The notes below the pieces were generated by a model that had not been told where the DNA came from, did no database searches, and was given only the letters and a program-made list of their open reading frames with translations. Below are positions 1-64,000 of a stretch of 64,000 nt of DNA, in pieces; position 1 is the first letter of the stretch; every line of letters starts with the position of its first letter. Source of the stretch: Bacteroidota bacterium (lineage in GTDB: Bacteria > Bacteroidota > Bacteroidia > Chitinophagales > Saprospiraceae). The translations under genes were made by a program, and so were the position numbers. The stretch lies in assembly GCA_020160935.1 (NCBI GenBank), contig JAIUPL010000003.1, positions 62,001-126,000 on the forward strand, written 5' to 3'.

Positions 1-743
1 ATGAGCAGACATCCATATTGATCTGCTTTTTCACGCAGTAATTGCAGGAAGGAACGGTCTTGTAACAACAGGCCATTGTTGGCAGGAATAGGCTCGATGA
101 TGATGGCCGCTACATCGCCTGCATATTGCTGAAATGCCTGTTCCAGCGCTTCCGGGTCGGCCAGCGGAACGACAACCGTCTCTTTTGCAAACGATTCGGG
201 GATGCCAGCCGAAGTACTGATGCCAAATGTGACGAGCCCCGAACCAGCCTTCACCAGCAGCGAATCGACGTGCCCGTGGTAACAGCCTTCAAATTTGATG
301 ATTTTGTTGCGTTTGGTGACACCGCGCGCCAATCGGATAGCGCTCATAACAGCCTCGGTACCGCTGCTGACAAATCGAATCATCTCAATATAGCGATGAT
401 GGCTGAGCACCAGTTGGCCGATTTCATTGTCGTATGGTGTTGGTGTTCCGAACGACATGCCATTTGCCACTGCCTCCTGCACCGAGGCTACTACTGCGGG
501 CGGGCAATGGCCCAGAATCAAAGGGCCCCAGGAACAGCAAAAATCCACAAATGCCTGTCCATCAACATCATAAATGTGGCTTCCTGCGCCTTTTTCAAAA
601 AATATAGGCGGCCCTTGAACACTTTTAAATGCGCGTACGGGGCTATGTACACCACCGGGGAAGTAGGTTTTAGCCATTTCAAAAAGTTCGCCGCTGCGTG
701 CGCGGGTAAAAGTGGCGGGAGTAGGATAGGAGTGTGGTTGCAT
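1..743 (-). CDS. hemL: Glutamate-1-semialdehyde 2,1-aminomutase, C-terminus cut by window edge
   Basis: This PLP-dependent aminomutase makes 5-aminolevulinate from glutamate-1-semialdehyde in the tRNA-dependent heme pathway, in the cytosol. About 247 N-terminal residues are present of a family length near 430. Reading leftward from the ATG at 743 I see the aminotransferase class III features YFPGGVHSPVRAF near residue 28, SSGTEAVMSAIRLAR near 125 and GCYHGHVDS near 155. The PLP-binding lysine would lie beyond the window edge. The start follows a TACCTTTG box by only a few bases. It runs alone, divergent from the next gene. Confidence 0.93.
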   Translation of the reverse strand, partial: MQPHSYPTPATFTRARSGELFEMAKTYFPGGVHSPVRAFKSVQGPPIFFEKGAGSHIYDVDGQAFVDFCCSWGPLILGHCPPAVVASVQEAVANGMSFGTPTPYDNEIGQLVLSHHRYIEMIRFVSSGTEAVMSAIRLARGVTKRNKIIKFEGCYHGHVDSLLVKAGSGLVTFGISTSAGIPESFAKETVVVPLADPEALEQAFQQYAGDVAAIIIEPIPANNGLLLQDRSFLQLLREKADQYGCLL

Positions 744-747
744 GGGA

Positions 748-755
748 CAAAGGTA
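748..755 (-). promoter_or_regulatory. Bacteroidota -7 box for hemL
   Basis: On the minus strand TACCTTTG matches the Bacteroidota -7 consensus TAnnTTTG and lies four bases upstream of the hemL ATG, so the leader would be very short. I do not see a convincing -33 TTTG at standard spacing. Confidence 0.5.
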
Positions 756-935
756 CGCGTGATGGTCAATATCAGAAAAATTGAGTGGCCGTAACTTGTC
801 AATTTACCGTCATCTGTCAGGCCGTTGTTTCTAAAATAATGTCGGTTGATCCCGCTGTAGACATGTTCTGTCGGTAATTCGGGCACAACAAATGCAATCT
901 TTGCTCCTTTGTGTCTGTTTTAACACTGATAAACC

Positions 936-1604
936 ATGTCGGCTATTTTTTCACCTGGAAAATTTGCTCCTTTGCTGGTATTGTTCGACCTCATTGAGCA
1001 GGAAAAAACGCTTACAAAACAAATGACAAAAGAAGAAAAGCAAAATAAAACCCTGGAGATCATCAAAAACCACGTTGGCTTTGCACTCGGCGCAGCACTT
1101 ACGCCTGTGCCCGGTGTCGATCTGCTGGCAGTTAGTGCCGTACAGTTGAACATGTTGCGCACCATGGCAAAAATTTACGGCGTCAGTTTCGTCGATGCCC
1201 TGGGTAAAAACATCGTTTCTGCTGTAGTTGGTAGCAGCGCAGCACGCCTGGGCGCCAGCCTCATCAAAGCCATTCCCGGAGTAGGCACTATTATCGGCGA
1301 ACTGAGCATGCCAGCACTGTCCGGCGCTTCCACATATGCATTGGGAAAAGTAGTAGCCCGGCATTTCGAACGCGGTGGCACGCTGGAAGACCTCGACCTG
1401 AAAAACGCCAAAAAAGGGTACGAATCTGAAATTGAAAACGGTAAGGTTGCGGCAGATGAACTCAGCCGTACGCAGCCCCCTGCTCAAAACACCGCGGATG
1501 CTACCCTGGAAAAAATCAGAAAACTATCAGAAATGAAAGATGCTGGTATCATCACGGAAGAGGAGTTCAAGCAACTGAAAGAACGCTTGCTCGCGCAGAT
1601 TTAG
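936..1604 (+). CDS. DUF697/YcjF-like membrane-associated protein with C-terminal SHOCT-like segment
   Basis: The central part has the glycine/alanine-rich amphipathic pattern of DUF697/YcjF-type proteins (HVGFALGAALTPVPGVDLLA, then LGASLIKAIPGVGTIIG). The last 30 residues (LSEMKDAGIITEEEFKQLKERLL) look like a SHOCT oligomerisation motif. Function is unknown in this family. Alternative start: the ATG at 1023 (MTKEEKQNKTLEII) resembles where homologues usually begin, so the first 29 residues may not be translated. The stop codon overlaps the left arm of a long inverted repeat. Confidence 0.75.
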   Translation: MSAIFSPGKFAPLLVLFDLIEQEKTLTKQMTKEEKQNKTLEIIKNHVGFALGAALTPVPGVDLLAVSAVQLNMLRTMAKIYGVSFVDALGKNIVSAVVGSSAARLGASLIKAIPGVGTIIGELSMPALSGASTYALGKVVARHFERGGTLEDLDLKNAKKGYESEIENGKVAADELSRTQPPAQNTADATLEKIRKLSEMKDAGIITEEEFKQLKERLLAQI

Positions 1605-1763
1605 AGCGTGTTCGGGATTTTTTGCCTGAGATAAAAAGCGGCTTTTTTACCTGTTTTTCACCTTTTTTCATTTACATAGTCACCACTATGCTCATGAAAA
1701 AACGCATAAAACAGACAAAAAATCCATCTTTTTATCTTCAGGCAAAAAATCCCGAACACGCTC
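1604..1763. repeat. 160-bp near-palindromic element (MITE-like or giant hairpin)
   Basis: The arms 1604-1638 and 1728-1763 are inverted copies that differ by a single inserted base over about 35 bp. The interior is also largely self-complementary and folds around CATAGT/ACTATG near 1676-1691. It begins on the stop codon of the upstream gene and ends about 46 bp before the next start. It may act as a terminator or be a non-autonomous mobile repeat. No open reading frame inside looks real. Confidence 0.8.
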
Positions 1764-1809
1764 GTAACCGACTCGTTTTTCATCGAAACCCCATAGGTTT
1801 GCAGCACCT

Positions 1810-3129
1810 ATGGGGTTTCGTCTTTTTCAGCATATATCTACTACCCGTGCTTTGCAGATATTTCAATTGCAAAGACTGGGTGCTGTGGTACTTACCAGCG
1901 TGCTTTTTGCAAAAAGCGGCCTTGGAATGGCCGATATTGGTGCATACGAAATGTTGTTGTACCTGGGCACCATGTTTACCTTCCTGTGGGTCAACGGTTT
2001 GTTGCAAGGCATACCCTCTGTGTTTGCCCACTTGCATCATGAAAAGCGCAACACTTTTCTTTTCAACGTTTTTCTAATTTTTCTTACCCTTTCACTGCTG
2101 CTTTTTGCAGTGTTGCTGATCGGACGGCCGTGGGTAGTGCCTTTTTTTACCGGACAATCTGAACTGCCCTATTTTGTACTTTTTTGCGTTTATCTGCTTC
2201 TGAACGTACCTACTTTGCCGGTTGAGTACGTGTACCTGCTGCGTGAGCAACCCGCTCCTATTTTGTGGTGGGGGACTGTTACTTTCGGATTGCAAGTAGG
2301 TGCGTTTTTTGTACCAGTCTTGCTGGGCTGGGGCTTGCTGCCTGCATTTCAAATGCTGGCATTGCTTGCAGCATTGAAATTTGTGTGGGCCTGCCGACTT
2401 TTTTTAATTCCCGGCGCGATTCGGATCGACAGGGCGACCCTTCAATATTACCTGCGTTTTTCCTGGCCTTTGATCGCGAATTTGATCGTAGGCAATCTCA
2501 TTCTCCTGTTCGACAACTGGCTGGTGGGCTGGTACTATCAGGATGCGGCTGTTTTTGCCGTTTTCAGGTATGGTTCGCGGGAGTTTCCTCTGGCAACTGC
2601 TCTGGCAACGGCACTTGCGACCTCGATGATTCCAAAGTTGATAGAAACACCGGAAAAAGGCATGGAAGAGATGAAAAAGCGCTCACTGCGCCTCATGCAT
2701 GTGCTTTTCCCGGTTACTATTGTTCTTCTGTTTCTGACCAAGCCCCTATTCCCGCTTGTTTTCAACCAGCATTTTGAACAAAGCGCCGATCTTTTCAACA
2801 TTTATTTGCTCCTGACAGCAAGCAGGGTATTGTTGCCCAATGCCATTGTGCTTGCAAAAGGTTTTCCAGAAGCCATTTTGCGCGTAGGGATAATGGAATT
2901 GGTACTCAAAATCATCCTGGGCTTTGTTTTTATCCAATGGATGGGTCTAACGGGTTTGGCCATTTCCGTCATCATCGCATTCTGGATGGAGAAGGGTGCC
3001 CTCATCTGGTTTCTGGAAAAAAAACAAGGTATCCCCACCTCCCGCTGGCTGGAAGTGAAATGGTACGCAGGGTATGTTATACTCCTGCTACTCGCCTTTT
3101 TTCTTAGTACCTGGATGGTGTGGGCCTGA
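1810..3129 (+). CDS. Polysaccharide/oligosaccharide flippase-like membrane protein (MATE/Wzx type)
   Basis: A 439-residue, very hydrophobic protein with about 12 predicted membrane segments and no signal peptide. The arrangement matches lipid-linked oligosaccharide flippases of the MOP superfamily, which move envelope glycan precursors across the inner membrane. Supporting segments are LQIFQLQRLGAVVLTSVLFA at the N-terminus and a central LRFSWPLIANLIVGNLILLF. The substrate cannot be told. No glycosyltransferases lie nearby, so this is a solitary copy. It is convergent with cutC, with only 8 bp between the stop codons. Confidence 0.75.
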   Translation: MGFRLFQHISTTRALQIFQLQRLGAVVLTSVLFAKSGLGMADIGAYEMLLYLGTMFTFLWVNGLLQGIPSVFAHLHHEKRNTFLFNVFLIFLTLSLLLFAVLLIGRPWVVPFFTGQSELPYFVLFCVYLLLNVPTLPVEYVYLLREQPAPILWWGTVTFGLQVGAFFVPVLLGWGLLPAFQMLALLAALKFVWACRLFLIPGAIRIDRATLQYYLRFSWPLIANLIVGNLILLFDNWLVGWYYQDAAVFAVFRYGSREFPLATALATALATSMIPKLIETPEKGMEEMKKRSLRLMHVLFPVTIVLLFLTKPLFPLVFNQHFEQSADLFNIYLLLTASRVLLPNAIVLAKGFPEAILRVGIMELVLKIILGFVFIQWMGLTGLAISVIIAFWMEKGALIWFLEKKQGIPTSRWLEVKWYAGYVILLLLAFFLSTWMVWA

Positions 3130-3137
3130 GGGGCAGT

Positions 3138-3842
3138 TCAAATGGCATTCATTATTTCCCGAATGAGGGTCACGTCGCTTTCCCAGTGCCAACTATCGAG
3201 TCCGGGAATTGGCTGCTGTTCCGTACTCACTTTCTTTTTTCCGGTGAAATGAAACTCAGACGCTAGGGTAATAGAAGCAATGTCGCGGATATTGGCAGCA
3301 GAAATTCCGGCGCCGGGCATAACGGAAATACGACCTGCGGCCTGTTTTACCAGTTTTTGCAATATAAACCTGCCTTCCATGGCATTCGCAGCCTGCCCGG
3401 AACTCAAAACACGCGTGTAACCCCATTCTATGAGTTTTTCCAGCGCCTGTTCCGGATCACTGGTAAAATCGAAGGCGCGGTGACATACTATTTCCATATC
3501 GCCTGCTGCATCTTTCATGGCTTTCATGCGGGGCTCGTCCAATACGTTTTGGGGAGTGAGTGCACCCACTACTACGCCATTTGCGCCTACCATTCTGCAA
3601 AAATGGATATCGTCCAGCATCACCTTGAATTCAACGTCGGTGTAGGAAAAATCACCTTCTCTCGGGCGGATCAGGACGTTAACGGGAATGGTCAGTTGAG
3701 ATACAGTCTGTTGGATCAAGCCAGGCGAAGGAGTTAATCCTCCTACATCGAGTGCAGCACACAATTCGATGCGATGAGCGCCTGCTTCCATCGCTGCTAT
3801 GGCAGACTGAACATTAACAGCACAAATTTCAAATTTTATCAT
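3138..3842 (-). CDS. cutC: CutC family protein
   Basis: The 234-residue protein matches CutC (about 248 residues in E. coli), a TIM-barrel protein historically linked to copper homeostasis, with enzymatic role unsettled. Seen: MIKFEICAVNVQSAIAAMEA at the N-terminus, GAHRIELCAALDVGGLTPS near 20, VLIRPREGDFSYTD near 55 and VMPGAGISAANI near 165. It is transcribed alone toward the flippase gene. The start at 3842 faces an AT-rich divergent region shared with the PorP/SprF gene. Confidence 0.93.
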   Translation of the reverse strand: MIKFEICAVNVQSAIAAMEAGAHRIELCAALDVGGLTPSPGLIQQTVSQLTIPVNVLIRPREGDFSYTDVEFKVMLDDIHFCRMVGANGVVVGALTPQNVLDEPRMKAMKDAAGDMEIVCHRAFDFTSDPEQALEKLIEWGYTRVLSSGQAANAMEGRFILQKLVKQAAGRISVMPGAGISAANIRDIASITLASEFHFTGKKKVSTEQQPIPGLDSWHWESDVTLIREIMNAI

Positions 3843-3900
3843 AGTGATTATTATTTGCCAATTAGATAAATGAGTGCTTTTCTGTTGTGCGAAAATTCTC

Positions 3901-3935
3901 TATTATGCTTAAAGATTCTGCAAAATAGCATAATA
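3901..3935. repeat. Inverted repeat in the divergent cutC / porP region
   Basis: TATTATGCT (3901-3909) is repeated inverted as AGCATAATA (3927-3935) around a 17-nt loop, between divergent start codons. It could be an operator or a leader hairpin. No family can be assigned. Confidence 0.4.
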
Positions 3936-4015
3936 AAAAATTTTATGTAAAGCGAAGCCTTGCGGTGAAAATAAAAAAAGGCTTACCTTCGAGCATTCGA
4001 TTAAAATCAATCCGT

Positions 4016-5023
4016 ATGCGCTTTACTGTTCTTGTCACCGTCTGGTTGTTTTTTTCCCTCCTGACAGCCGGCGCGCAAGATCTACACTTTTCTCAGTTTT
4101 ATCACAATTCCATGCACCTGAGCCCTGCTACAACCGGGGTTTTCAGGGGTGATATGCGTGCTGCCGCGATCTATCGTACGCAATGGGCCAGTGTGCCTGT
4201 GTCGTATCAAACATTTTCCGGGGCATTCGACTGGAAAGCGTTTCGTAGACAAAACAACCTGGTTGCATTTGGATTGATGATGGAACACGACCGGGCCGGT
4301 GATGCAGCGCTCACATGGACGCAGTTGGGCGGTACAGTCAGCGTTTCTCATGCCATTGGCGCATGGCAGGCCTTGTCGGGAGGATTCGGGCTTGCATTTG
4401 CCCAACGCACATTTGATATTGGAAAACTGACATTCAAAAACCAATGGGCCGGAGACTATTTTGACCCTTCTTTGCCTACAAAAGAAACATTTGGCAGTCG
4501 TAGCGGTATCTTTCCTACCGTGTCGGCAGGCATCAATTGGTTGTACGAACCTGTTGATTCCCGAACCCGTGTAACAGCCGGATTCGGTCTTTTTCACCTT
4601 AACAAACCAGCGTCCGGATTTGGCGATGATAAAAGTTCACGGCTGCCGATACGCACTGCATTAAACCTGCAAGCAACCAAACAATTAACCGAATGGCTCG
4701 ACATTATTGTGGTGAGCAGTTGGCAGCAAATGGGCGCTGCCCGCGAAATACTCGCCGGCGCTGGTGTGCGACGGATTTTGAGCAACGAAACCCCTGCCAC
4801 CGAAACCGCCATCCAATTTACCTTTTCCAGTCGCCTGGGCGATGCGCTCATTCCAGCCATTCAGGTAGAAAGAGGCAACTGGACGGCAGGATTAAGTTAC
4901 GACTGGAATACATCCGATTTCGAAGTCGCTACCAACAACAGGGGCGGTTTGGAACTGGCCCTGATCTATCGCACCCTTCCGGTGCCGCCACCCAAAGTGC
5001 GCAAAACCTGTCCAATTTTTTAA
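4016..5023 (+). CDS. PorP/SprF family type IX secretion outer membrane protein
   Basis: A 335-residue protein with a signal peptide (hydrophobic run VLVTVWLFFSLLTAGA, then QDLHFSQFYHNSMHLSPATT). The QDxHFSQF...LNPA-like opening is typical of PorP/SprF, a beta-barrel family associated with type IX secretion and gliding. The ATG at 4016 gives a clean signal peptide. An in-frame GTG at 3965 would add 17 basic residues and is less likely. The next gene is an OmpA/TPR protein, which is the usual partner for this family. Confidence 0.87.
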   Translation: MRFTVLVTVWLFFSLLTAGAQDLHFSQFYHNSMHLSPATTGVFRGDMRAAAIYRTQWASVPVSYQTFSGAFDWKAFRRQNNLVAFGLMMEHDRAGDAALTWTQLGGTVSVSHAIGAWQALSGGFGLAFAQRTFDIGKLTFKNQWAGDYFDPSLPTKETFGSRSGIFPTVSAGINWLYEPVDSRTRVTAGFGLFHLNKPASGFGDDKSSRLPIRTALNLQATKQLTEWLDIIVVSSWQQMGAAREILAGAGVRRILSNETPATETAIQFTFSSRLGDALIPAIQVERGNWTAGLSYDWNTSDFEVATNNRGGLELALIYRTLPVPPPKVRKTCPIF

Positions 5024-5174
5024 AATTTCAGGTATTTGCTTAAATTTTACCGATTACAATAAACTGAAAATCATCATATGTGCGTTTGGGAAACCTACGC
5101 CTTCATCAACGCTTTTACCCACCCAATCATCGATGAAATCATAACCTAAACAACCTTAATCCGATCCAAATCGT

Positions 5175-7259
5175 ATGAAATCATTTCTCATCATCCTCAC
5201 AATTTGGTGTACTACCGCCTCGGTAGCATCCCTCCAACCGCTCAGTGCCTGGGAACGGGCAGGTGACGAAGCCGTTAAAAACAAGGATTACGGCGCCGCC
5301 ATTCAGTACTACGACACTTTTTTGAAAAAAGAACAGAACGACCTCGACGTATGGTGGAAATACGCCGACTGTGCCCGAATGTTTAATGCCTACACAGAAG
5401 CCGAAAAAGGATACGACAAGATTGCAGGTTCAGACAAATACCTTCGCAAATACCCGATGGTAGAATACCGGATAGGAGAAGTAAAAAAAAGCCAGGGTGA
5501 TTACGATCAGGCCATCAAACATTTTAAAAAGTTCTTGCACGATACTTCCGGCCCGGGTTTGAGTTTCAGAGAGGATGCCAACCGGGAAATTGCATATCTG
5601 GAAGACGCAAAAACCATCGCTGCTTCGCCAGCACAAGTGGAAATCAAACACCTCGGAAAAGAAATCAACAGCCCTTTCAGCGATTTTGCACCGATTGTTG
5701 TGGGTGATACGTTGTTTTTCTCTTCCTATCGCTTCGACAAGAAAAACTCACGCGCCCGTCCTAAAGACAAAATCACCAAAGTGATGATTTCTGCAAAGGG
5801 CGGAAGGGCACGGGAACCAGGTAAAGGTTTTCCGGTAGCCGATACGGCCCATATTGCACATACTGCCTTTTCTCCTGACGGACATTATGTGATTTTTACG
5901 GTTTGTCAGGACGTCAACCCATCTGAAATACGCTGTGAACTATGGCTGACGGTGATCGATCGGCGCAACCGATGGTTGCCTCCTGTTCGCCTGCCGGATC
6001 CGGTCAACATGCCAGGGTACACCACAACACAACCTTCCATTGGTTACGACGAATACTGCCAGGGCCCGGTTTTGTGGTTTGCAAGCGATCGCCCGGGCGG
6101 GAAAGGCAAATTAGATCTGTATTACATCCCGCTCGATACGGTGTTTTTCTGCGAATGCGCACTCCCCTTGCCTGGAAAAAAAATAGGAAAACTGCCGAGG
6201 TTTAGCCAGCCGATCAATGCAAGTGAACTGAATACTGCGGAAAACGACGCCACTCCCTTTTTCCACTCGCCCACTCAAAAGATATTTTACAGCACGGAAG
6301 GTTTGCCTGGCCTTGGGGGCTATGATATTTTTTCGGCCGGTAAATCAGATACCAAATTTTCCGAACCCAGAAATGCCGGTGCAGACCTTAATTCCAGTTA
6401 CAACGACCTGTATTATTTCCTGAAATCAGACAGCAAGACCGGTTATCTGAGTAGCAACCGCCCAGGCTCCTATTTCCTGGATGAGACAAGCAGGGCTTGC
6501 TGCAACGACATTTTTTCGTTCAAACTGCCTCAGGAGGTGGAGAAGTACAGGCCCCCATCAATGGTTTCGCAAGACACCATGCCTACAATATCGACCAAAG
6601 CAGCGCCACCTGAATTGCCCAGGGAAGATCCGCAGCCACAACCACTGGCTCCAACAACCAAAGAACCGGAACTTGCTGATTTTGTGGGCCTGCCTTTGTA
6701 TTTTGACAATGATGAACCGGATAAGCGCACCCGCCGCAGTTATACCAAAAAACAATACGAGGAAACGGTGATCGACTATCTGGAAAAAGAAGAGGAGTAT
6801 CGCAACAGATTTGCACAGGGACTTTCAGGTGACAAACGCGATGCTGCTGAAATCCTGACAGACGACTTTTTTGAAAATGAAGTGCGTAGAGGATACGACC
6901 GACTTATTCAACTGGCTGATTTGCTGCTCGTTCGCATGCAAAAAGGGGAACATCTGGAAGTGTTGATCAAAGGATATACCAGCCCTCGCGCCAAGTCGGA
7001 CTATAACCTGGAGTTGGGTAAACGGCGCGTGAGCAGTGTGAAAAACTATTTTGAATATTTCGCCGATGGCGCTTTGAAACCCTATATCGAATCCGGTCAG
7101 TTAAAACTTTCCGAGGTCAGTTTTGGAGAAACAACTGCCCGCTCGAGTATCAGTGATGACCTGCGAGATGAACGAAATTCAGTGTATCACCCCGATGCCG
7201 CACGCGAACGCAGGGTAGAAATTGTGGAGATCAGAAAATCAAGTCAAAAAAATCAGTGA
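5175..7259 (+). CDS. OmpA-family protein with TPR and PD40 repeats (PorE/SprE-like)
   Basis: The 694-residue protein has a signal peptide (about 1-20), TPR-like helices at 25-135, beta-propeller PD40-type repeats at about 150-460 (SPFSDFAPIVVGDTLFFSS, AFSPDGHYVIFT, YSTEGLPGLGGYDIFSA), a Pro-rich linker, and a C-terminal OmpA-like peptidoglycan-binding domain (VLIKGYTSPRAKSDYNLELG...RRVEIVEI). This architecture is typical of periplasmic anchors of the type IX secretion and gliding machinery. It lies 150 bp after the PorP/SprF gene and is probably co-transcribed. Confidence 0.88.
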   Translation: MKSFLIILTIWCTTASVASLQPLSAWERAGDEAVKNKDYGAAIQYYDTFLKKEQNDLDVWWKYADCARMFNAYTEAEKGYDKIAGSDKYLRKYPMVEYRIGEVKKSQGDYDQAIKHFKKFLHDTSGPGLSFREDANREIAYLEDAKTIAASPAQVEIKHLGKEINSPFSDFAPIVVGDTLFFSSYRFDKKNSRARPKDKITKVMISAKGGRAREPGKGFPVADTAHIAHTAFSPDGHYVIFTVCQDVNPSEIRCELWLTVIDRRNRWLPPVRLPDPVNMPGYTTTQPSIGYDEYCQGPVLWFASDRPGGKGKLDLYYIPLDTVFFCECALPLPGKKIGKLPRFSQPINASELNTAENDATPFFHSPTQKIFYSTEGLPGLGGYDIFSAGKSDTKFSEPRNAGADLNSSYNDLYYFLKSDSKTGYLSSNRPGSYFLDETSRACCNDIFSFKLPQEVEKYRPPSMVSQDTMPTISTKAAPPELPREDPQPQPLAPTTKEPELADFVGLPLYFDNDEPDKRTRRSYTKKQYEETVIDYLEKEEEYRNRFAQGLSGDKRDAAEILTDDFFENEVRRGYDRLIQLADLLLVRMQKGEHLEVLIKGYTSPRAKSDYNLELGKRRVSSVKNYFEYFADGALKPYIESGQLKLSEVSFGETTARSSISDDLRDERNSVYHPDAARERRVEIVEIRKSSQKNQ

Positions 7260-7360
7260 AAAAAATTTTGACGAATAGAAACCCATTGGTTTAAATTTGC
7301 CGCTATCGAAAAATGGTTCGCTCGACGTACTGATTCTAAAATCCAAATTACAACCAAGCC

Positions 7361-7768
7361 TTGGCAAAAAAACGCGTTGTCAAAGATTACGAGGCACTCC
7401 CGGAAGATATCATCCGGCTCGTAAAGATGAAATATCCTTCCGGCTATGCTGAACACCTTCTTTCCTATACGGATAAAGAGGGTAAAAAAGTGTCGGCACT
7501 GCCTTTTGAAACTGATGATACCTATTACCTCATTCGGATGACTGTCCTCGAAGCCAAACGCCTCGTCAAGGAAGACGAAGACTATGACGACGAAGGCCAA
7601 CTCCGCGAAGATTTCGCAGATGTGGAAGTCGGCGATGAATTCGACGGCCATGGCGAAGAAGACGACGATATGGTCGATGACGGCGCCAGCGACGAAGATG
7701 ATCACATCATCGTTACGCGCCGTCGCGACGACGAGGAAGAAGATATCGCGGACGATACGGAATACTAG
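7361..7768 (+). CDS. Conserved acidic protein of unknown function
   Basis: The 135-residue protein uses a TTG start, chosen because MAKKRVVKDYEALPEDIIR is the only sensible N-terminus. The first 75 residues look folded (KMKYPSGYAEHLLSYTDKEG, VSALPFETDDTYYLIRM). The rest is a strongly acidic, low-complexity tail of Asp and Glu. I do not recognise a named family. The stop codon lies at the edge of a giant inverted repeat. Confidence 0.75.
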   Translation: MAKKRVVKDYEALPEDIIRLVKMKYPSGYAEHLLSYTDKEGKKVSALPFETDDTYYLIRMTVLEAKRLVKEDEDYDDEGQLREDFADVEVGDEFDGHGEEDDDMVDDGASDEDDHIIVTRRRDDEEEDIADDTEY

Positions 7769-7935
7769 GAAAAGAGTTGATGAGGGTTGATAAAGTTGAT
7801 AAAGGTTGATGAGGGTTGATATTCAACTGCTCGGGGTAAGGAATGCATGCCTCCTTACCCCGAGCAGTTGAATATCAACCCTCATCAACCTTTATCAACC
7901 TTATCAACCCTATCAACCCTCATCAACTCTTTTCC
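7768..7935. repeat. Giant hairpin flanked by tandem GTTGAT repeats between convergent genes
   Basis: The left arm is 7768-7841 and the right arm 7853-7935. Each outer part is made of 9-10-nt units built on GTTGAT(A/G)A; the inner part is a unique stem containing CTGCTCGGGGTAAGG. The right arm has one extra repeat unit, otherwise the arms match almost perfectly. It fills the whole gap between two convergent genes and probably terminates both. Confidence 0.88.
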
Positions 7936-8880
7936 TCACTGCTGCTGTGCCCCTTCTTCCACCTTCATTTTCTGGATGAGCACGGGTTCCCGCGTTAGTT
8001 GCACCATATTGCTGTCTTCCATGGTGCTACCATCCTCATAACTTACTGAAAGATAGACAGATAACTCCTGGTTTGCAGGGCCTTTGAAAGTGCCTTTCAC
8101 GGGGCTACAATCGTCGAAGTGCCTGCCCACTGCCAGGCAAACGTGCTGATCACTCACCCAAGTATTGTTGGTAGGGTCAATTCCAACCCATCCGGAGCCG
8201 GGTAGCCATACTTCCACCCAGGCATGGGTGGCGCCTGCGCCGCGCGCGCCATCTTTATTGGGACAAATGTACCCGCTCACATACCGCGCCGGAATCCCTT
8301 CCGAACGCAGAATCTGGAGCAGTACATGTGCAAAATCCTGACAAACACCCATTTGGTGTTCCAGTATTTCATCCAATGTGGTTTCTACCGTTGTAATGCC
8401 TTTCTGGTAAGTAAAATGGTCGAAAATATATTCCGAGCACCGCTGTATGAAAATGGCGGGCGTGTCGCGGCTATGCCTTAACTCATGTACAATGGCTTCG
8501 ATTTTATCGCCGGCAGCAATGCTTTCGGGACGCGACAAATCAAGCAATTGCAATTGTTTATCAATTTCGTGGCGAATGATTTCCCAGTCGCTGAAACGGG
8601 AAGTTACCAGCGGATTTTGGGTATGAAGCGTGGTTTTTACAATGACCTGGCTGTCAATCCTCAATTCATCGTGTGAATCATTCAGCGTAAACCATCCCAC
8701 TTCATTTCCCCAATAGTCTGAAAAACGATTGATAAAGGGTTCTCCTGTAATCAACAACTGGTGGCGCGTGGTTTCCTGTCCGTTGTAGACAGCCGGAAAT
8801 ATCTTGATCTGGTTGGTGCTCTCCCGCACTGGCCGGTCGTATCGATAATGTGTGAGGTGGTGAATTTTAAAAGTCGGCAT
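7936..8880 (-). CDS. Transglutaminase-like cysteine peptidase-fold protein
   Basis: The 314-residue protein has the bacterial transglutaminase N-terminal beta domain (KIHHLTHYRYDRPVRES) and a transglutaminase core with the triad visible: Cys in GVCQDFAHV near 180, His in THAWVEVW near 220 and Asp in GIDPTNN near 235. It ends a leftward set with alpha-E and ATP-grasp genes, separated by only 2 bp from the alpha-E gene. The same trio recurs in many bacteria and is thought to make or modify an unknown peptide. The reaction is unknown. Confidence 0.88.
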   Translation of the reverse strand: MPTFKIHHLTHYRYDRPVRESTNQIKIFPAVYNGQETTRHQLLITGEPFINRFSDYWGNEVGWFTLNDSHDELRIDSQVIVKTTLHTQNPLVTSRFSDWEIIRHEIDKQLQLLDLSRPESIAAGDKIEAIVHELRHSRDTPAIFIQRCSEYIFDHFTYQKGITTVETTLDEILEHQMGVCQDFAHVLLQILRSEGIPARYVSGYICPNKDGARGAGATHAWVEVWLPGSGWVGIDPTNNTWVSDQHVCLAVGRHFDDCSPVKGTFKGPANQELSVYLSVSYEDGSTMEDSNMVQLTREPVLIQKMKVEEGAQQQ

Positions 8881-8882
8881 CT

Positions 8883-9821
8883 CTAATTATACGCAAAGTA
8901 AGTTTTCCCCAGCGCATTGCTGAACTGGTAAAAATTGTTTTTCATCTCTGTCAAAAAAGTGTGGAGCCCAACGCTGGATATGCTTTCCATGTCGGCAAAT
9001 TCCACTTTTGCTCGCAAACGTCCGATGATTTTTTTTACTGCATCCGAACTTTCCGGATATTCATCTGCCAGGTGTTGTATGGTGCGATCCAGTCGGAACA
9101 GGCAATATGCCAAAGAGCGTGGGAATTGTGGGTTCAGAATGGCCAAATCAGCCACATTGTGTCCGTCGAGGCTTCCCTGATACCGTTTGAGGTATAGTTC
9201 GTAGCAATTAAGCGATAAAAGCAGGTTGCGCCAGTATGGCACATCGGAAGGATTGGCCAGATCAGTCGACATATTGCTAAATCGGATGTCCAAAATATCG
9301 GCTGTGATGACTCCTCGTTCGATAAATTTTCCAAGGTTGATGTAATTCCAGCCCTGGCCGCGCGGCATGGTCACCTCTGCCACGCCTGTGAAAAGCAGGT
9401 ACTGGTTGATGAGGTTGCTCAACATCACGATCTGCTCGCCTCTAACAATGGCTTTTTCGAGTCCAGGCTCATTGAGTTTGTGATAAAACTCGTTGATACT
9501 TTCCCACACTTCTTTGGTGACATGATCCTGGGCGCCCCGCGTATTTTCACGCGCTTTGCCGACGATGGAGCGAATAGAATTTTCATTATCCTTGTTGAAA
9601 ATCATGTACATCAGCACCTCATCGCTGTTGCGCGACAGGCGTTCCATTTCTTCCGGCGACAGCGAGGTAAAAATTTTTAACACCGGCAACCAGGTAAAAT
9701 CTGCCTGCCCACTCCGGTCCAGGGCCGTGATGAGGTTTATCTTCAGCATCCGGAGCATCCCGTCGGTACGTTCCATGTACCGGGCCATCCAGAAGAGAGA
9801 ATCTGCTATGCGACTTAACAT
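8883..9821 (-). CDS. Alpha-E domain protein
   Basis: The 312-residue helical protein begins MLSRIADSLFWMARYMERT, the hallmark of the alpha-E family. It has no known catalytic residues. Family members sit beside a circularly permuted ATP-grasp protein and a transglutaminase, as here, so it probably works with them. About 180 bp of repeats separate it from the ATP-grasp gene. Confidence 0.9.
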   Translation of the reverse strand: MLSRIADSLFWMARYMERTDGMLRMLKINLITALDRSGQADFTWLPVLKIFTSLSPEEMERLSRNSDEVLMYMIFNKDNENSIRSIVGKARENTRGAQDHVTKEVWESINEFYHKLNEPGLEKAIVRGEQIVMLSNLINQYLLFTGVAEVTMPRGQGWNYINLGKFIERGVITADILDIRFSNMSTDLANPSDVPYWRNLLLSLNCYELYLKRYQGSLDGHNVADLAILNPQFPRSLAYCLFRLDRTIQHLADEYPESSDAVKKIIGRLRAKVEFADMESISSVGLHTFLTEMKNNFYQFSNALGKTYFAYN

Positions 9822-9825
9822 GTTG

Positions 9826-9998
9826 GTTATCAGTTATCTGTTATCAGTTATCGGGGTTGTGAGGATTGGCTTTTGAATAATTTTAAACTGAACAGGATCG
9901 CGTAGGCTGCAATGTAGGTCAAATCGGTGCTTCTTATCTGTAATGCAAGGGTAATACCCCTGATAACCAATAACTGATAACCGATAACCAAACCAATA
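9826..9998. repeat. Inverted arrays of GTTATCA-type heptads between alpha-E and ATP-grasp genes
   Basis: 9830-9856 holds four 7-nt units (GTTATCA, GTTATCT, GTTATCA, GTTATCG). 9955-9998 holds the inverted form (ATAACTGATAACCGATAACC and neighbours). About 100 bp of ordinary-looking sequence lies between. The pairing is less perfect than in the other hairpins of this window. Confidence 0.7.
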
Positions 9999-9999
9999 A

Positions 10000-11448
10000 C
10001 TAACCCACCACCCAGGTATCCTTGCTGCCGCCTCCCTGCGATGAATTGACTACCAGCGACCCTTCCCGCAAGGCAACGCGGGTGAGGCCTCCCGGCACAA
10101 TTTCGATGCCCTGAGGGCCACAAAGCGCGTAAGGCCGCAGATCGACATGCCGCGGCTGTAGTTTTCCGTCTATCAGACACGGAACGGTTGACAAACGAAT
10201 AATGGGTTGTGCAATGAAAGAGCGTGGATCGGCCAGGATGGCTTCCCGCGCACCTGCGAGTTCTTCATCGCTTGCTTTGTTACCCATGACCATACCATAA
10301 CCTCCGGATTCATTGGTGCGTTTGACGACCATTTTTTCCATGTTGGCAAAAACATGATCGCGCTCATCGGCATTTTCCATGCGGTAGGTCGGCACATTTT
10401 TCAGGATAGCCTCTTCGCCCAGGTAATATTTGATCATGTCCGGCACGTAAGCGTAAATGGCTTTGTCGTCGGCAACGCCATTTCCCACAGCGTTCACCAG
10501 GGCAACATTACCACGCCGATATGCCGACATGAGCCCGGGTACGCCCAGCGCACTATCAGGACGGAACACCAGCGGATCCAGAAAATCGTCATCCACGCGC
10601 CTGTAAATCACATCCACCTGGCGCTTGCCGCGGGTTGTTTTCATATACACCCTGTGGTCGTCGACCACCAGGTCGCGACCTTCCACCAATTCGATACCCA
10701 TATAACGAGCGAGAAAAGTATGTTCGTAGTACGCAGAGTTAAAAATTCCCGGCGTCAACAACGCCACCACGGGTTGCCCGACAGGTCGCGGCGCCAGCGA
10801 CCGCAGGATCCGTCCCAGTATCAGCGGGTAATCAGATACCTTTTTTACATCGTTGTCCGCCAGGAGGTTAGGGAAAATGCGCTTGGTAATTTCCCTGTTT
10901 TCCAGCATATAACTCACGCCTGAGGGCGTTCGCAGGTTATCTTCCAGCACATAATACGTTCCGTCTGCATCCCGTATCAGATCGATCCCGGCGACGTGTA
11001 CATAAATGTCGTGTATCACCGGGATGCCAAACACTTCACGAGTGAAATGCGGGCAGGTGACGATCAGGCTGGCAGGTACCACGCCGTCCTTCACAATCTG
11101 TTGTTGCGTGTAAATGTCTTTCAGGAACATATTCAGGGCCCTTAAGCGCTGCTTGATGCCTTCCTCGATGTGCTGCCATTCACTTTGAACAATGATACGT
11201 GGTATGATATCGAAAGGGAAAATACGCTCAATACCCTCGTTTTCGAAGTATACAGTAAATGTAATTCCCTGATTCATAAAGAGTTGCCTGGCAAGTTCTT
11301 CCTTGCGATGCAAATCATCCGGGGGCAATTGGCTCAATTCGCGCACTACCTTCTCGTAGTGTGCCCGAAACGTGCCATCTGCCAGACGCATTTCATCCCA
11401 AAAGTCGGGAACGGTAGAATAATGTTGAAAGAGTTCGTTTTTCGCCAT
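10000..11448 (-). CDS. Circularly permuted ATP-grasp type 2 protein
   Basis: The 482-residue protein matches the circularly permuted ATP-grasp family, which is predicted to form amide bonds using ATP. Recognisable stretches are VHVAGIDLIRDADGTYYVLEDN with LRTPSGVSYMLENR near 160-190, VNAVGNGVADDKAIYAYVPD near 320, and VVKRTNESGGYGM with QPIIRLSTVPC near 375-420. It is the first gene of the leftward trio with alpha-E and transglutaminase. The substrate is unknown. Confidence 0.9.
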   Translation of the reverse strand: MAKNELFQHYSTVPDFWDEMRLADGTFRAHYEKVVRELSQLPPDDLHRKEELARQLFMNQGITFTVYFENEGIERIFPFDIIPRIIVQSEWQHIEEGIKQRLRALNMFLKDIYTQQQIVKDGVVPASLIVTCPHFTREVFGIPVIHDIYVHVAGIDLIRDADGTYYVLEDNLRTPSGVSYMLENREITKRIFPNLLADNDVKKVSDYPLILGRILRSLAPRPVGQPVVALLTPGIFNSAYYEHTFLARYMGIELVEGRDLVVDDHRVYMKTTRGKRQVDVIYRRVDDDFLDPLVFRPDSALGVPGLMSAYRRGNVALVNAVGNGVADDKAIYAYVPDMIKYYLGEEAILKNVPTYRMENADERDHVFANMEKMVVKRTNESGGYGMVMGNKASDEELAGAREAILADPRSFIAQPIIRLSTVPCLIDGKLQPRHVDLRPYALCGPQGIEIVPGGLTRVALREGSLVVNSSQGGGSKDTWVVG

Positions 11449-11705
11449 ACAGGGAACAAGTGGTTGTGGCGAAGGTAAAAGAGGATATGTGGATATTGGG
11501 AAAAAACTGTAGAATAATATAAAATCGTACTATATGACGGGGAAATGCGTACAATTGCAAATAAATAATTGAACAATATCTACTTGTGTGAATAAATAGT
11601 TTGACAAAAGGTGAGGGGTTCTGCATTTTGCAGTCCAATGCACAAACATGCCATCTGAAAAAAGGGTTATGATGCCATCTATCAACGAAACAGAATAGAA
11701 AAAGA
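11449..11705. other. Divergent intergenic region
   Basis: This 257-bp AT-rich gap separates divergent genes. TGCGTACAATTGCA at 11546-11559 recurs exactly near 52526 in another intergenic gap. I see no RNA gene or open frame. Confidence 0.4.
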
Positions 11706-12572
11706 ATGAGCAGAACCAAATTCAATAATTTGCAGGTTGCCAAGACCTCCGGCCAGTATGAACCGTTTGATGAAGAAAAACTGCGTCGATCTCTGCGTCG
11801 TTCCGGGGCGAAAGATGCCCTCATAAACGAGGTATTGCAAGAGTTGATGGGGCAATTACACGATGGGATGAGCACCCAGGCCATTTATAAACAGGCTTAT
11901 AAATTGCTCAAACGCCTCCATCGGCCTACTGCAGGACGTTATACACTGAAGCATGCGATGTTTGATTTTGGCGCTACCGGTTTCCCATTCGAGGATTTTT
12001 TTGCTGAAATACTGAGAAGCCAGGGCTATCAAGTGATGACCAGGCAACTTTTACCCGGCGCCTGTATCCAGCATGAAGTAGATGTAGTGGCTGAAAACGA
12101 TCAGACCTTGATTTGGGTAGAGTGCAAATACCACCCCCTGGCAGGCTCGGTCAGCAATGTAAAAATCCCCTTGTATGTGCATTCAAGGTTTCGTGATCTG
12201 GAGAAAAACAGATCGCTTTATACAACTGCGCACCATACGAAGTCGGTAGAGGGATGGATAGCTACGAATAGCCGTTTCTCCGACGATGCCATGTCTTATG
12301 GGCGCTGTGCGGCACTTCATTTGGTCAGTTGGAACTATCCGGTTGGTGGAAGCCTTCGTGAAATGATCGATGAGAGCGGATTATATCCAGTTACCTGCCT
12401 GACTACCCTGAGCTGGCATGAAAAAAAAAGACTCCTCGAGCACAGCATTGTATTGGGTAAATGGCTTTCAAAACCGGGCAACTGGTCGGAAATCCTGCAC
12501 CTGTCTGACAGACGGGTTCGGGCGGTCATGCAGGAAGCCCAGTCGCTGTGTAGTTCTATGCAGGAGCAATAG
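11706..12572 (+). CDS. ATP-cone domain protein with Mrr-like restriction endonuclease domain
   Basis: Residues about 8-95 form an ATP-cone (VAKTSGQYEPFDEEKLRRSL, then YKLLKRLHRPTAGRYTLKHA), the nucleotide-sensing module known from ribonucleotide reductase and NrdR. Residues about 96-175 carry a PD-(D/E)xK nuclease signature: FPFEDFFAEILRSQGY, then EVDVVAENDQTLIWVECKYH with Asp and the ExK pair. This fusion is known in public databases without a settled role; nucleotide-gated DNA cleavage or defence is inference. It sits directly next to the prophage attachment site. Confidence 0.85.
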   Translation: MSRTKFNNLQVAKTSGQYEPFDEEKLRRSLRRSGAKDALINEVLQELMGQLHDGMSTQAIYKQAYKLLKRLHRPTAGRYTLKHAMFDFGATGFPFEDFFAEILRSQGYQVMTRQLLPGACIQHEVDVVAENDQTLIWVECKYHPLAGSVSNVKIPLYVHSRFRDLEKNRSLYTTAHHTKSVEGWIATNSRFSDDAMSYGRCAALHLVSWNYPVGGSLREMIDESGLYPVTCLTTLSWHEKKRLLEHSIVLGKWLSKPGNWSEILHLSDRRVRAVMQEAQSLCSSMQEQ

Positions 12573-12575
12573 CAC

Positions 12576-12634
12576 AAAAAAGAAAAGAGGCCAACTCGCA
12601 AGTACAACTTGAGAATCAGCCTCTTTTCTTTTTT
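12576..12634. terminator. Bidirectional terminator between the ATP-cone gene and tRNA-Glu
   Basis: AAAAAAGAAAAGAGGC at 12576-12591 pairs with GCCTCTTTTCTTTTTT at 12619-12634, giving a stem with A-tract and T-tract for both directions. It would end the rightward nuclease gene and the leftward tRNA. It is the native host terminator of the tRNA-Glu gene. Confidence 0.75.
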
Positions 12635-12638
12635 GAAA

Positions 12639-12729
12639 GTAGCCCGTACGGGAATCGAACCCGTGTTACAGGAATGAAAATCCTGCGTCCTAACCCCTAG
12701 ACGAACGGGCCTCTTGGCGGAAGCGGGGC
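12639..12729. repeat. attL: 91-bp direct repeat containing tRNA-Glu
   Basis: Bases 12639-12729 are identical to 44089-44179. The identity starts at GTAGCCCGTACGG and ends at AAGCGGGGC, and diverges at once on both sides. The repeat covers the whole tRNA plus 18 bp upstream of its 5' end. An integrase gene begins 42 bp further on. This identifies the left junction of the element. Confidence 0.93.
12640..12711 (-). tRNA. tRNA-Glu (anticodon TTC), left copy
   Basis: On the minus strand the 72-nt cloverleaf has acceptor GGCCCGT/ACGGGCT with a G-U at 1-72, anticodon stem CAGGA/TCCTG with loop TTTTCAT (anticodon TTC) and T-loop GTTCGATTC. CCA is not encoded. This copy keeps the host terminator but has element DNA upstream with no TAnnTTTG box, so it may be silent in the lysogen. 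Confidence 0.95.
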
Positions 12730-12744
12730 GCGAAGCAGAACGGG

Positions 12745-12764
12745 ACGACACCCAAACGACACCC
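12745..12764 (+). promoter_or_regulatory. Candidate integrase arm-binding sites (left)
   Basis: Two tandem ACGACACCC words lie here, 16 bp inside attL. The 11-mer AAACGACACCC at 12754-12764 recurs at 44022-44032, just inside the other end. Paired words at both ends fit arm-type sites of a lambda-type integrase. They were not tested. Confidence 0.45.
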
Positions 12765-12770
12765 GCTTAC

Positions 12771-13931
12771 ATGACAATCAGGATGAACCTAAAACGAACG
12801 ACCGGCAAACGATCCAGCATACGAGCAATTATCAGGCGAGAAGGGAAAAAATATAGCATTGGAACAGGTGTGACGGTTGATATAGAAGACTGGGATACAA
12901 AACGAGAGCGTTGCAAAACCAACACAATTGCAAATGCAAAAATCGAAGAGGTACGGAAAAAAATACAGCATTACATCGAAACAACGGGGTGTATTCCAGA
13001 AAAAAAGCATATTGAAAAAGAGGGAAGAGAAGCCATACAAGACCTGATCGAGGAGAAAAGATTGTCAATGGTAGCAATGAACTCAAGCGAGAACTCCTGG
13101 AGGTCGTACACAACCCTATCAAGCCTTGTAAGGCGATATACAGAAGAAACAAAGCGGAAAGAGGTATATGTCGACGAAATCACAACAAATTACATTGACA
13201 AGTTCATCGAATGGATGGTAAGCAAAGATTATGCAAGTAGCCATATTACTAAAATGACCCGCATACTACGAACGGTAACGCGCGAAAGGGTGAGCGAAAC
13301 ACAATGGAGAAAAGCAAAAATCCCCAAAAACCAGTTCACAGAAATGATATACCTCTCGAAAGAAGAGATAGAAAAGATAGAGAGATTCAATATTGACCAG
13401 AACGACAGCCTATCAAAAGTCCGCGATCTATTCCTCATCGGATGTTATACCGCTCTCAGGTACTCCGATTGGAGAAAAGTCGATGAAACAAGGGTGAAAA
13501 CAATTGGAAACGTACGCATACTAATAATAACACAACAAAAAACAGGAGGGCAAACTACGCTTCCTATTACAGATAAATTAAACGCCATCATGCAGAAATA
13601 CAAGGCTGATGGCATACCTAAACTATCAAATCAAAAATTCAATCAACGGGTAAAGGAATTGTGCCGAAAGGCTGGCATTACACAAAATGTAGCCTATACT
13701 GAATACAGAGGGGGGAAAATAATATCGATTACAGCGCCTAAATGGACTTTAATTTCATCACACACGGCCCGACGATCCTTCGCCACCAATGCGGTAATGG
13801 CGGGCATTCCATTCGTGGAGGTTATGAAATTCACAGGCCACAAATCGATGGCTGCTTTCATGCAGTATGTTCGTACAACCGGCCAGGAGGCTGCTGTCAA
13901 CTACGCGAATCACCCGTTTTTCACGCAGTAA
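12771..13931 (+). CDS. int: Tyrosine recombinase (phage integrase)
   Basis: It catalyses site-specific integration and excision at tRNA-Glu. The 386-residue protein has an N-terminal arm-binding region, a SAM-like core-binding domain (about 110-200) and a catalytic domain. Catalytic residues are visible: Arg in CYTALRYSDWR near 230, HTARR near 330, His in FTGHKSM near 357 and the nucleophile Tyr in MQYVRTT near 366. The domain order matches Bacteroidota integrases with Arm-DNA-bind_5 and SAM_5 domains. The ATG at 12771 is preferred; an in-frame TTG at 12714 would start inside attL. Confidence 0.93.
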   Translation: MTIRMNLKRTTGKRSSIRAIIRREGKKYSIGTGVTVDIEDWDTKRERCKTNTIANAKIEEVRKKIQHYIETTGCIPEKKHIEKEGREAIQDLIEEKRLSMVAMNSSENSWRSYTTLSSLVRRYTEETKRKEVYVDEITTNYIDKFIEWMVSKDYASSHITKMTRILRTVTRERVSETQWRKAKIPKNQFTEMIYLSKEEIEKIERFNIDQNDSLSKVRDLFLIGCYTALRYSDWRKVDETRVKTIGNVRILIITQQKTGGQTTLPITDKLNAIMQKYKADGIPKLSNQKFNQRVKELCRKAGITQNVAYTEYRGGKIISITAPKWTLISSHTARRSFATNAVMAGIPFVEVMKFTGHKSMAAFMQYVRTTGQEAAVNYANHPFFTQ

Positions 13932-14083
13932 TCGATGACTGCCTGAAAGAGGTTGAGGATAATAGACAGCCAAATGGCAACTTCCAAAATGCGCCACATG
14001 AATGGCGTAATTACCCGAACGGAAGGGTTTGAATAGGCGACCTCATCATCAAGGTGCAAGAAATGTCTGATCTTCTGTTTCAT
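13910..14083 (-). CDS. Small single-pass membrane protein
   Basis: The 57-residue protein starts MKQKIRHFLHLDDEVAYSNP and ends in one strong hydrophobic segment (MWRILEVAIWLSIILNLFQA). A TATTTTTG -7 box ends about 7 bases before the ATG, with TTTG 17 bp further up, which supports this start and a near-leaderless transcript. Its tail overlaps the integrase tail by 22 bp on the opposite strand. Function unknown. Confidence 0.65.
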   Translation of the reverse strand: MKQKIRHFLHLDDEVAYSNPSVRVITPFMWRILEVAIWLSIILNLFQAVIDYCVKNG

Positions 14084-14118
14084 AGTACAAAAATAGGGTA
14101 GGGACTGGCAATCAAAGG
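14084..14118 (-). promoter_or_regulatory. Promoter of the small membrane protein
   Basis: Minus-strand TTTG, 17-bp spacer, then TATTTTTG matches the Bacteroidota -33/-7 consensus. It places transcription start within a few bases of the ATG at 14083. Confidence 0.55.
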
Positions 14119-14805
14119 TAACATGCTTCGGTTGCCGGCCACCACTCGCCGGTCGTGCCTCCCGGCTCGCGGCCACCGGCGCCCGTCGCGCCACTCACAT
14201 CTATCTCGGCATCCCACAACGCCCGCCCTCCCGCGGCAGGCCTGAAAAAGGCCAGCCGCTTACCGCTCTGCTGCCATTGGCGCGGCTTCGCCGCCGTTTC
14301 AGGCGCTTCGCTTTTCACGCGCAAATCAATCCTGGAAAAGAACCACCCATCGCGCGGTTGGCCCCGGCCATCATCAGCAGCAGCAGCCCGCCCCCGGCCC
14401 CCCGCACGCGCCCACCACGGCCGCCCGAAAGCACTCGGGTAACTCGGCCACCCATCGGGCGGCCGCGGCGGGGCCCACGCCGTCCGGCCTTAGTCTACTC
14501 GAAAAACTTGGCAACTCACGGGCCGTCCGGCTGCGCGTTCAGGCCCGGTTTTTTGGGGGCGGCGGGCGGGCTGCTGCTGCTGCTGCCGTCCGGGGCCGTG
14601 CTTCGCGCTCGGCATCCCGCGGGCGGTGGCGTCCTGCACTGGTTGCCGCGCCGGCAGCCGATCCAGCGCTGACCACCAAGCCCGCAGGCGGCAGCGTTTT
14701 TCCGGCGCTACGCGCGCGTTATTCTCGGGGTTTGTGTTGTCCTAAATCGTTGTTTTTATGCGAGTTATCCACATTTTCCGTCTACTGTTTGTGGAAAAAT
14801 ATTAT
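14119..14805. other. GC-rich gap of about 700 bp without a credible gene
   Basis: This stretch is far richer in G and C than its surroundings. The open frames in it are Pro/Arg/Ala-rich and unstable across frames, so I call none. It shares the word GGTCGTGCCTCCC with the second odd gap near 27.56 kb. CAGCAGCAGCAG and CTGCTGCTGCTGCTG runs occur at about 14379 and 14570. It separates the integrase end from the rightward operon promoter. Confidence 0.5.
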
Positions 14806-14809
14806 GTGT

Positions 14810-14847
14810 AATATTGTTGCACAATATTTAATAATATTGTAAATTTG
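14810..14847 (+). promoter_or_regulatory. Promoter and palindromic operator of the rightward operon
   Basis: TAAATTTG at 14840-14847 is a good -7 box. TTG at 14817-14819, with a 20-bp spacer, is the -33 element. The palindrome AATATTGTTGCACAATATT (14810-14828, 8-bp arms) covers the -33 element, as expected for a repressor site. The same sequence in the opposite orientation occurs at 43379-43395, by the divergent promoters at the other end. Confidence 0.75.
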
Positions 14848-14868
14848 TTGAACAAACAAACAAAGGAA

Positions 14869-15135
14869 ATGGAAGAATCACTCTTTACCACACGGTTTAT
14901 TTCTGGAAAAATAGAGATCGTTTCGTCTGTCGACTTGCCGGATTTAAAAGGCCGGCAGGGCTTGGTTACTGGCGTTCAGTATCAGCGGCGAGCGCTCGGG
15001 CTCAATGCCCATGTTTACACAGTTTTCTTCGAGTGTGAAGAATTTTCCCTCGACTCTATCCATGCCGAATTGTCAGAAATCGCCGAAGCATTCGCCGAAG
15101 AAATGAACCTAGCCCAGGACACAATCGAAATCTAA
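14869..15135 (+). CDS. Hypothetical element protein, first gene of rightward operon
   Basis: An 88-residue acidic protein with no recognised family. It opens MEESLFTTRFISGKIEIVSS and ends with an acidic helix (IHAELSEIAEAFAEEMNLAQ). The ATG follows AAAGGA closely, one of the few purine-rich sites here. It is the first gene after the operator-controlled promoter, a place where phages often put takeover or anti-defence genes, but no function can be read. Confidence 0.7.
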   Translation: MEESLFTTRFISGKIEIVSSVDLPDLKGRQGLVTGVQYQRRALGLNAHVYTVFFECEEFSLDSIHAELSEIAEAFAEEMNLAQDTIEI

Positions 15136-15155
15136 TCATTCAAAAATTCGCAAAA

Positions 15156-15401
15156 ATGAATATCACGCTCAATTTCAACATGCGGCCATACGGGCCGGTA
15201 CAGGTTGTCGCCACGGTAGAAGGTGGCGAGGTTAAAGACCTGGGTATCGAATATCAGACACCGAAACAGGTAAGAAACTATCGAACCGGATACCTCATGC
15301 CAATGCCAGGTATCACGGCAACCGAAGAGGAACTCCTGAAAGATTCAGTTTTGCAAGAGTATCACAAACAGTACCCTACCGGGTATCATCTACGGTCATA
15401 A
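15156..15401 (+). CDS. Hypothetical small element protein
   Basis: An 81-residue protein (MNITLNFNMRPYGPVQVVAT at the start) with a beta-rich first half and helical second half. It lies 20 bp after the previous gene. It resembles the 16441-16734 product in layout: a beta-strand opening with PYGP/GYGPI, then an acidic helix with ITATEEE or LEDYEQQ. They may be distant paralogues. No family recognised. Confidence 0.7.
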   Translation: MNITLNFNMRPYGPVQVVATVEGGEVKDLGIEYQTPKQVRNYRTGYLMPMPGITATEEELLKDSVLQEYHKQYPTGYHLRS

Positions 15402-15525
15402 TCGGGCCTCAGGGCACACTTCATTTTCAATCAAACTTACATTTTGGCGATGTCCGGCAGCGCAGCAGCAAAAGAGCGCAAGCGGGCCGGGTTTGCCGCC
15501 AATCACATTAAAAAAAAACGCCATT

Positions 15526-16389
15526 ATGTTATTGCAAAAACACCTCGATTTAGCGATTCGCGCCCACGATGGTACTTCAATGGTACCCGAAACAAGAGGC
15601 GCGCAATACATCAAAGACTACAGCCAGCAACTTGAGGAGGACCTCCAAAGGGTTGAAAAATTGGGCGGAGATACCACCTACTACCAACAGGAGTACGAAA
15701 GCCTTTTCGTGTCGTGGATGTCTGCAAAGTCCCGCTGTATTTCGTCCATGATTACCGGCCCTTCAAACTTTCCAGTTCGACGCGCTGAAAAGGCAAACCA
15801 ATCCGAGCATAACCGGTACCAGGAGTTTTCCGGCTGGCGTGAAAAGTTTTTTGCGCGGCTCGAAAAGGCGAAGCGGCGCGAGGCCCGCTCGGCATCCGAT
15901 CCGATAGCCGAAATGCGGGCCAAATTGGAAAATGCTGAAAAATTACAAGTGCTGATGGTTGCAGCAAACAAGGTAGTACGCGACAAAAAGCGGAGCAATT
16001 CGACCAAAATCGCCGACCTGATAAACTTGGGAATTTCCGAAAGAGCCGCTACTGAACTACTTACTCCGGACTGGTGTAACCGCATCGGCTTTGCGTCCTA
16101 CCAACTGCAAAACAACCTCGCAAATATTAAACGCATGCGTGAACGCCTGGCTGAACTGGAAGCCAAAGCCAGCGCCGAAAGCCAAGAATTGGAGCGCCCG
16201 GACGGTATCCGGATTGTCAAAAACACAGACGCCGACCGCTTACAAATCTTCTTTCCCGGCAAGCCGGATGCCGCCACAATCACAGCCCTCAAGAAAAACG
16301 CTTTCAAGTGGTCGCCCTCGAATGGCTGTTGGCAGCGGCAACTAACAGGAAACGCGCTTTACGCCCTCAAAATGGTGCTGCCAACATAG
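15526..16389 (+). CDS. Hypothetical helical element protein with C-terminal small beta domain
   Basis: A 287-residue protein (MLLQKHLDLAIRAHDGTSMV start) made mostly of charged helices, then a compact C-terminus (DADRLQIFFPGKPDAATITA, KWSPSNGCWQRQL, TGNALYAL) of a type seen at the ends of large polyvalent phage and plasmid proteins. No enzyme motif is evident. A run of nine A at 15510-15518 precedes it; an upstream frame from ATG 15450 reaches that run, so a +1 slip could extend the protein by about 20 residues. TTG 15493 is another start. Confidence 0.75.
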   Translation: MLLQKHLDLAIRAHDGTSMVPETRGAQYIKDYSQQLEEDLQRVEKLGGDTTYYQQEYESLFVSWMSAKSRCISSMITGPSNFPVRRAEKANQSEHNRYQEFSGWREKFFARLEKAKRREARSASDPIAEMRAKLENAEKLQVLMVAANKVVRDKKRSNSTKIADLINLGISERAATELLTPDWCNRIGFASYQLQNNLANIKRMRERLAELEAKASAESQELERPDGIRIVKNTDADRLQIFFPGKPDAATITALKKNAFKWSPSNGCWQRQLTGNALYALKMVLPT

Positions 16390-16440
16390 CCCACAACCCC
16401 AAAAAACCGCCTTTCATCCACCTTTCAAACTCGCTTCAAA

Positions 16441-16734
16441 ATGGTAACTGTAAAAACCTCCCTCGAAGGATACGGCCCCATAACCGCCACGGCCACCGTC
16501 AGCCGCAACCCATACATGCACGAAGATGGGGAACCCCGTTGGCTGGTGCTCAACCTCACAGTAAAAAACGCCCTGGGCATCGAAATTACCACCGACCTCG
16601 AGGACTACGAGCAACAACAGATCGAGGACGAACTGATAAACGAATACTGCGATCAGGAAGCCGCCTACCAGGACACGCTAATCGACGAGGCGATCGAACG
16701 CGGGCGCGCACTTGCCCAAAATGCTTACGCATAG
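16441..16734 (+). CDS. Hypothetical small element protein
   Basis: A 97-residue protein: beta-rich N-terminus (VKTSLEGYGPITATATVSRN, LVLNLTVKNALGIEI) followed by a long acidic helix (LEDYEQQQIEDELINEYCDQ). Similar in plan to the 15156-15401 product. No family recognised. The leader TCAAACTCGCTTCAAAATG has no Shine-Dalgarno, as for most genes of this operon. Confidence 0.72.
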   Translation: MVTVKTSLEGYGPITATATVSRNPYMHEDGEPRWLVLNLTVKNALGIEITTDLEDYEQQQIEDELINEYCDQEAAYQDTLIDEAIERGRALAQNAYA

Positions 16735-16811
16735 TTTTGTTCACTGCCCCGCTTCTCGTAATGCCTGCGGGAGCGGGGCGAAATAAAAAACCTTTCAACT
16801 ACACGCAAATC

Positions 16812-17036
16812 ATGGAAAGTTACGAAAGCCTTATCCGCGAAGCCCTTGAAATGACTACGCCCCGCGCCAGATACGAACGGGTAATGCAACTCATTGAAAA
16901 GGAAAAACAACTGACAGAATTGCAAGGCTGGATGCAGGCATACAAAACCGCATACGAGGCGCTTCAAAACACGCCAGGAGAAGCCAAACTGGGCAACGTT
17001 CGGGGATTTTTCCCGAAGCCTATACAATCCAATTAG
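16812..17036 (+). CDS. Hypothetical small helical element protein
   Basis: A 74-residue protein (MESYESLIREALEMTTPRAR at the start) with two amphipathic helices and a C-terminal PGEAKLGNVRGFF segment. A longer frame extends upstream to 16308 but its extra residues are Arg/Pro/His-rich and overlap the previous gene, so I reject it. Function unknown. Confidence 0.7.
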   Translation: MESYESLIREALEMTTPRARYERVMQLIEKEKQLTELQGWMQAYKTAYEALQNTPGEAKLGNVRGFFPKPIQSN

Positions 17037-17060
17037 TTCACCATCAAAAACACGCCAAAC

Positions 17061-17450
17061 ATGGATACTCAAAAATTCACACCCGGACCGCTCTTTGCCA
17101 GAGAGAAAGAAACTCGAATGGACGGTTTCGACTGTATTTTGTCCATGGTAGAGAACGCCAACGGCGAGCGCATTTGCCTTTGCGAAAAGGAAGAAGATGC
17201 GATACTCTACGCCGCCGCGCCGGAAATGTTCGCCCGCCTCACACAAGTATTGCCCTACCTGCACAAACTTATCGAAGCCGGCCACGGAGACACAGTTATT
17301 CCTGTCAGCGTGGTTATCAAACGAATTGAAGATGTGATCGCAAAAGCCACGGCAAGCCAAGAACCGACTGAACCCGACTACGACAACCTCGCCCGAGACT
17401 ACAACGACGCCATCGAGGATGCAAGCCAGCCGACGCCGTATGACCCTTAA
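17061..17450 (+). CDS. Phage hypothetical protein with AAAPEM-type motif
   Basis: A 129-residue protein. The stretch CEKEEDAILYAAAPEMFARL followed by helices resembles the NAxLIAAAPEML motif found in many small phage proteins (Ead/Ea22-like). Its role is unknown. The end overlaps the next start (ATGACCCTTAA), suggesting translational coupling. Confidence 0.75.
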   Translation: MDTQKFTPGPLFAREKETRMDGFDCILSMVENANGERICLCEKEEDAILYAAAPEMFARLTQVLPYLHKLIEAGHGDTVIPVSVVIKRIEDVIAKATASQEPTEPDYDNLARDYNDAIEDASQPTPYDP

Positions 17451-17796
17451 CGATTGCATCCACTACAAAACCCGCTACGTCGCCACCCTGGAGCGCCAGG
17501 GTGGCGCGATCAACCGGGAGCGCATACGATACCTGAAAAAAGAACTCGAAACGATGCACCAGAGCGCCGCCCTGATCCAGTACCTGCAATCCGAACTACA
17601 CCGCACCGCCGCCCGCGCCGCCGAACTGAACGAAATGTATTTGGCCGAGTGCCAAACTGAAAGTCTTATTTCTCAACTTTTCATCAAACACCTTTCTCAA
17701 CATGGAAAAAGATCAAGTAGTATCCCCACAGCAACCCTCCGAAAACCTGCCGGCAGCATCCACCGATACCAGCCTCGCTACCAGTCAGCCCGGTAA
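17443..17796 (+). CDS. Hypothetical helical protein overlapping two neighbours
   Basis: A 117-residue frame starting MTLNDCIHYKTRYVATLERQ inside the previous gene's last codons. Residues 1-80 look like a real helical protein (RIRYLKKELETMHQSAALIQ). The last 30 residues overlap the next gene by 95 bp and are Ser/Arg/Pro-rich, so the native end may differ or the overlap may be tolerated. No family recognised. Confidence 0.55.
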   Translation, partial: TLNDCIHYKTRYVATLERQGGAINRERIRYLKKELETMHQSAALIQYLQSELHRTAARAAELNEMYLAECQTESLISQLFIKHLSQHGKRSSSIPTATLRKPAGSIHRYQPRYQSAR

Positions 17797-18214
17797 AAAA
17801 GAAGTTCAGATTGTCGGCATGGAAGAAATGACAGCCGCGGTCGAAAAGGCCAAAAACCTGGGAGACGTAGCCAAATTGAAGGTCGGAACGATCAACCTGA
17901 AATCCGAATACCTGAGTTTCGAAACGCCGGGTGAGAGCATTCGCCGGGTATTCCTGGGTTTCACGCTTCGCATGAGTGTCGACCCGGCAACAGCGGAAGA
18001 AAAAGGGCTTGTACCTGCCGCCCAACTGTACGACCCTGAAACGGAAACGATCAACGTCTGCATGCAAACCGTACTGTGCGGCGTCCTGCACGAAGTCGGC
18101 TACCCGCGCGGCGCAGCGCTTCAAATTACCTATAAAGGCGACAAAAAGGGCAAAAACGGTCTGAAATACCAGGACTTCGACATCCGGGCACTGGTACCAG
18201 AAGCAGCCGAGTAA
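17702..18214 (+). CDS. Probable ssDNA-binding or recombination-associated protein
   Basis: A 170-residue protein with a disordered acidic N-terminus (1-40) and an OB-like beta-rich remainder ending ALQITYKGDKKGKNGLKYQD with FDIRALVPE. The VxIxYxGKKKxKNGxxYxDF pattern is common in phage ssDNA-binding proteins. It sits immediately before the YqaJ-type exonuclease, where phages place an annealing or ssDNA-binding protein. The function is inferred from this pattern and position. Confidence 0.6.
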   Translation: MEKDQVVSPQQPSENLPAASTDTSLATSQPGKKEVQIVGMEEMTAAVEKAKNLGDVAKLKVGTINLKSEYLSFETPGESIRRVFLGFTLRMSVDPATAEEKGLVPAAQLYDPETETINVCMQTVLCGVLHEVGYPRGAALQITYKGDKKGKNGLKYQDFDIRALVPEAAE

Positions 18215-18266
18215 CAACCGGCCAGCCCCAAAAAACCATTTTCAATTTCAATCAATCCACGCAGCA

Positions 18267-18995
18267 ATGAACAAATCTTTTCGCATCCCCGACAATATGC
18301 TTTTCGACGGTCAGATACCGGCCAGCGCGGCAGGTATGGAATTGGCAACCATGAAAGCCGTAGAAAGCGGGCTATCTGAGTGGCAACGCGCCCGTTTGGG
18401 AAAAATTACCGGTAGTTGTTTCAATCGTGTGACGCGCGGCAGAGGTGGGAAGGGTTGGAGCCAAACAGCAGAAACATACCTGTACGATCTTATCGGTGAA
18501 TGGATGACTATGCAACCGGCCAGTAAGTTCACCGGTAACCGAGCAACCGAATGGGGCGAATTATGGGAGCCGCAAGCCATCAACGAATACCAGTTTCGTA
18601 CCGGCCGGAAAGTGAATAGAGGTAAGTTTTACCGTGCTGAAAAGTTCCGATTGGTGGGATGCACACCGGATGGGGTAGGGAAGCGAGGCCTTGAGGTCAA
18701 GTGTCCGCTATCCTACAAAAACCACTTGCGGACGCTGATCAGTAAGGAAATTCCAAGCGAATATCAAGATCAAGTGAACGGCCACATGCTTTGTACTGGC
18801 CGAAAAAAATGTGATTTCGTTTCGTTTCACCCGGAAATGAAACGAAAAGAATGGCAGATGATCGTGATTGAAACCGATTGGAATAAACTCGAAATGGAAG
18901 AGTTAAGCGACCGGCTTTTTGAATTTGAAACGTGGCTTATTTCTCACCTCGACGAACTAGATATTGACTGGAGAAACCCTAATTATTTCAATTAA
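18267..18995 (+). CDS. YqaJ-like viral recombinase / lambda-type exonuclease
   Basis: A 242-residue nuclease that would resect linear DNA during phage recombination. PD-(D/E)xK residues are visible: Glu in GNRATEWGELWEPQAINEYQ near 95, Asp in GCTPDGVGKRG near 133 and LEVKC near 142. Arg/Ser in ITGSCFNRVT near 48 match the YqaJ opening. With the previous gene it forms a Red-like pair, although no RecT or Erf annealase is seen. The length is normal for the family. Confidence 0.88.
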   Translation: MNKSFRIPDNMLFDGQIPASAAGMELATMKAVESGLSEWQRARLGKITGSCFNRVTRGRGGKGWSQTAETYLYDLIGEWMTMQPASKFTGNRATEWGELWEPQAINEYQFRTGRKVNRGKFYRAEKFRLVGCTPDGVGKRGLEVKCPLSYKNHLRTLISKEIPSEYQDQVNGHMLCTGRKKCDFVSFHPEMKRKEWQMIVIETDWNKLEMEELSDRLFEFETWLISHLDELDIDWRNPNYFN

Positions 18996-19030
18996 CCCGC
19001 CCGCACCTGGGCATAATCATTCAAAACACG

Positions 19031-19762
19031 ATGTCACAAAAAGTAAAAATCTACCGCCACCCAGCAGACCGTTCTACGATCATTGTCGAGACGGAAAACG
19101 TCACGATTACCTATGTGAATGACAGTGAAGATGAGGCCACGAAAAAAATGGAGGAATTGAAGAAGGTTGACCCTGCATTATTCGACAAAACATTTCAAGA
19201 ACTCAAAGAAGTCTGGGAGCCGGACATCAACCCCGTCAACGAACGCCTTTTGCAGTGCCTGAAAGAATACCGTTCCGCACAGCGCCAAATACTCGAAAAG
19301 TGGTCAGAAGGCGATCACCATGTAAAAGCAAGGCTATGGAAGGACTTGCACCAATGCGAAGATGCCGCAACGGAGGCAATCGAAATCGCAGAAGGCTGGG
19401 AGATTCAAGCGAGAACCACGCCGACAGGTTTGATCAATTCGGCACTCATTGCGGCCACTCGTAATGCACCTATTGGAACAGGTATTACCCAAAAAGCCTT
19501 ATCGGAATTGCTTGAAAGCCTCCAGCCGGAGCCCCATTTTTTGAGCACAAGCGACCCTCGTATTCACGCATTCGTAAAGGCCTCCAAATTCGCCATGCGC
19601 CTGTTATCTCAAAATTCAGACGATGCAGTAGCGCAGGTTTGTGTAGAACAACTTGCCAAAGCCATTGAGGGGGTAACCATCTATGGCACCGGCCCAATGA
19701 TCCAGGAGCGCCCGCGTCCAGAAGATGGCTCATACTACACAAGACACACCGACGACTTTTAA
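19031..19762 (+). CDS. Hypothetical element protein
   Basis: A 243-residue protein. Residues 1-40 are beta-rich (VKIYRHPADRSTIIVETENV), 40-130 long helices (NERLLQCLKEYRSAQRQILE), and 150-225 further helices. No enzyme motif or membrane segment. It lies between the exonuclease and DUF5675 genes, so a link to DNA metabolism is possible but not shown. Confidence 0.7.
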   Translation: MSQKVKIYRHPADRSTIIVETENVTITYVNDSEDEATKKMEELKKVDPALFDKTFQELKEVWEPDINPVNERLLQCLKEYRSAQRQILEKWSEGDHHVKARLWKDLHQCEDAATEAIEIAEGWEIQARTTPTGLINSALIAATRNAPIGTGITQKALSELLESLQPEPHFLSTSDPRIHAFVKASKFAMRLLSQNSDDAVAQVCVEQLAKAIEGVTIYGTGPMIQERPRPEDGSYYTRHTDDF

Positions 19763-19790
19763 TCAATTATCACTCAATCACACTTCATTT

Positions 19791-20297
19791 ATGCTACTCA
19801 AAACGACAATCATCCACGAAACCCATGTTGCCACGGTTTCTATTTTGGAAATCGACGGCGTTTTCTTCGGTTTCATTCTCGAAGACGGTTTCCGCGAAAA
19901 CAAAGTGCCCGGCGAAACCCGAATTCCGGGAGGCCGCTACCGGATTCTTCCACGCACAGAAGGCAAGTTCTACACCAAATACAAGAGCCGTTTCAAACAC
20001 CGGTTTGTGCCGCATTTACAGGATGTGCCAGGTTTTACCTTCATTCTCATGCACATCGGCAACGGCCCAGACGATTCGCGCGGCTGTCTGCTCGTCGGGC
20101 GCCAGTGGATATATACCGGAAACTCACATTGCATCGGCAACTCGAGTGAAGCATACCAACGACTGTACGAAACCATCGAGGGGGCGCTTCTCCGAAAAGA
20201 AGAGGTCTGGATTGTAGTCGACCGTACTCCAATGAAAGACCGGATTTCAGTCGGCCAGCCCGCCCCAGCAGCCCACACCGCCGCCACTATTCTTTAA
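19791..20297 (+). CDS. DUF5675 family protein
   Basis: The 168-residue protein has the DUF5675 core: FILEDGFRENKVPGETRIPG, GRYRILPRTEGKFY, FVPHLQDVPGFTFILMHIGN and DSRGCLLVG near 50-110. The family is widespread in phages and bacteria, with unknown function. The start at 19791 follows the recurrent leader TCAATCACACTTCATTT. A 24-residue membrane peptide gene follows directly, so a role at the envelope or in lysis is possible. Confidence 0.87.
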   Translation: MLLKTTIIHETHVATVSILEIDGVFFGFILEDGFRENKVPGETRIPGGRYRILPRTEGKFYTKYKSRFKHRFVPHLQDVPGFTFILMHIGNGPDDSRGCLLVGRQWIYTGNSHCIGNSSEAYQRLYETIEGALLRKEEVWIVVDRTPMKDRISVGQPAPAAHTAATIL

Positions 20298-20318
20298 CCG
20301 ATTCAACACGCTTCATTT

Positions 20319-20393
20319 ATGAAATTCTTAATCATTGCAACAATCCTTTTTGCGCTCGGGTGGGCGCTCTCACTCCTTCTCAAAAAAAGATAG
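20319..20393 (+). CDS. 24-residue membrane peptide
   Basis: The peptide MKFLIIATILFALGWALSLL plus LKKR is a single membrane span with positive C-terminus. The start follows the operon's own leader motif (CAACACGCTTCATTTATG), and the stop lies 4 bp before the next start, so it is likely translated. It could be a holin-like or regulatory peptide, or a short anchor. Confidence 0.6.
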   Translation: MKFLIIATILFALGWALSLLLKKR

Positions 20394-20397
20394 GGGT

Positions 20398-20691
20398 ATG
20401 AAAAAACAGACTGAAACAACCGGGTATATCTCGAAATCCGGCAAAAACGGACTGTACAAGATAGTAGCGCGCTTCACAACCCCCGAGGGAGTGAAGCGCG
20501 TGAAACTTGAAACGTTCGGGGATTCACCAGTGCAATTCTGGGTAGACGAGTCAAAACTATGCAGACCTCCAGCGCCGGAGCGTCGCCTCGGCGAAGCAAC
20601 AAAAGTTTGCTGGGAATGCGGTACCGAATTCACGTACAGAGAATGCCAATACCTGGGCGGCACATGGTCAGAAGATTATTGCGGCTGCTAA
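20398..20691 (+). CDS. Small protein with C-terminal zinc-ribbon-like cysteines
   Basis: A 97-residue protein (MKKQTETTGYISKSGKNGLY start). The C-terminus has CWECG, then C in RECQYLGG and a final CGC, arranged like a zinc ribbon or knuckle. N-terminal beta strands (YKIVARFTTPEGVKRVKLET) may form an OB-like or SH3-like fold. Nucleic acid binding is a guess. Confidence 0.68.
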   Translation: MKKQTETTGYISKSGKNGLYKIVARFTTPEGVKRVKLETFGDSPVQFWVDESKLCRPPAPERRLGEATKVCWECGTEFTYRECQYLGGTWSEDYCGC

Positions 20692-20721
20692 TCCAACTCA
20701 ATCACATACACGCCTCCAATC

Positions 20722-21768
20722 ATGAAAAAAATCCTCCAACATCCTGAAACCGGCATCAACCTCGTGTGCCTTGTCATTTCCGCGCTCGCGCCGGCGCTTG
20801 CCATCGGCGCCACGGTTGGGCTACCGACCGGCCTTGCCATCGCCCTGGGCCTTGCAGCCACCATTACAGCGCAACGGCACAATTCGGCCAGCGTACGCAA
20901 TCAGTACCGGGTGGGCGCGTGGATTATCCGGATTTTTTCAGGCTGCTTCGAACAAATGGCATACAGCGACCAATTCGCACAGCGCCCGTCGCTGCCTTTT
21001 GACCTGTCGGCCACCACCTGGGCATGGATAGCCACGTTTTTCATGGCTGCGCTAGATCTGTGGGCGCTTTCTGCAACCTCCAGCAAAGCCAGCGCCGCCG
21101 CCGAGGCCAAAGCCGAGGAAGAGAGTTACGCCCGGGTCGAACGCATGCAACAAGAGAAGGAACGGGCCGAGGCGGAGCGCCGCAAAATGGAACTCGACGC
21201 GCAGTTGGAGATCGAGCGAGTCAAAGCGGAGGCAGAAGCCCGGAAGGCGGAAAAAGAAGCGGAAGCCAGGGCGGAAATAGCCCGAGCGCAGGCGGAAGCA
21301 GCACGGAAACAGGCGGAAGCGGACGCGGAAGCCCGGAAGGCTGAGGCGGAAGCCAAGCGACGCCAGGCGGAAATCGACGCGGAAACCCGGAAGCGTGAAG
21401 CGGAAGCAGCGGAAAGGAAGGCGGAAGCCGAGCGGAAAGAGCGGAAGGAGCAAGCGGAAGCCCGGAAGCGCGAAGAGGAAGAGAAACGGAAGGCGGAAGC
21501 GGCGGAAAAGGCTGAAAATGAACGGATTGAACGCGAAAGGGTAGAGGCTGAACGCCGCGAAGCGGAAGCCGCACGCAAACAGGCGGAAGCAGGAGCGGAA
21601 ATGAAAAACCGATGGGCGGAAGCCAGCACCGACGAGCGCCGGAAATTGATCGAAGAAGCGGAAGCGAAAATTGAAGCGGAAACCGGACGGAAGGCAACCA
21701 GGGCAGAAGTGGCTGCCAGGCTCGGAACAACGGACCGAACCGTAAGAACCTATGCAAACGCAGCCTGA
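20722..21768 (+). CDS. Membrane-anchored long coiled coil with C-terminal helix-turn-helix
   Basis: The 348-residue protein has two or three membrane segments in residues 10-120 (INLVCLVISALAPALAIGAT; WAWIATFFMAALDLWALSAT), then about 190 residues of Ala/Glu/Lys/Arg-rich coiled coil full of KAEAE and RKAEAE units (residues 125-310). It ends in RKATRAEVAARLGTTDRTVR, which looks like a helix-turn-helix. The layout suggests a DNA-tethering membrane protein. The DNA repeats CGGAA many times, as does the gap at 31.85-32.0 kb. Confidence 0.8.
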   Translation: MKKILQHPETGINLVCLVISALAPALAIGATVGLPTGLAIALGLAATITAQRHNSASVRNQYRVGAWIIRIFSGCFEQMAYSDQFAQRPSLPFDLSATTWAWIATFFMAALDLWALSATSSKASAAAEAKAEEESYARVERMQQEKERAEAERRKMELDAQLEIERVKAEAEARKAEKEAEARAEIARAQAEAARKQAEADAEARKAEAEAKRRQAEIDAETRKREAEAAERKAEAERKERKEQAEARKREEEEKRKAEAAEKAENERIERERVEAERREAEAARKQAEAGAEMKNRWAEASTDERRKLIEEAEAKIEAETGRKATRAEVAARLGTTDRTVRTYANAA

Positions 21769-21770
21769 AT

Positions 21771-22274
21771 ATGGAAAGGTTATTTGACACGCTATTCAGC
21801 GGTTACGATCAGCCCGTCCTTGATGTCGAAGCCGTAAGATTCAACATTTCCGTGATTTCCTACAAAGGTTGTGAAGGTCCGGACAGTAGAATCGAAAAGA
21901 CCTGGCATGATCTGAAATTCACCCAGATACGCGGCAGGTGGTGGTACTTCCGGCGAGTAGCAGCCAAAATGCAATTGGAAAACCCGTTTCGAGTGTATTG
22001 CTTTCAGATGCACAGAACCCTAAACGAACAAGACGCGACCAAAGCCAAGATCAAACGCCTGATCGACAAACAGCGTTCCGCAAAAGCCAAAATCACAGAG
22101 ATAACGAACAAAATCGAACACGCCCGAGCAAATTGGAATCGCCTTTTCCCGATCGAGGAAGACGACAACTACAAAGCAGCCATGTCAAAGGTTTTCCAAA
22201 AACGGCAAGATGTGGCAGACCTGCAAAAAGAAATCGACGAGTTGACCGCATCCACTCAAAACCAACCTAAGTAA
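21771..22274 (+). CDS. Hypothetical protein with C-terminal coiled coil
   Basis: A 167-residue protein starting 3 bp after the previous stop. Residues 1-80 look globular (TWHDLKFTQIRGRWWYFRRV). Residues 85-160 form a charged coiled coil (KAKIKRLIDKQRSAKAKITE, VFQKRQDVADLQKEIDELTA). No family recognised. It may act with the preceding coiled-coil protein. Confidence 0.7.
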   Translation: MERLFDTLFSGYDQPVLDVEAVRFNISVISYKGCEGPDSRIEKTWHDLKFTQIRGRWWYFRRVAAKMQLENPFRVYCFQMHRTLNEQDATKAKIKRLIDKQRSAKAKITEITNKIEHARANWNRLFPIEEDDNYKAAMSKVFQKRQDVADLQKEIDELTASTQNQPK

Positions 22275-22293
22275 CCATAATCAACGCGCTTCA

Positions 22294-23028
22294 ATGAAAC
22301 TTCTCGATGTATACAGCGGGGCTGGCCTCGCTGCAATTGGTTACAAACAAGCCGGATTCCATGTAACAGGAATAGATATAGAAAAGAAATCCTGCTATGC
22401 CGGTGATACCTGGGTTCAGGCCGACGCGCTGGAAGTGCTTTCAGACCTGGATTACTGCCGACAATTTGACGCAATACATACCAGCCCACCATGTCAGAAG
22501 TATACGCAATCAACCGCAATGTTCCGCGCAGCCGGAAAAGAATACGCAGACCTGATTAAACCTACACGGATTGCACTCGAAAAAATCGGGCTCCCCTATA
22601 TAATCGAAAACGTGCCAACAGCGCCAATCCGGCCAGACATCGTGCTACACGGGTGGATGTTCAACCTCAACGTAATGCGAAAAAGGCATTTTGAGTTAGG
22701 CAACTGGTGGATGATGCAACCTGGTGTAAGGCAGAGAAAAGGGAGCGTCAAAAACGGCGATTTTATAACAATTATAGGAAAGCAAGGATACAAAAAATAC
22801 AAAGGATTGCCGAAAGGGTGGCGTCCAAAATTCGATCAGGGGACAGGCCTTAAAACCTGGCATTTTTCCATGGGCATACCGGAAGAGTATAAATTCCGAG
22901 ACGTTGAAATATCGGAGGGTATTCCACCAGCATACGCAAAATATATAGGTGAACACCTATACGAATTTCTGATTAAAACCGCCCCTCATGGCTCAAAAAC
23001 GCAGCCTGGGCGGGTTTCTATCACATGA
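22294..23028 (+). CDS. C5-cytosine DNA methyltransferase-like protein
   Basis: A 244-residue SAM-dependent methyltransferase. Motifs: DVYSGAGLAAIGYKQAGF (motif I) at 5-22, TSPPCQKYTQ (PCQ catalytic loop) near 70, YIIENVP (ENV) near 105 and MRKRHFELG (RxRxF, motif VIII) near 128. It is short for a C5-methyltransferase, with a small target-recognition region, which is usual for phage versions. No cognate endonuclease is nearby, so protection against host restriction or regulation is likely. Confidence 0.83.
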   Translation: MKLLDVYSGAGLAAIGYKQAGFHVTGIDIEKKSCYAGDTWVQADALEVLSDLDYCRQFDAIHTSPPCQKYTQSTAMFRAAGKEYADLIKPTRIALEKIGLPYIIENVPTAPIRPDIVLHGWMFNLNVMRKRHFELGNWWMMQPGVRQRKGSVKNGDFITIIGKQGYKKYKGLPKGWRPKFDQGTGLKTWHFSMGIPEEYKFRDVEISEGIPPAYAKYIGEHLYEFLIKTAPHGSKTQPGRVSIT

Positions 23029-23054
23029 CCATCACATAATCAACACGCTTCAAT

Positions 23055-23912
23055 ATGGTACTGCAACAAACATCAAAGCGCCTCATTGCATTCGCCTACT
23101 ACGGCGGCAAAAACCGGCACCTCAATGACATTCTACCGCTTTTGCCGGCAGCCGATCATTACTGCGAATGCTTCGCTGGATCCGCGGCAGTCCTGCTCAA
23201 CAGGGCGCCCAGCCCGATTGAAACACTCAATGATTTAAACGGCGATATCGTCAATTTTTTTCGGGTGTTACGGGATGAGCCAGAGCGGCTAATTTCCGGG
23301 CTTTCGCTTACGCCATACGCCCGTGAGGAATTCTACCAGGCCTGGGAGCCATGTGACGACCCGGTCGAGCAGGCCCGCCGGTTTTTCATCAGGGCTACGA
23401 TGGACTACGCGAAGGCCGGAGCGAAGAAAGACCGGTCGTTTTCCACCAATGCAACCTATGACAAGAGCCAATTTTGTTACGCTCCATGGAACTTCCTGAG
23501 TAAAGTTGAAGGGTTACCCGAACTGGTCAAAAGGCTTCAAAACGTACAGATCGAGAACCGGCCAGCCATTGAGATCATCCAGAAATACGGGCGACGCGGC
23601 ACACTCATCTATGCCGATCCGCCTTACCTCCCTGAAACACGAACAAGTAGCAATGACTATCTGCACGAAATGACCATCGGGCAGCATTACGAACTTTCCC
23701 GAGTACTCAACGAAACCTCTGCGATGGTAGCACTTTCCGGTTATGACAGCCCAGTAATGGATGATCTCTACCCGCCCACCCACTGGCACAAAACCGGTTT
23801 CAAAAAGCGCCGGGTACCAATGTCCAGGACAGGGACGCTCAAACGGCAGGAAGTGCTTTGGACGAATTACGACCCGACCAAGATCATTCAAGGACAAACG
23901 AAACTTTTCTAA
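23055..23912 (+). CDS. D12-class (Dam-like) DNA adenine methyltransferase
   Basis: The 285-residue protein has FAYYGGKNRHLNDILPLLP (SAM motif I) near 12-30, ECFAGSAAVLLN near 37, NDLNGDIVNFFRVLRDEP near 58 and YADPPYLPETRT (catalytic DPPY) near 190, the D12-class order. It would methylate adenine N6. It is the second of two orphan methyltransferases in tandem. The target sequence cannot be read from the protein. Confidence 0.9.
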   Translation: MVLQQTSKRLIAFAYYGGKNRHLNDILPLLPAADHYCECFAGSAAVLLNRAPSPIETLNDLNGDIVNFFRVLRDEPERLISGLSLTPYAREEFYQAWEPCDDPVEQARRFFIRATMDYAKAGAKKDRSFSTNATYDKSQFCYAPWNFLSKVEGLPELVKRLQNVQIENRPAIEIIQKYGRRGTLIYADPPYLPETRTSSNDYLHEMTIGQHYELSRVLNETSAMVALSGYDSPVMDDLYPPTHWHKTGFKKRRVPMSRTGTLKRQEVLWTNYDPTKIIQGQTKLF

Positions 23913-23932
23913 ATCAGTAAATACGCTTCACC

Positions 23933-24202
23933 ATGCTCACTATCTGTATCAACGACGATCAACTCCTACCCCTCGTAGCCGCCCTCGACGCGCGCGAACG
24001 CTACCTCGCCGGTATTGCTCAGCGTCAACTCGAATACAAAGCGACCGAAACGAGGAACAAAAAACTGGAAGCAATTGAGAAAGAACGGTGGATTATCGAA
24101 GGGCTTAAACATAGAATAATCGGAGAGTCAATTCTGCAAAGCCGAAACAGATCGATTGTTGAACCAGCCGCGGCGCCGGCGCAAAACGAATCAGAACAAT
24201 GA
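23933..24202 (+). CDS. Hypothetical helical protein
   Basis: An 89-residue protein with charged helix ERYLAGIAQRQLEYKATETR and a disordered Ala/Pro tail. Its end overlaps the DUF1643 gene by 4 bp (ATGA), so the two are translationally coupled. Function unknown. Confidence 0.68.
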   Translation: MLTICINDDQLLPLVAALDARERYLAGIAQRQLEYKATETRNKKLEAIEKERWIIEGLKHRIIGESILQSRNRSIVEPAAAPAQNESEQ

Positions 24203-24708
24203 AAAGAGACAAAAACATCATTTCAGGTGCAACATTTTCCCCTTGCCGAAAATACCGTTACGTGCTTTTCCGGATATGGGATGAAAGTAAACCGATGGTA
24301 ATGTTTATCGGCCTGAATCCATCCACGGCAAACGAAAAATCCAACGACCCTACAATTCGACGGGTGATGAGTATGGCTCAGGCGTGGGGGTTTGGTGGAG
24401 TGTACATGATGAACCTGTTTGCACTTGTCACGCCCTATCCTTTCGAATTGAAATCATACCGCGATCCAGTGGGTTTAAACGACGAATACTTGGAAGCCGT
24501 TTCGGCAAACTGCAAGGAGATCATTTTCGCCTGGGGGGCATTCAAAATCGCCAAACAGCGTGCAGTACAGGTTTCAACAATGTTTCCAGAAGCAAAAGTA
24601 AAGGCGCTCGCGATCAATAAAGACGGCTCACCCAAACACCCGCTTTACGTCCGAACTGATACAGTGCCTGTAAAATTCATTCAAATTCAAACACAGACAA
24701 ACCAATGA
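24199..24708 (+). CDS. DUF1643 family protein
   Basis: The 169-residue protein carries the DUF1643 signature MVMFIGLNPSTANEKSNDPT, then IRRVMSMAQAWGFGGVYMMN and AWGAF near 115. The family is common in phages and mobile elements and its biochemical role is unknown. It is coupled by ATGA overlaps on both sides. Confidence 0.9.
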   Translation: MKRDKNIISGATFSPCRKYRYVLFRIWDESKPMVMFIGLNPSTANEKSNDPTIRRVMSMAQAWGFGGVYMMNLFALVTPYPFELKSYRDPVGLNDEYLEAVSANCKEIIFAWGAFKIAKQRAVQVSTMFPEAKVKALAINKDGSPKHPLYVRTDTVPVKFIQIQTQTNQ

Positions 24709-24950
24709 GTTACCAACAAGAAGTACTTGACGTCAAAGCCCTGGGCGACCGAATCGGCTACGGCAACATGATGAAAATCGCCTGCGTAATCTGGCGCGAC
24801 ATGCTACGAAAAGACGGAATCCCCGAAGGCGCTCACATCCCGGTGGGCAAAGGCTGCATCAAACCGGAAGATTGGGAATGGATAAAAACCGGACTCGATA
24901 GAGCAGAAAAAAGAGTCATTTCAATCATTCAAAACAACACTCAATTATGA
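24705..24950 (+). CDS. Hypothetical small element protein
   Basis: An 81-residue protein (MSYQQEVLDVKALGDRIGYG start) with GYGNMMKIACVIWRDMLRKD in the middle. Coupled by overlaps to DUF1643 upstream and to the next gene downstream. No family recognised. Confidence 0.7.
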   Translation: MSYQQEVLDVKALGDRIGYGNMMKIACVIWRDMLRKDGIPEGAHIPVGKGCIKPEDWEWIKTGLDRAEKRVISIIQNNTQL

Positions 24951-25300
24951 ATAATGAAACTGAACCACAAACCCCACAAACCCCACAAACACACCTCGCC
25001 GACCACATCTATTCGATGCACACAGCCATCACCAAACTCTGCATGGAGCGCTGGTTCCAACTCGCCAAAGACGAGTTAGAACCGGAGAAAATCGAACAGG
25101 TAAAGGCGTTGCTGCAAGAGGTCGAAGACCGATTGATGTACGCAAAAAGTTGCTGCTACTGGATCGAAAACGAGAAAGACCTGCCGATACAAAATGTGAT
25201 TGTTCATGCGAAATTCGTCAACACGAATTACGTGGTCGAAAACCCGCTGCTACTCGGGAAATGGAAAGACGATGAACAGGACGAAACCACCATCAACTGA
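24947..25300 (+). CDS. Hypothetical element protein
   Basis: A 117-residue protein. Residues 1-16 are a PQTPQTPQT repeat, probably disordered. Residues 20-75 are helical (KDELEPEKIEQVKALLQEVE) and the rest mixed. Overlaps the previous gene by 4 bp. No family recognised. Confidence 0.68.
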   Translation: MNNETEPQTPQTPQTHLADHIYSMHTAITKLCMERWFQLAKDELEPEKIEQVKALLQEVEDRLMYAKSCCYWIENEKDLPIQNVIVHAKFVNTNYVVENPLLLGKWKDDEQDETTIN

Positions 25301-25330
25301 AATCCATCACAATCAAACCACGCAATCATT

Positions 25331-25527
25331 ATGATACTCACTTACAGCCGCGACCAATTCGTCGACGCAATCAAGGACGGAACCAAGATTCACACGATAC
25401 GGGCCGACCCGCAGCGGCGTTGGAGGACAGGGATGAATATCCAGCATTGGAGGGGGAATGGTTCGTGCCAGCAGATCAGCCAGAATGGGGCGGTCGCATC
25501 ATCCACTTCACCGATTTTCGCTATTAA
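25331..25527 (+). pseudogene. Internally deleted and frameshifted phage protein gene
   Basis: The N-terminal frame (MILTYSRDQFVDAIKDGTKI, HTIRADPQRRW, NIQHWRGN) matches the start of a common Bacteroidota phage protein. Another frame ending at 25527 reads WFVPADQPEWGGRIIHFTDFRY, which looks like that family's C-terminus. The two are in different frames only a few codons apart, so I infer loss of the middle plus a frame change near 25430-25460. The first frame stays open to 25759 but overlaps the next gene with unlikely sequence. Confidence 0.6.
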
Positions 25528-25590
25528 TCAACCAACCCCCAAAACCACCATTTTACACAATTTCCACACAATTTCAAACCACCCTTCACA

Positions 25591-25809
25591 ATGTCCGACA
25601 AAACAGACACCCTCCAATGCAGCGACGCGCTTGCCCAACTTCTTACCGACCTGCGCACCAACCAAAAAGCCTTCTTCAAATCACCGCCCGGTAGCGCCAT
25701 CCGCGCCCAAGCGCTCGAAAACTCCAAGCGGCTGGAAAAGGAACTCGACGAGTTTTTGAAAGGTCGAAACCAGCCGAAAACGGAAGCAACTTTATTTGCT
25801 ATTTACTAA
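25591..25809 (+). CDS. Hypothetical small helical protein
   Basis: A 72-residue helical protein (MSDKTDTLQCSDALAQLLTD start; ALENSKRLEKELDEFLKG in the second half). The start follows CACCCTTCACAATG, the leader type used throughout the operon. Function unknown. Confidence 0.68.
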   Translation: MSDKTDTLQCSDALAQLLTDLRTNQKAFFKSPPGSAIRAQALENSKRLEKELDEFLKGRNQPKTEATLFAIY

Positions 25810-25876
25810 AATTGAAAAAAGGAAATATATTTGGGCAATCGATCATCGGCGCCAAGCCACAAACCACGCTTACAAC

Positions 25877-26086
25877 ATGTTTCCATTTCTACAAATCTTA
25901 AATACAGGAGACGTGATCGACTACTATCCTGCATTCGTTCAGGCGCGCATTAAAACCGCCTATCGAAACAGATTCATCGACCCGAACAGAATCCCCCGGC
26001 GACGGGCAATGGAGCGACATAAAAAGATTACCTATCGGTTTCTTTACAAGAATACACACCTGAGGCATTTGTTACGGCTTCAGTGA
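25877..26086 (+). CDS. Hypothetical basic protein, last gene of rightward operon
   Basis: A 69-residue basic protein (MFPFLQILNTGDVIDYYPAF start; RNRFIDPNRIPRRRAMERHK). The start at 25877 is preferred over 25796 because the longer N-terminus overlaps the previous gene. TATATTTG at 25826-25833 could be an extra -7 box. It is followed directly by the operon's terminator. Confidence 0.6.
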   Translation: MFPFLQILNTGDVIDYYPAFVQARIKTAYRNRFIDPNRIPRRRAMERHKKITYRFLYKNTHLRHLLRLQ

Positions 26087-26095
26087 GGCGTGTGG

Positions 26096-26128
26096 GAGGG
26101 CTTGCAAATGCGCAGGCCCTCTTTTTTT
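26096..26128 (+). terminator. Terminator of the rightward operon
   Basis: GAGGGC (26096-26101) pairs with GCCCTC (26116-26121), followed by seven T. It ends the rightward operon where it meets the leftward operon. Confidence 0.8.
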
Positions 26129-26148
26129 GTGCCTACACAACTGGACAC

Positions 26149-26183
26149 AAAAAAGGCCCGGCAGTCGTGCGACTGCCAGGCCC
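26149..26183 (-). terminator. Terminator of the leftward operon
   Basis: On the minus strand GGCAGTCG pairs with CGACTGCC inside a longer GGCC stem, followed by six T. It faces the previous terminator, so the two operons end within 55 bp of each other. Confidence 0.82.
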
Positions 26184-26208
26184 ATCATCAAACCAAATGA
26201 AATCCGAT

Positions 26209-26445
26209 TTAGGAGAGGAGGCGCCCGCCAAACAGGCCACCTATGGTTGTACCCGAAAAGAAGACGCGGAAAACGATCACCAGGAGTGAAAGGATTGCCT
26301 GCACTATGTTCGTCCAGTCAATCCCTACAATCTGCTCGGCGGTGCCAGCCGGAACCTCCTTGCCCGTGAGTAGTTGAACTACCGAAAGCAGGAACGATAC
26401 AGCCGCGACCCAAAAGATTTTGGATTTAAAAATACCCTTTTGCAT
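26209..26445 (-). CDS. Small two-span membrane protein, possibly holin-related
   Basis: A 78-residue protein with two hydrophobic segments (KIFWVAAVSFLLSVVQLL; IVQAILSLLVIVFRVFF) and a glycine-rich end. The start follows the recurrent leader CAATCACACTTCATTTATG plus 5 bp. It is the last gene of the leftward operon, near the LydA-like holin, so an auxiliary lysis role is plausible. Confidence 0.68.
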   Translation of the reverse strand: MQKGIFKSKIFWVAAVSFLLSVVQLLTGKEVPAGTAEQIVGIDWTNIVQAILSLLVIVFRVFFSGTTIGGLFGGRLLS

Positions 26446-26479
26446 GTTACATAAATGAAGTGTGATTGAAAAAGGCTTG

Positions 26480-26938
26480 CTAATCCACGTAAGGCTGTAT
26501 ATCGCTGGCAATGATATAGCCACTACCGCCCTCTTCAATGAACCCATAAGGAACACCGGAGCAAGTAAAGTGCTCGTCTTTGCCAGGGTCATATGCACTC
26601 ATCCCGAAAGTCGACGTCCCCTGAACGCTGGTTACGGTAAACGGCATTATTTCGTTGGAAATAATAAATCCCTGCAGCCCTACATAAATAGTCAGGGTAG
26701 GAGCGCAGTCATCGCCAGGTTGGTCAAGGAAAACAATTCGCGCAGCATCCGTATCCATACCCAACGGCATGTCGAAGATCGAGCAGGGCGAAGGCACCGC
26801 CTGAAGGCTGAAAGGGGGCTGAACCTCGAAATTCGAAACCAGGGCGACTGAGGGCGCGCCAGAATCAGCATTGGCAGCGATAGCAGGGGTGCAGGAGAAA
26901 AGTCCGAGGACAGCGAGAAGCAAAATGAAATAACGCAT
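26480..26938 (-). CDS. Secreted or lipoprotein-like element protein
   Basis: A 152-residue protein with an N-terminal signal (MRYFILLLAVLGLFSCTPAI). LFSC could be a lipobox; a cleavage after AIAA is also possible. The mature part is beta-rich (CAPTLTIYVGLQGFIISN). Exported proteins are uncommon in phage late operons, but this element has three. It could alter the host surface or act in superinfection exclusion. Unproven. Confidence 0.7.
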   Translation of the reverse strand: MRYFILLLAVLGLFSCTPAIAANADSGAPSVALVSNFEVQPPFSLQAVPSPCSIFDMPLGMDTDAARIVFLDQPGDDCAPTLTIYVGLQGFIISNEIMPFTVTSVQGTSTFGMSAYDPGKDEHFTCSGVPYGFIEEGGSGYIIASDIQPYVD

Positions 26939-27026
26939 GTTTGAAGCGATTTTGAAGTGAAACAATGATTTGAATCCTCAAAATTATTTCAAAATGAGTT
27001 AAAATTGTTTTAAGTAGGCAAACGTG

Positions 27027-27371
27027 TTACCCGTTTTCCTCATCCTCAACTGGCTCGTTTTTCGGCTCAGTTTCAGCGCTACCAATTGCGGATTCGGCCC
27101 TTTTAAAGACTGCTGCCCACAACTTTTCCACACCAGCCAGCACTTGCTCTGATGTAAGGCCGATCAGGCCGCATATCCCGAATGTAAGATGAACGGATAC
27201 AGTCGTGTAATACATCAAGGCAGACCCCGCGGCTACACAAAGCACGAAGGCGGTAAGCGCTTCGATCAGCGCCCGGCGTATGGTAAGCCCATTCCGAAAG
27301 GCGCGGATCGCGCCGGCTGCAGCGCCAAACGCGGCGCTTGAGGCAAGAAATTTCCAGTTGTCAAAGTCCAT
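27027..27371 (-). CDS. LydA-like phage holin
   Basis: A 114-residue protein with three hydrophobic segments after MDFDNWKFLASSAAFGAAAG and an IRRALIEALTAFVLCVAAGS motif, then GICGLIGLTSEQVLAGVEKL, matching the LydA/phage_holin pattern. Holins permeabilise the inner membrane at lysis. No partner endolysin is recognisable in the element. The ATG at 27371 is chosen because the upstream extension is Arg-rich and runs into the odd GC-rich gap. Confidence 0.72.
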   Translation of the reverse strand: MDFDNWKFLASSAAFGAAAGAIRAFRNGLTIRRALIEALTAFVLCVAAGSALMYYTTVSVHLTFGICGLIGLTSEQVLAGVEKLWAAVFKRAESAIGSAETEPKNEPVEDEENG

Positions 27372-28452
27372 AACGAAGCGGATTAAAGGTGTTCTGAATA
27401 AAGGCAAATGTAGTGCCACGTCTGCACCCAATCCGGTAACCTGGTAAGGGATGTAATCACACACACACACAGCAGCAGGCAAGTTACGGGGGCGGCGGAC
27501 ACACGCGCAAGGTGTTCGGGCGCTCCTCGCCGGTCGCCTACGCCTCCGCGGTCGTCGGTCGTGCCTCCCTCCTCCCTTGTGCGGCTTGGACTCCCGGCTC
27601 CGGTGCGTCCGCTCCACCTTGCGCTTAGTGCCGCCTAACCCCCGTGTGCCCTTCGGTGCCTGCGCGTGTGCGTGGGCGCTCTTGCCGGGGCGTTCCGGCC
27701 TTTTCGTTTTCCATGCCTCGTTTGCTTGCCCCCCGTCCTCGTTTGCGCCGCGCGTTTCGGGCGCTGTGTTGCTTTTGCCCTTGCTGTTCGGCTGTCGTGC
27801 CGCGCTGGCCGGGTTTCTGTCCGTCGTGCCTTGCTCCTTTTCCGGTTCCGGCGTCCGCGCCGGTTCCGGCTGGTGGGGTGGGGGCCGTCCTGGCCGGTTT
27901 TGCTTCGGTCGGCTTTTCCGGGTCGCGCTCGTGTGCGGCTGCCGTTGCTGCAGGTTTGTCGGTTGTTGCGCTGCTTCCTTCGTCTTGCTCGGTTTCAGTC
28001 GGTTGCGCTGCGGGGCTTGATGGTGCTGTGCGTGCTGCGGTGCCGGGTGCTGTTGTGTTTCGTGCGGCTTCTCGTCGTCCCGGCGCTCTTGCCTCCAGGT
28101 CGTCTGCGCTCGTTCGTTCGGTTGCGGCGGCTGGTGGCTTGCTCGTCGTTTGCCCGGCCGCTGGCCAGGCTTGTCCGGCTGGCGTTCGTCCCGGCGCTGC
28201 TTTCTCGGGTGGTGGTTCTGGTTCCTGGGCGTCGGCCGCGCTGGCTGTGCAGTCGGGCTGTGCGGTGCTTGTTTGGTCCGCTTCGCTTCCGGCGTGGCTC
28301 GTGTCGGCCGGTTTCGCTCCTGCTCCGGGCTGGTGGTTTCGCCCGGGCGTTTCTTCGCAGGGCTCGCTTTTTTAGCGGGCTCTGCTCACCCAAAAAGAAA
28401 AACCGCCCCGCAGTTCCTGCGGTAGCGGCCAACACATTCACGCTTACAGTTT
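27372..28452. other. 1.08-kb gap with an almost adenine-free plus strand
   Basis: From 27661 to 28380 (720 nt) I count nine A on the plus strand. The minus strand, which is the strand of the operon transcript, is therefore almost free of T. Stop codons all contain T, so all three minus frames stay open for hundreds of codons but also lack ATG. Plus-strand frames of 240-266 codons also exist and read as Cys/Arg/Val/Leu-rich low complexity. I call no gene. It sits where tail genes usually follow the head-tail adaptor. Confidence 0.85.
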
Positions 28453-28731
28453 TTATGCCTTCATAGAGGCAGGGATGTCGCACTCAATAGCGGTATAGTC
28501 AATACTTACCTGGGCGACATTCTGAACGACATAATCATTCCCGTCCCAAATTATCTTCCACGATGGGAGCACGTCAGTCCGTGCTCGAACTGTGAAAACG
28601 ACATTCGTTTTTGCGATCTGGAAATTATTGTGATAACTCACTTTTGCCCACACGGTTTCGATAGATACGGAAGCATCGTCCAATATTTCGATACGCCTGT
28701 TGAGGTCACTGAATTGAATTTTCTTCGCCAT
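28453..28731 (-). CDS. Phage head-tail adaptor (head closure, SPP1 gp16-like)
   Basis: A 92-residue protein of the head-tail joining family: LNRRIEIL near residue 10, VWAKVSYHNN near 27, FTVRARTDVLPSWKIIWDGN near 46 and YVVQNVAQVS near 67. It would close the head-tail interface. It is 2 bp after the connector gene and is the last recognisable structural gene; the next genes that should follow (tail completion, tail tube) are missing. Confidence 0.82.
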   Translation of the reverse strand: MAKKIQFSDLNRRIEILDDASVSIETVWAKVSYHNNFQIAKTNVVFTVRARTDVLPSWKIIWDGNDYVVQNVAQVSIDYTAIECDIPASMKA

Positions 28732-28733
28732 AC

Positions 28734-29291
28734 CTATTTGTTAAGGACATACTGATTCAGGATGTTGTTGATATAGTTCATGTCCGAAATGTCCTGATCG
28801 GCGCCGTTTTCATGCCAGTATGCCAACATCTGACGAATCAGCGTAGGAAACATTGCCGGGAGGTCCTCACCAGTACCACTACCTGCAGTGTATGTGATCC
28901 GGATGCGGTTCAGACCTTCGCCAAGAGAAAACCCGGCTGACAGCATCTTTACCCGCGCTGGGCGACCGATGCGGTCCACACTGTATTTCGCGGTATCAAT
29001 CTCCTGCCACTCAGCGCCGTCCCAATACTCCACCGATTCAACAGAAGCAACCAAGCCGAATTTCAACTTGAATATCGAATTGCCTGGCCAGTCATCCCAA
29101 AACTCTACAACCTCGTGCTCGCCAATGCACCGCGACGTGTAGCGCTGTATGTAATCCTTTGCGGAAAGCAGCATGGATTCTACAAGGTCCTCGTATGCCC
29201 GGTCCAGACCGCTCAGTTTCAGGTATATCCGAGCATCTTCAACAGACAACGGATAGTACGCAGTAGTCTCGGTAAGTTGGTAGATAGCCAT
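28734..29291 (-). CDS. Head-tail connector (gp6-like)
   Basis: A 185-residue protein with the gp6/phiE125 gp8 pattern: PLSVEDARIYLKLSGLDRAY, ESMLLSAKDYIQRYTSRCIG near 40, then a beta-rich middle and a helical end (PTLIRQMLAYWHENGADQDI). It would form a ring below the portal. Overlaps the stop of the preceding membrane protein by 1 bp. Confidence 0.87.
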   Translation of the reverse strand: MAIYQLTETTAYYPLSVEDARIYLKLSGLDRAYEDLVESMLLSAKDYIQRYTSRCIGEHEVVEFWDDWPGNSIFKLKFGLVASVESVEYWDGAEWQEIDTAKYSVDRIGRPARVKMLSAGFSLGEGLNRIRITYTAGSGTGEDLPAMFPTLIRQMLAYWHENGADQDISDMNYINNILNQYVLNK

Positions 29292-29857
29292 TATCGGAAC
29301 AGGAGGTTATAGGTAATCACATTCCCCGCAGTGTAACCCAGGAACGACAGACCAGCATCGAAAACGTAATGCAACACCGGCCGATCCTCACCGATGGTAA
29401 TCAAGGCACCGGCCGAAAAGCCGAAAACCTGCGTCGTTGAGGCGAGTAGGTGTTTGGCGTCGGTGAAGTAGATCGGCGTTCTGTTTCTACCGTTTTTCGG
29501 GTCGAAACCCCAATACTTGTTTTTCCACGATTCAGGGCCCCAAAATCGTCGGTTGGCATCAGGGAAAACCTTGAAAAAACGCTCATTATGGTGCATTAAT
29601 ACTTCGTGCGTGCCCCAGGCCGCACCCGAACCAAATGCCAGCAGCGTTGCAGGTATGAGGTTCTTTTTCGGTCGGTAGGTAGTGAACGAATTGAAGAAGT
29701 TGCGGAGAGGGTGCTTTTTCACAGGCTCGGAAGGGTAGAGGCGTAGCGCCGCCTTTTCTTTAATTCCCCAACAGCGACGATGTACGGTTGTATCAGCCGT
29801 TTGACCGGCCAGGTTCAGGGCCCCAGAAGCCAAGATTACAAAAATGAACGTGCGCAT
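29291..29857 (-). CDS. Exported element protein of unknown function
   Basis: A 188-residue protein with a signal peptide (MRTFIFVILASGALNLAGQT) and two later hydrophobic stretches (LIPATLLAFGSGAAWGTHEV; ALITIGEDRPVLHYVFDAGL). The aromatic block ANRRFWGPESWKNKYWGFDP near 115 is distinctive. Related proteins occur in other Bacteroidota prophages, with no assigned role. Its place between capsid and connector genes is unusual. Confidence 0.7.
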   Translation of the reverse strand: MRTFIFVILASGALNLAGQTADTTVHRRCWGIKEKAALRLYPSEPVKKHPLRNFFNSFTTYRPKKNLIPATLLAFGSGAAWGTHEVLMHHNERFFKVFPDANRRFWGPESWKNKYWGFDPKNGRNRTPIYFTDAKHLLASTTQVFGFSAGALITIGEDRPVLHYVFDAGLSFLGYTAGNVITYNLLFR

Positions 29858-29864
29858 GATCGGA

Positions 29865-31334
29865 TTAGGTTGTATGTGAAACAATCGTAACAGCACCAGC
29901 ATTGCTGATGTATGTCAGCCACTTTGTGCCATCAGGCGACTTTGAAAGTGTCTTTCGATAACTATTGTACACAAGAGTAGCGCCCGTGTAGTCGTTGGTT
30001 TTAAAGTTGTAGCCAACCTCGTTTGAGGCAAAACCGCTTTTCGCGTCGTTCGACTCAAAATTGCGGGCAAAAACGTTGTCTGTGCATGAGCCTGCAATCC
30101 AGTTGTATTTGAACGAGCCATGTGTGGTGTTGTACTGGAATGTATTTAGTAGAAAATTCCACAAAAACTGGCAACCAATTCGACAATAAGAAAAGTCAGT
30201 ACCAATGTGATTGACTTGGAATTCTATACCGATTTCATTTCCGACAAACCTGGCTCCAATTGTATTCAAGTACGAATCGTAACCGATCGTGAATGAATGC
30301 GACTGGTAATCGGCAGTTTGTTTCCAAACCGAATTAAGGGCAGAGAGGGTCGAGGAATAAATTTTTACATTTTTGACTTTGTACCCTCCAAATGCTTTGT
30401 AATCCTGATAAGAAGAGGTTACAGGGCAAAACAACGATGAGCCTCCGCGTGTGAAGTAAAAGTTTGTCGATGAGTTCGACCAGTATGGGTCTGTCGAAAG
30501 GTTTGCGCTGAGAAGTGGCTGCCAGTAGGTAGGCTCCGACGCCGGAGTTTTGTTCGTATTTGCCTGAATGCAGACATACAGAATATTACCATCTTGAACA
30601 GCATTATTGACCGAATATGCCGTAGCGTTGCTCCATGCCGCAGGATTAACAGCCCACCTGCGAAAAGTTAGGTTCCTCCAGTCAAACGGGGCATCCACAT
30701 TGTCAACAGTGTCAATCCTGCGAGAAATTACACCCTTGAAACCGCTGATAATCGTTGCAAAATCTGCATAGAACGAGTCATACATGTAATCGCCTCCACC
30801 CGGATTTGCAATGTACTCCCCCGGCAATGGGTTGTATTCAAGGATGTCTGTCGGATACAGCGCAGACCTGCATTGCTTGAGCAGGGTAGAACTAGTCAAG
30901 GCTGTTACCAAAAGTGGTTCTGTAACGCCTGTCTGCTCGCTGGCTGCAATGGGCGTGGTAAGATTCAGCATGAACCATCGAGCCGCAAAATCGGTAATAA
31001 GGTACTGCTTGCCCGGCGTCAAATCCTCGTTGTCAAGCAAATCAAACAATTCCTCGTAAGTCAGGGATTGAACGTATTGCATCGGCGCATCGTCACCTGG
31101 GGCAGGGAGAAACTCCCATTCGTCAGGCCTCAAATTGGCGCGATCACCTTCCACCTGAATCATGTACCGCCCACCAAGATTAGGAAGATTGAAGGATGAC
31201 GTATTACCTCCATAGGTATTGCCAATTAGTTCGTACAAGGCGCGAAAATGAGTTGATGAAAGCGCCGCCCCGTCGCAACGCTTCCAGCCGCGCGGAGTTT
31301 GGTTTCCTGCAAATAGTGCGATTTGACCAATCAT
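29865..31334 (-). CDS. Tail-collar-domain receptor-binding-like protein
   Basis: A 489-residue protein. Residues 1-60 are a phage tail collar domain (MIGQIALFAGNQTPRGWKRC, then GGNTSSFNLPNLGGRYM). About 75-110 holds YEELFDLLDNEDLTPGKQYL with ITDF, a motif of Bacteroidota phage fibres. About 235-275 resembles a small carbohydrate-binding module (AYSVNNAVQDGNILYVCIQA). The C-terminus has repeating N/F/G strands that may form a beta-helix. Probably an adsorption protein. Found among head genes, not in a tail module. Confidence 0.78.
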   Translation of the reverse strand: MIGQIALFAGNQTPRGWKRCDGAALSSTHFRALYELIGNTYGGNTSSFNLPNLGGRYMIQVEGDRANLRPDEWEFLPAPGDDAPMQYVQSLTYEELFDLLDNEDLTPGKQYLITDFAARWFMLNLTTPIAASEQTGVTEPLLVTALTSSTLLKQCRSALYPTDILEYNPLPGEYIANPGGGDYMYDSFYADFATIISGFKGVISRRIDTVDNVDAPFDWRNLTFRRWAVNPAAWSNATAYSVNNAVQDGNILYVCIQANTNKTPASEPTYWQPLLSANLSTDPYWSNSSTNFYFTRGGSSLFCPVTSSYQDYKAFGGYKVKNVKIYSSTLSALNSVWKQTADYQSHSFTIGYDSYLNTIGARFVGNEIGIEFQVNHIGTDFSYCRIGCQFLWNFLLNTFQYNTTHGSFKYNWIAGSCTDNVFARNFESNDAKSGFASNEVGYNFKTNDYTGATLVYNSYRKTLSKSPDGTKWLTYISNAGAVTIVSHTT

Positions 31335-31408
31335 GATTTTGAATGTTGATTTTTATGAAAAAAGGCCCCCCCGAACTCGTTCGAAGGGGCCGGGCCGAAA
31401 GCGAAGGA

Positions 31409-31825
31409 TTACTTCCTGAATATTGCAGCGGTTCGGAGCCGCACCGTTCGAGAGCCAGAAGGCGTGATTGCATACACGCGAATCCGTCGAGCGTACAGAA
31501 TCCCATCCCATCCGTATTCGTCGTAAGAGGATGCAGGGCCGTCTATGGTGATGCTTGTCGAGTGATTCCACCATAGTGTACCATCGTTCGAAAATTGCAG
31601 GTACACCGTTCCCGCATTTGCGCCGGTAAGCGAGTCCGCTCGCACATGAACCGAATACTTCCAGTTCGCAGGTTTCGATTTTGAGTCTGTCAGGCCCAGG
31701 TACAGAATGGCAGTATCCTGATTCGTAAGGGTTTGGTCATCGCTGTACGTGATCGGCACCTGCGCAGTAAGGCTCGAAAAGGACGCCACCAGAGCCAACA
31801 GGAGAATGAGAAATTTGTATTTCAT
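31409..31825 (-). CDS. Exported beta-rich element protein
   Basis: A 138-residue protein with a clear signal peptide (MKYKFLILLLALVASFSSLT, cleavage after AQ) and a beta-sandwich-like mature part (ADSLTGANAGTVYLQFSNDG, YARRIRVYAITPSGSRTVRL). No family recognised. It precedes the tail-collar gene. A signal peptide on a gene in the structural block is odd. Confidence 0.72.
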   Translation of the reverse strand: MKYKFLILLLALVASFSSLTAQVPITYSDDQTLTNQDTAILYLGLTDSKSKPANWKYSVHVRADSLTGANAGTVYLQFSNDGTLWWNHSTSITIDGPASSYDEYGWDGILYARRIRVYAITPSGSRTVRLRTAAIFRK

Positions 31826-31849
31826 GAATAACTGATTGAAAATGATAAA

Positions 31850-32002
31850 AAATTGAAGCGGAAGGCTTCCGTTTTGCTTCCGGCTGCCTTCCGCTCGGTT
31901 TCCGGCTCGCTTCCGCTTCGACTTCCGTTGCTTCCGCTCCATTTCCGGAATGCTTCCGGCCGGCTTCCGCTTTGGCTTCCGTCACTTCCGCTTCCCTTCC
32001 GC
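31850..32002 (-). repeat. Array of about 15 CGGAA words between two late genes
   Basis: On the minus strand the word CGGAA (usually CGGAAGC) recurs about 15 times in roughly 150 bp at irregular 8-16-bp spacing. Every TTCC on the plus strand here is followed by G. The stretch lies after the stop of the 32003-32260 gene and before the ATG at 31825, so it appears non-coding. The coiled-coil gene at 20722-21768 has the same word on its coding strand. Confidence 0.75.
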
Positions 32003-32260
32003 CTACTCTTCCGGGGCTTCCGGGCCTTTTCCGCTCTCCTTGCCTTTTCCAGCGCCCTTGCCTTTTTGTGCTGCAGTATCTTCGGGCGTTGTACCGGTTC
32101 CCTCATACGCTGCAACTTCCTCTGCCGAAGCCACCCGCACGACATGAAGTTTCTGCAGTTTAGCGAAGTCTTTTTCCTGAATTACGCCGGTTTCGCCAGC
32201 GTGATAGCCGTAACCGTAAGGATTACCCGCCTGCAAAAAATGAACGATTTTCTTTGCCAT
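32003..32260 (-). CDS. Small capsid-module protein
   Basis: An 85-residue protein directly downstream of the major capsid gene. The first 55 residues look folded (MAKKIVHFLQAGNPYGYGYH; FAKLQKLHVVRVASAEEVAA). The tail is Lys/Gly-rich (GKGAGKGKESGKGPEAPEE). Position suggests a decoration or head-associated protein, but I do not recognise a family. The leader CAAATCACACTTTAACATG follows the operon's pattern. Confidence 0.7.
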   Translation of the reverse strand: MAKKIVHFLQAGNPYGYGYHAGETGVIQEKDFAKLQKLHVVRVASAEEVAAYEGTGTTPEDTAAQKGKGAGKGKESGKGPEAPEE

Positions 32261-32298
32261 GTTAAAGTGTGATTTGAAATGAAAAGGATCGAGGCGCC

Positions 32299-33705
32299 TT
32301 AGGACACCTCGATCTCGTTGCATACGGTGAATGATTTGTTGTGAGCCACGCCGAGGTCATACCAGGAGTGGATGATCAGTTCGACGAGCGCGTCTTTGCC
32401 TTTCGTGTAAGGATTTACCAGCAAGTCAATGCCGCCCCACTGGGAAATGATCAGATCGGCCCAGTTACCGAAAATCATGGCGTGGAGGTTCGTGCCCGAT
32501 CCTTTCGAAAGGTTTTTCGGAACATTGTTCGAGGCCAGGGCGCGGTAGCCGTTGACGGTGGCGTTGCGGTTCGGCCCTTCCCAGATGAAGCCGTTGCCGG
32601 CCACATCCCGTTTTTCCGTTTTCAGGTAACCCGCTACACCCGGAGTGGTGATGTATCCGAGCGCGCCCATGTCCGCGTTTTCGAGTGCGCATTTCGTCTC
32701 GAATTCCACGATACGAGCCCAGTCCAGCAGACCGCCGTCAGTGCCCAGGTCGATGTCGCCGATACCAGATACATTCATGACGCCCTGGGGCACACCCGAC
32801 GCGCCAGCGCCGTTGATTGCTGCGATGTCGAGCGCCTGCATGACAGCCATGTTCAATTGACGACGGATGAAGTTTTCCATCGGCAGGTTCGACTGCACAA
32901 TGTTCTGTTTCGATACATCGGTGAAGGCGGTCAGACGTTTCGGAGTCAGCGACAGCAGTTCAAAACCGGGTGTGGTTTCGCTTGCAGTTGCGTTTTCAGT
33001 ACTGGCCCAGGATGCCGCTGCAGCGCTGGAATTGCGCGGGAAAGACAGGTGTTGCGTCTGATTTCCGAAGTACGTTGCCCCCATATCCAGCACCGAAAGG
33101 CGAGGGTACAGAAATTCGATCAGTTTGCCGAGGGCAGTCTCAATGGTGTAGCCACCCGTTGCTCCTGTATTCGCAGTAATATCACGACGTTCGACGCCGT
33201 CCCAATCGTTTTGGGCCTGGGAAATGAGGAATGATGGAATGTGCAGGTTGCCAGTAAATGTGATGTCACCGCCTGCGCTTCGCGCTTCATTCGCGGCTTC
33301 CTGCATCATTTCACCTTCGAGCCCTTCCGGTGCACGATTGGCAACGACGGCCTGAATGGCTTTGATGAGGGAGTAATTTTTCCGGGCGTTTTCCTTGCTG
33401 TCCCCACGGTTTTTGATGACGCCAACCGTGGTCGTTGAGCGCTGTTCGGGAGCGCCTTCCGAATCGCTGTCGGTGCTGGCAGCACCACCGGCACGGGAAA
33501 GGATGTCTACTGAGGCAGTCAAACGGCTGATGGTCTGATCGAGCGAGTTGATGTTGCGCTGTTCAGTTTCGAAAGCGGGACCGTCCGTATCCTCCACCCA
33601 TTCGGGAGTGCCGAGTTTGGCCGAAATCGCAGCGAAACGAATATCCGCTTGCGCCCGCGCTTCCCGCGCTTCTCGCAGTTGTTGAAAAAGAGGTTGAGTA
33701 CTCAT
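32299..33705 (-). CDS. Major capsid protein (HK97 fold)
   Basis: A 468-residue protein. Residues 1-75 form a coiled N-terminal delta-domain-like scaffold (LFQQLREAREARAQADIRFA) that the upstream protease would remove. The body fits HK97 capsids: FPRNSSAAAASWASTENATA near 225, LTPKRLTAFTDVSKQNI near 253, GVPQGVMNVSG near 305 and the C-terminal IFGNWADLIISQWGGIDLLV near 415. Gene order protease-capsid supports the call. Confidence 0.93.
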   Translation of the reverse strand: MSTQPLFQQLREAREARAQADIRFAAISAKLGTPEWVEDTDGPAFETEQRNINSLDQTISRLTASVDILSRAGGAASTDSDSEGAPEQRSTTTVGVIKNRGDSKENARKNYSLIKAIQAVVANRAPEGLEGEMMQEAANEARSAGGDITFTGNLHIPSFLISQAQNDWDGVERRDITANTGATGGYTIETALGKLIEFLYPRLSVLDMGATYFGNQTQHLSFPRNSSAAAASWASTENATASETTPGFELLSLTPKRLTAFTDVSKQNIVQSNLPMENFIRRQLNMAVMQALDIAAINGAGASGVPQGVMNVSGIGDIDLGTDGGLLDWARIVEFETKCALENADMGALGYITTPGVAGYLKTEKRDVAGNGFIWEGPNRNATVNGYRALASNNVPKNLSKGSGTNLHAMIFGNWADLIISQWGGIDLLVNPYTKGKDALVELIIHSWYDLGVAHNKSFTVCNEIEVS

Positions 33706-33739
33706 GTCAAAAATGAAGTGTGATTGAAAAAAAAAGAAG

Positions 33740-34411
33740 TTACAGGTTTCGTTTGCGCAGGATTACCCGCGCTTCATGCTGTCGACGCTGGAGCAATTCG
33801 GCATTCCGCTGCTCGGTTTCGTCAGGAACTGGAGTCTGCTCAATCGCCTCGGCTTCAATTTCTTCCTGAATGGCAGTTTCATCCAGACTGCGGGCGAAGG
33901 TTGACGTTGAGTTGTAGGCCGGGGCGATAACAGGCCCGTGTTCCAGAATGCGAGGAAAGCGCTTGATAGTGCGAAGAATCACACCATCAGGACAGGGCGA
34001 GAGATCGTAGCAATCTGCCGGCAGCGGCGGGAACTGAAAACTACTGCCTTTCGCTTCACGGCGTTGTATCCGACGAAACGCTGCAACATGCGTCGGGTCT
34101 TCCGGGTCGTGATCGTATTCGTACCATGCGCCATGGTCATCTACACCGCTACGAAGGTTGGGAGCCGAAGCCAAGTAGTCACGGTGGTCAAAGTAGCACA
34201 CAACGTCAGAGAAGTCGGTACCGTCAAAAGCGCCAGGAAGGATTTTCTCCCGGAATTTCGTGCCCTTAGGTGTCTGCATCACCCGGCTTTCGCGGTTGAA
34301 AACAGCCCAGTACCCAAAAACACGAATTCCGCCACCATCTTGCATGGAGCGGATCTCAGGTGTTTCGTCACAGAAAAAAGGGTCACCGACCCGGTTGCGC
34401 AGGTTCGACAT
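33740..34411 (-). CDS. HK97-type prohead protease
   Basis: A 223-residue protein that would cleave the capsid delta domain during head maturation. Seen: VFGYWAVFNRESRVM near 27, KILPGAFDGTDF near 55, FDHRDYLASAPNLRSGVDDH near 73 (candidate catalytic His), and GSSFQFPP near 120. Starts 28 bp inside the portal gene end. Residues 185-223 are charged helix, probably not part of the protease fold. Confidence 0.85.
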   Translation of the reverse strand: MSNLRNRVGDPFFCDETPEIRSMQDGGGIRVFGYWAVFNRESRVMQTPKGTKFREKILPGAFDGTDFSDVVCYFDHRDYLASAPNLRSGVDDHGAWYEYDHDPEDPTHVAAFRRIQRREAKGSSFQFPPLPADCYDLSPCPDGVILRTIKRFPRILEHGPVIAPAYNSTSTFARSLDETAIQEEIEAEAIEQTPVPDETEQRNAELLQRRQHEARVILRKRNL

Positions 34412-35783
34412 TGTCAGAAGAATTTTGTTGTTGTGGATGAGCGTTTGCCGCGTTCCGGCCTTTTTCACCCTCCGAAGAGAGATATTTTGCAAGGGCTACC
34501 TCTACCAGTTGATCCAGCGGAAGCAGGTTGATATTACCGAAAAGTTGATCGCCATCGGGCTTGGGTTCCAGTCCGAGTTCTTTCCTTGCTTCATTCGGGG
34601 TCATCATCGACGAAGCCACGAGCACAGCCAGCCGTTCAGCATCCGTTTTTCGAACGTTGGCCTCGGTTTCTTTATCCATTTCGAGGTACATGCTCACATC
34701 GTACTCGAAATAGTATTTACGGGTGGCAAACTCGTTGGTGTAGAAAAGTTGGGAATTAATTGCTTCCTCAAATTTCTCGCGCCATGGGCCAAGGCAATGC
34801 ATGAGAAAATCCTGGCTGTGCGACTTTTTCGCGCCATAAGTACCTTTCTGATCCAGCGCCATCATGTCGGCTGGCACCTTCCAAATCCGGCAACAATCAC
34901 GAACGGTCAGGTCGTTGAAGTCAATCAGAGCAACATCGTTTGGCGTCCACTGGAGGTACTCAATCTCCATATCTTCATCGAGGATGAAAGGCTTTCCTGC
35001 ATTCACCGAGCCACCATATTCCTGAATGATATTTTCCTTTAGGGCGGTTCGTTCATCCGCATCTAATGGCTGCTTGTGTTTCACAGCGATCGACGGTGTT
35101 GCCCTGTTACCGAAAATGGCTTCCGAGTATTCACGCGAAGCCAGGCCAGCCGCGAAGGTCGGACGGTGTACCAACGTCATTGGTAGGCCCTCCATAGCAT
35201 TCAGCGTAACGCCCTTGATATGGATAATGTCGGTATAAGGAACACGGCGAGAAATAACCCGCCCATTGAGGTAGCCGTTGATGGCATACAACAATTCACC
35301 ATTTACGCCATACTCAGGATAGCACATATTGCTCGGAATGTGCTCCAGCGCATACGGGCGCATGGTGAATTCGTCCCGATAGATCAGCGCGTAGCCATTG
35401 CCCATGCAGGCATTCGTAATCAACGCGGCCGTAAAGTCGAACCAAGTGTAGTAGGGGTGAGGCTTGCCGTTGAAAAAAAGTTGCAGATCGTGATTTTCTG
35501 CCAGTTCACCATTGCGCTTACGAACCTTACGATCCAGCATCGCCACGCCTTCGGCGATATACCGAATTGCCGCAAACGCAGGCGGCAAACCCATCACCGT
35601 TTCGTCATTGACAGCAACGCCCGCGGGAGAAGTAGGGAAAAAAGGGAAAGGTTGGTTCAGGTAGTAGGTGCGCTTTTCTGTGATCGATTGCGCTGGTGTT
35701 TCCGGCGCCACGGCTGCAGATATCACCGCTGCCTGTGTTACCGTTGCATCATCCCAGAAAAGTCGTGTGAACCAATTTGCCAT
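34383..35783 (-). CDS. Portal protein (HK97 family)
   Basis: A 466-residue protein forming the dodecameric DNA entry ring of the head. Seen: AAIRYIAEGVAMLDRKVRKR near 70, LLITNACMGNGYALIYRDEF-like segment near 120, IIHIKGVTLNAMEGLPM near 185, VPADMMALDQKGTYG near 305 and PNEARKELGLEPKPDGDQLF near 410. The ATG at 35783 is preferred over 35816. It overlaps the protease gene by 29 bp. Confidence 0.92.
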   Translation of the reverse strand: MANWFTRLFWDDATVTQAAVISAAVAPETPAQSITEKRTYYLNQPFPFFPTSPAGVAVNDETVMGLPPAFAAIRYIAEGVAMLDRKVRKRNGELAENHDLQLFFNGKPHPYYTWFDFTAALITNACMGNGYALIYRDEFTMRPYALEHIPSNMCYPEYGVNGELLYAINGYLNGRVISRRVPYTDIIHIKGVTLNAMEGLPMTLVHRPTFAAGLASREYSEAIFGNRATPSIAVKHKQPLDADERTALKENIIQEYGGSVNAGKPFILDEDMEIEYLQWTPNDVALIDFNDLTVRDCCRIWKVPADMMALDQKGTYGAKKSHSQDFLMHCLGPWREKFEEAINSQLFYTNEFATRKYYFEYDVSMYLEMDKETEANVRKTDAERLAVLVASSMMTPNEARKELGLEPKPDGDQLFGNINLLPLDQLVEVALAKYLSSEGEKGRNAANAHPQQQNSSDNVEPAQPGR

Positions 35784-35834
35784 ATTGTTGAATAATATTG
35801 CAAAATTGCACCACAACTATACCAACGTTGTGTT
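35784..35834. promoter_or_regulatory. Gap with partial copies of the operator half-site
   Basis: ATATTGTTG at 35784-35792 and ATTGCA words just after it resemble halves of the operator palindromes at 14810 and 43379. The gap separates the portal from the small gene before it. Whether it is a promoter is unclear. Confidence 0.3.
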
Positions 35835-36059
35835 TCACGGGTAACACATTACAGCGCGAGGGCGCGCACGAACAGGGCTTTTATGTTTTCCAGCCCTAAA
35901 ACTTCCGTAAGTGCTATGCCGGTTCATACCATAGCGCTCGAAAAGTTCTTTTTCGAGAGCCGCCCAGGCTTCGCGGTTCGGAGCGCGACTATCCTGATTT
36001 TCGGCAACCAATTCCCAGAAACGGGCCATGTAGCCCTCAATAGTCGTAAGATCGTGCAT
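35835..36059 (-). CDS. Small packaging-region protein
   Basis: A 74-residue protein (MHDLTTIEGYMARFWELVAE start; NREAWAALEKELFERYGMNR in the middle) between TerL and portal, 4 bp after TerL. Conserved in similar Bacteroidota prophages by pattern, without known function. Confidence 0.68.
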   Translation of the reverse strand: MHDLTTIEGYMARFWELVAENQDSRAPNREAWAALEKELFERYGMNRHSTYGSFRAGKHKSPVRARPRAVMCYP

Positions 36060-36063
36060 GTGG

Positions 36064-37560
36064 TTACGGTTTTGGAAGTGGAGAGAGTAGGGCGGAGCGC
36101 TTGCGCGGCTGGATCTCGAATACCATCCGCATGAGAATCATATCAAAGTAGTCCGGTGAGCGGCGAATCTGGGCTTTTACTTCTTCCTTTGGAGTAATGG
36201 TGAGTTTACCTGCAGCATTCTGGCCGGTTTTCTTGTGGGCCTCAAATTCTTCTATAATCAACTGTTGTACGCGCTCGTTTTCGCATGCGATGTATAATTT
36301 ATGCTGTGCTACCATTTCGGAAAGTTTGAAAGCGCATTGCGTTCTGAGGTTTGCGTAATTCAATTTCAGCCCATCCACTTCTAGTGGTACCGATTGACTG
36401 CGGAAGTCGAAAGCCGTCCGAAAAAAGCCTTTCAAGAAGTTACCGACGCCGTTCGTGTCAAAAGCAATGTGTTTCCCGTAAACCTTGAACTCCTGCGCCG
36501 ATCGCTCCATATTTTCCCAGATCATTTTTCCGTCTGACTTTTCCCAAGATTCGATTTTCTCCAAGCGTAGCCCGCTCCAACTTCCTACTCGGAACATGTC
36601 GGCTCCTTCCATGGCGATGTCTGCGGTTTGGTAGGCTTCACCGCTCGGAACGAATTTATTGCGGAACATATCGTACAGGTCTTCGTAACGAAACAGTTCG
36701 TTTTCACCTTCAGCGTCGTACCAGCAGCCTCGGCGAAGCCGGCGCCCGTGTTTTTTGTCTTGGGCAAACAAGTTACCTTCGTAGCCAGGGTCCTTTTCAT
36801 TCAAAATCTGGTTGTCGTCCAGCGTTCCAGGTATGAATGTAATCGACTTCACCAGTGCCGACCGGCAAATCGATTTAACCTCTTCCGGCAGCGCCGCCAT
36901 TACATCCTCGATACTGTTACCCCAATACATCACCTCGTTATGGCGGAAAAACCATCGCAACACGCCAGCCCGTTCCGGTATTGGCATGCCTCGCATATCT
37001 TCCACTTCGTGATCATCCGGATATATCCACCAGGAAATCAGGCGTTTCACCCAGCCACTCGTTTGTGGGTTGGTAGTTGCCCGCACGTAAGGCCGCACAC
37101 CGCTTGCCGAACGGTTCCGGCTTACCATGTACCAAAATTGAGACGAAGTAAAGTGGATCAATTCGTCAAAACCAAGTAGTGCAACCTGGGCACCGTCCCA
37201 GGCCTTCACGTCATTCTCATGCTCCAGATGAGAGAAGAGTAGGGTTGCGCCACTCGGGAACCTCCATTTTGGCGGCTGTTCAGTGCTTTTTGCGGACCGG
37301 CCAGATAAGTCACGGAGTTTTTCATACACCTCTTTGCTTGTATCCCAAAGTCCTCCTTCGTTTTTGATCTGGGGAATCGTGCGACGAAAGATAACAGCCC
37401 GAAATTTGGAATTCGCTGAATGTCGAATTGGCTCCAAAAGCAGCGCATAACTCTTTCCCGCACCGGCCGCACCACCGCCAATAACGATGTCAGCCGGGCT
37501 ACTCAGAAACGCAGTCTGAAAGCCCGGCTGAGGTTTAATGTATTGACGTTGGTCAGTCAT
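36064..37560 (-). CDS. terL: Terminase large subunit
   Basis: The 498-residue packaging motor. ATPase: Walker A GGGAAGAGKS at 28-37, Walker B ALLGFDELIHF near 130. Nuclease Asp residues: TADIAMEGADMF near 315, IAFDTNGVGNFLKG near 370 and SPDYFDMILMRM near 478. It cleaves and pumps DNA into the prohead with TerS. It lies in the usual TerS-TerL-portal order, with two small unknown genes between TerS and TerL. Confidence 0.95.
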   Translation of the reverse strand: MTDQRQYIKPQPGFQTAFLSSPADIVIGGGAAGAGKSYALLLEPIRHSANSKFRAVIFRRTIPQIKNEGGLWDTSKEVYEKLRDLSGRSAKSTEQPPKWRFPSGATLLFSHLEHENDVKAWDGAQVALLGFDELIHFTSSQFWYMVSRNRSASGVRPYVRATTNPQTSGWVKRLISWWIYPDDHEVEDMRGMPIPERAGVLRWFFRHNEVMYWGNSIEDVMAALPEEVKSICRSALVKSITFIPGTLDDNQILNEKDPGYEGNLFAQDKKHGRRLRRGCWYDAEGENELFRYEDLYDMFRNKFVPSGEAYQTADIAMEGADMFRVGSWSGLRLEKIESWEKSDGKMIWENMERSAQEFKVYGKHIAFDTNGVGNFLKGFFRTAFDFRSQSVPLEVDGLKLNYANLRTQCAFKLSEMVAQHKLYIACENERVQQLIIEEFEAHKKTGQNAAGKLTITPKEEVKAQIRRSPDYFDMILMRMVFEIQPRKRSALLSPLPKP

Positions 37561-37569
37561 ACATAACCA

Positions 37570-37755
37570 TCAAACACGACCGAAAAAGGGAGGAATATCA
37601 ACAATTACGTCATCCTCTTCCCATCCGTAAGCAGCGGACAGGGTTTTGATCAACTTCTTTAAGTCAGAGAAAGAAAACGAGACGAGTAGTCGGATGCGCT
37701 TGTCTGTAAAGCAAATAATCACATCCTCGGAAATAACCGTTGATAATGTGTTCAT
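37570..37755 (-). CDS. Hypothetical small protein
   Basis: A 61-residue protein (MNTLSTVISEDVIICFTDKR start) with an alternating hydrophobic strand and a helix (FSDLKKLIKTLSAAYGWEED). The start follows CAAACCACACTTCATTTATG, the operon's leader. Function unknown. Confidence 0.62.
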   Translation of the reverse strand: MNTLSTVISEDVIICFTDKRIRLLVSFSFSDLKKLIKTLSAAYGWEEDDVIVDIPPFFGRV

Positions 37756-37813
37756 AAATGAAGTGTGGTTTGATTGTAAAGAGTGAGGATTAAAATAAAT
37801 TTGATGCCGAGGA

Positions 37814-38092
37814 TTACTTCTGCCTTTCTTTCAAAATCGAAAGTGCTTCGTCAATAGCCATATCAATATCGTAATGGAAAATCCAGTAAGAACCAACCGG
37901 CGTATCTGGATAGAACATAAGCGAAACAACCGTGTCATGCTCTACCATTACTTGCAAAACAGCATCGTCAATTTCAGGGCTTTCATAACGTGAAATATAA
38001 TCTGCAACCGATTCGTAACAATTGCGATGGTCGTTGACCTCGATGGACACAAGGCATTTGCAGAGAGAAATCAACTGGTTTAGTTTTTCCAT
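37814..38092 (-). CDS. Hypothetical acidic small protein
   Basis: A 92-residue protein (MEKLNQLISLCKCLVSIEVN start; IDMAIDEALSILKERQK end). Alternating helices and strands, no family recognised. Lies 5 bp after the TerS-like gene and before TerL. Confidence 0.65.
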   Translation of the reverse strand: MEKLNQLISLCKCLVSIEVNDHRNCYESVADYISRYESPEIDDAVLQVMVEHDTVVSLMFYPDTPVGSYWIFHYDIDMAIDEALSILKERQK

Positions 38093-38097
38093 GGTGG

Positions 38098-38487
38098 CTA
38101 CCTTTTATTATCCGGCAGTATCACCGCAAACCCGCCTCCAAGCGGATTCTCCGGGTCGTCTCCCAGGTTGATCGTTTTGCCAAAACCGGTTTCCGATAAC
38201 CAGCGCGCCGCCGCAACGTCACCCTTTTTCGCAGCCTTCCGGAACATCTTCACCACCACGGCTTCAGCGGCTGGCAGCGATACTTGCACCTTCACGCGCT
38301 CGCCGGTAACCTCTCCATCAACAACAAGAAACCCATCGAGTACCAGTTCCGTATGCCCACCCTCAGCCTGGGCCCGTATCGCCTCCTTAAACGGATTTTT
38401 GGGCCGCCCAGCACCTGGCAACCCCGGATCACCCGGCTGCTGAGCCATCAAAGTGCCTCCGTTTTTACCAGATACCTGTTTTGCCAT
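38098..38487 (-). CDS. Terminase small subunit-like protein
   Basis: A 129-residue protein. GAGRPKNPFKEAIRAQAEGG near 28 and FRKAAKKGDVAAARWLSETG near 85, with FGKTINLGDD after it, fit the DUF5681/TerS pattern in which a GRPK opening is followed by a helix repeat ending in LxxxxGFGK. It would recognise the packaging site. Position just before TerL supports this. Start chosen at MAKQVSGKNGG; an upstream ATG at 38529 is possible. Confidence 0.68.
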   Translation of the reverse strand: MAKQVSGKNGGTLMAQQPGDPGLPGAGRPKNPFKEAIRAQAEGGHTELVLDGFLVVDGEVTGERVKVQVSLPAAEAVVVKMFRKAAKKGDVAAARWLSETGFGKTINLGDDPENPLGGGFAVILPDNKR

Positions 38488-38595
38488 TTGAAACAATTTT
38501 TGACAATGGTGAAACAATTTTTGAGCCAATACTCTAACTGCCGCCCCTCGCCAATGCTGCCTAAACGTTGCACGGCAAGGGGCTTGGAGTTGTCT

Positions 38596-38979
38596 TCAAT
38601 TGAATGATAAATAAATGGCTGTCGAATTGAAGATAATGTGGAGCGTGTTGTCCACGATAATCAGCAGCCAAACGGACATCCATTTTGGCTTGTCTTCGGA
38701 GTAGCCAAAATTGTCGCCATCCCATTTCCAATTAACCAATCGAATCCAGTATTGAGCAAGCCGGTAGCGGTCAATGAAAAAATGTGAGCCAAATATCAGC
38801 CACCACCAAAATGTATTATCTGGAACAAGCAAATAAAAAGGAATGGAGTAAATACTTGCATGTGCCAGCGCAACGCCACTGTTTTTTGTTTTTTCTGCGG
38901 CCATGTAGTCGTTTTGTAGCAGGTAGTCTCCAACAAGGTGAAGGATAAAGCCGATAATCAGTGATGTTTCTAAATTCAT
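38596..38979 (-). CDS. DUF3307-like membrane protein
   Basis: A 127-residue protein with three or four membrane segments and the DUF3307 hallmark GFILHLVGDYLLQNDYMAAE near 10-28, then HASIYSIPFYLL and FGSHFFIDRYRLAQYWIR. The family is scattered in phages and bacteria, role unknown. Upstream is a short GC hairpin-like repeat of TACGGGC/GCCCGTA. Confidence 0.82.
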   Translation of the reverse strand: MNLETSLIIGFILHLVGDYLLQNDYMAAEKTKNSGVALAHASIYSIPFYLLVPDNTFWWWLIFGSHFFIDRYRLAQYWIRLVNWKWDGDNFGYSEDKPKWMSVWLLIIVDNTLHIIFNSTAIYLSFN

Positions 38980-39059
38980 GTTTAAGTTTTTAAAGATAAC
39001 TCTGCTTGCCCGTACACCGACTGGATAAGCGCCGGCGCGGCGTACGGGCCGCAGAGTTG

Positions 39060-39326
39060 TCAATATGAGTACGCAATCAAATTAAACACCCAATACCCCG
39101 CCACCCAAAACCCTATGATTCCAATCCCTCCGGCAGCAAAAAACCAAAAGTGACGGGGCCGATATTCCGGCGAAGCATATCCCAGGAAAAAAGCACCGAG
39201 CCAGCCGGCCGTACTGGAAACGAAGTCAGTAAGTTGGCCATCGAACAGATCGACATAGCCGCGAAGGAAGCCGCTCAGGAGCATGAGCGAGAAGGAAGTG
39301 AGAATGATGGACTTGTAGTTAGACAT
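39060..39326 (-). CDS. Three-span membrane protein
   Basis: An 88-residue protein with membrane segments IILTSFSLMLLSGFLRG, STAGWLGAFFLGYA and GGIGIIGFWVAGYWVFNLIA. The leader CAGGCTTCATTTATG matches others in the operon. Function unknown. Confidence 0.65.
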   Translation of the reverse strand: MSNYKSIILTSFSLMLLSGFLRGYVDLFDGQLTDFVSSTAGWLGAFFLGYASPEYRPRHFWFFAAGGIGIIGFWVAGYWVFNLIAYSY

Positions 39327-39394
39327 AAATGAAGCCTGGTTTTTACATAATAACATCTTCGGTGATGATCATAGGAGGGTAGGGGATTAGAAGG

Positions 39395-39853
39395 TTAAAG
39401 ATTTGTGTGTGTCTGGTTTTTACGGCGCCAAAATCCTTCTGAAAAACTGTCGAACTGCCGCACGAGGAAAACCTCGCCGCCCGACTTTTTGAGTGTTCGC
39501 ATAAACTGGTCTTGTTCTGGTCGTATCTGGTCGGAGCCGATCTTTACCTCAACCGCAACCCACTGGCCGGTTGCAAGATTCCAGCCGATTACGTCCGAAA
39601 CGCCTTTGAGGTTATCCGGAACTTTGCGCCAGGACTTCGCCAAAGCCGCTTTCACGGCGGCCTCCATTTGCTCGTCACTGATATGAGGATTGTTGCGCAA
39701 AGCCTTTACGATCTTTATCAGCCGCTCCAGAGCGTCCTCGGCATCAAACCGGCCGTAATTCTCCTGCCTCCAAACGAAGTACCCATTTCTATTCAGGAAA
39801 TTCACCACCTTATTGATCAGGGAGTTTTGCGTTTCCGCTGGAAGTCGTGTCAT
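39395..39853 (-). CDS. VRR-NUC domain nuclease
   Basis: A 152-residue protein with the VRR-NUC PD-(D/E)xK core: KGVSDVIGWNLATGQWVAVE near 82-101, then VKIGSDQIRPEQDQFMRTLK with Gln, and VFLVR near 130. Asp and ExK residues are present. Phage members act as Holliday-junction resolvases or structure-specific nucleases. It overlaps the previous gene by 44 bp and probably serves replication or recombination. Confidence 0.83.
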   Translation of the reverse strand: MTRLPAETQNSLINKVVNFLNRNGYFVWRQENYGRFDAEDALERLIKIVKALRNNPHISDEQMEAAVKAALAKSWRKVPDNLKGVSDVIGWNLATGQWVAVEVKIGSDQIRPEQDQFMRTLKKSGGEVFLVRQFDSFSEGFWRRKNQTHTNL

Positions 39854-40055
39854 GATTATCTACAATTTGAAGCAGGTCGGAACCCACGGTTTTGATGATG
39901 TTTGCTTCGATTCCGCACATGAGTACGGTGATCGCCATATCGCGCCCGCAACCATAACCGGCCTGTATTTCGGCAATCATTTCACCGACCGACAGGGCGC
40001 CACGGTTGCGGACGCGATCGATCAAATCACTCAGCCTCGGCTTCTCCAGGTTCAT
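39810..40055 (-). CDS. Hypothetical protein with helix-turn-helix-like segment
   Basis: An 81-residue protein (MNLEKPRLSDLIDRVRNRGA start; VGEMIAEIQAGYGCGRDMAI). Helix-turn-helix-like spacing near 20-50, not a clear match. It overlaps both neighbours by 29 and 44 bp, so the three genes are probably coupled. Confidence 0.6.
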   Translation of the reverse strand: MNLEKPRLSDLIDRVRNRGALSVGEMIAEIQAGYGCGRDMAITVLMCGIEANIIKTVGSDLLQIVDNHDTTSSGNAKLPDQ

Positions 40056-40338
40056 TGTCAAAAAGTTCACCCTGCCGGCCAAGGCCCGCGGCTTCGCGGT
40101 AGTCGTCCAGCATGGTGTTGCAGGTGTTTACGCATTCTGCGATCGATGCCGCAACTGCTTCCTGTACTTCCTTGCTCCAGCCGTGAATGAGCGTGATTAC
40201 TGGCGATACTTTGTAGCGCAGGCGCAGATAATCGACTGAGCATTTCACGGTCAGCGGAATGTCTTTGCCGTCCAGGTTGAGCATGTGCTCGGATTTGAAT
40301 TTTTCACCCTCGCGGATGATTTTAGGTTTTACTGCCAT
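40027..40338 (-). CDS. Hypothetical small element protein
   Basis: A 103-residue protein. N-terminus KPKIIREGEKFKSEHMLNLD; middle VSPVITLIHGWSKEVQEAVA and C-terminal acidic tail (FDNEPGEAEAE). No family recognised. The 150-bp gap upstream of it holds no firm gene. Confidence 0.65.
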   Translation of the reverse strand: MAVKPKIIREGEKFKSEHMLNLDGKDIPLTVKCSVDYLRLRYKVSPVITLIHGWSKEVQEAVAASIAECVNTCNTMLDDYREAAGLGRQGELFDNEPGEAEAE

Positions 40339-40490
40339 AATTGAGGCGTTTATGAGTGAAGAAAAAAGGTGCCGGACTTACGCGCCGGCAGACGGGCTAT
40401 CTTCGTCGTCATCCCGACCAGGAACCATCCGTCGAGAGTAGGCGGCTTCACGAGTGGGCTTGTCGTTTCAGAGGCTTCGACCGGCCAGGT

Positions 40491-40628
40491 CTAATCGCCA
40501 ATCACATGTGCTGTTTCCCCCACTTCACAGCACCCGAATCCACATCCACCGCCATCATAGGAATCAAAGAATGCCCCGACCATGCTCGGGGCCACACGCG
40601 ACGTACACAGTTGCCGGCCGGCTATCAT
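40491..40628 (-). CDS. Candidate 45-residue protein coupled to the upstream gene
   Basis: MIAGRQLCTSRVAPSMVGAF then FDSYDGGGCGFGCCEVGETA. Its ATG overlaps the preceding stop as ATGA, which supports translation. The CGFGCC cluster might bind metal. Short, so uncertain. Confidence 0.45.
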   Translation of the reverse strand: MIAGRQLCTSRVAPSMVGAFFDSYDGGGCGFGCCEVGETAHVIGD

Positions 40629-41374
40629 CCTGAAAATTGATGTTCGTGTGATTTTTGTTGCAGCGCCTCCAGTGCAGTTGAGAGTTCTCGTAGCCCGACC
40701 ACCCAGCGGCGTAGCACTTCCGCGCGGCTCCAATCCTGCCGGCGCGATTTGAATTCGTCGTTTTCTACCCAGTTGACAAGCCTGCGGGAATCACTGCTTC
40801 CACGGAGGGCCTCGTTGGTAAGGATTTTATTGACTGCAGCGATCGATAAGTCCCACACCTCCACGCATTCGGCTTTTGGCAGATTGCACATTTTCACCGT
40901 GTCCACAAAAACCTCGTAGTCGAATTTGGTAAAGTCGTTCACCGTGACGCTTTCGCGCGACAACCACCATGCAAGGCGATCAGAAACGAACTGTTCCAGG
41001 TCAAACACCGGTTTCGGCTTCGCAGCCAATTCCAGTTTCGAGTTCGCGGAATGCAATTCCGACACGACCCGGCTACGGTAATTTCGATAGGCATTCAATA
41101 CGCCACCCAGCGCGGCCACAGAAAACTGACCATAGTACGCCTGCAAATCAACATCGCCCAGGTCGCCAGCCGCTGCCAGGCTGAAAGCCAACTCGATTTC
41201 GTCAACTCCATACATACCGAAGCGATCCAGCACAAACATTCCCATTTCCTCAACAGTCCCTTCCTCAATTTTCGAGGCCCCGCAGTACGCTTTCGCGCAA
41301 TTTTTTAGCACTGCAGTAATAGCCAGAAAAAAGCCGTCCGAGTCTTCCCGCTCCAACCGACGCATCGACATTTC
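40625..41374 (-). CDS. Replication-associated protein in the helicase-loader position
   Basis: A 249-residue protein (MSMRRLEREDSDGFFLAITA start). The segment MFVLDRFGMYGVDEIELAFS then LAAAGDLGDVDLQAYYGQFS and LNAYRNYR matches a family found next to initiators in Bacteroidota prophages. It follows the O-like gene as lambda P follows O, so helicase loading is a reasonable inference. A longer frame from 41545 would overlap the O-like gene by 151 bp with Gln/Pro-rich sequence; the ATG at 41374 is preferred. Confidence 0.68.
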   Translation of the reverse strand, partial: EMSMRRLEREDSDGFFLAITAVLKNCAKAYCGASKIEEGTVEEMGMFVLDRFGMYGVDEIELAFSLAAAGDLGDVDLQAYYGQFSVAALGGVLNAYRNYRSRVVSELHSANSKLELAAKPKPVFDLEQFVSDRLAWWLSRESVTVNDFTKFDYEVFVDTVKMCNLPKAECVEVWDLSIAAVNKILTNEALRGSSDSRRLVNWVENDEFKSRRQDWSRAEVLRRWVVGLRELSTALEALQQKSHEHQFSG

Positions 41375-41393
41375 CAACCCGGCCGCAATCCTC

Positions 41394-42305
41394 TCAACAT
41401 TCGCCAAAGCGACTCCGCTGCTGACGGCGACGTGCTGCAAGTCTTTGGGCTGTAGCAATGGTAGCGGCGCGGTCGGCCGCTGCGCGATCTGTAGCGCCAC
41501 TGTCGGTGGCGGGGCGATTTGCTGGATTTGTAGTTGAGTTGGCATTGGACGAAGCGGGTTGAAGTGTTACAAGTTTGTTTTTGCGCTGATCGTCCAGCGC
41601 AAACTTTCGAGCAGTAGAAATCCAGTCCAGCGACTTTCCGCCCCTTTCAGCCGACCAATCGCGGCAGCGAGCAAAATACCAGTATGGGTCAGCGTCAGGA
41701 ATATCGCATGCTGCAACGAATGCAGCGGCCCAGGTTTCCAGCGGCGTTTTCGCCCAGGGACTTTCTGAGAAAAGCGCCGGGGCCGGGTGAATCTGTTCCG
41801 AAAAAAGGGGGGCGGCCGCAACAGGGGGGATTTCTTGCTCTACGGGCTTTGAAGTCGATTGCCCGAGGTTGTTTTCGGCGGGCGCGCCGTCACTACTCAC
41901 TGTAATACTAACTGTATTACTCTCTATAATACTATGCTTGCGCTTTTCCGCAAGAGGTCTTGCGCTTTTCCGCAAGAGGGTATTGCGCTTTTCGTCAATA
42001 CCTCTTGCGCTTTTCCGCAATAGGGGGGTACCTTCCTTGATGTAAATAAGTCGTTGATTTCCAGCCTTTTTATCCAGTTTTACCGTAATAAAACCAAACT
42101 CTTGTAATTGCGAAATCCATCGACTTACGGTGTACTCTGAAACACCATATAGATTTGCAAAATATGCGTTGCTTGCCCAACAGTGACCTTTCTCAGTAGT
42201 CAGTGCTGTGATTTCGCAATACAGAAGTTTTGCGTTCGGAATCAGACCCTCGCAATAGCGAACGGTCGCCGGGATTAAGCCATAAAAATTGGGTTGAATA
42301 CTCAT
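41394..42305 (-). CDS. Replication initiator with N-terminal winged helix (lambda O-like)
   Basis: A 303-residue protein. Residues 10-90 form a helix-turn-helix domain (NAKLLYCEITALTTEKGHCW, YFANLYGVSEYTVSRWISQL, EFGFITVKLD) of the phage replication type. Residues about 95-125 are encoded by four DNA iterons (LLRKSARG, EKRNTLLRKSARPLAEKRK). Residues about 185-245 (PLETWAAAFVAACDIPDADP, YWYFARCRDWSAERGG) may be the helicase-contact domain. The layout copies lambda O with the origin inside its gene. Confidence 0.8.
   Translation of the reverse strand: MSIQPNFYGLIPATVRYCEGLIPNAKLLYCEITALTTEKGHCWASNAYFANLYGVSEYTVSRWISQLQEFGFITVKLDKKAGNQRLIYIKEGTPLLRKSARGIDEKRNTLLRKSARPLAEKRKHSIIESNTVSITVSSDGAPAENNLGQSTSKPVEQEIPPVAAAPLFSEQIHPAPALFSESPWAKTPLETWAAAFVAACDIPDADPYWYFARCRDWSAERGGKSLDWISTARKFALDDQRKNKLVTLQPASSNANSTTNPANRPATDSGATDRAAADRAATIATAQRLAARRRQQRSRFGEC
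41890..42020. other. Candidate replication origin: four iterons plus AT-rich segment
   Basis: Palindromic TTGCGCTTTTCCGCAA occurs at 41938-41953, 41960-41975 and 42005-42020. A variant (TTGCGCTTTTCGTCAA) is at 41983-41998. Starts are 22, 23 and 22 bp apart, about two helical turns. Immediately beside them, 41895-41937 is AT-rich and holds the inverted repeat GTAATAC/GTATTAC (41902-41920). All lie inside the initiator gene, as in lambda ori. Confidence 0.78.
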
Positions 42306-42374
42306 GAGACAACAGGCTTTGGATAGCATGCCTCAACTACGCAAGGCTTGCAATAGGTAATTAAATGAAGCATT

Positions 42375-42587
42375 TTAATTTTCGCGAAAAAAGTCATCGG
42401 CTACCTCATGGCCGGGAAGGATGGCGACAAGATCGGCCACGTTCGATTTTCGCCCGTTTGCCTTGCGTTGAGCATTCTGTGCAGGTGTCTGAGTGGCTGA
42501 AAATTCAGCAGCCTTTCGAGCGTAGTAGGCGCCGTCGTGAAATTGAGGGTGGAGCGTCCTTTTGGGAGTGGAAGATTCGTGTGACAT
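42375..42587 (-). CDS. Hypothetical small protein
   Basis: A 70-residue protein (MSHESSTPKRTLHPQFHDGA start; AQNAQRKANGRKSNVADLVA). Polar, no family recognised. The start follows GTATTTCATTTATG, a form of the operon's leader. Encoded just before the initiator gene. Confidence 0.6.
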   Translation of the reverse strand: MSHESSTPKRTLHPQFHDGAYYARKAAEFSATQTPAQNAQRKANGRKSNVADLVAILPGHEVADDFFREN

Positions 42588-42606
42588 AAATGAAATACGT
42601 TTGAGA

Positions 42607-42945
42607 TTATTTGAACAGAATGAAATACAGGGCCGCAATGACCAGCGCGGAGCCGATCATGTACACTGGAAGGAAAAAAATCATAAAAGCACAGGCGATT
42701 GCCCAGAGTTTGAATCCGGCTGTGCCATAGAAGAGGTATCCGAGGAGCCACCAGATGGCAGCCCACCCAAATCCATCAAGAGTTGGCGACGTCTGTACCG
42801 GGCTGGTATCCTGATCGCTCGCCTCGATTTTGGTCTGCGCAGTTTTCGAACCGGTATGTCGCTGGGAAGGAGGTTTTCGGAGTCGTCTGACGGGTACGTC
42901 GTCATCGACGATGACATCGTCCACGGTTGAAGTTGTGTACCACAT
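42607..42945 (-). CDS. Membrane protein with disordered N-terminus
   Basis: A 112-residue protein. Residues 1-55 are polar and acidic/basic (TVDDVIVDDDVPVRRLRKPP). Residues 58-110 hold two membrane segments (AAIWWLLGYLFYGTAGFKLW; IFFLPVYMIGSALVIAALYF). Second gene of the leftward operon. Possible superinfection exclusion protein by position only. Confidence 0.62.
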   Translation of the reverse strand: MWYTTSTVDDVIVDDDVPVRRLRKPPSQRHTGSKTAQTKIEASDQDTSPVQTSPTLDGFGWAAIWWLLGYLFYGTAGFKLWAIACAFMIFFLPVYMIGSALVIAALYFILFK

Positions 42946-43000
42946 GGATTGGAGGTGAAAAAGCCTGGAATAGGCGTGAATGAAAATGAATTGTGCATGA

Positions 43001-43303
43001 TTACGCTGATTTACGGATAAGGAAATCTACTTCTTGCTCCATCTGTCGGAACCCAAGTTCCGCCGCACGCTTCGCAAGGGCAAGCCCTTGCTCATATTGC
43101 GTCATGGCGGTTGCGTCAGGAACTACAAGTCCTTCGGCTTCGCGCTCAACAGCAGGCAGTCCATAGAAAATACATCTACGAAGCACATCGCTCAAAGTCG
43201 TTTGTCGACCAGGTCTTTGAACCGTCAACTTCGCTGCCAGCAATCGGAATGCTGCTACTTCATCGTCGTCAGAGCGACAGGATAGAAATTTGTCTTTCTT
43301 CAT
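43001..43303 (-). CDS. Likely DNA-binding regulator (ribbon-helix-helix-like)
   Basis: A 100-residue protein (MKKDKFLSCRSDDDEVAAFR start). The stretch QTTLSDVLRRCIFYGLPAV resembles the helix pair of ribbon-helix-helix proteins, and the C-terminus is helical. It is the first gene of the leftward operon, next to palindromes in its own promoter, so it may autoregulate. The family call is tentative. The ATG at 43303 is preferred to the long AT-rich upstream extension. Confidence 0.6.
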   Translation of the reverse strand: MKKDKFLSCRSDDDEVAAFRLLAAKLTVQRPGRQTTLSDVLRRCIFYGLPAVEREAEGLVVPDATAMTQYEQGLALAKRAAELGFRQMEQEVDFLIRKSA

Positions 43304-43400
43304 GTTTGAAAAATTGCACAAGTGTGTTAAACACTCTTTACATTTGTGATTAATAGTCACAAAGATGGAATAATATTGAATATTGTGCAACAATAAACAA
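43304..43400. promoter_or_regulatory. Divergent promoter/operator region at right end of element
   Basis: On the minus strand TTG, 19 bp, CATCTTTG is a near-consensus promoter for the leftward operon. AATATTGTGCAACAATA (43379-43395) is the inverse of the left-end operator over 17 bp. Two further palindromes lie in the leader: TTGTGA/TCACAA at 43344-43362 and GTGTTAAACAC at 43324-43334. The divergent gene at 43425 starts just beyond. Confidence 0.68.
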
Positions 43401-43424
43401 TATTATTTATCAACACATCATAAC

Positions 43425-43793
43425 ATGAGAAACAATGAACTCGATCTGGAAACGGCAATAGACTATCTGGCCGGCAGAGACATCACAATCCAAAAGATTG
43501 TGGATAAGATGGGTATTGACAGGAACAAGTTCAACTCCTGGCGACGCTCTACGAAACCAGGCAGAAAAGCGGCTTTACACGATGAGTTGAAAAAAATGTT
43601 TCCTGAGTTGGAAAATGTTTCACCGCCCACTGAAGACGGACACAGGGCCTCGCTTGGTGAAAAATATACTCAACTCCTTGAAAAAAACATTGAGGAACTG
43701 AAAAGAGAGCGAGATGATTTGAAAAAACAAAACGAGGAACTGTTGCAGGAAATATTGAGAAATATCAGAAGAAGTGACCCTACAGCGACGTAA
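43425..43793 (+). CDS. Putative regulator: helix-turn-helix plus coiled coil
   Basis: A 122-residue protein. Residues 5-40 (DLETAIDYLAGRDITIQKIV with DKMGIDRNKFNSWRR) look like a helix-turn-helix. Residues 75-115 form a coiled coil (LLEKNIEELKRERDDLKKQN). It is divergent from the leftward operon and shares the operator region, the usual place for the master repressor. Which of the two flanking proteins binds the palindrome cannot be told. Confidence 0.65.
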   Translation: MRNNELDLETAIDYLAGRDITIQKIVDKMGIDRNKFNSWRRSTKPGRKAALHDELKKMFPELENVSPPTEDGHRASLGEKYTQLLEKNIEELKRERDDLKKQNEELLQEILRNIRRSDPTAT

Positions 43794-43814
43794 AAAAGCC
43801 AAACTATAACTCAT

Positions 43815-43979
43815 ATGAAAAGTCCGAAAAACAAACATGGAAACGACCCCGTAAAACCATATGAGAAAATAATCCTGATTTCAGAAATAATCAATTTGCG
43901 TCGATTAAGACGAAAACTCCGGAAAACCCTAAAACTATCAAGAGAAATAGCGCTTCAAATAGATAATCACACCGAATAG
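43815..43979 (+). CDS. Small basic protein, 54 residues
   Basis: The frame opens MKSPKNKHGNDPVKPYEKII and continues with INLRRLRRKLRKTLKLSREI, an Arg/Lys-rich helix. It lies 21 bp after the putative regulator and ends exactly at the terminator. It could be an excisionase-like or accessory DNA-binding protein. Short, so moderate confidence. Confidence 0.5.
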   Translation: MKSPKNKHGNDPVKPYEKIILISEIINLRRLRRKLRKTLKLSREIALQIDNHTE

Positions 43980-44016
43980 AAAAGGCCCGCCCTGGATAAC
44001 CAGAGCGGGCCTTTTT
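43980..44016 (+). terminator. Terminator at right end of the element
   Basis: AAAAGGCCCGC (43980-43990) pairs with GCGGGCC (44105 offset aside, at 44005-44011) followed by five T. It ends the short rightward regulator transcript before attR. Confidence 0.8.
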
Positions 44017-44021
44017 CAATC

Positions 44022-44035
44022 AAACGACACCCAAA
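44022..44035 (+). promoter_or_regulatory. Candidate integrase arm-binding site (right)
   Basis: AAACGACACCCAAA shares an 11-mer with the tandem words at 12745-12764, inside the left end. One site here and two there would suit an asymmetric integrase complex. Confidence 0.4.
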
Positions 44036-44088
44036 TCAACCTCCACATTTTCTAACTGTGTCTCCGTCAATGCTTTGCGGTGGCTTTT

Positions 44089-44179
44089 GTAGCCCGTACG
44101 GGAATCGAACCCGTGTTACAGGAATGAAAATCCTGCGTCCTAACCCCTAGACGAACGGGCCTCTTGGCGGAAGCGGGGC
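44089..44179. repeat. attR: 91-bp direct repeat containing tRNA-Glu
   Basis: Identical to 12639-12729. It marks the right junction. Sequence to its right is host DNA carrying the tRNA promoter. Confidence 0.93.
44090..44161 (-). tRNA. tRNA-Glu (anticodon TTC), right copy with host promoter
   Basis: The cloverleaf is identical to the left copy. Upstream it retains TATCTTTG and TTG at 21-bp spacing, so this is the copy likely expressed in the lysogen. Its 3' flank is element DNA; no terminator hairpin follows closely, and transcription would run toward the 54-residue gene's terminator on the opposite strand. Confidence 0.95.
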
Positions 44180-44210
44180 AAAGATAAAAGCACTCAATTC
44201 GGAAAACCAA
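44179..44210 (-). promoter_or_regulatory. Host promoter of tRNA-Glu
   Basis: Minus-strand TTG (44208-44210), 21-bp spacer, TATCTTTG (44179-44186), which fits the Bacteroidota -33/-7 consensus. The last base of attR is the final G of the -7 box, so integration leaves this promoter attached to the right copy only. Confidence 0.7.
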
Positions 44211-44248
44211 GCGTGTGTGAAAATTTTTTTCAAAAAAAATGATCTACC

Positions 44249-46066
44249 CTAAAATCCGTGGTTTTCCAGCACTTTTCTTGCTCTTTGCACAACGCTGGGG
44301 TCAATTTCCAGTTCCGGCGCATGATGCGGTTTCTTTCTTGCATCGATGACAAGCGGGCCACGGCATCCCCAGTGTTTGTGTTCTGTGAATGCTTGCACCC
44401 CATACATATCGTGGCTTGGATTGGCCCTGGTAAATGCAACCCACACAAAATTATTCGTGTTGGCGGCAGTGAAACGGCTATCGTCTGCCAACACGATCAT
44501 TGGAATATGTTGAAGGTCGAAACGCTCGAGCCAGGTACATAGTTCCGCAACCTGCGCTCGGGCCGTTTTTTCAAATTCAAATCTGGGCGCCTCGATCACC
44601 AGCATACCTGGCTGGAAAAAATGCGGGTTGTTAAATCCTTCCGGCAGTGTGAAGTTTTGGGGTAGTTCTGCTTTTAGTTCACGACGCTGCGTGCCCCTAC
44701 ATGCAACAATGACTTTTGAACCTGCATTCCAACCCGACCCGGAATAATCCAGCGTATCGATGGTTGTTTTGGTCTGGAAATGCAAGTCGCGTGTCCAGTC
44801 GACTCTTTCCAGGAAATGCCTGAAAAAATGCGGCAGGTCATGGGTATCAAGCCTTGGGTCATCATCGGAAGCAGCGATGAACAGGAACTTTGCCAGCGAG
44901 GTTTGTCCGGTACCCAGCACCCGATTCGCGATGGTCAGAATCTCTTCCGGCACACGTTCACGGAAAGGCATGTAGCGCTCGTGTCCGATGGCCAGCAGCA
45001 GCGGATGTACGCCGGCAGCATCCACCGCATGCAATTCCTTCAAACCGGGAAATTCCTGTGGCGTGAGCGGCGCTACCAATTCATGGATCAGCCAGCCAAA
45101 ACTGCTGTCCTCCATCGGAGGTCGGCCCACTACGCTGAAATGCCAGAGCGGGTTTTTGCGGTGGTACACCTTGTGTACACGCATGACGGGGAAATCATGC
45201 GTCAGCGAGTAATAACCCAAGTGGTCTCCAAAAGGGCCTTCCGGCTTTTTTACGTCCTTCAAAATTTCGCCTGTGATCACAAAATCGGCATCCGAACTAA
45301 GAAACTGCCCGTTTTGCCGGGTATATCGAAAACGACGACCAGCCAGCAATCCGGCGAACGTGAGTTCACTCAAACCTTCCGGTAGCGGCATAATAGCCGA
45401 AAAAGCGTGGCTGGGTGGCCCGCCCACAAAAATGCTGGCGTAAAAAGGTTTATTCAGTTCATTGTAACGGGTATGGTGCACACCAATTCCCCGGTGCAAC
45501 TGATAGTGCAGGCCTATTTCTTCGTTTGGAATATATTCATTGCCAGATAGTTGTATTCTGTACATGCCCAGATTGCCATGCATGGGGCCCGGCTTGTCAG
45601 GGTCTTCTGTGTATACCTGTGGCATGGTGATGAATGCACCGCCGTCCATGGGCCAACTTTTTACCTGTGGCAACTGGTCGATGCTGGTAGTGCCCCATGT
45701 CACAGCGCTTCCTGTCCAACTGCGCATCGGCAATGCAGAAACAGCCGTAAATGGCGCACCCATGTAACGCATCGGATTTTTTAACGCCGCTGCCGGGTCC
45801 TTTTTGAGTTCGATGACGCGCTTTACACGCTCCAGGCTGTGGCGAAACAGCCATGCTGTGCGTTCAAAAGTGCCGTAAATATTGCTCACAGCCTGAAACG
45901 GGCTTCCTTTTACCCGTTCAAATAAAATAGCCGGCCCTTGTCGCTCGAATACCTGCCGGTGTATTTCGGCAATATCTAGGTTGGGATCTACTTCTTCACG
46001 AATGCGCAGAAGCATTCCGTGCTGTTCCAGATCATTGACTGCTTCGCGGAGACTGCGATAAGCCAT
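44249..46066 (-). CDS. UbiD-family decarboxylase
   Basis: A 605-residue prenylated-FMN-dependent decarboxylase. Seen: MAYRSLREAVNDLEQHGMLL at the start, RIQLSGNEYIPNEEIGLHYQ near 190, GPFGDHLGYYSLTHDFPV near 300 and the C-terminal HPSHD-like NPSHDMYGVQAFTEHKHWGC. The large size and the adjacent ubiX fit the menaquinone-linked UbiD form of Bacteroidota. UbiX supplies the prenyl-FMN cofactor. Substrate assignment remains inference. Confidence 0.9.
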   Translation of the reverse strand: MAYRSLREAVNDLEQHGMLLRIREEVDPNLDIAEIHRQVFERQGPAILFERVKGSPFQAVSNIYGTFERTAWLFRHSLERVKRVIELKKDPAAALKNPMRYMGAPFTAVSALPMRSWTGSAVTWGTTSIDQLPQVKSWPMDGGAFITMPQVYTEDPDKPGPMHGNLGMYRIQLSGNEYIPNEEIGLHYQLHRGIGVHHTRYNELNKPFYASIFVGGPPSHAFSAIMPLPEGLSELTFAGLLAGRRFRYTRQNGQFLSSDADFVITGEILKDVKKPEGPFGDHLGYYSLTHDFPVMRVHKVYHRKNPLWHFSVVGRPPMEDSSFGWLIHELVAPLTPQEFPGLKELHAVDAAGVHPLLLAIGHERYMPFRERVPEEILTIANRVLGTGQTSLAKFLFIAASDDDPRLDTHDLPHFFRHFLERVDWTRDLHFQTKTTIDTLDYSGSGWNAGSKVIVACRGTQRRELKAELPQNFTLPEGFNNPHFFQPGMLVIEAPRFEFEKTARAQVAELCTWLERFDLQHIPMIVLADDSRFTAANTNNFVWVAFTRANPSHDMYGVQAFTEHKHWGCRGPLVIDARKKPHHAPELEIDPSVVQRARKVLENHGF

Positions 46067-46103
46067 AGTGAGTGGTGAGTGGTGAGTGGTAAGAAGTGAG
46101 TGG
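46067..46103. repeat. GTGAGTG heptad repeats between ubiX and ubiD
   Basis: About five 7-nt units (GTGAGTG, with GTAAGAA as one variant) fill the 37-bp gap. It is a single-sided array without a matching arm. Confidence 0.7.
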
Positions 46104-46670
46104 TTAAGGGGTGGGGGATTCGCCCCAGCGGTAGGTGTCGGGGCGGAGGCCTGCCAGGTCGAGTACACGATCGGTGACGGTTCGAACAACTGCCGTAATA
46201 TCCACAGGTTTTGAATAAAACGATGGGCTGGCGGGGCAAATAATGCCGCCTGCTTCCGTAACCGTTTTCATGTTGTTGATATGAATCAGGTTGAGCGGGG
46301 TATCGCGCGTCACCAATATCAGTTTTCTACGTTCTTTGAGCATGACATCGGCTGCGCGGGTGATAAGGTCATTGCTGATGCCTGTAGCGATACGTGCCAA
46401 AACCCCCATCGAACACGGACAAACGATCATGGCGTCATATCGGGCTGAACCGCTGGCAAAAGGAGCAAAAAAATCGTTTTTTTCGTAAAACTGAAAAGGG
46501 TAGGGGCTAAAGTCGGGCTCCCCGAGTTCCAGTTCCCAGTTGATACGGGCATTGTCGGACAACACCACGCCCACCGTTTCGGTTTGCGCTGATAAAGAAG
46601 TCAGCGTGTCGAGCAATGCCTTGGCGTAAATAGAGCCGGAAGAACCGGTAATGGCAACAACTATTTTCAT
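46104..46670 (-). CDS. ubiX: Flavin prenyltransferase
   Basis: The 188-residue protein makes prenylated FMN for UbiD-type decarboxylases. Seen: MKIVVAITGSSGSIYAKALL at the start (flavin-binding GSSGS), SDNARINWELE near 45, DAMIVCPCSMGVLARIATGI near 90 and RRKLILVTRDTPLNLIHINN near 120. Length equals E. coli UbiX (189). It is upstream of the UbiD-family gene by 37 bp, so the two form an operon. Confidence 0.94.
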   Translation of the reverse strand: MKIVVAITGSSGSIYAKALLDTLTSLSAQTETVGVVLSDNARINWELELGEPDFSPYPFQFYEKNDFFAPFASGSARYDAMIVCPCSMGVLARIATGISNDLITRAADVMLKERRKLILVTRDTPLNLIHINNMKTVTEAGGIICPASPSFYSKPVDITAVVRTVTDRVLDLAGLRPDTYRWGESPTP

Positions 46671-46671
46671 G

Positions 46672-46858
46672 GACACGGATTGGAAACACGGATTACACGG
46701 AGGGTGACGGATTTTCACAGATTTGGTCTTCAGAAAAACGAGCCATTCCTGCCAGTAACGAACACTTAAACACGAATAAATGAAAATGGCTCATTCAAAA
46801 AGATAAAATCTGTGAAAATCCGTTACCCTCTGTGTAATCCGTGTTTCCAATCCGTGTT
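46672..46858. repeat. Long inverted repeat built on CACGGATT/AATCCGTG words
   Basis: 46672-46725 (ACACGGATTGGAAACACGG onward) pairs with 46805-46858 with about three mismatches. The inner 80 bp also partly pair (GAGCCATT/AATGGCTC). It fills the gap between the AAA+ gene and ubiX. CACGGATTACACGGATT-like words are common intergenic repeats in several phyla. Confidence 0.82.
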
Positions 46859-46862
46859 TCAC

Positions 46863-49511
46863 CTACTTGCCAAAACCGATGTTTTTGCGCACAAACAAAT
46901 TGAGTTTGTCCTTTTCAAAAGTGAATGATGCAACATCATCGGCTGTGATGGTGTGCATGCGCTCATCTTCTTCCGGACGATTGTGTGCAATGCGCAGATT
47001 CTGGTTTTTGATGGCTTCCATCACCACCTGGCGCACTGCACGGGCATTTCCGAAATATTTATCGCGGAACTGATGGAGGAAACGCAGGTATTTGCCCAGG
47101 TATTCGCGTGCCTCTTCCTCCACGCGGTAATGTTCCTGCTGAAACATGTACAGAGCAATTTCCAGCAATTCTTCCGGCGAATAGTCCTCGAAACGCAGGA
47201 TTTTGTCAAAACGGCTGTTCAACCCCGGGTTTGTTTTCAGGAATTGATCCATATTTTCAGGATAACCGGCTACGAAAACGAAAAACTCGCCGCGGTGGTC
47301 TTCCATGCGTTTCAACAGCGTTTGAATGGCCTCATCACCAAAATCGCCTTGCGACCCGCGGCCGGAGTTGGTAAGCGCATAGGCTTCATCGATGAACAAT
47401 ACGCCGCCCATCGACTCTTCCACGCGTTCGGTGGTTTTGATGGCCGTTTGGCCCACATAACCTGCCACCAGGCCTTGCCGGTCGGTTTCGATCATATGGC
47501 CGCGCTCGAGTACGCCGAGGGCTTTGTAAATCTTTGTGAGAATACGGGCCACCGTAGTTTTGCCAGTGCCCGGATTGCCTACAAACACGGTATGCAGGTA
47601 GAAACGCCCCAATACATCGCGGCCGGAATCCCGGTTGAAACGTACCAGGTGTACCAGTTCGCGGATGTCTTTTTTGATGTTCTGCATCCCGATCAGGCTG
47701 TCGAGTTCGTGCAAGGCAGTTGTAAGCAGCGCTTCGTCGACAGGAATATTGGGCAATGGGCGTTTCTGGGTGATCTTGACTTTTTCTATATCTTCCCGGA
47801 GGATTAAAGTGAGCGCCTCGGAATTCAGGTTACGTACTTCCGGGTAGCTCATAAGGCGAAGTCCCAGTTGAATTTTGGCCTTGTCGATCAGGTCATGTAC
47901 AAATCGGGCATTGCCAAATGCGCGGTCGCGGCTTCTGAATGCCTCGGTGATCATTTCGTCGACCATCGTTTTGGCTTCTTTGGCCAGCATGACCTCTTTC
48001 TCATTGCAGGCATAATCGGCAATCATGCTGAGTTCCTGCGGGAGGTAATCTGCAAATTCAAAGGTGAGTTTGAACCGGCTGCGCAAACCCGGGTTGGAAT
48101 CAAGGAAAGTTTTCATTTCCTTTGGATAACCAGCCACAATTACGGCCAGGTCGCCAGGGCCATTGGATAACTCTTTGACCAGAATTTCAATTACTTCCCG
48201 GCCAAAATCCTTGGAATCTTCAGCGCTTCGGGCAAGCGAGTAGGCCTCATCGATGAAGAGCACGCCGCCACGAGCCATTTCAATGGCATCTTTGACTTTG
48301 GGTGCTGTCTGGCCGATGTATTCGCCTACCAGGTCGGTACGGTCGACTTCATGTACGTGGCCTTTTGACAGCAGACCCATTTTTTTATACAGGCGACCCA
48401 TCATTTTGGCTACGGTAGTTTTACCTGTACCAGGGTTTCCTATAAATATGGAGTGTACGTTGATGCCGTCTTTTTCTACAAACCCTTTTTCCTTACGGAG
48501 TTGAAGGAACTGAATGTACTGAGCATGCTCGCGCACTTTGGTTTTTATTTCATTCAGTCCGATCAGGGCATTGAGTTTGGACAATACTTCTTCAAAATTT
48601 TCGGTATCTTCCTCATCAGGCTGCAGAAAAACCTGTTGTCCTTTATCGGGTAGAAATACCGCATTGACGCCTTCATCCCAGTCTACGCCCACTTCAAAAG
48701 GCATGACGGCCATGAGTTGATCCATGAAAACGATCTCGGCGGTGTAGCGGTCGTTTCGCCAGGAGCCTTTCACATTGCTGCCCCAGCCGGCAGTTATTTT
48801 CATGCCGTCGTCACTTTTTTCCACCTTGTGCAGGCGAACGACCTGACCTTTCAGTTCGCGGGCATCGTTGTAAAATTTGATAAACAACTCGCACTGCCAC
48901 TGTTTACTGAGCAGCAGGTTTTTCAGGGTGATTTCGGCGTAGATGTAACGGGTTTCATCACCAAAGAAGCGTTTCATGTACTGGCGCTCAAACTCTGGAA
49001 TATCGTCATAGGGCCCTTCATACATACGAAGGGAGGTGATCTGACAATACGGGTTGTCGGTTTTGGTGATGGCGCGACCTGCTTCTTCGATGTAAAAATA
49101 TTTGGTGCCTACTTTTTCACCCTCGATCCATGCTTCCCAGTAATAGGCGCCTTTTTTCCAGAATACGCCTTCCTGTTTATTGCCCCAGCCTTCGCGGATA
49201 TAACCAACGGAGTCATATTTGCTGACTTTGCGGCGGAAAGGAAGCACACAAATTTCTTTTCGTTGTTTTTTGACTGCGTAGCACCTCAATTCCACATTCA
49301 CTTCCCAATCCTCTATATCGAAATGCTTGTTGTGGAAAGAGAGTTCTGCATATATATAGGTTGTTTCCAGCCGATCGAATACCTGGCGGTACTTTTTCTT
49401 GTTGTCGGCGAGCCACTCGGTAGACGCATACACCTTTAATTCCCTGAATTTCCATCGTTTGAACTCAGGTTCCTCATTCGTCGGTTGTATCTGTTGGGTT
49501 CCAAATTGCAT
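46863..49511 (-). CDS. Double AAA+ (CbbX/SpoVK-like) protein with duplicated N-terminal beta domain
   Basis: An 882-residue protein. Residues about 25-320 contain two related beta-rich units: YIYAELSFHN...GWGNKQEGVFWKKG and YIYAEITLKN...GWGSNVKGSWRNDR. Two CbbX-type AAA+ modules follow: Walker A GNPGTGKTTVAKM near 357 and GNPGTGKTTVAR near 644; Walker B FIDEAYSLARS and FIDEAYALTNS. Partner or substrate is unknown. The ATG at 49511 is preferred to 49583, whose extra residues lie in the divergent promoter region. Confidence 0.87.
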   Translation of the reverse strand: MQFGTQQIQPTNEEPEFKRWKFRELKVYASTEWLADNKKKYRQVFDRLETTYIYAELSFHNKHFDIEDWEVNVELRCYAVKKQRKEICVLPFRRKVSKYDSVGYIREGWGNKQEGVFWKKGAYYWEAWIEGEKVGTKYFYIEEAGRAITKTDNPYCQITSLRMYEGPYDDIPEFERQYMKRFFGDETRYIYAEITLKNLLLSKQWQCELFIKFYNDARELKGQVVRLHKVEKSDDGMKITAGWGSNVKGSWRNDRYTAEIVFMDQLMAVMPFEVGVDWDEGVNAVFLPDKGQQVFLQPDEEDTENFEEVLSKLNALIGLNEIKTKVREHAQYIQFLQLRKEKGFVEKDGINVHSIFIGNPGTGKTTVAKMMGRLYKKMGLLSKGHVHEVDRTDLVGEYIGQTAPKVKDAIEMARGGVLFIDEAYSLARSAEDSKDFGREVIEILVKELSNGPGDLAVIVAGYPKEMKTFLDSNPGLRSRFKLTFEFADYLPQELSMIADYACNEKEVMLAKEAKTMVDEMITEAFRSRDRAFGNARFVHDLIDKAKIQLGLRLMSYPEVRNLNSEALTLILREDIEKVKITQKRPLPNIPVDEALLTTALHELDSLIGMQNIKKDIRELVHLVRFNRDSGRDVLGRFYLHTVFVGNPGTGKTTVARILTKIYKALGVLERGHMIETDRQGLVAGYVGQTAIKTTERVEESMGGVLFIDEAYALTNSGRGSQGDFGDEAIQTLLKRMEDHRGEFFVFVAGYPENMDQFLKTNPGLNSRFDKILRFEDYSPEELLEIALYMFQQEHYRVEEEAREYLGKYLRFLHQFRDKYFGNARAVRQVVMEAIKNQNLRIAHNRPEEDERMHTITADDVASFTFEKDKLNLFVRKNIGFGK

Positions 49512-49622
49512 GACAGTAGCGCTGTGAATTTTATTACAGGGGTCTAAACAGCCAAATGTAGGGAGTGTAAACGAATTTTTCAAAACCTTCTATACATTAC
49601 CGTGTTTGAACGGGCAAAAAAT

Positions 49623-49630
49623 TACCTTTG
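49623..49630 (+). promoter_or_regulatory. -7 box upstream of the ferredoxin gene
   Basis: TACCTTTG matches TAnnTTTG and lies 21 bp before the ferredoxin ATG. A TTTG occurs 14 bp upstream, shorter than the usual spacer. Confidence 0.5.
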
Positions 49631-49651
49631 CACCCCTCTTGAAGCACGACC

Positions 49652-49993
49652 ATGGCAACCATTACTTTTCAATTTGAAGATACCAGCATCCCGAGCAAAA
49701 CAGTTTCGGGTAATTTTGTGGACATGTCTATCCTGGAACTGACCGAGGAATACGATGTGCACCTCAATCACAATTGTGGCGGCGTTTGCGCCTGCTCCAC
49801 CTGCCATTTGTATGTGGAAAAAGGCGATGAGTTTCTGGAAGAAATTTCTGACAAAGAAGAAGATTTTATCGATCGCGCCATCAATCCACGGCTTGAAAGC
49901 CGGCTGGGCTGTCAGTGTATCATTCTCGAGGAGGATGCGAAAGTTGTCGTAACCATTCCCGACCAACGCAGAATCATCGGACACGAGCATTGA
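49652..49993 (+). CDS. fdx: [2Fe-2S] ferredoxin, Isc type
   Basis: The 113-residue electron carrier has CGGVCACSTC near 45 and GCQC near 88, which supply the four cluster cysteines of adrenodoxin-type ferredoxins. The preceding YDVHLNHNCGG fits. It is followed 65 bp later by iscX, so the pair probably serves Fe-S cluster assembly. Other isc genes are not in the window. Confidence 0.92.
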   Translation: MATITFQFEDTSIPSKTVSGNFVDMSILELTEEYDVHLNHNCGGVCACSTCHLYVEKGDEFLEEISDKEEDFIDRAINPRLESRLGCQCIILEEDAKVVVTIPDQRRIIGHEH

Positions 49994-50023
49994 GTAATAC
50001 AAGCAAATCAACTACTCTACGCA

Positions 50024-50049
50024 CTCTCACTTCTCACTTCTCACCTCTA
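50024..50049. repeat. TCTCACT heptad array before iscX
   Basis: Three or four 7-nt units (TCTCACT/TCTCACC). The inverse array lies at 50907-50940, so the iscX-kdsC pair is flanked by inverted short tandem repeats. Confidence 0.65.
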
Positions 50050-50057
50050 TCCCCCGT

Positions 50058-50306
50058 ATGCCTTTTCACGATTTCGACAACATGCCCATTCACTGGGCCG
50101 ATCATGAAGATGTAGCCATGGCTTTGTACGAACGTTTTGGCGACGATTTTGATGAAAGTAAAATTTATCGAATCCGATTCACCGAATTGTTGCAGTGGAT
50201 ACTGGAAATCCCCAATTTTGAGGGCAAACGAGAAGATTCTAATGAAGGTCATCTGGAGCAAATCCAGGCAAAATGGGTTTACGAATGGAGAGCGAACAAC
50301 AAATAG
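50058..50306 (+). CDS. iscX: Fe-S assembly protein IscX
   Basis: The 82-residue protein matches IscX (66 in E. coli): IHWADHEDVAMALYERFGDD, RIRFTELLQWILEIPNF and SNEGHLEQIQAKWVYEW. IscX tunes IscS and binds iron. It overlaps the next gene by 22 bp. Confidence 0.9.
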   Translation: MPFHDFDNMPIHWADHEDVAMALYERFGDDFDESKIYRIRFTELLQWILEIPNFEGKREDSNEGHLEQIQAKWVYEWRANNK

Positions 50307-50908
50307 CAAAACCAAACAATGACCTTCCCGAGGTCGGTATAGATGCGGTTGTCAGTTATATCCCTGCGGATGTATTGTCGGCCCCACCCGTAGAAATCGA
50401 ATTGGTTCATCTGTTCGATAAACTGCGCGCCGTGAAAGGGTTCGTATTCGACGTAGATGGCGTTTTTACAAATAACACGGTACTGATAACAGAAGAAGGC
50501 GACTTGTTGCGCACGATGAATGTGCGCGATGGCCAGGTGGTAAAATGGGCTTTGCAGGCTGGTTATCAGGTCGGCATTATTACCGGCGGACGATCGGAAG
50601 GCACCAAAAAACGCCTGACTGCGCTGGGAATTACGGAATACTACTCCGGCGTGGCTGAAAAACTGCCTGTTTTTCAGGCTTTTCTGGAAAATACAGGCTT
50701 ACTTTCTTCTGATGTCTGTTACATGGGCGATGATATTCCGGATATTCCTGTGTTGCGAAAAGTGATTGTTTCGGCATGCCCTGCAGATGCCGTGCCTGAA
50801 GTAATGGAAATTTGCGATTATATTTCTCCTATCCCCGGCGGCAATGGTTGTGTACGCGATATTTTGGAGAAAGTGATGAAGTTGCAGGGGAAGTGGCCGG
50901 AGTATTAG
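50285..50908 (+). CDS. KdsC-like HAD phosphatase
   Basis: A 207-residue HAD-family phosphatase. Motif I FVFDVDGVFTNN near 54, motif II GIITGGRSEGTKKRL near 98, and motif III YMGDDIPDIPVL near 152 match the KdsC subfamily, which releases phosphate from KDO 8-phosphate in LPS core synthesis. It is longer than usual at the N-terminus by about 40 residues. ATG 50285 is chosen; 50273 is an alternative. Confidence 0.85.
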   Translation: MESEQQIAKPNNDLPEVGIDAVVSYIPADVLSAPPVEIELVHLFDKLRAVKGFVFDVDGVFTNNTVLITEEGDLLRTMNVRDGQVVKWALQAGYQVGIITGGRSEGTKKRLTALGITEYYSGVAEKLPVFQAFLENTGLLSSDVCYMGDDIPDIPVLRKVIVSACPADAVPEVMEICDYISPIPGGNGCVRDILEKVMKLQGKWPEY

Positions 50909-50940
50909 AGGTGAGAGGTGAGAGGTGAGAGGTGAGAGAG
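50907..50940. repeat. GAGGTGA heptad array after the KdsC-like gene
   Basis: Four to five 7-nt units GAGGTGA begin at the stop codon. They are the inverse of the array at 50024-50049. Confidence 0.75.
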
Positions 50941-50992
50941 AATTTATGTGGGATTATTTTTGAATATCTGAAAATTTCGGACTTTGTGCCGC

Positions 50993-51964
50993 ATGAATCA
51001 GGTGCTGGCCATTATCCGACTGTTTCGCTTTCCGAATCTGTTCATTGTGTTTCTGACACAATTCATTCCGTACTGGTTTATCCTTCGACCTGCTATTTTA
51101 AAAGCGGGTGGAATACCGGTACTTAATGAAACTACCTTTGGGCTGATTGCTGCCGCGACAGTGTTCACTACGCTGGCAGGGTATGTGCTGAACGATTACT
51201 ACGACCGGGAAATTGATGTCATCAACAAACCGGAACGTATTATTTGGGGGCGCTACCTTCCTGCGCCATTCGCGCTGGTGCTGTATTCCGGGCTGGTCAT
51301 TCTGGTTCATATTCTGGCATTCGCTATCGATCAGGCACTTCATCCACCCAGTCACTGGCCTTTGTGGGTATTTCCGGGTGTTTCCTTTATGCTTTTTCTG
51401 TATGCCTGGCAATTGAAATGCACGGCCATTATGGGTAATTTTATGGTATCCCTGTTGTGCGGCGTGGTACCCATTATCATTCTTTTCCCGGAAGACAGGC
51501 CGATCTGGATTACATCGTTTGTACAACCGGAAGCCATGCAAATTGCCGTAAGTTCGGTGTGGATGTATGGTTTTTTCGCTTTTATGACCAACTTGCTACG
51601 CGAGCAGGTAAAAGATCTGGAAGATTTTATTGGCGATTCTCAATGCGGATGCGCTACACTGGCTGTGCTTAAAGGGCCTCGTTTTGCGCGCAAACCTGCG
51701 GGTTTTACTGGCTTGACAGTGAGTATTTTAGTGGGGTTTTTATTGTTTTTTTGGTATCAAACCGATGCGCCGCGCTGGCAGATCATTGCAGGTGCTGTTC
51801 TGCTACTGCTACCTGCCCTGGTTGCCACTCTTATAATATGGAATGCGCGTGCCAAACGCGACTACACCCGCGCCAGCCTGCTCGTCAAAATTATCATGTT
51901 TACCGGCTTGTTTCTGTTGCTGCGGTCGTGGCCGGAAGACATGAATACGCTTTTGAAGTTATGA
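50993..51964 (+). CDS. UbiA-family prenyltransferase
   Basis: A 323-residue protein with about eight membrane spans. Motif 1 NDYYDREIDVINKPER near 68 carries the Asp-rich prenyl-diphosphate site; the second is near 203 (VKDLEDFIGDSQCGCATL). Bacteroidota homologues are often named geranylgeranylglycerol-phosphate geranylgeranyltransferase; the acceptor here cannot be told. The stop codon lies within a heptad repeat array. Confidence 0.87.
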   Translation: MNQVLAIIRLFRFPNLFIVFLTQFIPYWFILRPAILKAGGIPVLNETTFGLIAAATVFTTLAGYVLNDYYDREIDVINKPERIIWGRYLPAPFALVLYSGLVILVHILAFAIDQALHPPSHWPLWVFPGVSFMLFLYAWQLKCTAIMGNFMVSLLCGVVPIIILFPEDRPIWITSFVQPEAMQIAVSSVWMYGFFAFMTNLLREQVKDLEDFIGDSQCGCATLAVLKGPRFARKPAGFTGLTVSILVGFLLFFWYQTDAPRWQIIAGAVLLLLPALVATLIIWNARAKRDYTRASLLVKIIMFTGLFLLLRSWPEDMNTLLKL

Positions 51965-52080
51965 GTTATGAGTTATGAGTTATGAGTTTTACTCACTTTG
52001 CTATTGGCTTATCAAATAGAGAGGCCAATAGCAAAGTGAGTAAAACTCATAACTCATAACTCATACCTCATAACTCAACT
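51957..52080. repeat. Giant hairpin flanked by GAGTTAT heptads between convergent genes
   Basis: The outer parts are GAGTTAT units in inverted arrays. The inner stem TTTTACTCACTTTGCTATTGGC (51987-52008 region) pairs perfectly with 52023-52045. Both flanking stop codons lie inside the arrays. It fills the entire convergent gap. Confidence 0.9.
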
Positions 52081-52416
52081 CATTCTTACTCCATTCGCCA
52101 CCGCCCTTTCCGGCTGCAACAACACTACACCGCCGCCATTTTCCTGTTCGAGGCCGAGCACCAGTACTTCTGAAAAAAAATTGGCAATTTGCCGGGGAGG
52201 GAAATTGACCACCGCAAGCACTTGTTTTCCTAATAAATCTTCTGCTGTGTATAAAGTTGTGAGTTGTGCGCTGCTTCGTTTTAGACCCAGTTCAGGACCG
52301 AAATCGACCAATAATTGCCATGCCGGTTTGCGGGCTTGTCGAAATGGCTGTACCTCGATGATAGTACCAACGCGGATATCTACCTTTAAAAAATCGTCGA
52401 AGGATATTTGACTCAT
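52075..52416 (-). CDS. csaA: CsaA-like tRNA-binding domain protein
   Basis: The 113-residue protein matches CsaA, an export-related chaperone with a tRNA-binding OB fold: FDDFLKVDIRVGTIIEVQPF at the start, LLVDFGPELGLKRSSAQLT near 40 and VVNFPPRQIANFFSEVLVLG near 75. The ATG at 52416 is the conserved start. Convergent with the UbiA-family gene. Confidence 0.92.
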   Translation of the reverse strand: MSQISFDDFLKVDIRVGTIIEVQPFRQARKPAWQLLVDFGPELGLKRSSAQLTTLYTAEDLLGKQVLAVVNFPPRQIANFFSEVLVLGLEQENGGGVVLLQPERAVANGVRMS

Positions 52417-52584
52417 ATGGATTTGTATACGTGTGTCAGACAAAAATAAAAGAACGCTTAAAAATCGTCAGCCTGCTATCAAATTCCTGATAAATTGAAA
52501 AGAAATCTGAATTTGTTAAAATTATTGCGTACAATTGCATGACAATAGTATGACAGTTGTCGGAAAATGAAATGAAAACACTGC

Positions 52585-52624
52585 AACCCGGATGTCGTTC
52601 CCAAAGCATCCGGGTATTTTTTTT
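52585..52624 (+). terminator. Orphan rightward terminator (possible small RNA end)
   Basis: ACCCGGATG (52588-52596 region) pairs with CATCCGGGT followed by about ten T. It sits between divergent genes, so no known rightward gene precedes it. It may end a small RNA of 80-150 nt starting near 52450-52530. The rest of this 308-bp gap holds a 14-mer also found at 11546. Confidence 0.55.
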
Positions 52625-52723
52625 TGTTTTTTGCTAAAAACCTGAAAATCAATGACGATAATTGCCCCGGTTTTCAGATTTTCGGGTTTGAAAATGATCT
52701 TGCACTGTGAAAAATAGCAATTT

Positions 52724-53353
52724 ATGAATTCCAAATCTCTTGTATTCATTCTTTTCGCCGTCTGGAGTGCAATTTGCTGGCGCTGGTACACCTGCTCCAT
52801 CAAGGGTTACTGCAGCAGCGACACCGTGGCTGCTTCTGTTGCCAACCATCAAGGCAATGGCATAGAACCAATGGAAAGCGATACGGTTGTAGCAGATTTA
52901 ACCGTACCAGAGAGCAATCCTGCTTCCAACTCCACTTCCCAAAGCAGTTCAAAAAAACCGATCTCTACTCAGCCGGTTTCAGAATCACGTATGAACGAAG
53001 TTCAGATGGAAGAAGTGGAAGACCGCATGGTGATACATTTTCCATATAATTCTATCCGAAAAGAAGACGATGCCGCTATCGATGACTACCTCAATCGGTT
53101 GGCAGCAGAGTTGACCGGCTCGGGCCAGACAGTTACAATTACCGGACATACTGATTTTGTTGGAGAAGCAAAAGACAATGTTCGTTTTGGCTTGTTGCGC
53201 GCCAACAGTATCAAAAATATACTGGTAAAAAAAGGCGTGAATGGCAAACAGATCAAAACCCGCTCTTACGGCGAATCGAAAGCCATTGCCACCAACGACA
53301 CACCCTGGGGACGCTATCGCAACCGCCGCGTAGAAATTCGTATAAACAAGTGA
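52724..53353 (+). CDS. OmpA-family protein
   Basis: A 209-residue protein: N-terminal hydrophobic anchor (SLVFILFAVWSAICWRWYTC), Ser/Thr/Pro-rich linker (40-90), and OmpA-like domain (VIHFPYNSIRKEDDAAIDDY; VTITGHTDFVGEAKDNVRFG; SYGESKAIATNDTPWGRYRN; RRVEIRINK). It would bind peptidoglycan. It starts an operon with the next gene. Confidence 0.88.
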   Translation: MNSKSLVFILFAVWSAICWRWYTCSIKGYCSSDTVAASVANHQGNGIEPMESDTVVADLTVPESNPASNSTSQSSSKKPISTQPVSESRMNEVQMEEVEDRMVIHFPYNSIRKEDDAAIDDYLNRLAAELTGSGQTVTITGHTDFVGEAKDNVRFGLLRANSIKNILVKKGVNGKQIKTRSYGESKAIATNDTPWGRYRNRRVEIRINK

Positions 53354-53378
53354 TAATCAACACATAAACCACCTCATC

Positions 53379-54392
53379 ATGTTTGAACAAGATATTAGAC
53401 TGGGCACCGGCACCGGCACCTACACACAGCATACCATGGAAATTATCATCATGCTGCTCGGCGCATTTTTGCTGGGCATCTGGCTGGGATGGATACTCTG
53501 GAATCGGTACAAACAGGAGGCCGAAAAACTTCGACTCGACAATCAGAGCCTGAAAATTACCACTGAAGCGCTTTCCACCGAATTGTCTACACTCAAGGCA
53601 AAACTCGCAGCGCTCGAAACAGACAATAACAACCTGGCTGCTCAGGTCGCCAGCCTTCATCGCAACAACAGCAATCTGCGGGATCGTATCGCTCAACTGG
53701 AGGCCGATGTGGAACAAACCGAGTCGCGCAATCGACAGGTGGAAACAGAACTGGGCCTTTCCTTTACGCCGGATACTCCCGTAGTGGATGATATTCCGCT
53801 CGAAGTAGTGGCGCAAGATCAGCCAGACCTGCCTGCCGAAGAATATGTCGAGCCGGATGTAGTGGCGCCAGTAATTGCTACTGCAACTCCCGACAGCAAG
53901 ATAACTGTTACGGTTTCGGAAGGCGACAAACCACTGGCTGAAGTAGTGGTCACAAATATCGCTCCTGTTGAAGAAAAACAGGAAGATACCCAGCAACAGC
54001 CATCAGGCGAACCTGATGTAATCGTACTGTCGCCAAAAGATGTATTGCATTCTCCACTTGCTACAGTTGTAGTGCCAACTTCGGAGCCAACATCCGAGCC
54101 GCAGGAAGTAGGCATGGCTGCAGTACCTCTTTCACAAGATGACCTGACAGTTGTGGAAGGCATTGGTCCTAAAATTCAAATGCTGCTCAATCAATACGGC
54201 GTTCAGACATACAGACAATTGGCAGATACCCCTGTAGAACGTTTGCGGGAAATACTTAGCAATGCCGGCCCTCAACTGGCTATGCATGATCCTGGAACCT
54301 GGCCTTCTCAAGCCAATCTTGCGGCCAACGATCAATGGGATGCACTGAAATCTATCCAGGGATTTTTGAAGGGAGGAAAGAAACCCAACTAA
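53379..54392 (+). CDS. Membrane-anchored coiled coil with C-terminal helix-hairpin-helix domain
   Basis: A 337-residue protein. One membrane segment (IIIMLLGAFLLGIWLGWILW, about 22-41), coiled coil at 45-130 (TTEALSTELSTLKAKLAALE), acidic disordered linker 130-250, and a C-terminal helix-hairpin-helix domain (DDLTVVEGIGPKIQMLLNQY). The last domain is common in Bacteroidota membrane proteins and may bind DNA or protein. The stop codon lies in a perfect 56-bp inverted repeat. Confidence 0.82.
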   Translation: MFEQDIRLGTGTGTYTQHTMEIIIMLLGAFLLGIWLGWILWNRYKQEAEKLRLDNQSLKITTEALSTELSTLKAKLAALETDNNNLAAQVASLHRNNSNLRDRIAQLEADVEQTESRNRQVETELGLSFTPDTPVVDDIPLEVVAQDQPDLPAEEYVEPDVVAPVIATATPDSKITVTVSEGDKPLAEVVVTNIAPVEEKQEDTQQQPSGEPDVIVLSPKDVLHSPLATVVVPTSEPTSEPQEVGMAAVPLSQDDLTVVEGIGPKIQMLLNQYGVQTYRQLADTPVERLREILSNAGPQLAMHDPGTWPSQANLAANDQWDALKSIQGFLKGGKKPN

Positions 54393-54528
54393 GTCCTGAG
54401 TCGTAAGTCCTGAGTCCTGAGTCTGTGGCATACACCTGATTACCATTGGCGTTCATTAATGAGCAGCCAATAGTAATCAGGTGTATGCCACAGACTCAGG
54501 ACTCAGGACTTACGACTCAGGACTTAGT
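54388..54528. repeat. Perfect 56-bp-stem hairpin with GTCCTGA heptads between convergent genes
   Basis: 54388-54443 and 54473-54528 are exact inverted copies. The outer part is made of GTCCTGA-type 7-nt units and the inner part is unique (GGCATACACCTGATTAC). The loop holds a second stem (ATTGGC/GCCAAT). Each arm begins with ACTAA, which provides the TAA stop of each flanking gene. Confidence 0.95.
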
Positions 54529-56527
54529 TACTCCTTTGTGGTGCCGGCCCAATTCCCGTTGGTGCTTCCGGATTTGCACCTGGCTCTGCTACATTACTAT
54601 CCATAAAACGCCATGAAATGCCGAGCCGGATGGCTCCGAAAGGCTGAGGGTGCGAGGCTGTTTGGTAAAACACATCCGTCTTATTCCACAGGGTTTGCAG
54701 GTTTTCATACCGGAAAAAGAACCGGAAGGTTTGAACTTTGAAGGATAGAAAAGCATCCAGCCAGGTATAAGGTTTTTGTGTGGTAGAATCCTGCAAATGG
54801 AATTGCCAGGTAAGCGGCTGATAAGCATCGGGCTGGAATTCGCTGTTGATTCTGAAATCAACCCCTGTTTCCAGCAGCATGTGCTTTTTGAATATTTTTC
54901 CTGAAAAATACAGGCTGTTTTTGCTAAACCAGTCCGGTAAATGCACAATGTCGGAGCGGTTGAAACGCTGTAAAGCCACTGTATTGTCAAACCGCAAGGC
55001 GCCCAGGCGTATATTTTCCGTGATGAGCAACTGCGCTACCTGCAAAGGGGAAGTGGTTTGACTGGCCAGACCTTGCTGGTTGTAATAAATGTAATTATTG
55101 ATCAGGTGCGTTTTTATGGTGGCCTCAAAACCGATCAATGGCAGTGCATAACTCCCGGCCAGGGTGTTTTCCAACGGTTTTTCAAAACTGTTGCTCCAGA
55201 ACGAACGCTGGCTGACAAATAACTGGCGGGCAATCAAGGGTACAGGGTATCGCTGACTAAGTACGGAGGCTTTCAATATTCCGGCTTTGCCCAGCCCCAA
55301 CTCCAGTTTTCCGGCAATACGATATTCCCCAATATTTTTAAGTACCCCCAAGGCCGCATCTGCGGTGAAAGCAAATCCGTCGGAAGGTGTAATACCCAAC
55401 TGTCCGGTCAAAAACACATTGGAAAACGCTGTTTTTTCAGGTTCCTGGCGCAGGTTGAAATAACTGTGCATGATGCCTACCGAAAGTTCGTCGGATGGCT
55501 TTCCTTGCTTTTTAGACTTGAAAGTATTGAGGGTGAAGGAGTTGTCTATTCTGTTCAGTGCAATATAGTTGCGGATACCGCGGTAATCCACCAAAAAGGT
55601 GTCGAAAAACGTGGAGTCAGCTTGCACACCTTCTGTATCGTCTCCATCGTAAAATTTCCAGTTTTGCCTCCTCCAATCTATGGTATGCGTGGCACGCAGC
55701 ACCCGTTTCCCTTCTTTTTCATTTCCTGCAAATCGCAGGTGTTGCGTCCATTGCAAGGTCTGATCATCGTGTCGGGTGTAGGCTTTCAGTTCAGGTAAAT
55801 TGACTTCCGCATTGATCGGGCCAGTAAAATCACCGGTACCAAACACAGTTCCCGCTACAATACCTCCGTTGTCCTGTTGCCGGTTTACATTTTTGGAAAA
55901 AATAAGGAAACCATCATATCGTTCGCCGACGGGAATCCAAAGGCCCAGCAGCAAAGCATTGTGCTTGGAACGCTGATACCTGTATTGCCCGAGGTTATTG
56001 ATGGTACGGTAGTCCAGTGAAAAATTGGTGCCACCCGAAAAAGTATGGGCCAGTCTGGCATTCATCATTCCTTCCAGTTGGGTTCTTCCCTGAGAGAAAA
56101 AGACATCGCTGAAGGAACGGCTGTTTCGATAAAATCGAAGGTCAGAGGGTTGCAGGTTGTACAAGTCGAAATTATGTACGCCTACATCAAACCCCTGCCG
56201 AGCCATTGTTTCAAAAAACAAGGGTCTTGCAGGTGTGCCTAGGTTGCCCAAAGTGCCCCAATCGACTACTTTTTGACGGGCTGGGTCGTAAAAACGAAAG
56301 TTTTTATCCGCAAGCGTATCATCTGCCGGGTGCTCCCTTTCGGGTGATAATGCAAGGGTATAAAAAAGAGGGGAGGTGTCAATGGCAGCAGGCCGCACAG
56401 TGGTTGCGCTGGCTTGTACTGGTTGCTGGGCCTTTAATACAGGCAGGAAACAACAAAAAAACAAAATCCGAAGAGCCTTACAGGCCCAGTTGTCCGGGCA
56501 AACGTGTTGGGCTACTGGCAGGTGCAT
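54524..56527 (-). CDS. Putative porin (Bacteroidota outer membrane beta-barrel)
   Basis: A 667-residue protein with a signal peptide (ALRILFFCCFLPVLKAQQ) and repeated aromatic-ended beta strands, matching the Bacteroidota putative porin family. Seen: FYDPARQKVVDWGTLGNLGT near 77, QLEGMMNARLAHTFSGG near 150 and a C-terminal barrel strand FGAIRLGISWRFMD. The substrate is unknown. Its stop lies in the hairpin shared with the preceding convergent gene. Confidence 0.85.
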   Translation of the reverse strand: MHLPVAQHVCPDNWACKALRILFFCCFLPVLKAQQPVQASATTVRPAAIDTSPLFYTLALSPEREHPADDTLADKNFRFYDPARQKVVDWGTLGNLGTPARPLFFETMARQGFDVGVHNFDLYNLQPSDLRFYRNSRSFSDVFFSQGRTQLEGMMNARLAHTFSGGTNFSLDYRTINNLGQYRYQRSKHNALLLGLWIPVGERYDGFLIFSKNVNRQQDNGGIVAGTVFGTGDFTGPINAEVNLPELKAYTRHDDQTLQWTQHLRFAGNEKEGKRVLRATHTIDWRRQNWKFYDGDDTEGVQADSTFFDTFLVDYRGIRNYIALNRIDNSFTLNTFKSKKQGKPSDELSVGIMHSYFNLRQEPEKTAFSNVFLTGQLGITPSDGFAFTADAALGVLKNIGEYRIAGKLELGLGKAGILKASVLSQRYPVPLIARQLFVSQRSFWSNSFEKPLENTLAGSYALPLIGFEATIKTHLINNYIYYNQQGLASQTTSPLQVAQLLITENIRLGALRFDNTVALQRFNRSDIVHLPDWFSKNSLYFSGKIFKKHMLLETGVDFRINSEFQPDAYQPLTWQFHLQDSTTQKPYTWLDAFLSFKVQTFRFFFRYENLQTLWNKTDVFYQTASHPQPFGAIRLGISWRFMDSNVAEPGANPEAPTGIGPAPQRSN

Positions 56528-56588
56528 GTTTCGGAGTATGTTAGGATTTTTGTTTGGGATAACGATGCAGGGGAAAGAAACGCTGTAG

Positions 56589-56803
56589 AGGGTAGTGTTT
56601 TTGTGTTTTGGTGTATTGGTGTTTTAGTGTTTTTGTTGGCTTCCTTCTTGGCATTTGTGGGAGAGTGTTCAATAAAGTCTGCATTAACACACTTTATTAG
56701 ACACTCTCATTGTGTTAATTTTATTTCCAAAACCAAGAGCAACGCCCACAAAAACACCAAAACACTAAAACACCAAAACACCAAAACACCAAAACACCAA
56801 CCC
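56589..56803. repeat. Inverted GTGTTTTG octad arrays around a unique stem
   Basis: The left array (GTGTTTTG, GTGTATTG, GTGTTTTA) at 56597-56635 pairs with the right array of AACACCAA units at 56750-56800. The central stem GAGAGTGTTCAATAAAGT (56660-56679 region) pairs with 56690-56708 with two mismatches. It lies between codirectional porin and fabI genes, at the 3' end of fabI. Confidence 0.85.
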
Positions 56804-57604
56804 CTACAGCCCAATAACGCGTGGATTCATACCCATATTGGAGAAGCCCCCGTCGTGGAAAAGGTTTTGCATGGTGACATAACGGGTCAGGTCGCTGAAA
56901 AGTGCAATGCAGTAGTTGGCACAGTCTTCTGCTGGCGCATTACCCAATGGTGACATTTTATCGGCATAATCGTAGAATTCCTGAAACCCCTTGATGCCCT
57001 TGCCTGCGGTAGTCATGGTAGGCGATTGAGAAATCGTATTTACCCGTACATTTTTTGCTGTACCATAGTGGTAACCAAAACTGCGGCCAAAAGACTCGAG
57101 CAGTGCTTTCGACTCGGCCATTTCAGAATAATCGGGGAAAACGCGTTGTGCTGCAATATATGTTAGCGCTATGATGCTGCCCCAATCATTGATAGCATCG
57201 AGTTTCCACATCGTTTGCATGGTTTTATGAAAAGACATGGCGCTCACGTCGAATGTTTTTTGCATCCATTCGTAGTTGAGATCGGTATAAGATTTTCCCT
57301 TGCGTACGTTGACGGACATGCCGATGGAGTGCAGTACAAAGTCGACTTTGCCCCCGAAGTGCTCCATACTTTTGGTAAAAAGGTTTTCCAGATCTTCCAG
57401 CGAAGTAGCGTCTGCGCCTATGACAGGAGCGTTGCAGGCTTCTGCCAGTGCATTGATTTCACCCATACGCATGGCTACGGGCGCGTTGGTGAGCACGATT
57501 TGAGCGCCTTCCTGAACACAGCGTTCAGCGACTTTCCAGGCGATACTCTGATTATCAAGGGCGCCGAAGATAATTCCTTTTTTTCCAGCGAGAATGTTGC
57601 TCAT
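56804..57604 (-). CDS. fabI: Enoyl-[acyl-carrier-protein] reductase (NADH)
   Basis: A 266-residue short-chain dehydrogenase that does the last step of fatty acid elongation. Seen: GKKGIIFGALDNQSIAWKVA near 8 (NAD site of FabI), VLHSIGMS near 93, and the catalytic Tyr/Lys in DYSEMAESKALLE (Y-x6-K) near 157-164, then RVNTISQSPTMTTAGKGI near 190. Length equals E. coli FabI. It is essential in most Bacteroidota lacking other isozymes. Confidence 0.96.
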   Translation of the reverse strand: MSNILAGKKGIIFGALDNQSIAWKVAERCVQEGAQIVLTNAPVAMRMGEINALAEACNAPVIGADATSLEDLENLFTKSMEHFGGKVDFVLHSIGMSVNVRKGKSYTDLNYEWMQKTFDVSAMSFHKTMQTMWKLDAINDWGSIIALTYIAAQRVFPDYSEMAESKALLESFGRSFGYHYGTAKNVRVNTISQSPTMTTAGKGIKGFQEFYDYADKMSPLGNAPAEDCANYCIALFSDLTRYVTMQNLFHDGGFSNMGMNPRVIGL

Positions 57605-57881
57605 TATGAAGGTTTTAGTTAGAAAAATTCAGAAAGGGTGGGGCTGATTTGAGTGCGCAAAGATAGAAAAGAGGATGAGAAACTGTTTTTTAACCGGATT
57701 TTAATCGGCGTCTTATCGCTCATTTAGCGATGCTTAATTTTGGGGTGTGCACTTTTGTCTCAGTTCAGCAAACAACCGTTCTGCATCAAAAAACCGGACG
57801 GGCATTGACAGACAAAGGATAAGGAACATCCGCGCTGAACACATTGCCTGCAATGCCTACTCCAAAAATCAAATTACCAAA

Positions 57882-58337
57882 ATGATAGTCGAAGAAACCC
57901 TCGCCACCCCGTCTTCCTTCCGTTTTACGGGACGTGCCCTGGCCTCCATCGAAGAACTTCCTGCATCCGGCCCATGGCCTTCCGATCTTTCGCAAACGCG
58001 ACTGATTCAGGTGGAACAGCCCATCAACTTCAATTTCGAATGGCAGGTATCCGGTCCGCTGGTCCCGCTGCTCGACCGTAATTTTCGCTGGAAAATCCAG
58101 GTGTACTTTGAAAAATGGGGCGCCAGCGAAACTGCTGTTGCACCTTCCATTACCGTTCCTTACCAGGCTGTAAGCGGCTTCACGTACCGTTCTACCATCA
58201 ACCTGCCGGCCAACACCCTGCGCGAAGGCGTGTATGATGTAGTAGCCGTACTGCGCCTGTACGATGGCTCCGGCCGCCCGCTGCCGGTAGCAGGATTCGA
58301 GGAAATGGGCAAATTCGAAGTGTACGAACAAGCCTGA
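57882..58337 (+). CDS. Conserved hypothetical protein
   Basis: A 151-residue beta-rich protein without signal peptide (MIVEETLATPSSFRFTGRAL start; QPINFNFEWQVSGPLVPLLD; DVVAVLRLYDGSGRPLPVAG). It resembles a beta-sandwich. No family recognised. The ATG at 57882 is chosen because the upstream 45 residues are Asn/Ser/Arg-rich and cross a likely promoter region. Confidence 0.65.
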   Translation: MIVEETLATPSSFRFTGRALASIEELPASGPWPSDLSQTRLIQVEQPINFNFEWQVSGPLVPLLDRNFRWKIQVYFEKWGASETAVAPSITVPYQAVSGFTYRSTINLPANTLREGVYDVVAVLRLYDGSGRPLPVAGFEEMGKFEVYEQA

Positions 58338-58358
58338 ACTGCCTGAATGGCTTTGACA

Positions 58359-58406
58359 AGAGGGTTTTCTGCCGTTCCATACACGGGACGGAGCGGAGAA
58401 CCCTCT
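58359..58406. repeat. Hairpin between two hypothetical genes
   Basis: AGAGGGTTTTC (58359 on) pairs with GAGAACCCTCT ending 58406, with an inner GTTCC/GGGAC stem. No long T-tract follows, so it may be an RNA-stability or attenuator structure. Confidence 0.5.
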
Positions 58407-58458
58407 CCACTTTTCTGATCACCTTGTTCTTTTATAACTCCTTAAAAATCAATCTGCT

Positions 58459-58938
58459 ATGCAAAAAGATAAACGGACCAAAGACCAAATCCTACGCTTG
58501 CTGGATCGGGCGCTCGAACAGGAAGAAAAACTGAGTGGAAAAATTACTGCCCTGGAAATGGAACTGCAGGCCTGCAAAAAACAACTGGAAAACCCCATGC
58601 AGGAGTTTGCAGAAGAAGCGCTGGCTTCGAGCAAAACCTCGTTTCGGATCGATTATTACCGCACTTCTGCCAAAGGGCCGCTTAAAGGAATAATCGAACA
58701 CCTGCCCAGCCGCACCCACAAGTCCTTTTCCGGGGATGGAATGCGTATTGTATCAAAATTTATGGGCAAATACATCCCGGAACTAAGGCATGCAACCACC
58801 ATACAAACGGCTAAAACTGATTCCAGTGCGTTGCCTGAAATGCCCCAAAAACACGATGAAGCAATGCCCGAAGTATCCCGGCCAAGATTGCTTGACCGCC
58901 TCCGGGAAGAACAACGGCTGGTGGAAAAAGCCTGGTGA
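58459..58938 (+). CDS. Hypothetical protein with N-terminal coiled coil
   Basis: A 159-residue protein. Residues 5-55 form a coiled coil (RALEQEEKLSGKITALEMEL). Residues 60-105 include a basic conserved-looking segment (FRIDYYRTSAKGPLKGIIEH; MRIVSKFMGKYIPEL). C-terminus disordered. Function unknown. Its stop codon directly abuts that of the convergent next gene. Confidence 0.68.
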   Translation: MQKDKRTKDQILRLLDRALEQEEKLSGKITALEMELQACKKQLENPMQEFAEEALASSKTSFRIDYYRTSAKGPLKGIIEHLPSRTHKSFSGDGMRIVSKFMGKYIPELRHATTIQTAKTDSSALPEMPQKHDEAMPEVSRPRLLDRLREEQRLVEKAW

Positions 58939-59172
58939 TTAATTCAGCGAGACAATCTGCTGAAGCGCTTCCATGTTCTGCGCTTTTGTGCTTGCTCCGA
59001 TATGTTGTGCGGTCGAAGCACCCCGTTTAATGCGCATCTCACCTGTTTGCCAGTTCATTCGACGCTCATAATCGGAGCAGTGCGGGCAACGCCAAACAAT
59101 CCACTCGCCTTCGCGATGGCTGGTACAGTAATGCTGGCTTTGAGAGGGGGCATGCGAGAAACGAGCGTCCAT
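58939..59172 (-). CDS. Hypothetical protein with CxxC motif
   Basis: A 77-residue protein with WRCPHCSDYERRMNWQTGEM near 29, which looks like a single zinc knuckle. It is tail-to-tail with the previous gene with zero spacing. Function unknown. Confidence 0.6.
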   Translation of the reverse strand: MDARFSHAPSQSQHYCTSHREGEWIVWRCPHCSDYERRMNWQTGEMRIKRGASTAQHIGASTKAQNMEALQQIVSLN

Positions 59173-59364
59173 TTTTTTCTTGTCTAAATGCCGAAAAACA
59201 TACAGGTTGCCAGGTCATTTCGGGGCGCCTTCAAAAGTATTGAGGGCAGGAAGGTAATACGGATTATCCGAATCGCCTTCCCTTATCAATAAAAAAGTGT
59301 GCCAGATTCGGCGTGCATTTTATTTATATAAAATTGTTCACATGCATCCGGTATATGAGCATAA

Positions 59365-60681
59365 ATGGGTATTCTTAAAAACCAAAAACCGATATCCATG
59401 GATCAGCCCAAAGTGTTGCTGTGCGGCAAACACGATGCTTTGCTTCAGGCTATGCGCATGAGCAGTTTTGCAGCCTTTGAAGTAGCGGAAGACAACGGTA
59501 CAACTGCCACACGTCAGGATGCAGAAATGGTTGTAATCCTGCATAATCCGCCTGTTTTTGATGGTATGCCTATACTGCGTACCTGGCGTAGAGAATACCC
59601 GCAGGTACCGGTGGTAGTGGCTACTTCCGATTATACAGGCGCCACAACACGGATGATTTTCAAGTCAGGTGCTATGGATGTGCTGGAGTTGCCCGCTGAC
59701 AAAGAGCGTATTCTTGCCTGTTACGAGGCATATCTGCCCCATCGCAAACCGGAAAAGAAAGTTAAAAAGCCCGGCATGCTTACATCCTCACAAGCACTGA
59801 TGGCCGCCGTCACGCCCGGAATGTTGCTTGCTTTACCCGGGAATGTGCTGGCTTCAACACCGGTTACAGTATTTCCGCAGCAACACCATATTGAACAGGG
59901 CATAGCAGGCAACAGTGGCGGTTTTTCCATATCCTTTTTTGGACATTTTAAAATTCAGTTCCGAGGCAGAGCCATTGAAATGACGGGACAGGCTAAACTA
60001 TTGTTCGCTTGCCTGGCTTACCATTATCCTAAAGCCCTGACAAAAGATTACTTAGCCAAAGTTTTCTGGCCTGATAAATTCGAAAATGCACCAGAAAGCG
60101 CCCGTAGAAGCCTCAATGTCGAATTGGCGCATATTCGTTCTGCATTTCAGGAACAGGCAGGCATCGAGCGCGGATTTATCCGGTTTGAACAGAATGCATA
60201 CCGATTGCAGCATCCCTGGGAGTTTGAATCCGACGTTTTGAAATTTCGCCAATTGTACAAACAGGTTCAGGAATATCAACGACAGGGAGCGCATGTTCCG
60301 GAAGGCATTCTGCAGGAGGCCATTCAGTTGTATTCTGCCAATTTTCTGGATGATTTACCTGCCGATTCCTACAATTGGATAGATGTGGAACGCCAGCATC
60401 TGAGTGCTGTTTTTGAGCAAATTGCAGACTTGAGGAGCGAACAATTGTTTTCCAAGGGCAATTTCTGGGAAGCGCTGGCCGTATGCAGCGATATTCTCTC
60501 CCGCGACGTAAGGATGGAGGCGATTCACCGCCGTGCCATGAAATGTTATGCAAAATTGGGTATGTTGCACAAAGTAGAAGCACAATACAGCCTGTGCACC
60601 CGCATGATGGAGCAGGAGTTTCAGTCAAAACCATCGGCAGAAACAATACGGCTGTATGAGGAAATACGTGCAAGTGGTTGA
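59365..60681 (+). CDS. SARP/BTAD-type transcription regulator with degenerate receiver domain
   Basis: A 438-residue protein. Residues 15-120 fold like a response-regulator receiver, but the phospho-acceptor Asp is replaced: VVILHNPPVFDGMPILRTWR has His-Asn where Asp is expected, although the Lys-like FKSGAMDVLELP end is kept. Residues 190-290 are an OmpR-type winged helix and 295-435 a bacterial transcriptional activator domain (IQLYSANFLDDLPADSYNWI). Likely phosphorylation-independent. It is followed by a T9SS cargo gene. Confidence 0.8.
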   Translation: MGILKNQKPISMDQPKVLLCGKHDALLQAMRMSSFAAFEVAEDNGTTATRQDAEMVVILHNPPVFDGMPILRTWRREYPQVPVVVATSDYTGATTRMIFKSGAMDVLELPADKERILACYEAYLPHRKPEKKVKKPGMLTSSQALMAAVTPGMLLALPGNVLASTPVTVFPQQHHIEQGIAGNSGGFSISFFGHFKIQFRGRAIEMTGQAKLLFACLAYHYPKALTKDYLAKVFWPDKFENAPESARRSLNVELAHIRSAFQEQAGIERGFIRFEQNAYRLQHPWEFESDVLKFRQLYKQVQEYQRQGAHVPEGILQEAIQLYSANFLDDLPADSYNWIDVERQHLSAVFEQIADLRSEQLFSKGNFWEALAVCSDILSRDVRMEAIHRRAMKCYAKLGMLHKVEAQYSLCTRMMEQEFQSKPSAETIRLYEEIRASG

Positions 60682-60855
60682 TTTTGAAATACACGATTGA
60701 ACAGGTTTTGCCATGTATTTTTGCTGGTATTAAAGAGATTACTTTTCATATGCATTTTTTTGACACAAAACTTGCAGCGAAAAGCCCTCTGTGTTCATCT
60801 GATTGGCATGGTGTATGCCAAACAGATGAAGGCCTATGCCATCTAAACTTGTTCA

Positions 60856-62754
60856 ATGCACATGAAATCTACTTTACTTTTTCTGGCGTTCTGCCTTGCT
60901 TTTTCGCCCCTGAATGCTCAATGGACTACGAATACGGAAACCAATACCACTGTTTCCACCCTGCAAACCGGCGATATGCAGTCGGTTGGTACTTCCGATG
61001 GAAGAACCTGGGTGGCATACTGGCACGACGTGCCCGCCCCTAAATATTATGAAATGCGGGTTCAGTTACTCGACCAAAACGGCAACCGTGTGTTTGGCGA
61101 CGAAGGCTTGCTGGTGAACAATCAGGTGCCCATGAGTTCGTTTACCACCCTTTGGTCTATTACAGCCGACCGGGAAAACAATGTATACATAGGATTTAAC
61201 GGTACCGATGGTGGCAATCCTGTTTATGTTCACAAAATAGCCCCTGATGGCGCCCAGTTATGGGGAAATAACGGCATCAGCCCTGGTTCCGGTTTCGATG
61301 TGAAGGTGTTGCCTCTGACGAACGGCGAAGCGATTGTTTGTTGGCTGCCTGGCAACAAAGGCGTTATGCAGAAAGTGGCTGCCGATGGCAGCCTGCTTTG
61401 GACAGACCCGGTTACCATAGCGCCAGTCATTTCCACACACCGAACCAGCGCGGGCGAACTGGCCGAATTATCGAACGGCGATTTTGTAGTAGTCCTGCAC
61501 GATCGGGGTGGCTTTTCTCCCAGTTCATTGCCATATGCCCAACGTTACACGGGCGCTGGCGCTGCGGTTTGGGGCAGTCCTGTGGCGCTGACGACCAGTT
61601 ATTTCACATCCTTCAATCGCCGCTATTCACTTCGGCAGGATATTGACACCTTGTATTTTGGGTATGCAGGCGCCCAGGGTATTCAGCCACATGGGTATTT
61701 GCAGCGTATCAACCCGGACGGTTCGCTTCCCTGGGGTATCGATGGTTCCGAGTTTTCCACGCAGGCCGTTTCTTATGAGAGAGATGTACAAATCGATTTT
61801 CAACCCGGATCAAATCATATCTGGGGCATTTGCGAATATTCAGACCCTTCACAATCACAAGTAGGGGAGTATGTACAGAAGTTTGATAAATCGACGGGTG
61901 CTCGCCTCCTTACAGACCTGGCAAAAGCGGTTTTCCCCATTGGCGACGTGTATATTTCCCACCAGCACCACCTGTCCCTGGTAAATGACAAGCCTGTCTT
62001 TTTGGTATCGAACGGAAATTCAAATGGTGTGTTTGCCAAAGACCTGTTGCTGGTGTATCTGGATGAAAATGGCAATTTTGCCTGGCCGGAACAGACACGA
62101 CAAGTGAGCACCAATCCTGACGGGGTCAAGTCGCGCATTCAAATCAACAGACCTTACGAGGGCAGGGTAGTGGCTGCATGGGCTGAAGACCGCCCGGATT
62201 CTTCCATCATCCGGCCCTATGCACAACGAGTCGACGTTGACATTGCTTGCGTGCCGCCTGTGGTGAATGCGTTTGGTTATACCATTGATTCTCTTACGGT
62301 TACGTTTACAAATGTCGCCTCCAATGTAGATTCCATCGCTTGGGATTTTGGCGATGGCGTGCAAGGCTTTGGGGCCCAGCCAGTGCACACGTATGCATCC
62401 GACGGGCAATATACCGTTTGCGAATACGTGCTCAACGAATGTGGAACGGATACTTTTTGCAGGAATTTGGTAATTTCCACCATCGCTGTTTCCGATCTGG
62501 AAAAGCAGTATGATTTGAAAATTGCCCCCAACCCGTCCAAAGGGCCCGTAAACATGTTTCTGAACATGCCTACAACAGACGATTTGCAATACAAAGTGTA
62601 CACTACAAACGGTCAATTGCTTGAAAATCAAACGCTTAACCTCACTCCTGGCAAACAACTCATCCCGCTGAAAGGATTGCCAGCGCAGTCAGGCACCTAC
62701 CTGGTGGCAGTACAGATTGGCAAAAAACATGCAGTGATTCGTGTAATCAGGTAA
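60856..62754 (+). CDS. Secreted PKD-domain protein with type IX sorting domain
   Basis: A 632-residue protein. Signal peptide about 1-21 (STLLFLAFCLAFSPLNAQ), beta-propeller-like repeats 25-460 (NGNRVFGDEGLL; DGSLPWGIDGSEF), PKD domain 475-545 (SIAWDFGDGVQGFGAQPVHT), and a C-terminal T9SS type A sorting domain 560-632 (KIAPNPSKGPVNMFLNMPT). Probably cell-surface or released. ATG 60862 is an alternative start. Confidence 0.87.
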   Translation: MHMKSTLLFLAFCLAFSPLNAQWTTNTETNTTVSTLQTGDMQSVGTSDGRTWVAYWHDVPAPKYYEMRVQLLDQNGNRVFGDEGLLVNNQVPMSSFTTLWSITADRENNVYIGFNGTDGGNPVYVHKIAPDGAQLWGNNGISPGSGFDVKVLPLTNGEAIVCWLPGNKGVMQKVAADGSLLWTDPVTIAPVISTHRTSAGELAELSNGDFVVVLHDRGGFSPSSLPYAQRYTGAGAAVWGSPVALTTSYFTSFNRRYSLRQDIDTLYFGYAGAQGIQPHGYLQRINPDGSLPWGIDGSEFSTQAVSYERDVQIDFQPGSNHIWGICEYSDPSQSQVGEYVQKFDKSTGARLLTDLAKAVFPIGDVYISHQHHLSLVNDKPVFLVSNGNSNGVFAKDLLLVYLDENGNFAWPEQTRQVSTNPDGVKSRIQINRPYEGRVVAAWAEDRPDSSIIRPYAQRVDVDIACVPPVVNAFGYTIDSLTVTFTNVASNVDSIAWDFGDGVQGFGAQPVHTYASDGQYTVCEYVLNECGTDTFCRNLVISTIAVSDLEKQYDLKIAPNPSKGPVNMFLNMPTTDDLQYKVYTTNGQLLENQTLNLTPGKQLIPLKGLPAQSGTYLVAVQIGKKHAVIRVIR

Positions 62755-62755
62755 T

Positions 62756-63874
62756 TCAAAAAACGTAGAAAGGAACCGTTTTAACCAGGACGCCACTTAT
62801 GCCTTCCAGCCGTACTTCCAGAAAGCCCACCCATCCGCTGCTGAATTGTACGCCAGTCAGGTCGAGCGGAACATCGAGCGCGCCTTGCGGGGTGTTTTTC
62901 AGATCAAAGGAGGCCACTTGCTGTCCGAGCGTATTGTAAACGGTTCCTTTCACATTGCCCGAAAAAGGCAGATTGAGTTGAATATTCGACTCGGAGCCTG
63001 CAGGGTTGGGCAGTATTCTTACACCGAGGTTGTTGATAGAGACGGGAGTAGTGGTGCCCAAAATGCAATTGGATGATACTTCCGGGCACCAGGTACGTTG
63101 TGCCAGTGTGCAATCCAGTATATATGGATTGGGTTTGCCTTCCTGATAAGCGGCAATACGCCAGGTTTTGGTCAGTTCTGCTACATCGGCCGGATCAAGG
63201 ATGTTCCATTGACACAGGGTAGCGCGTTGCAATTCAAAATAGTTAGGGTCAGCAAGGTCGGCCTGCGAGCGATACATTGTGTAAAAATAGAACACCGCCC
63301 GTGCAAGATCGCCTTTAACCGCTTCGCGGGGTTCGAACACACCCACTTTGGATTCAGAATATTGATCCCTGTTTTGTGCAGGTATGGATAAAAACGTCTG
63401 CGCCCCGCGAAACCATTTCTGGGTTTCATTGTCCGGAATGTCGAGGTATGGAACGTCTCCACGTGCTTCATTCACCGGGATACGTGCCGGGAACAAATGG
63501 TGCATGTCGCTGCGTGCATTGCCATCCGCGGCCCCCTTACTTTGCGGGTAAGCATGTTCTGTATTCATACCCAGGGTAGAACCATTCAGGTAAACATACT
63601 GCGTAGGATCCTGCGTAGGATCAAGGTACAATGCATGTCCAGAATAAATACAGCGCAGCGTGTCGTCATCCACCGCCAACACTTTTGCATACAGGGTGTC
63701 GCGTGCATTTGCATAATCCAGTACCGTGCTCGGCTTGTAATGCTGGTATAAACTGTCTAAAAGCGCATTGCCATTGCTGCCCGGAAAAAGTTGCTGGAAT
63801 CCTTGTCCAAAAACATTTACAGTGCAACAACACAAGCAAAAACAAATAAAAAGCAGGTAAAGGCGAGACGACAT
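62756..63874 (-). CDS. Secreted endonuclease I family nuclease with type IX sorting domain
   Basis: A 372-residue protein. Signal peptide (LYLLFICFCLCCCTVNVFGQ), endonuclease I domain with NTEHAYPQSKGAADGNARSD and MHHLFPARIPVNEARGDVPY near 105-140 (beta-beta-alpha-metal His), then a T9SS sorting domain from 295 (RILPNPAGSESNIQLNLP). It would degrade extracellular DNA. It is convergent with the PKD protein, stops 1 bp apart. TACCTTTG lies about 25 bp upstream of its start. Confidence 0.9.
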   Translation of the reverse strand: MSSRLYLLFICFCLCCCTVNVFGQGFQQLFPGSNGNALLDSLYQHYKPSTVLDYANARDTLYAKVLAVDDDTLRCIYSGHALYLDPTQDPTQYVYLNGSTLGMNTEHAYPQSKGAADGNARSDMHHLFPARIPVNEARGDVPYLDIPDNETQKWFRGAQTFLSIPAQNRDQYSESKVGVFEPREAVKGDLARAVFYFYTMYRSQADLADPNYFELQRATLCQWNILDPADVAELTKTWRIAAYQEGKPNPYILDCTLAQRTWCPEVSSNCILGTTTPVSINNLGVRILPNPAGSESNIQLNLPFSGNVKGTVYNTLGQQVASFDLKNTPQGALDVPLDLTGVQFSSGWVGFLEVRLEGISGVLVKTVPFYVF

Positions 63875-63910
63875 AAATCAGGTCAAAATAAAAAGTTGCG
63901 GCAAAGGTAA

Positions 63911-63955
63911 TGACTAGAGTCCTAAGTCCTGAGTCGTAAGTCCTAAGTCCGTAGA
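63911..63955. repeat. GTCCTAA/GTCCTGA heptad array at window end
   Basis: Units GTCCTAA, GTCCTGA, GTCGTAA, GTCCTAA are the same type as the array at 54388. Only one arm is visible; the other, if any, lies beyond the window. Confidence 0.7.
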
Positions 63956-64000
63956 GTTGACCATGTACTTTGGGCTTTTATTACTTTGAAGGCCAAGAGC

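Follow-up and report, generated by a model that had tools for sequence, protein, structure and literature searches.

Capsid-forming satellites are already described from other bacteria. The capsid-forming phage-inducible chromosomal islands (cf-PICIs) are integrated elements which carry TerS, TerL, portal, protease, HK97 capsid and head-tail connector genes and no tail genes (PMC10690885; PMC11389934). They make and close their own head, and the tail is provided by a helper (PMC10690885; PMC11389934). The helper may also be absent from the host strain: for one E. coli cf-PICI, none of the known helpers is native to the strain in which it resides (PMC11389934). The cf-PISP is an episomal capsid-forming satellite-plasmid of Vibrio with a size of 15.8 kb and parA/repA (PMC13230959). 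MulchRoom and MiniFlayer are satellites of Streptomyces phages with virulent helpers and without key replication genes (PMC10690885). No report of capsid-forming satellites in Bacteroidota was found, within an incomplete coverage of the literature.

The window analysed here is a stretch of 64,000 nucleotides from a Bacteroidota genome. It contains an element which resembles a cf-PICI in its capsid, protease, portal and head-tail connector genes, in the lack of tail genes, and in the presence of an integrase and a chromosomal att site. The cf-PICI terminase pair is only partly recovered: TerL is clear (4e-86), while TerS is assigned by position and a weak DUF5681 similarity. The HNH endonuclease, a feature of the cf-PICI packaging module, had no match in the genes scanned, and a VRR-NUC gene is found beside TerS instead. 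Further differences are the size (31.5 kb, and 22 kb in relatives), the Collar-domain fibre and holins of its own, a T-free tract shared by four members (the window element and the related loci L028, L012 and L196) and the host phylum. The initial annotation had proposed a cf-PICI. That the element works like one is supported; its identity as a cf-PICI is not established. It was not classed as such because the HNH gene was not found and no data are available for the remaining cf-PICI features, namely a Stl-like regulator which responds to the helper phage, a capsid placed within a cf-PICI clade, and heads that receive helper tails and are transferred by the helper.

With the cf-PISP, the element shares head genes without tail genes. 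The cf-PISP is also circular and extrachromosomal and lacks a typical integrase, which seems to hold for L012 and L196 as well; it is, however, known from Vibrio only, and it differs from the window element, which sits in the chromosome. MulchRoom and MiniFlayer likewise have their own capsid and packaging genes, and MiniFlayer retains its own tail-fibre gene, but they differ from the element in their Streptomyces hosts, virulent helpers and absent key replication genes. Siphophages with related head genes, such as the loci L190, L160 and L102, possess homologous portal, protease, capsid, connector and adaptor genes in identical order. In contrast to the element, they have tail genes after the adaptor (in L102 a fibre, then tail completion) and lack the satellite signature genes.

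Boundaries and mobility of the element

The integrated element of 31,450 bp at 12639-44179 is bounded by identical 91-bp direct repeats, each of which contains a complete tRNA-Glu (TTC). In the genome G028 of the same genus, one copy of the repeat (98.9%) lies between homologues of both flanking genes, which represents the empty site. The limits initially proposed for the element are thus exact to the base. Occupation of the tRNA-Glu site in the window and its vacancy in G028 indicate that the element is mobile. The features at both ends are:

12639..12729, no strand: attL, 91-bp direct repeat over tRNA-Glu, single copy at the G028 empty site
12714..13931, + strand: tyrosine integrase (phrog_1, 2e-21; PF00589)
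43383..43793, + strand: putative DNA-binding protein adjoining attR, conserved in L028, L004 and L181
44089..44179, no strand: attR, 91-bp direct repeat over tRNA-Glu

Relatives of the integrase in plasmid and phage records come nearly all from Bacteroidota. It is 56% identical to that of L004, located beside tRNA-Glu, and 54% identical to that of L181, beside tRNA-Arg. Among plasmid records, the nearest match of one flanking host gene is from Hymenobacter (68%). Both observations agree with a host in Bacteroidota. The region 14100-14700, between the integrase and the early operon, is GC-rich and C-rich and shows no clear gene.

Gene content

The early operon is located on the + strand from about 14.8 to 26.1 kb and includes:

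15493..16389, +: primase-like or unknown early gene (phrog_19458, 2e-46)
18267..18995, +: RecE/YqaJ-type exonuclease (phrog_149, 2e-37), with homologues in the L012 and L196 records
19725..20297, +: DUF5675 protein (PF18925)
22294..23028, +: C5-cytosine methyltransferase-like protein, 81% identical in L012
23055..23912, +: D12-class adenine methyltransferase (PF02086; PADLOC MTase_II)

In the genes tested, PADLOC recognised essentially methyltransferases only. The late operon runs on the - strand from about 42.3 to 26.2 kb in the following order:

41394..42329, -: replication initiator, helicase-loader-like (phrog_19658, 3e-26)
40625..41545, -: family signature protein, no assigned function
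40027..40338, -: family signature protein
39395..39853, -: VRR-NUC nuclease, family signature (PF08774), full-length relatives >40% identical in tailless elements only
38098..38529, -: putative TerS, by position (DUF5681, weak, 0.003), conserved in L028, L012, L196 and L002
36064..37560, -: TerL (phrog_979, 4e-86)
35835..36059, -: 74-aa family signature protein, between TerL and portal
34383..35816, -: portal (phrog_12, 2e-76)
33740..34492, -: head maturation protease (phrog_80, 1e-20)
32299..33705, -: HK97-fold major capsid protein (phrog_617, major head protein, 7e-54)
32003..32323, -: small head-associated protein, homologues 3' of the capsid gene in tailless and tailed relatives
31409..31942, -: small protein with signal-peptide-like N-terminus, homologues in L181 and L102/L104
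29865..31334, -: Collar-domain fibre, putative receptor-binding protein (PF07484, 8e-19), 48% full-length in L028
29291..29902, -: 203-aa protein, mostly helical, conserved in L028 and L004
28734..29291, -: head-tail connector (phrog_442, 3e-14; TIGR02215)
28453..28731, -: head-closure adaptor (stopper) (phrog_793/phrog_25, 1e-4), predicted structure closest to those of neck and stopper proteins
27639..28358, -: T-free tract on the late-operon sense strand, 720 bp, 1% T
27027..27617, -: holin/anti-holin-like (phrog_126, 7e-5), true start likely internal to the ORF
26480..26965, -: ORF for a 161-aa protein with signal-peptide-like N-terminus, no family match
26209..26598, -: holin-like (PF04531, 0.001, just below cut-off), 49% homologue in L004 located after adaptor and fibre

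All head and packaging genes are intact. PHROG matches were obtained for the integrase, initiator, TerL, portal, protease, HK97 capsid, connector and adaptor as initially annotated. No PHROG match was obtained for the claimed TerS, which stands on position and the weak DUF5681 similarity. The claimed adsorption-like protein exists as a protein of the element's own, its identity being corrected to the Collar-domain fibre. The adaptor is the last recognised virion gene ahead of the T-free tract. Its structural model resembles SPP1 gp16, the lambda neck protein and the SaPI1 neck, with weak but consistent scores (E 0.003-0.02). The predicted structure of the 203-aa protein was too poor to be interpreted (pLDDT 57). 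Signal-peptide-like starts were observed in the window at 31409-31942, 29291-29902 and 26480-26965, in L012 at 12797-15307 and in L196 at 14910-17171, including fibre-like proteins of the relatives.

Absence of tail genes

No late-operon gene matched the families of tail tube, tail completion, chaperone, tape measure or baseplate proteins, which confirms the lack of recognisable tail genes claimed in the initial annotation. Tail tube, tape measure and tail completion are criteria of a complete tailed prophage (Caudoviricetes), which the element does not meet. Related siphophages served to build profiles for six tail proteins, with which all loci fetched by then were searched. The profiles gave no match in the window, L028, L004, L012, L182 or L196. 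Outside the family, 42 loci had 5 kb or more of sequence downstream of the capsid gene, and tail matches were obtained in 41 of them, the exception being the very distant L015. Part of these loci had supplied training rows of the profiles. As an independent control, prophages were taken from Bacteroidota genomes outside the profile-building, and all six with enough sequence had tail matches after the connector.

Distant phages with a related capsid, portal or TerL have their tail module after the adaptor. In close relatives, the stretch from adaptor to holin is free of tail genes (L004, L012 and L196; L028 as far as the contig end), so that the comparison by which the tailless reading could have been refuted went in its favour. 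L104 and L165 were rejected as tailless candidates; their contigs end early, and in the sister L102 a fibre gene is followed by one for tail completion. The profiles may have missed strongly divergent tail proteins, a possibility which is not fully excluded, but the late genes left unassigned are few and none has tape-measure length.

Tailless relatives

Four relatives from IMG/VR (L028, L004, L012 and L196) display the gene order of the window without tail genes. L028 shows identities of 66% (TerL), 57% (portal), 51% (capsid) and 48% (fibre) and identical order. L004 covers the stretch from TerL through adaptor and fibre to holin. L028, L004 and L181 are contig fragments. L012 and L196 have a TerL of a different type (Terminase_3), with portal, protease, capsid and signature genes related to those of the window; neither yielded a relative of the window integrase. 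An exact end overlap of 127 bp closes the L196 record to a circle of 22,022 bp, and its missing tail genes are therefore not due to truncation.

The L012 record ends with exact repeats of 127 bp and 112 bp, which fits a circle of ~22.0 kb with two variant arms. A simple circle was rejected for this record, as the overlap is a variant bubble. In the reversed record (G1158), 1-2889 and 22017-24440 are two alternative early modules joined by exact repeats, probably strain variants of a single circular element. An XRE-type regulator was seen in L012 only. A Glucosaminidase domain (PF01832) at 4107-4844 of L196 is a candidate endolysin. After the adaptor, L012, L196 and L182 encode a protein of 685-836 aa without family match in the libraries tried; its start is signal-peptide-like, and the counterpart in L004 gave matches to tail fibres.

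The portal tree groups the tailless rows in a single clade with 100/100 support and 42-57% portal identity to the window, and tailed phages are its sister. The capsid tree did not recover the tailless rows as a single group, which indicates that capsid genes were probably exchanged between tailless elements and tailed phages. Among the fetched loci, VRR-NUC, the initiator, the 74-aa protein and two other signature proteins were present in most or all tailless members. None was found in tailed loci except for a 33% match to the 74-aa protein in L175. This comparison is weakened by the little sequence that many tailed loci hold upstream of TerL. When the collection was scanned separately with an alignment of VRR-NUC, full-length relatives with >40% identity occurred in six elements, all of them tailless.

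The distribution in sequenced genomes is patchy. A capsid search of 150 relatives returned the element itself and one distant prophage only. Portal searches at order, class and phylum level gave distant matches only, and those fetched with enough sequence all have tail genes. Capsid or portal searches covered >1,000 other Bacteroidota genomes without a close match, and TerL scans of genome contigs found nothing. Judged from sequence comparison, the tailless elements most likely represent a small family of their own.

The T-free tract

A homologous tract follows the adaptor in L028 (14285-15031). It is still T-free and ~70% identical over 984 aligned positions, flanks included, a conservation which refutes an origin as deletion scar. 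L012 (798-1523, 726 bp) and L196 (2012-3241, 1,230 bp) have T-free tracts between divergent operons. These and the tracts of the window and L028, in each of which T is missing from the sense strand of the late operon, are the four strongest single-base deserts in 255 loci (2.4 Mb), all in tailless elements. The tract might be an origin, a packaging site, an RNA or a disordered protein. As all six frames are open by composition, ORFs within the tract mean little. A period-3 signal is present, yet the lengths of alignment gaps are not multiples of three. The tract has no Rfam match, and the overall RNA folding of the L028 tract was not better than that of shuffles. At the 3' end of the tract, a long hairpin is conserved (window about 27430-27650, L028 about 14980-15190), with a z of -5.3 in the element (200-nt window).

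Nature of the element and its possible helper

The head and packaging set extends through a stopper-like adaptor without tail genes, from which it follows that a head can plausibly be made and closed while the tail must come from elsewhere. There is good reason to regard the element as an integrated, helper-dependent satellite which builds its own DNA-filled head, with the reservation that no helper, induction, particle or packaged-DNA data are available. The mixed capsid tree and the fragmentary state of L028, L004 and L181 count against it, and so do the holins and the own fibre, possibly dispensable for an element that only steals tails. Holins and fibre also speak for an autonomous phage whose tail is short or novel and consists of unrecognised proteins, as do the late genes without family match and the long post-adaptor protein of L012, L196 and L182. 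The unassigned late proteins are, however, few, only 106-203 aa long and in several cases secreted-looking. Two of them have homologues in tailed relatives, of which L102 carries a standard tail gene and L190 a standard tail module. The long protein of the relatives has the signal-peptide-like start and the fibre-matching L004 counterpart mentioned above. Such a phage is considered improbable. There is also a slight chance that no helper is needed, if an adaptor-closed head carried the Collar-domain fibre directly on its neck and delivered DNA as a tailless HK97 particle.

The alternative raised in the initial annotation, a decayed prophage whose tail module was lost where the adenine-free gap now lies, agrees with the homology of the head genes to those of tailed siphophages and with the sister position of tailed phages in the portal tree. 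It fails on the supported portal clade, across the whole of which tails are missing, on the complete circular relative of 22 kb (L196), also without tail genes, and on the gap itself, whose T-free sequence is conserved (70% identity with L028). Every head gene is intact as well, and decay is thus very unlikely. Head-only clusters could be retained for other uses. This is the only point in favour of a head module which the host retains in domesticated or gene-transfer-agent-like form, and no result here indicates it. Integrase, initiator, att repeats and the empty site of the congener rather mark a mobile element, and its patchy distribution, without a close match in the other Bacteroidota genomes searched, leaves this explanation hardly credible.

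The element and its relatives are most likely a new Bacteroidota family of capsid-forming satellites that use helper tails and work in a cf-PICI-like manner. After excision and replication, the satellite would package its own DNA into its own heads, and connector and adaptor would close the filled heads; both steps are inferred from gene content. The tail of a helper phage would then dock on the neck of the element, which is inferred and not shown. The Collar-domain fibre may join the borrowed tail, or the neck, and alter adsorption.

Searching the host genome for a helper by portal, Terminase_6N and PhageMin_Tail families returned the element only. A tape-measure profile revealed a contractile-tailed prophage at about 236-261 kb of contig C43 of the host genome G000 (L301, L302), with TerL, portal, sheath, tube, tape measure and baseplate-like genes. 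No integrase or transposase was recognised in it. Its similarity to the element is limited to a distant methyltransferase and a marginal match of an exonuclease. A fibre-like gene of this prophage has a signal-peptide-like start. The prophage is a possible, unproven helper.

A separate lineage in Bacteroidota would support a repeated origin of tail theft. With a satellite head and a fibre of its own in the same element, it becomes testable whether satellites can alter the host range of the tails that they borrow.

Follow-up and report, generated by a model that had tools for sequence, protein, structure and literature searches.

The window analyzed in this work is a stretch of 64,000 nucleotides of a Bacteroidota bacterium of the family Saprospiraceae (assembly GCA_020160935.1, contig JAIUPL010000003.1, positions 62,001 to 126,000 of the forward strand), and it contains, at 12640-44161, a prophage-like element bounded by two copies of tRNA-Glu (12640-12711 and 44090-44161). 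Beside the first of these lies an integrase-like gene (12714-13931; the name is by our reading), which has a homologue in a related contig (L004; loci outside the window are designated by L and a number). The element carries a minus-strand late operon encoding terminase, portal, protease, capsid, a collar-domain fibre, head-tail adaptor and head closure. However, no tail genes were recognized after the head-closure gene, nor in the relatives L004 and L014 (the latter a viral contig from a metagenome), and in this regard the element is satellite-like and resembles capsid-forming satellites. The last gene of the late operon (28453-28731, minus strand) is head-tail adaptor/head closure-like, and a hairpin plus T-run at about 28385-28430 (minus strand), which was read by eye, appears to terminate this operon. 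On the other side, a holin-like gene is found at 27029-27371 (minus strand), and between them lies a block of highly unusual composition. The terminase of this element had no relative at the cut-off in 297 other genomes of the family or 395 other genomes of the order, and two scans of genome contigs also found none, but the terminase of L014 is 66% identical to it.

The positions 27661-28380 of the window contain exactly 9 A among 720 bases (G 264, T 228, C 219). Based on the A fraction of the window (0.263), the binomial log10 P of this is about -79, and the next poorest 720-base stretch in the window has 105 A. The observation in the earlier note, that about nine adenines are present in this strand, is thus correct, although the A-poor stretch is longer and extends from about 27511 to 28387, with single A's at 27540, 27590, 27616, 27627, 27637, 27638, 27713, 27952, 27997, 28020, 28097, 28167, 28251, 28359 and 28374. 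The stretch is not an assembly artefact, as the independent contig L014 has the same block at the same locus, viz. after its head-closure gene, and homologues are carried by complete cyanobacterial plasmids. Short tandem repeats of the CTTTGCC/CTTGCCC type, which form A-free tracts at about 23530-23935 of contig C1 of the host genome, are unrelated to this block.

The longest open frame on the plus strand runs from a GTG at 27644 to a TAG stop codon at 28373-28375 (27644-28375, 243 aa, 9 A in 732 nt). However, the conserved domain begins near 27890 and the true start may be a later GTG, such as that at 27878-27880. The conserved core (27890-28375) contains the motifs VGFSGSRS, VGCAAGLD and GGGSGSWAS and ends in QGSLF; one of the few retained A's is in the GAT codon at 28019-28021, which encodes an invariant Asp, and the C-terminal QGSLF together with the TAG stop occupies 28358-28375. 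Upstream of the longest frame there is an A-poor leader (27511-27643, 6 A in 133 nt), which is conserved with L014. A long leader hairpin is predicted at 27478-27650 (RNA MFE -92.2 kcal/mol and z -3.8 for 27478-27660), with an inverted repeat at 27494-27514/27615-27635 that by eye can also pair in L014, and it has a possible regulatory role.

The earlier note took the relevant RNA to be the complementary, almost U-free strand transcribed as part of the late operon, which could not contain stop codons, and its proposals for the block were a remnant of a repeat-rich gene, a packaging or R-loop-forming site, or a long stop-free linker. However, neither strand carries stops, as the absence of A on one strand means the absence of T on the other, and the late operon appears to end before the block, at the hairpin plus T-run that faces the gene. 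We also pursued initially a U-free non-coding RNA or an A/T/P-rich protein on the minus strand, as the block is 3-periodic and conserved with L014, but searches with the window and L014 blocks gave no Rfam match at gathering score, and the plus frame explains the periodicity, the third-position changes and the shared stop. The blocks of the window and L014 align over about 1 kb, and in both of them the plus frame ends in ...GFAPAPGWWFRP...QGSLF-stop. In this frame the core is 73% identical at the protein level, the mismatches by codon position are 0.22/0.16/0.56, and there are 61 synonymous differences in 161 codons, which is the mark of a translated, selected protein. Four other pairs of homologues, including one A-rich/A-poor pair, show the same ordering. 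A conserved protein in one frame was the result that had been named beforehand as refuting the note's reading, and these comparisons show such a protein, although from sequence evidence and without proteomics. The interpretation in the note was therefore only partly supported: the composition is real and local and needs a process specific to this block, but the minus-strand transcript and the other options that it proposed are not supported. It is true that no Pfam family hits the window protein, that six open frames follow trivially from the composition, and that the leader is conserved with non-triplet gaps, but in view of the codon-position pattern and the fold and motifs conserved across phyla, a non-coding, remnant or artefactual origin of the block is very improbable.

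Relatives of this gene were not found by DNA similarity in the genus, where 37 of 42 genomes (own included) had hits at E up to 1, all but the own copy being of chance length (best outside own E 0.006), and there was no match in phage records. A conserved 17-mer at the end of the gene, searched in viral contigs, gave five stretches, of which one is the L014 contig, and the two inspected most closely (L090 and L092) are by our reading coding coincidences. Direct tblastn with the window protein found nothing in plasmids or phages, probably because the low-complexity filter masks it. However, a weak DNA match to two cyanobacterial plasmids led to homologues that are themselves T-free on the opposite strand, and with the Microcystis protein, tblastn found 17 plasmid records, all of them cyanobacterial, and none in phages. 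Further, a profile search found homologues in 10 of 395 genomes of the phylum Bacteroidota and in 11 viral contigs, one of which is that of L014. The conserved features of this family are VGFSGSRS, VGCAxGxD, GRxAFAxRS, GxGSGSWAS and a C-terminal QxxLF. Of the 17 plasmid records, 10 were read (H3, H4, H9, H10, H13 and H15-H19), and the Stanieria member (L098) came from the DNA match rather than from this tblastn search. The table of 28 members described below leaves out L108 and L109 (frameshifted), L118/L121 (Ns and frame break), L119 (frame break), and L111, L122 and L127 (duplicates of the window, L014 and L126, respectively), and for L129 only part of the gene is on the contig. These genes are missed or misplaced by standard gene finders, as none was listed over the Microcystis copy and antisense genes were listed over the two Nostoc copies L103 and L104.

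The fold of the protein is predicted to be SLOG/DprA-like. An AlphaFold2 model of the window core with ten viral homologues gave pLDDT 85.1 and pTM 0.83, and the best matches of this model in VIA-align are a molybdenum-cofactor-binding protein (Z 11.9), four DprA entries (Z 10.2-10.4), ShosA (Z 10.0) and a LOG-type protein (Z 9.2), although Foldseek had no hit in the PDB at E 0.001 or below. Some of the viral hits are named as SLOG. With DprA and the SLOG superfamily (YspA/DUF2493, LOG, ShosA, ThsA SLOG) the protein shares the predicted Rossmann-like fold (Z about 8-12) and the GSR and GCAxGxD motifs, but it is a single domain of about 165-190 aa with a QxxLF tail and a coding strand nearly without A. 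The window protein itself is not hit by any family model, and in single members DprA is seen only below the curated cut-offs, viz. PF02481 with E 2.8e-4 (20.6 bits, cut-off 29.6) and 2.2e-3, and TIGR00732 with E 0.0029 (16.8 bits, cut-off 191). The tail, for which forms such as QLSLF, QGSLF and QLGLF are seen, resembles the pentapeptide QL[SD]LF by which proteins bind the beta sliding clamp, but a role of this kind is surmised from the motif alone.

Of the 28 members compared, 24 have 0.3-6.4% A on the sense strand, where the flanks have 13-39%, whereas four (L113, L115, L116 and L126) have 12-19%. At fourfold degenerate sites only 69 of 3257 codons end in A, in comparison to 19.2% in 192 flanking ORFs of the same loci, but it should be noted that the members are related, so that the counts are not independent, and the baseline ORFs were picked mechanically. 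The C, G and T at these positions follow local GC, so only A is shunned, and only on one strand. The avoidance also depends on the preceding base: GA is seen in 2 of 846 cases (about 140 expected), TA in 8 of 767 (about 108 expected) and CA in 59 of 1644 (about 348 expected). Among 23 complete A-poor members the stop codon is TAG in 20, TGA in 3 and TAA in none, TAG being the choice with fewest A's and no GA. In the alignment of A-poor members only two columns widely keep residues that require A, viz. the Asp of GCAxGxD (24 of 24) and the Gln of the tail (17 of 18 aligned), and one further column has Gln in 6 of 24. The A-poor stretch ends at or close to the stop codon in the 11 members plotted, and in the window, L014, L123 and L114 it also covers long stretches before the core that are not conserved as protein; in L123 it begins at the ATG shared with the A-rich relative L126. 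In the tree, L126 nests among A-poor Nostoc genes and the other three A-rich members form one clade, indicating that the property can be lost. However, leaders are not A-free in general, as the 60 nt before the start hold 12-19 A in 6 of 10 A-poor members tested, 6-7 in two, and 5 and 2 in the window and L128, which does not fit a requirement for an mRNA that is A-free from its 5' end.

These distributions also bear upon a mutational origin of the composition, in which a directed or biased process would strip A from the sense strand of this gene while purifying selection keeps the Asp and Gln codons and the stop. In favour of this, A is replaced by all three other bases according to local GC, and copies with a broken reading frame (L108:3938-4501, L109:3923-4537 and L119 around 1243-2092) are still A-poor to their end, so that decay of the composition is slow or recent. 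However, such a process would need a mutator aimed at one gene in the plasmids and phages of two phyla, and another aimed at C in the next gene (see below), and ordinary mutation would keep restoring A at fourfold sites; we regard this possibility as very unlikely.

Clustering of the neighbouring genes showed that on several cyanobacterial plasmids, and in L126/L127, the gene directly upstream encodes a protein with hardly any Pro, Gln, Thr, Ala or His, and the sense strand of this gene is nearly free of C. It has 0.9% C on the plasmid pSYSX, 1.0% in Synechocystis B12, 0.6% in Stanieria and 2.0% in L126, where the flanks have 17-23%, whereas two Nostoc copies have 7.2 and 7.7%. Elsewhere the family has 0.6% (L156, 3 C in 495 nt, two of them in His codons), 2.0% (L153) and 4.4% (L157). 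Members of this family are located at L101:4155-4619, L126:2188-2682, L156:4001-4495 and L100:72-551, either upstream of the A-poor gene or on their own, as in L153, which has no A-poor gene within 4 kb. Of 10 plasmid records with the C-poor gene, 8 also hold the A-poor gene. There is no C in the 100 nt upstream of the gene in four cases (L101, L108, L126 and L156). A more distant relative that clustered with it (L105:4533-5090), which lies directly downstream of the A-poor gene, has a normal C content of 19.2% and also ends in QLSLF; thus two different proteins of the same locus share the tail motif. L126 has lost the A rule in one gene but keeps the C rule in the other. The C-poor gene encodes a putative AlkB-like 2OG-Fe(II) oxygenase. 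However, this assignment is weak, as the HxD...H arrangement is seen by eye, the Pfam hit (2OG-FeII_Oxy_3, E 0.0011) is below cut-off, the PDB profile hits are to an S. pombe protein at E 0.74, and a structure model reached a pLDDT of only 38 and was not used. A scan of the loci gathered up to that point found no comparable G- or T-poor sense strands, apart from a coiled-coil gene in the window (20722-21768, plus strand) and a C-poor low-complexity stretch in L075; in the coiled-coil gene a segment at 21080-21600 falls to 5 T per 300 nt, but its Ala/Glu/Lys/Arg composition may explain this without a base rule.

In 8 of the 11 plasmid loci read, an ArdA or a zincin/ArdC-type gene lies within a few kilobases, the ArdC domain being confirmed by Pfam in one of these (ArdcN in L102), and SSB, ERF, Rad52 or Gp157 genes also occur. 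In this respect the plasmid members are similar to the leading-region anti-defence/anti-restriction islands of plasmids (PMC11541004). However, PLSDB types these plasmids as non-mobilizable, no transfer origin was located, although without a dedicated oriT search, and in the window prophage the gene lies alone between the late operon and the holin. The plasmid pSYSX carries two copies coding the same protein accession, and in the part of it examined (about 88 of 106 kb) no other 300-nt window comes near to them, the next lowest away from the gene holding 47 A. In Bacteroidota and viral contigs the gene often sits near phage genes such as terminase or portal.

The analysis establishes that the block is a protein-coding gene on the plus strand of a tail-less, satellite-like prophage, that it belongs to a family of predicted SLOG/DprA-fold proteins of phages and plasmids, that in most members the sense strand, and so the mRNA, avoids A at all codon positions except where a key residue or the stop codon needs one, and that on several plasmids a neighbouring gene for a putative AlkB-like oxygenase avoids C in the same way. 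What we infer beyond this, because the exclusion follows coding limits, applies at synonymous sites, spares only indispensable codons and has a 5'-neighbour preference, is that the avoidance is selected on the message. In this view each gene is written without the base that an attack targets, so that it can still be translated while this attack is under way in the entered cell, and the product would then help the element to establish, in line with its place beside ArdA, ArdC-type, SSB and recombination genes on plasmids. We consider this explanation about as likely as not. The attacker, the activity of either protein, the binding of the sliding clamp and, by analogy with DprA, ssDNA binding and RecA loading are matters of inference only. 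The simplest reason for shunning single A's one by one is an activity that acts on A in RNA while the gene must be expressed, either by A-directed mRNA cleavage, ribosome-coupled cleavage or adenine modification, and a C-directed one for the partner. Known examples of such attacks on A in mRNA, which an A-free message would escape, are CmdT of the CmdTAC system, which ADP-ribosylates mRNA at the adenine of GA dinucleotides (PMC11618068), HigB-type ribosome-dependent toxins, which favour codons with third-position A (PMC9098466), and A-specific Csx1/Csm6 effectors (PMC9676260). The GA pattern fits a CmdT-like attack and the coding-limited pattern fits a ribosome-coupled one, although A is avoided here at all three positions, and none of these systems has been shown to meet these elements. 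Further, a type III CRISPR attack in Synechocystis does not explain the A-free gene, as the characterized Csx1 of this host, whose plasmid carries the gene, is cytosine-specific (PMC9676260). It also counts against the explanation that the four homologues with normal A content have the same core motifs, so the fold does not demand the exclusion.

Other explanations for these patterns are also possible, but they appear less likely. The SLOG protein itself, or its direct partner, may damage adenine in RNA or DNA, its own message lacking A so that it is not its own victim, with the C-poor oxygenase gene being the analogue for C. The base exclusion is confined to this gene and its partner rather than the rest of the element, and the SLOG superfamily includes N-glycosidases acting on adenine nucleotides, such as LOG, to which a LOG-type fold match was seen. 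However, the homologues with the same core and normal A content speak against such self-immunity, no catalytic signature other than one Asp stands out and no activity is known, and it is thus regarded as unlikely. It is similarly unlikely that the cause lies at the DNA level, where the sense strand would be exposed single-stranded (in transfer, replication or the transcription bubble) to an A-directed enzyme or, on the other strand, a T-directed one, or where the gene would evade restriction, as the absence of A on a strand removes every palindrome with A or T. The plasmid copies do sit with leading-region-type genes, and GA avoidance on one strand equals TC avoidance on the other, but the exclusion tracks coding limits, stopping at the stop codon and in most members tested starting at the start codon, GC-only sites remain plentiful in the block, and phage members enter as double-stranded DNA. 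A further possibility is that an A-free (or C-free) gene can be transcribed when ATP (or CTP) is depleted or poisoned by chain-terminating analogues. This would explain why single A's are costly, and the leader is also A-poor in the window, L014 and L128 and C-poor for about 108-147 nt in four of six C-poor genes. However, in view of the normal A content of the leaders of 6 of 10 A-poor genes tested, and as ATP is needed for translation anyway, this is considered quite improbable.

While the fold is known, no description of this family, of its three-base coding or of the A-free/C-free pair was found in our searches, which were limited to open-access full texts. The protein family has been rebuilt from roughly ten amino acids so that its message contains almost no A, and the presence of a C-free neighbour makes an explanation peculiar to A less likely, suggests one letter per threat, and points to a general rule rather than a freak. 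A and C are the two bases whose alkylation AlkB reverses, and our boldest reading, which we put forward as doubtful but not excluded, is that mobile elements carry 'lipogram' genes, in which each message is spelled without one base so that it can be made and read while this base is under enzymatic attack, and its product undoes or blocks the same attack. In this view the A-free SLOG gene would answer an attack on A and the adjacent C-free AlkB-like gene an attack on C, and the missing letter would name the base that the product protects, giving a way to read an unknown defence from the composition of its counter-gene. If the avoidance is an escape from base-specific attack, it exposes a class of defences that act on single bases of messages, offers composition as a search signal for counter-defence genes, and gives natural three-base genes for testing how coding works under such attack.
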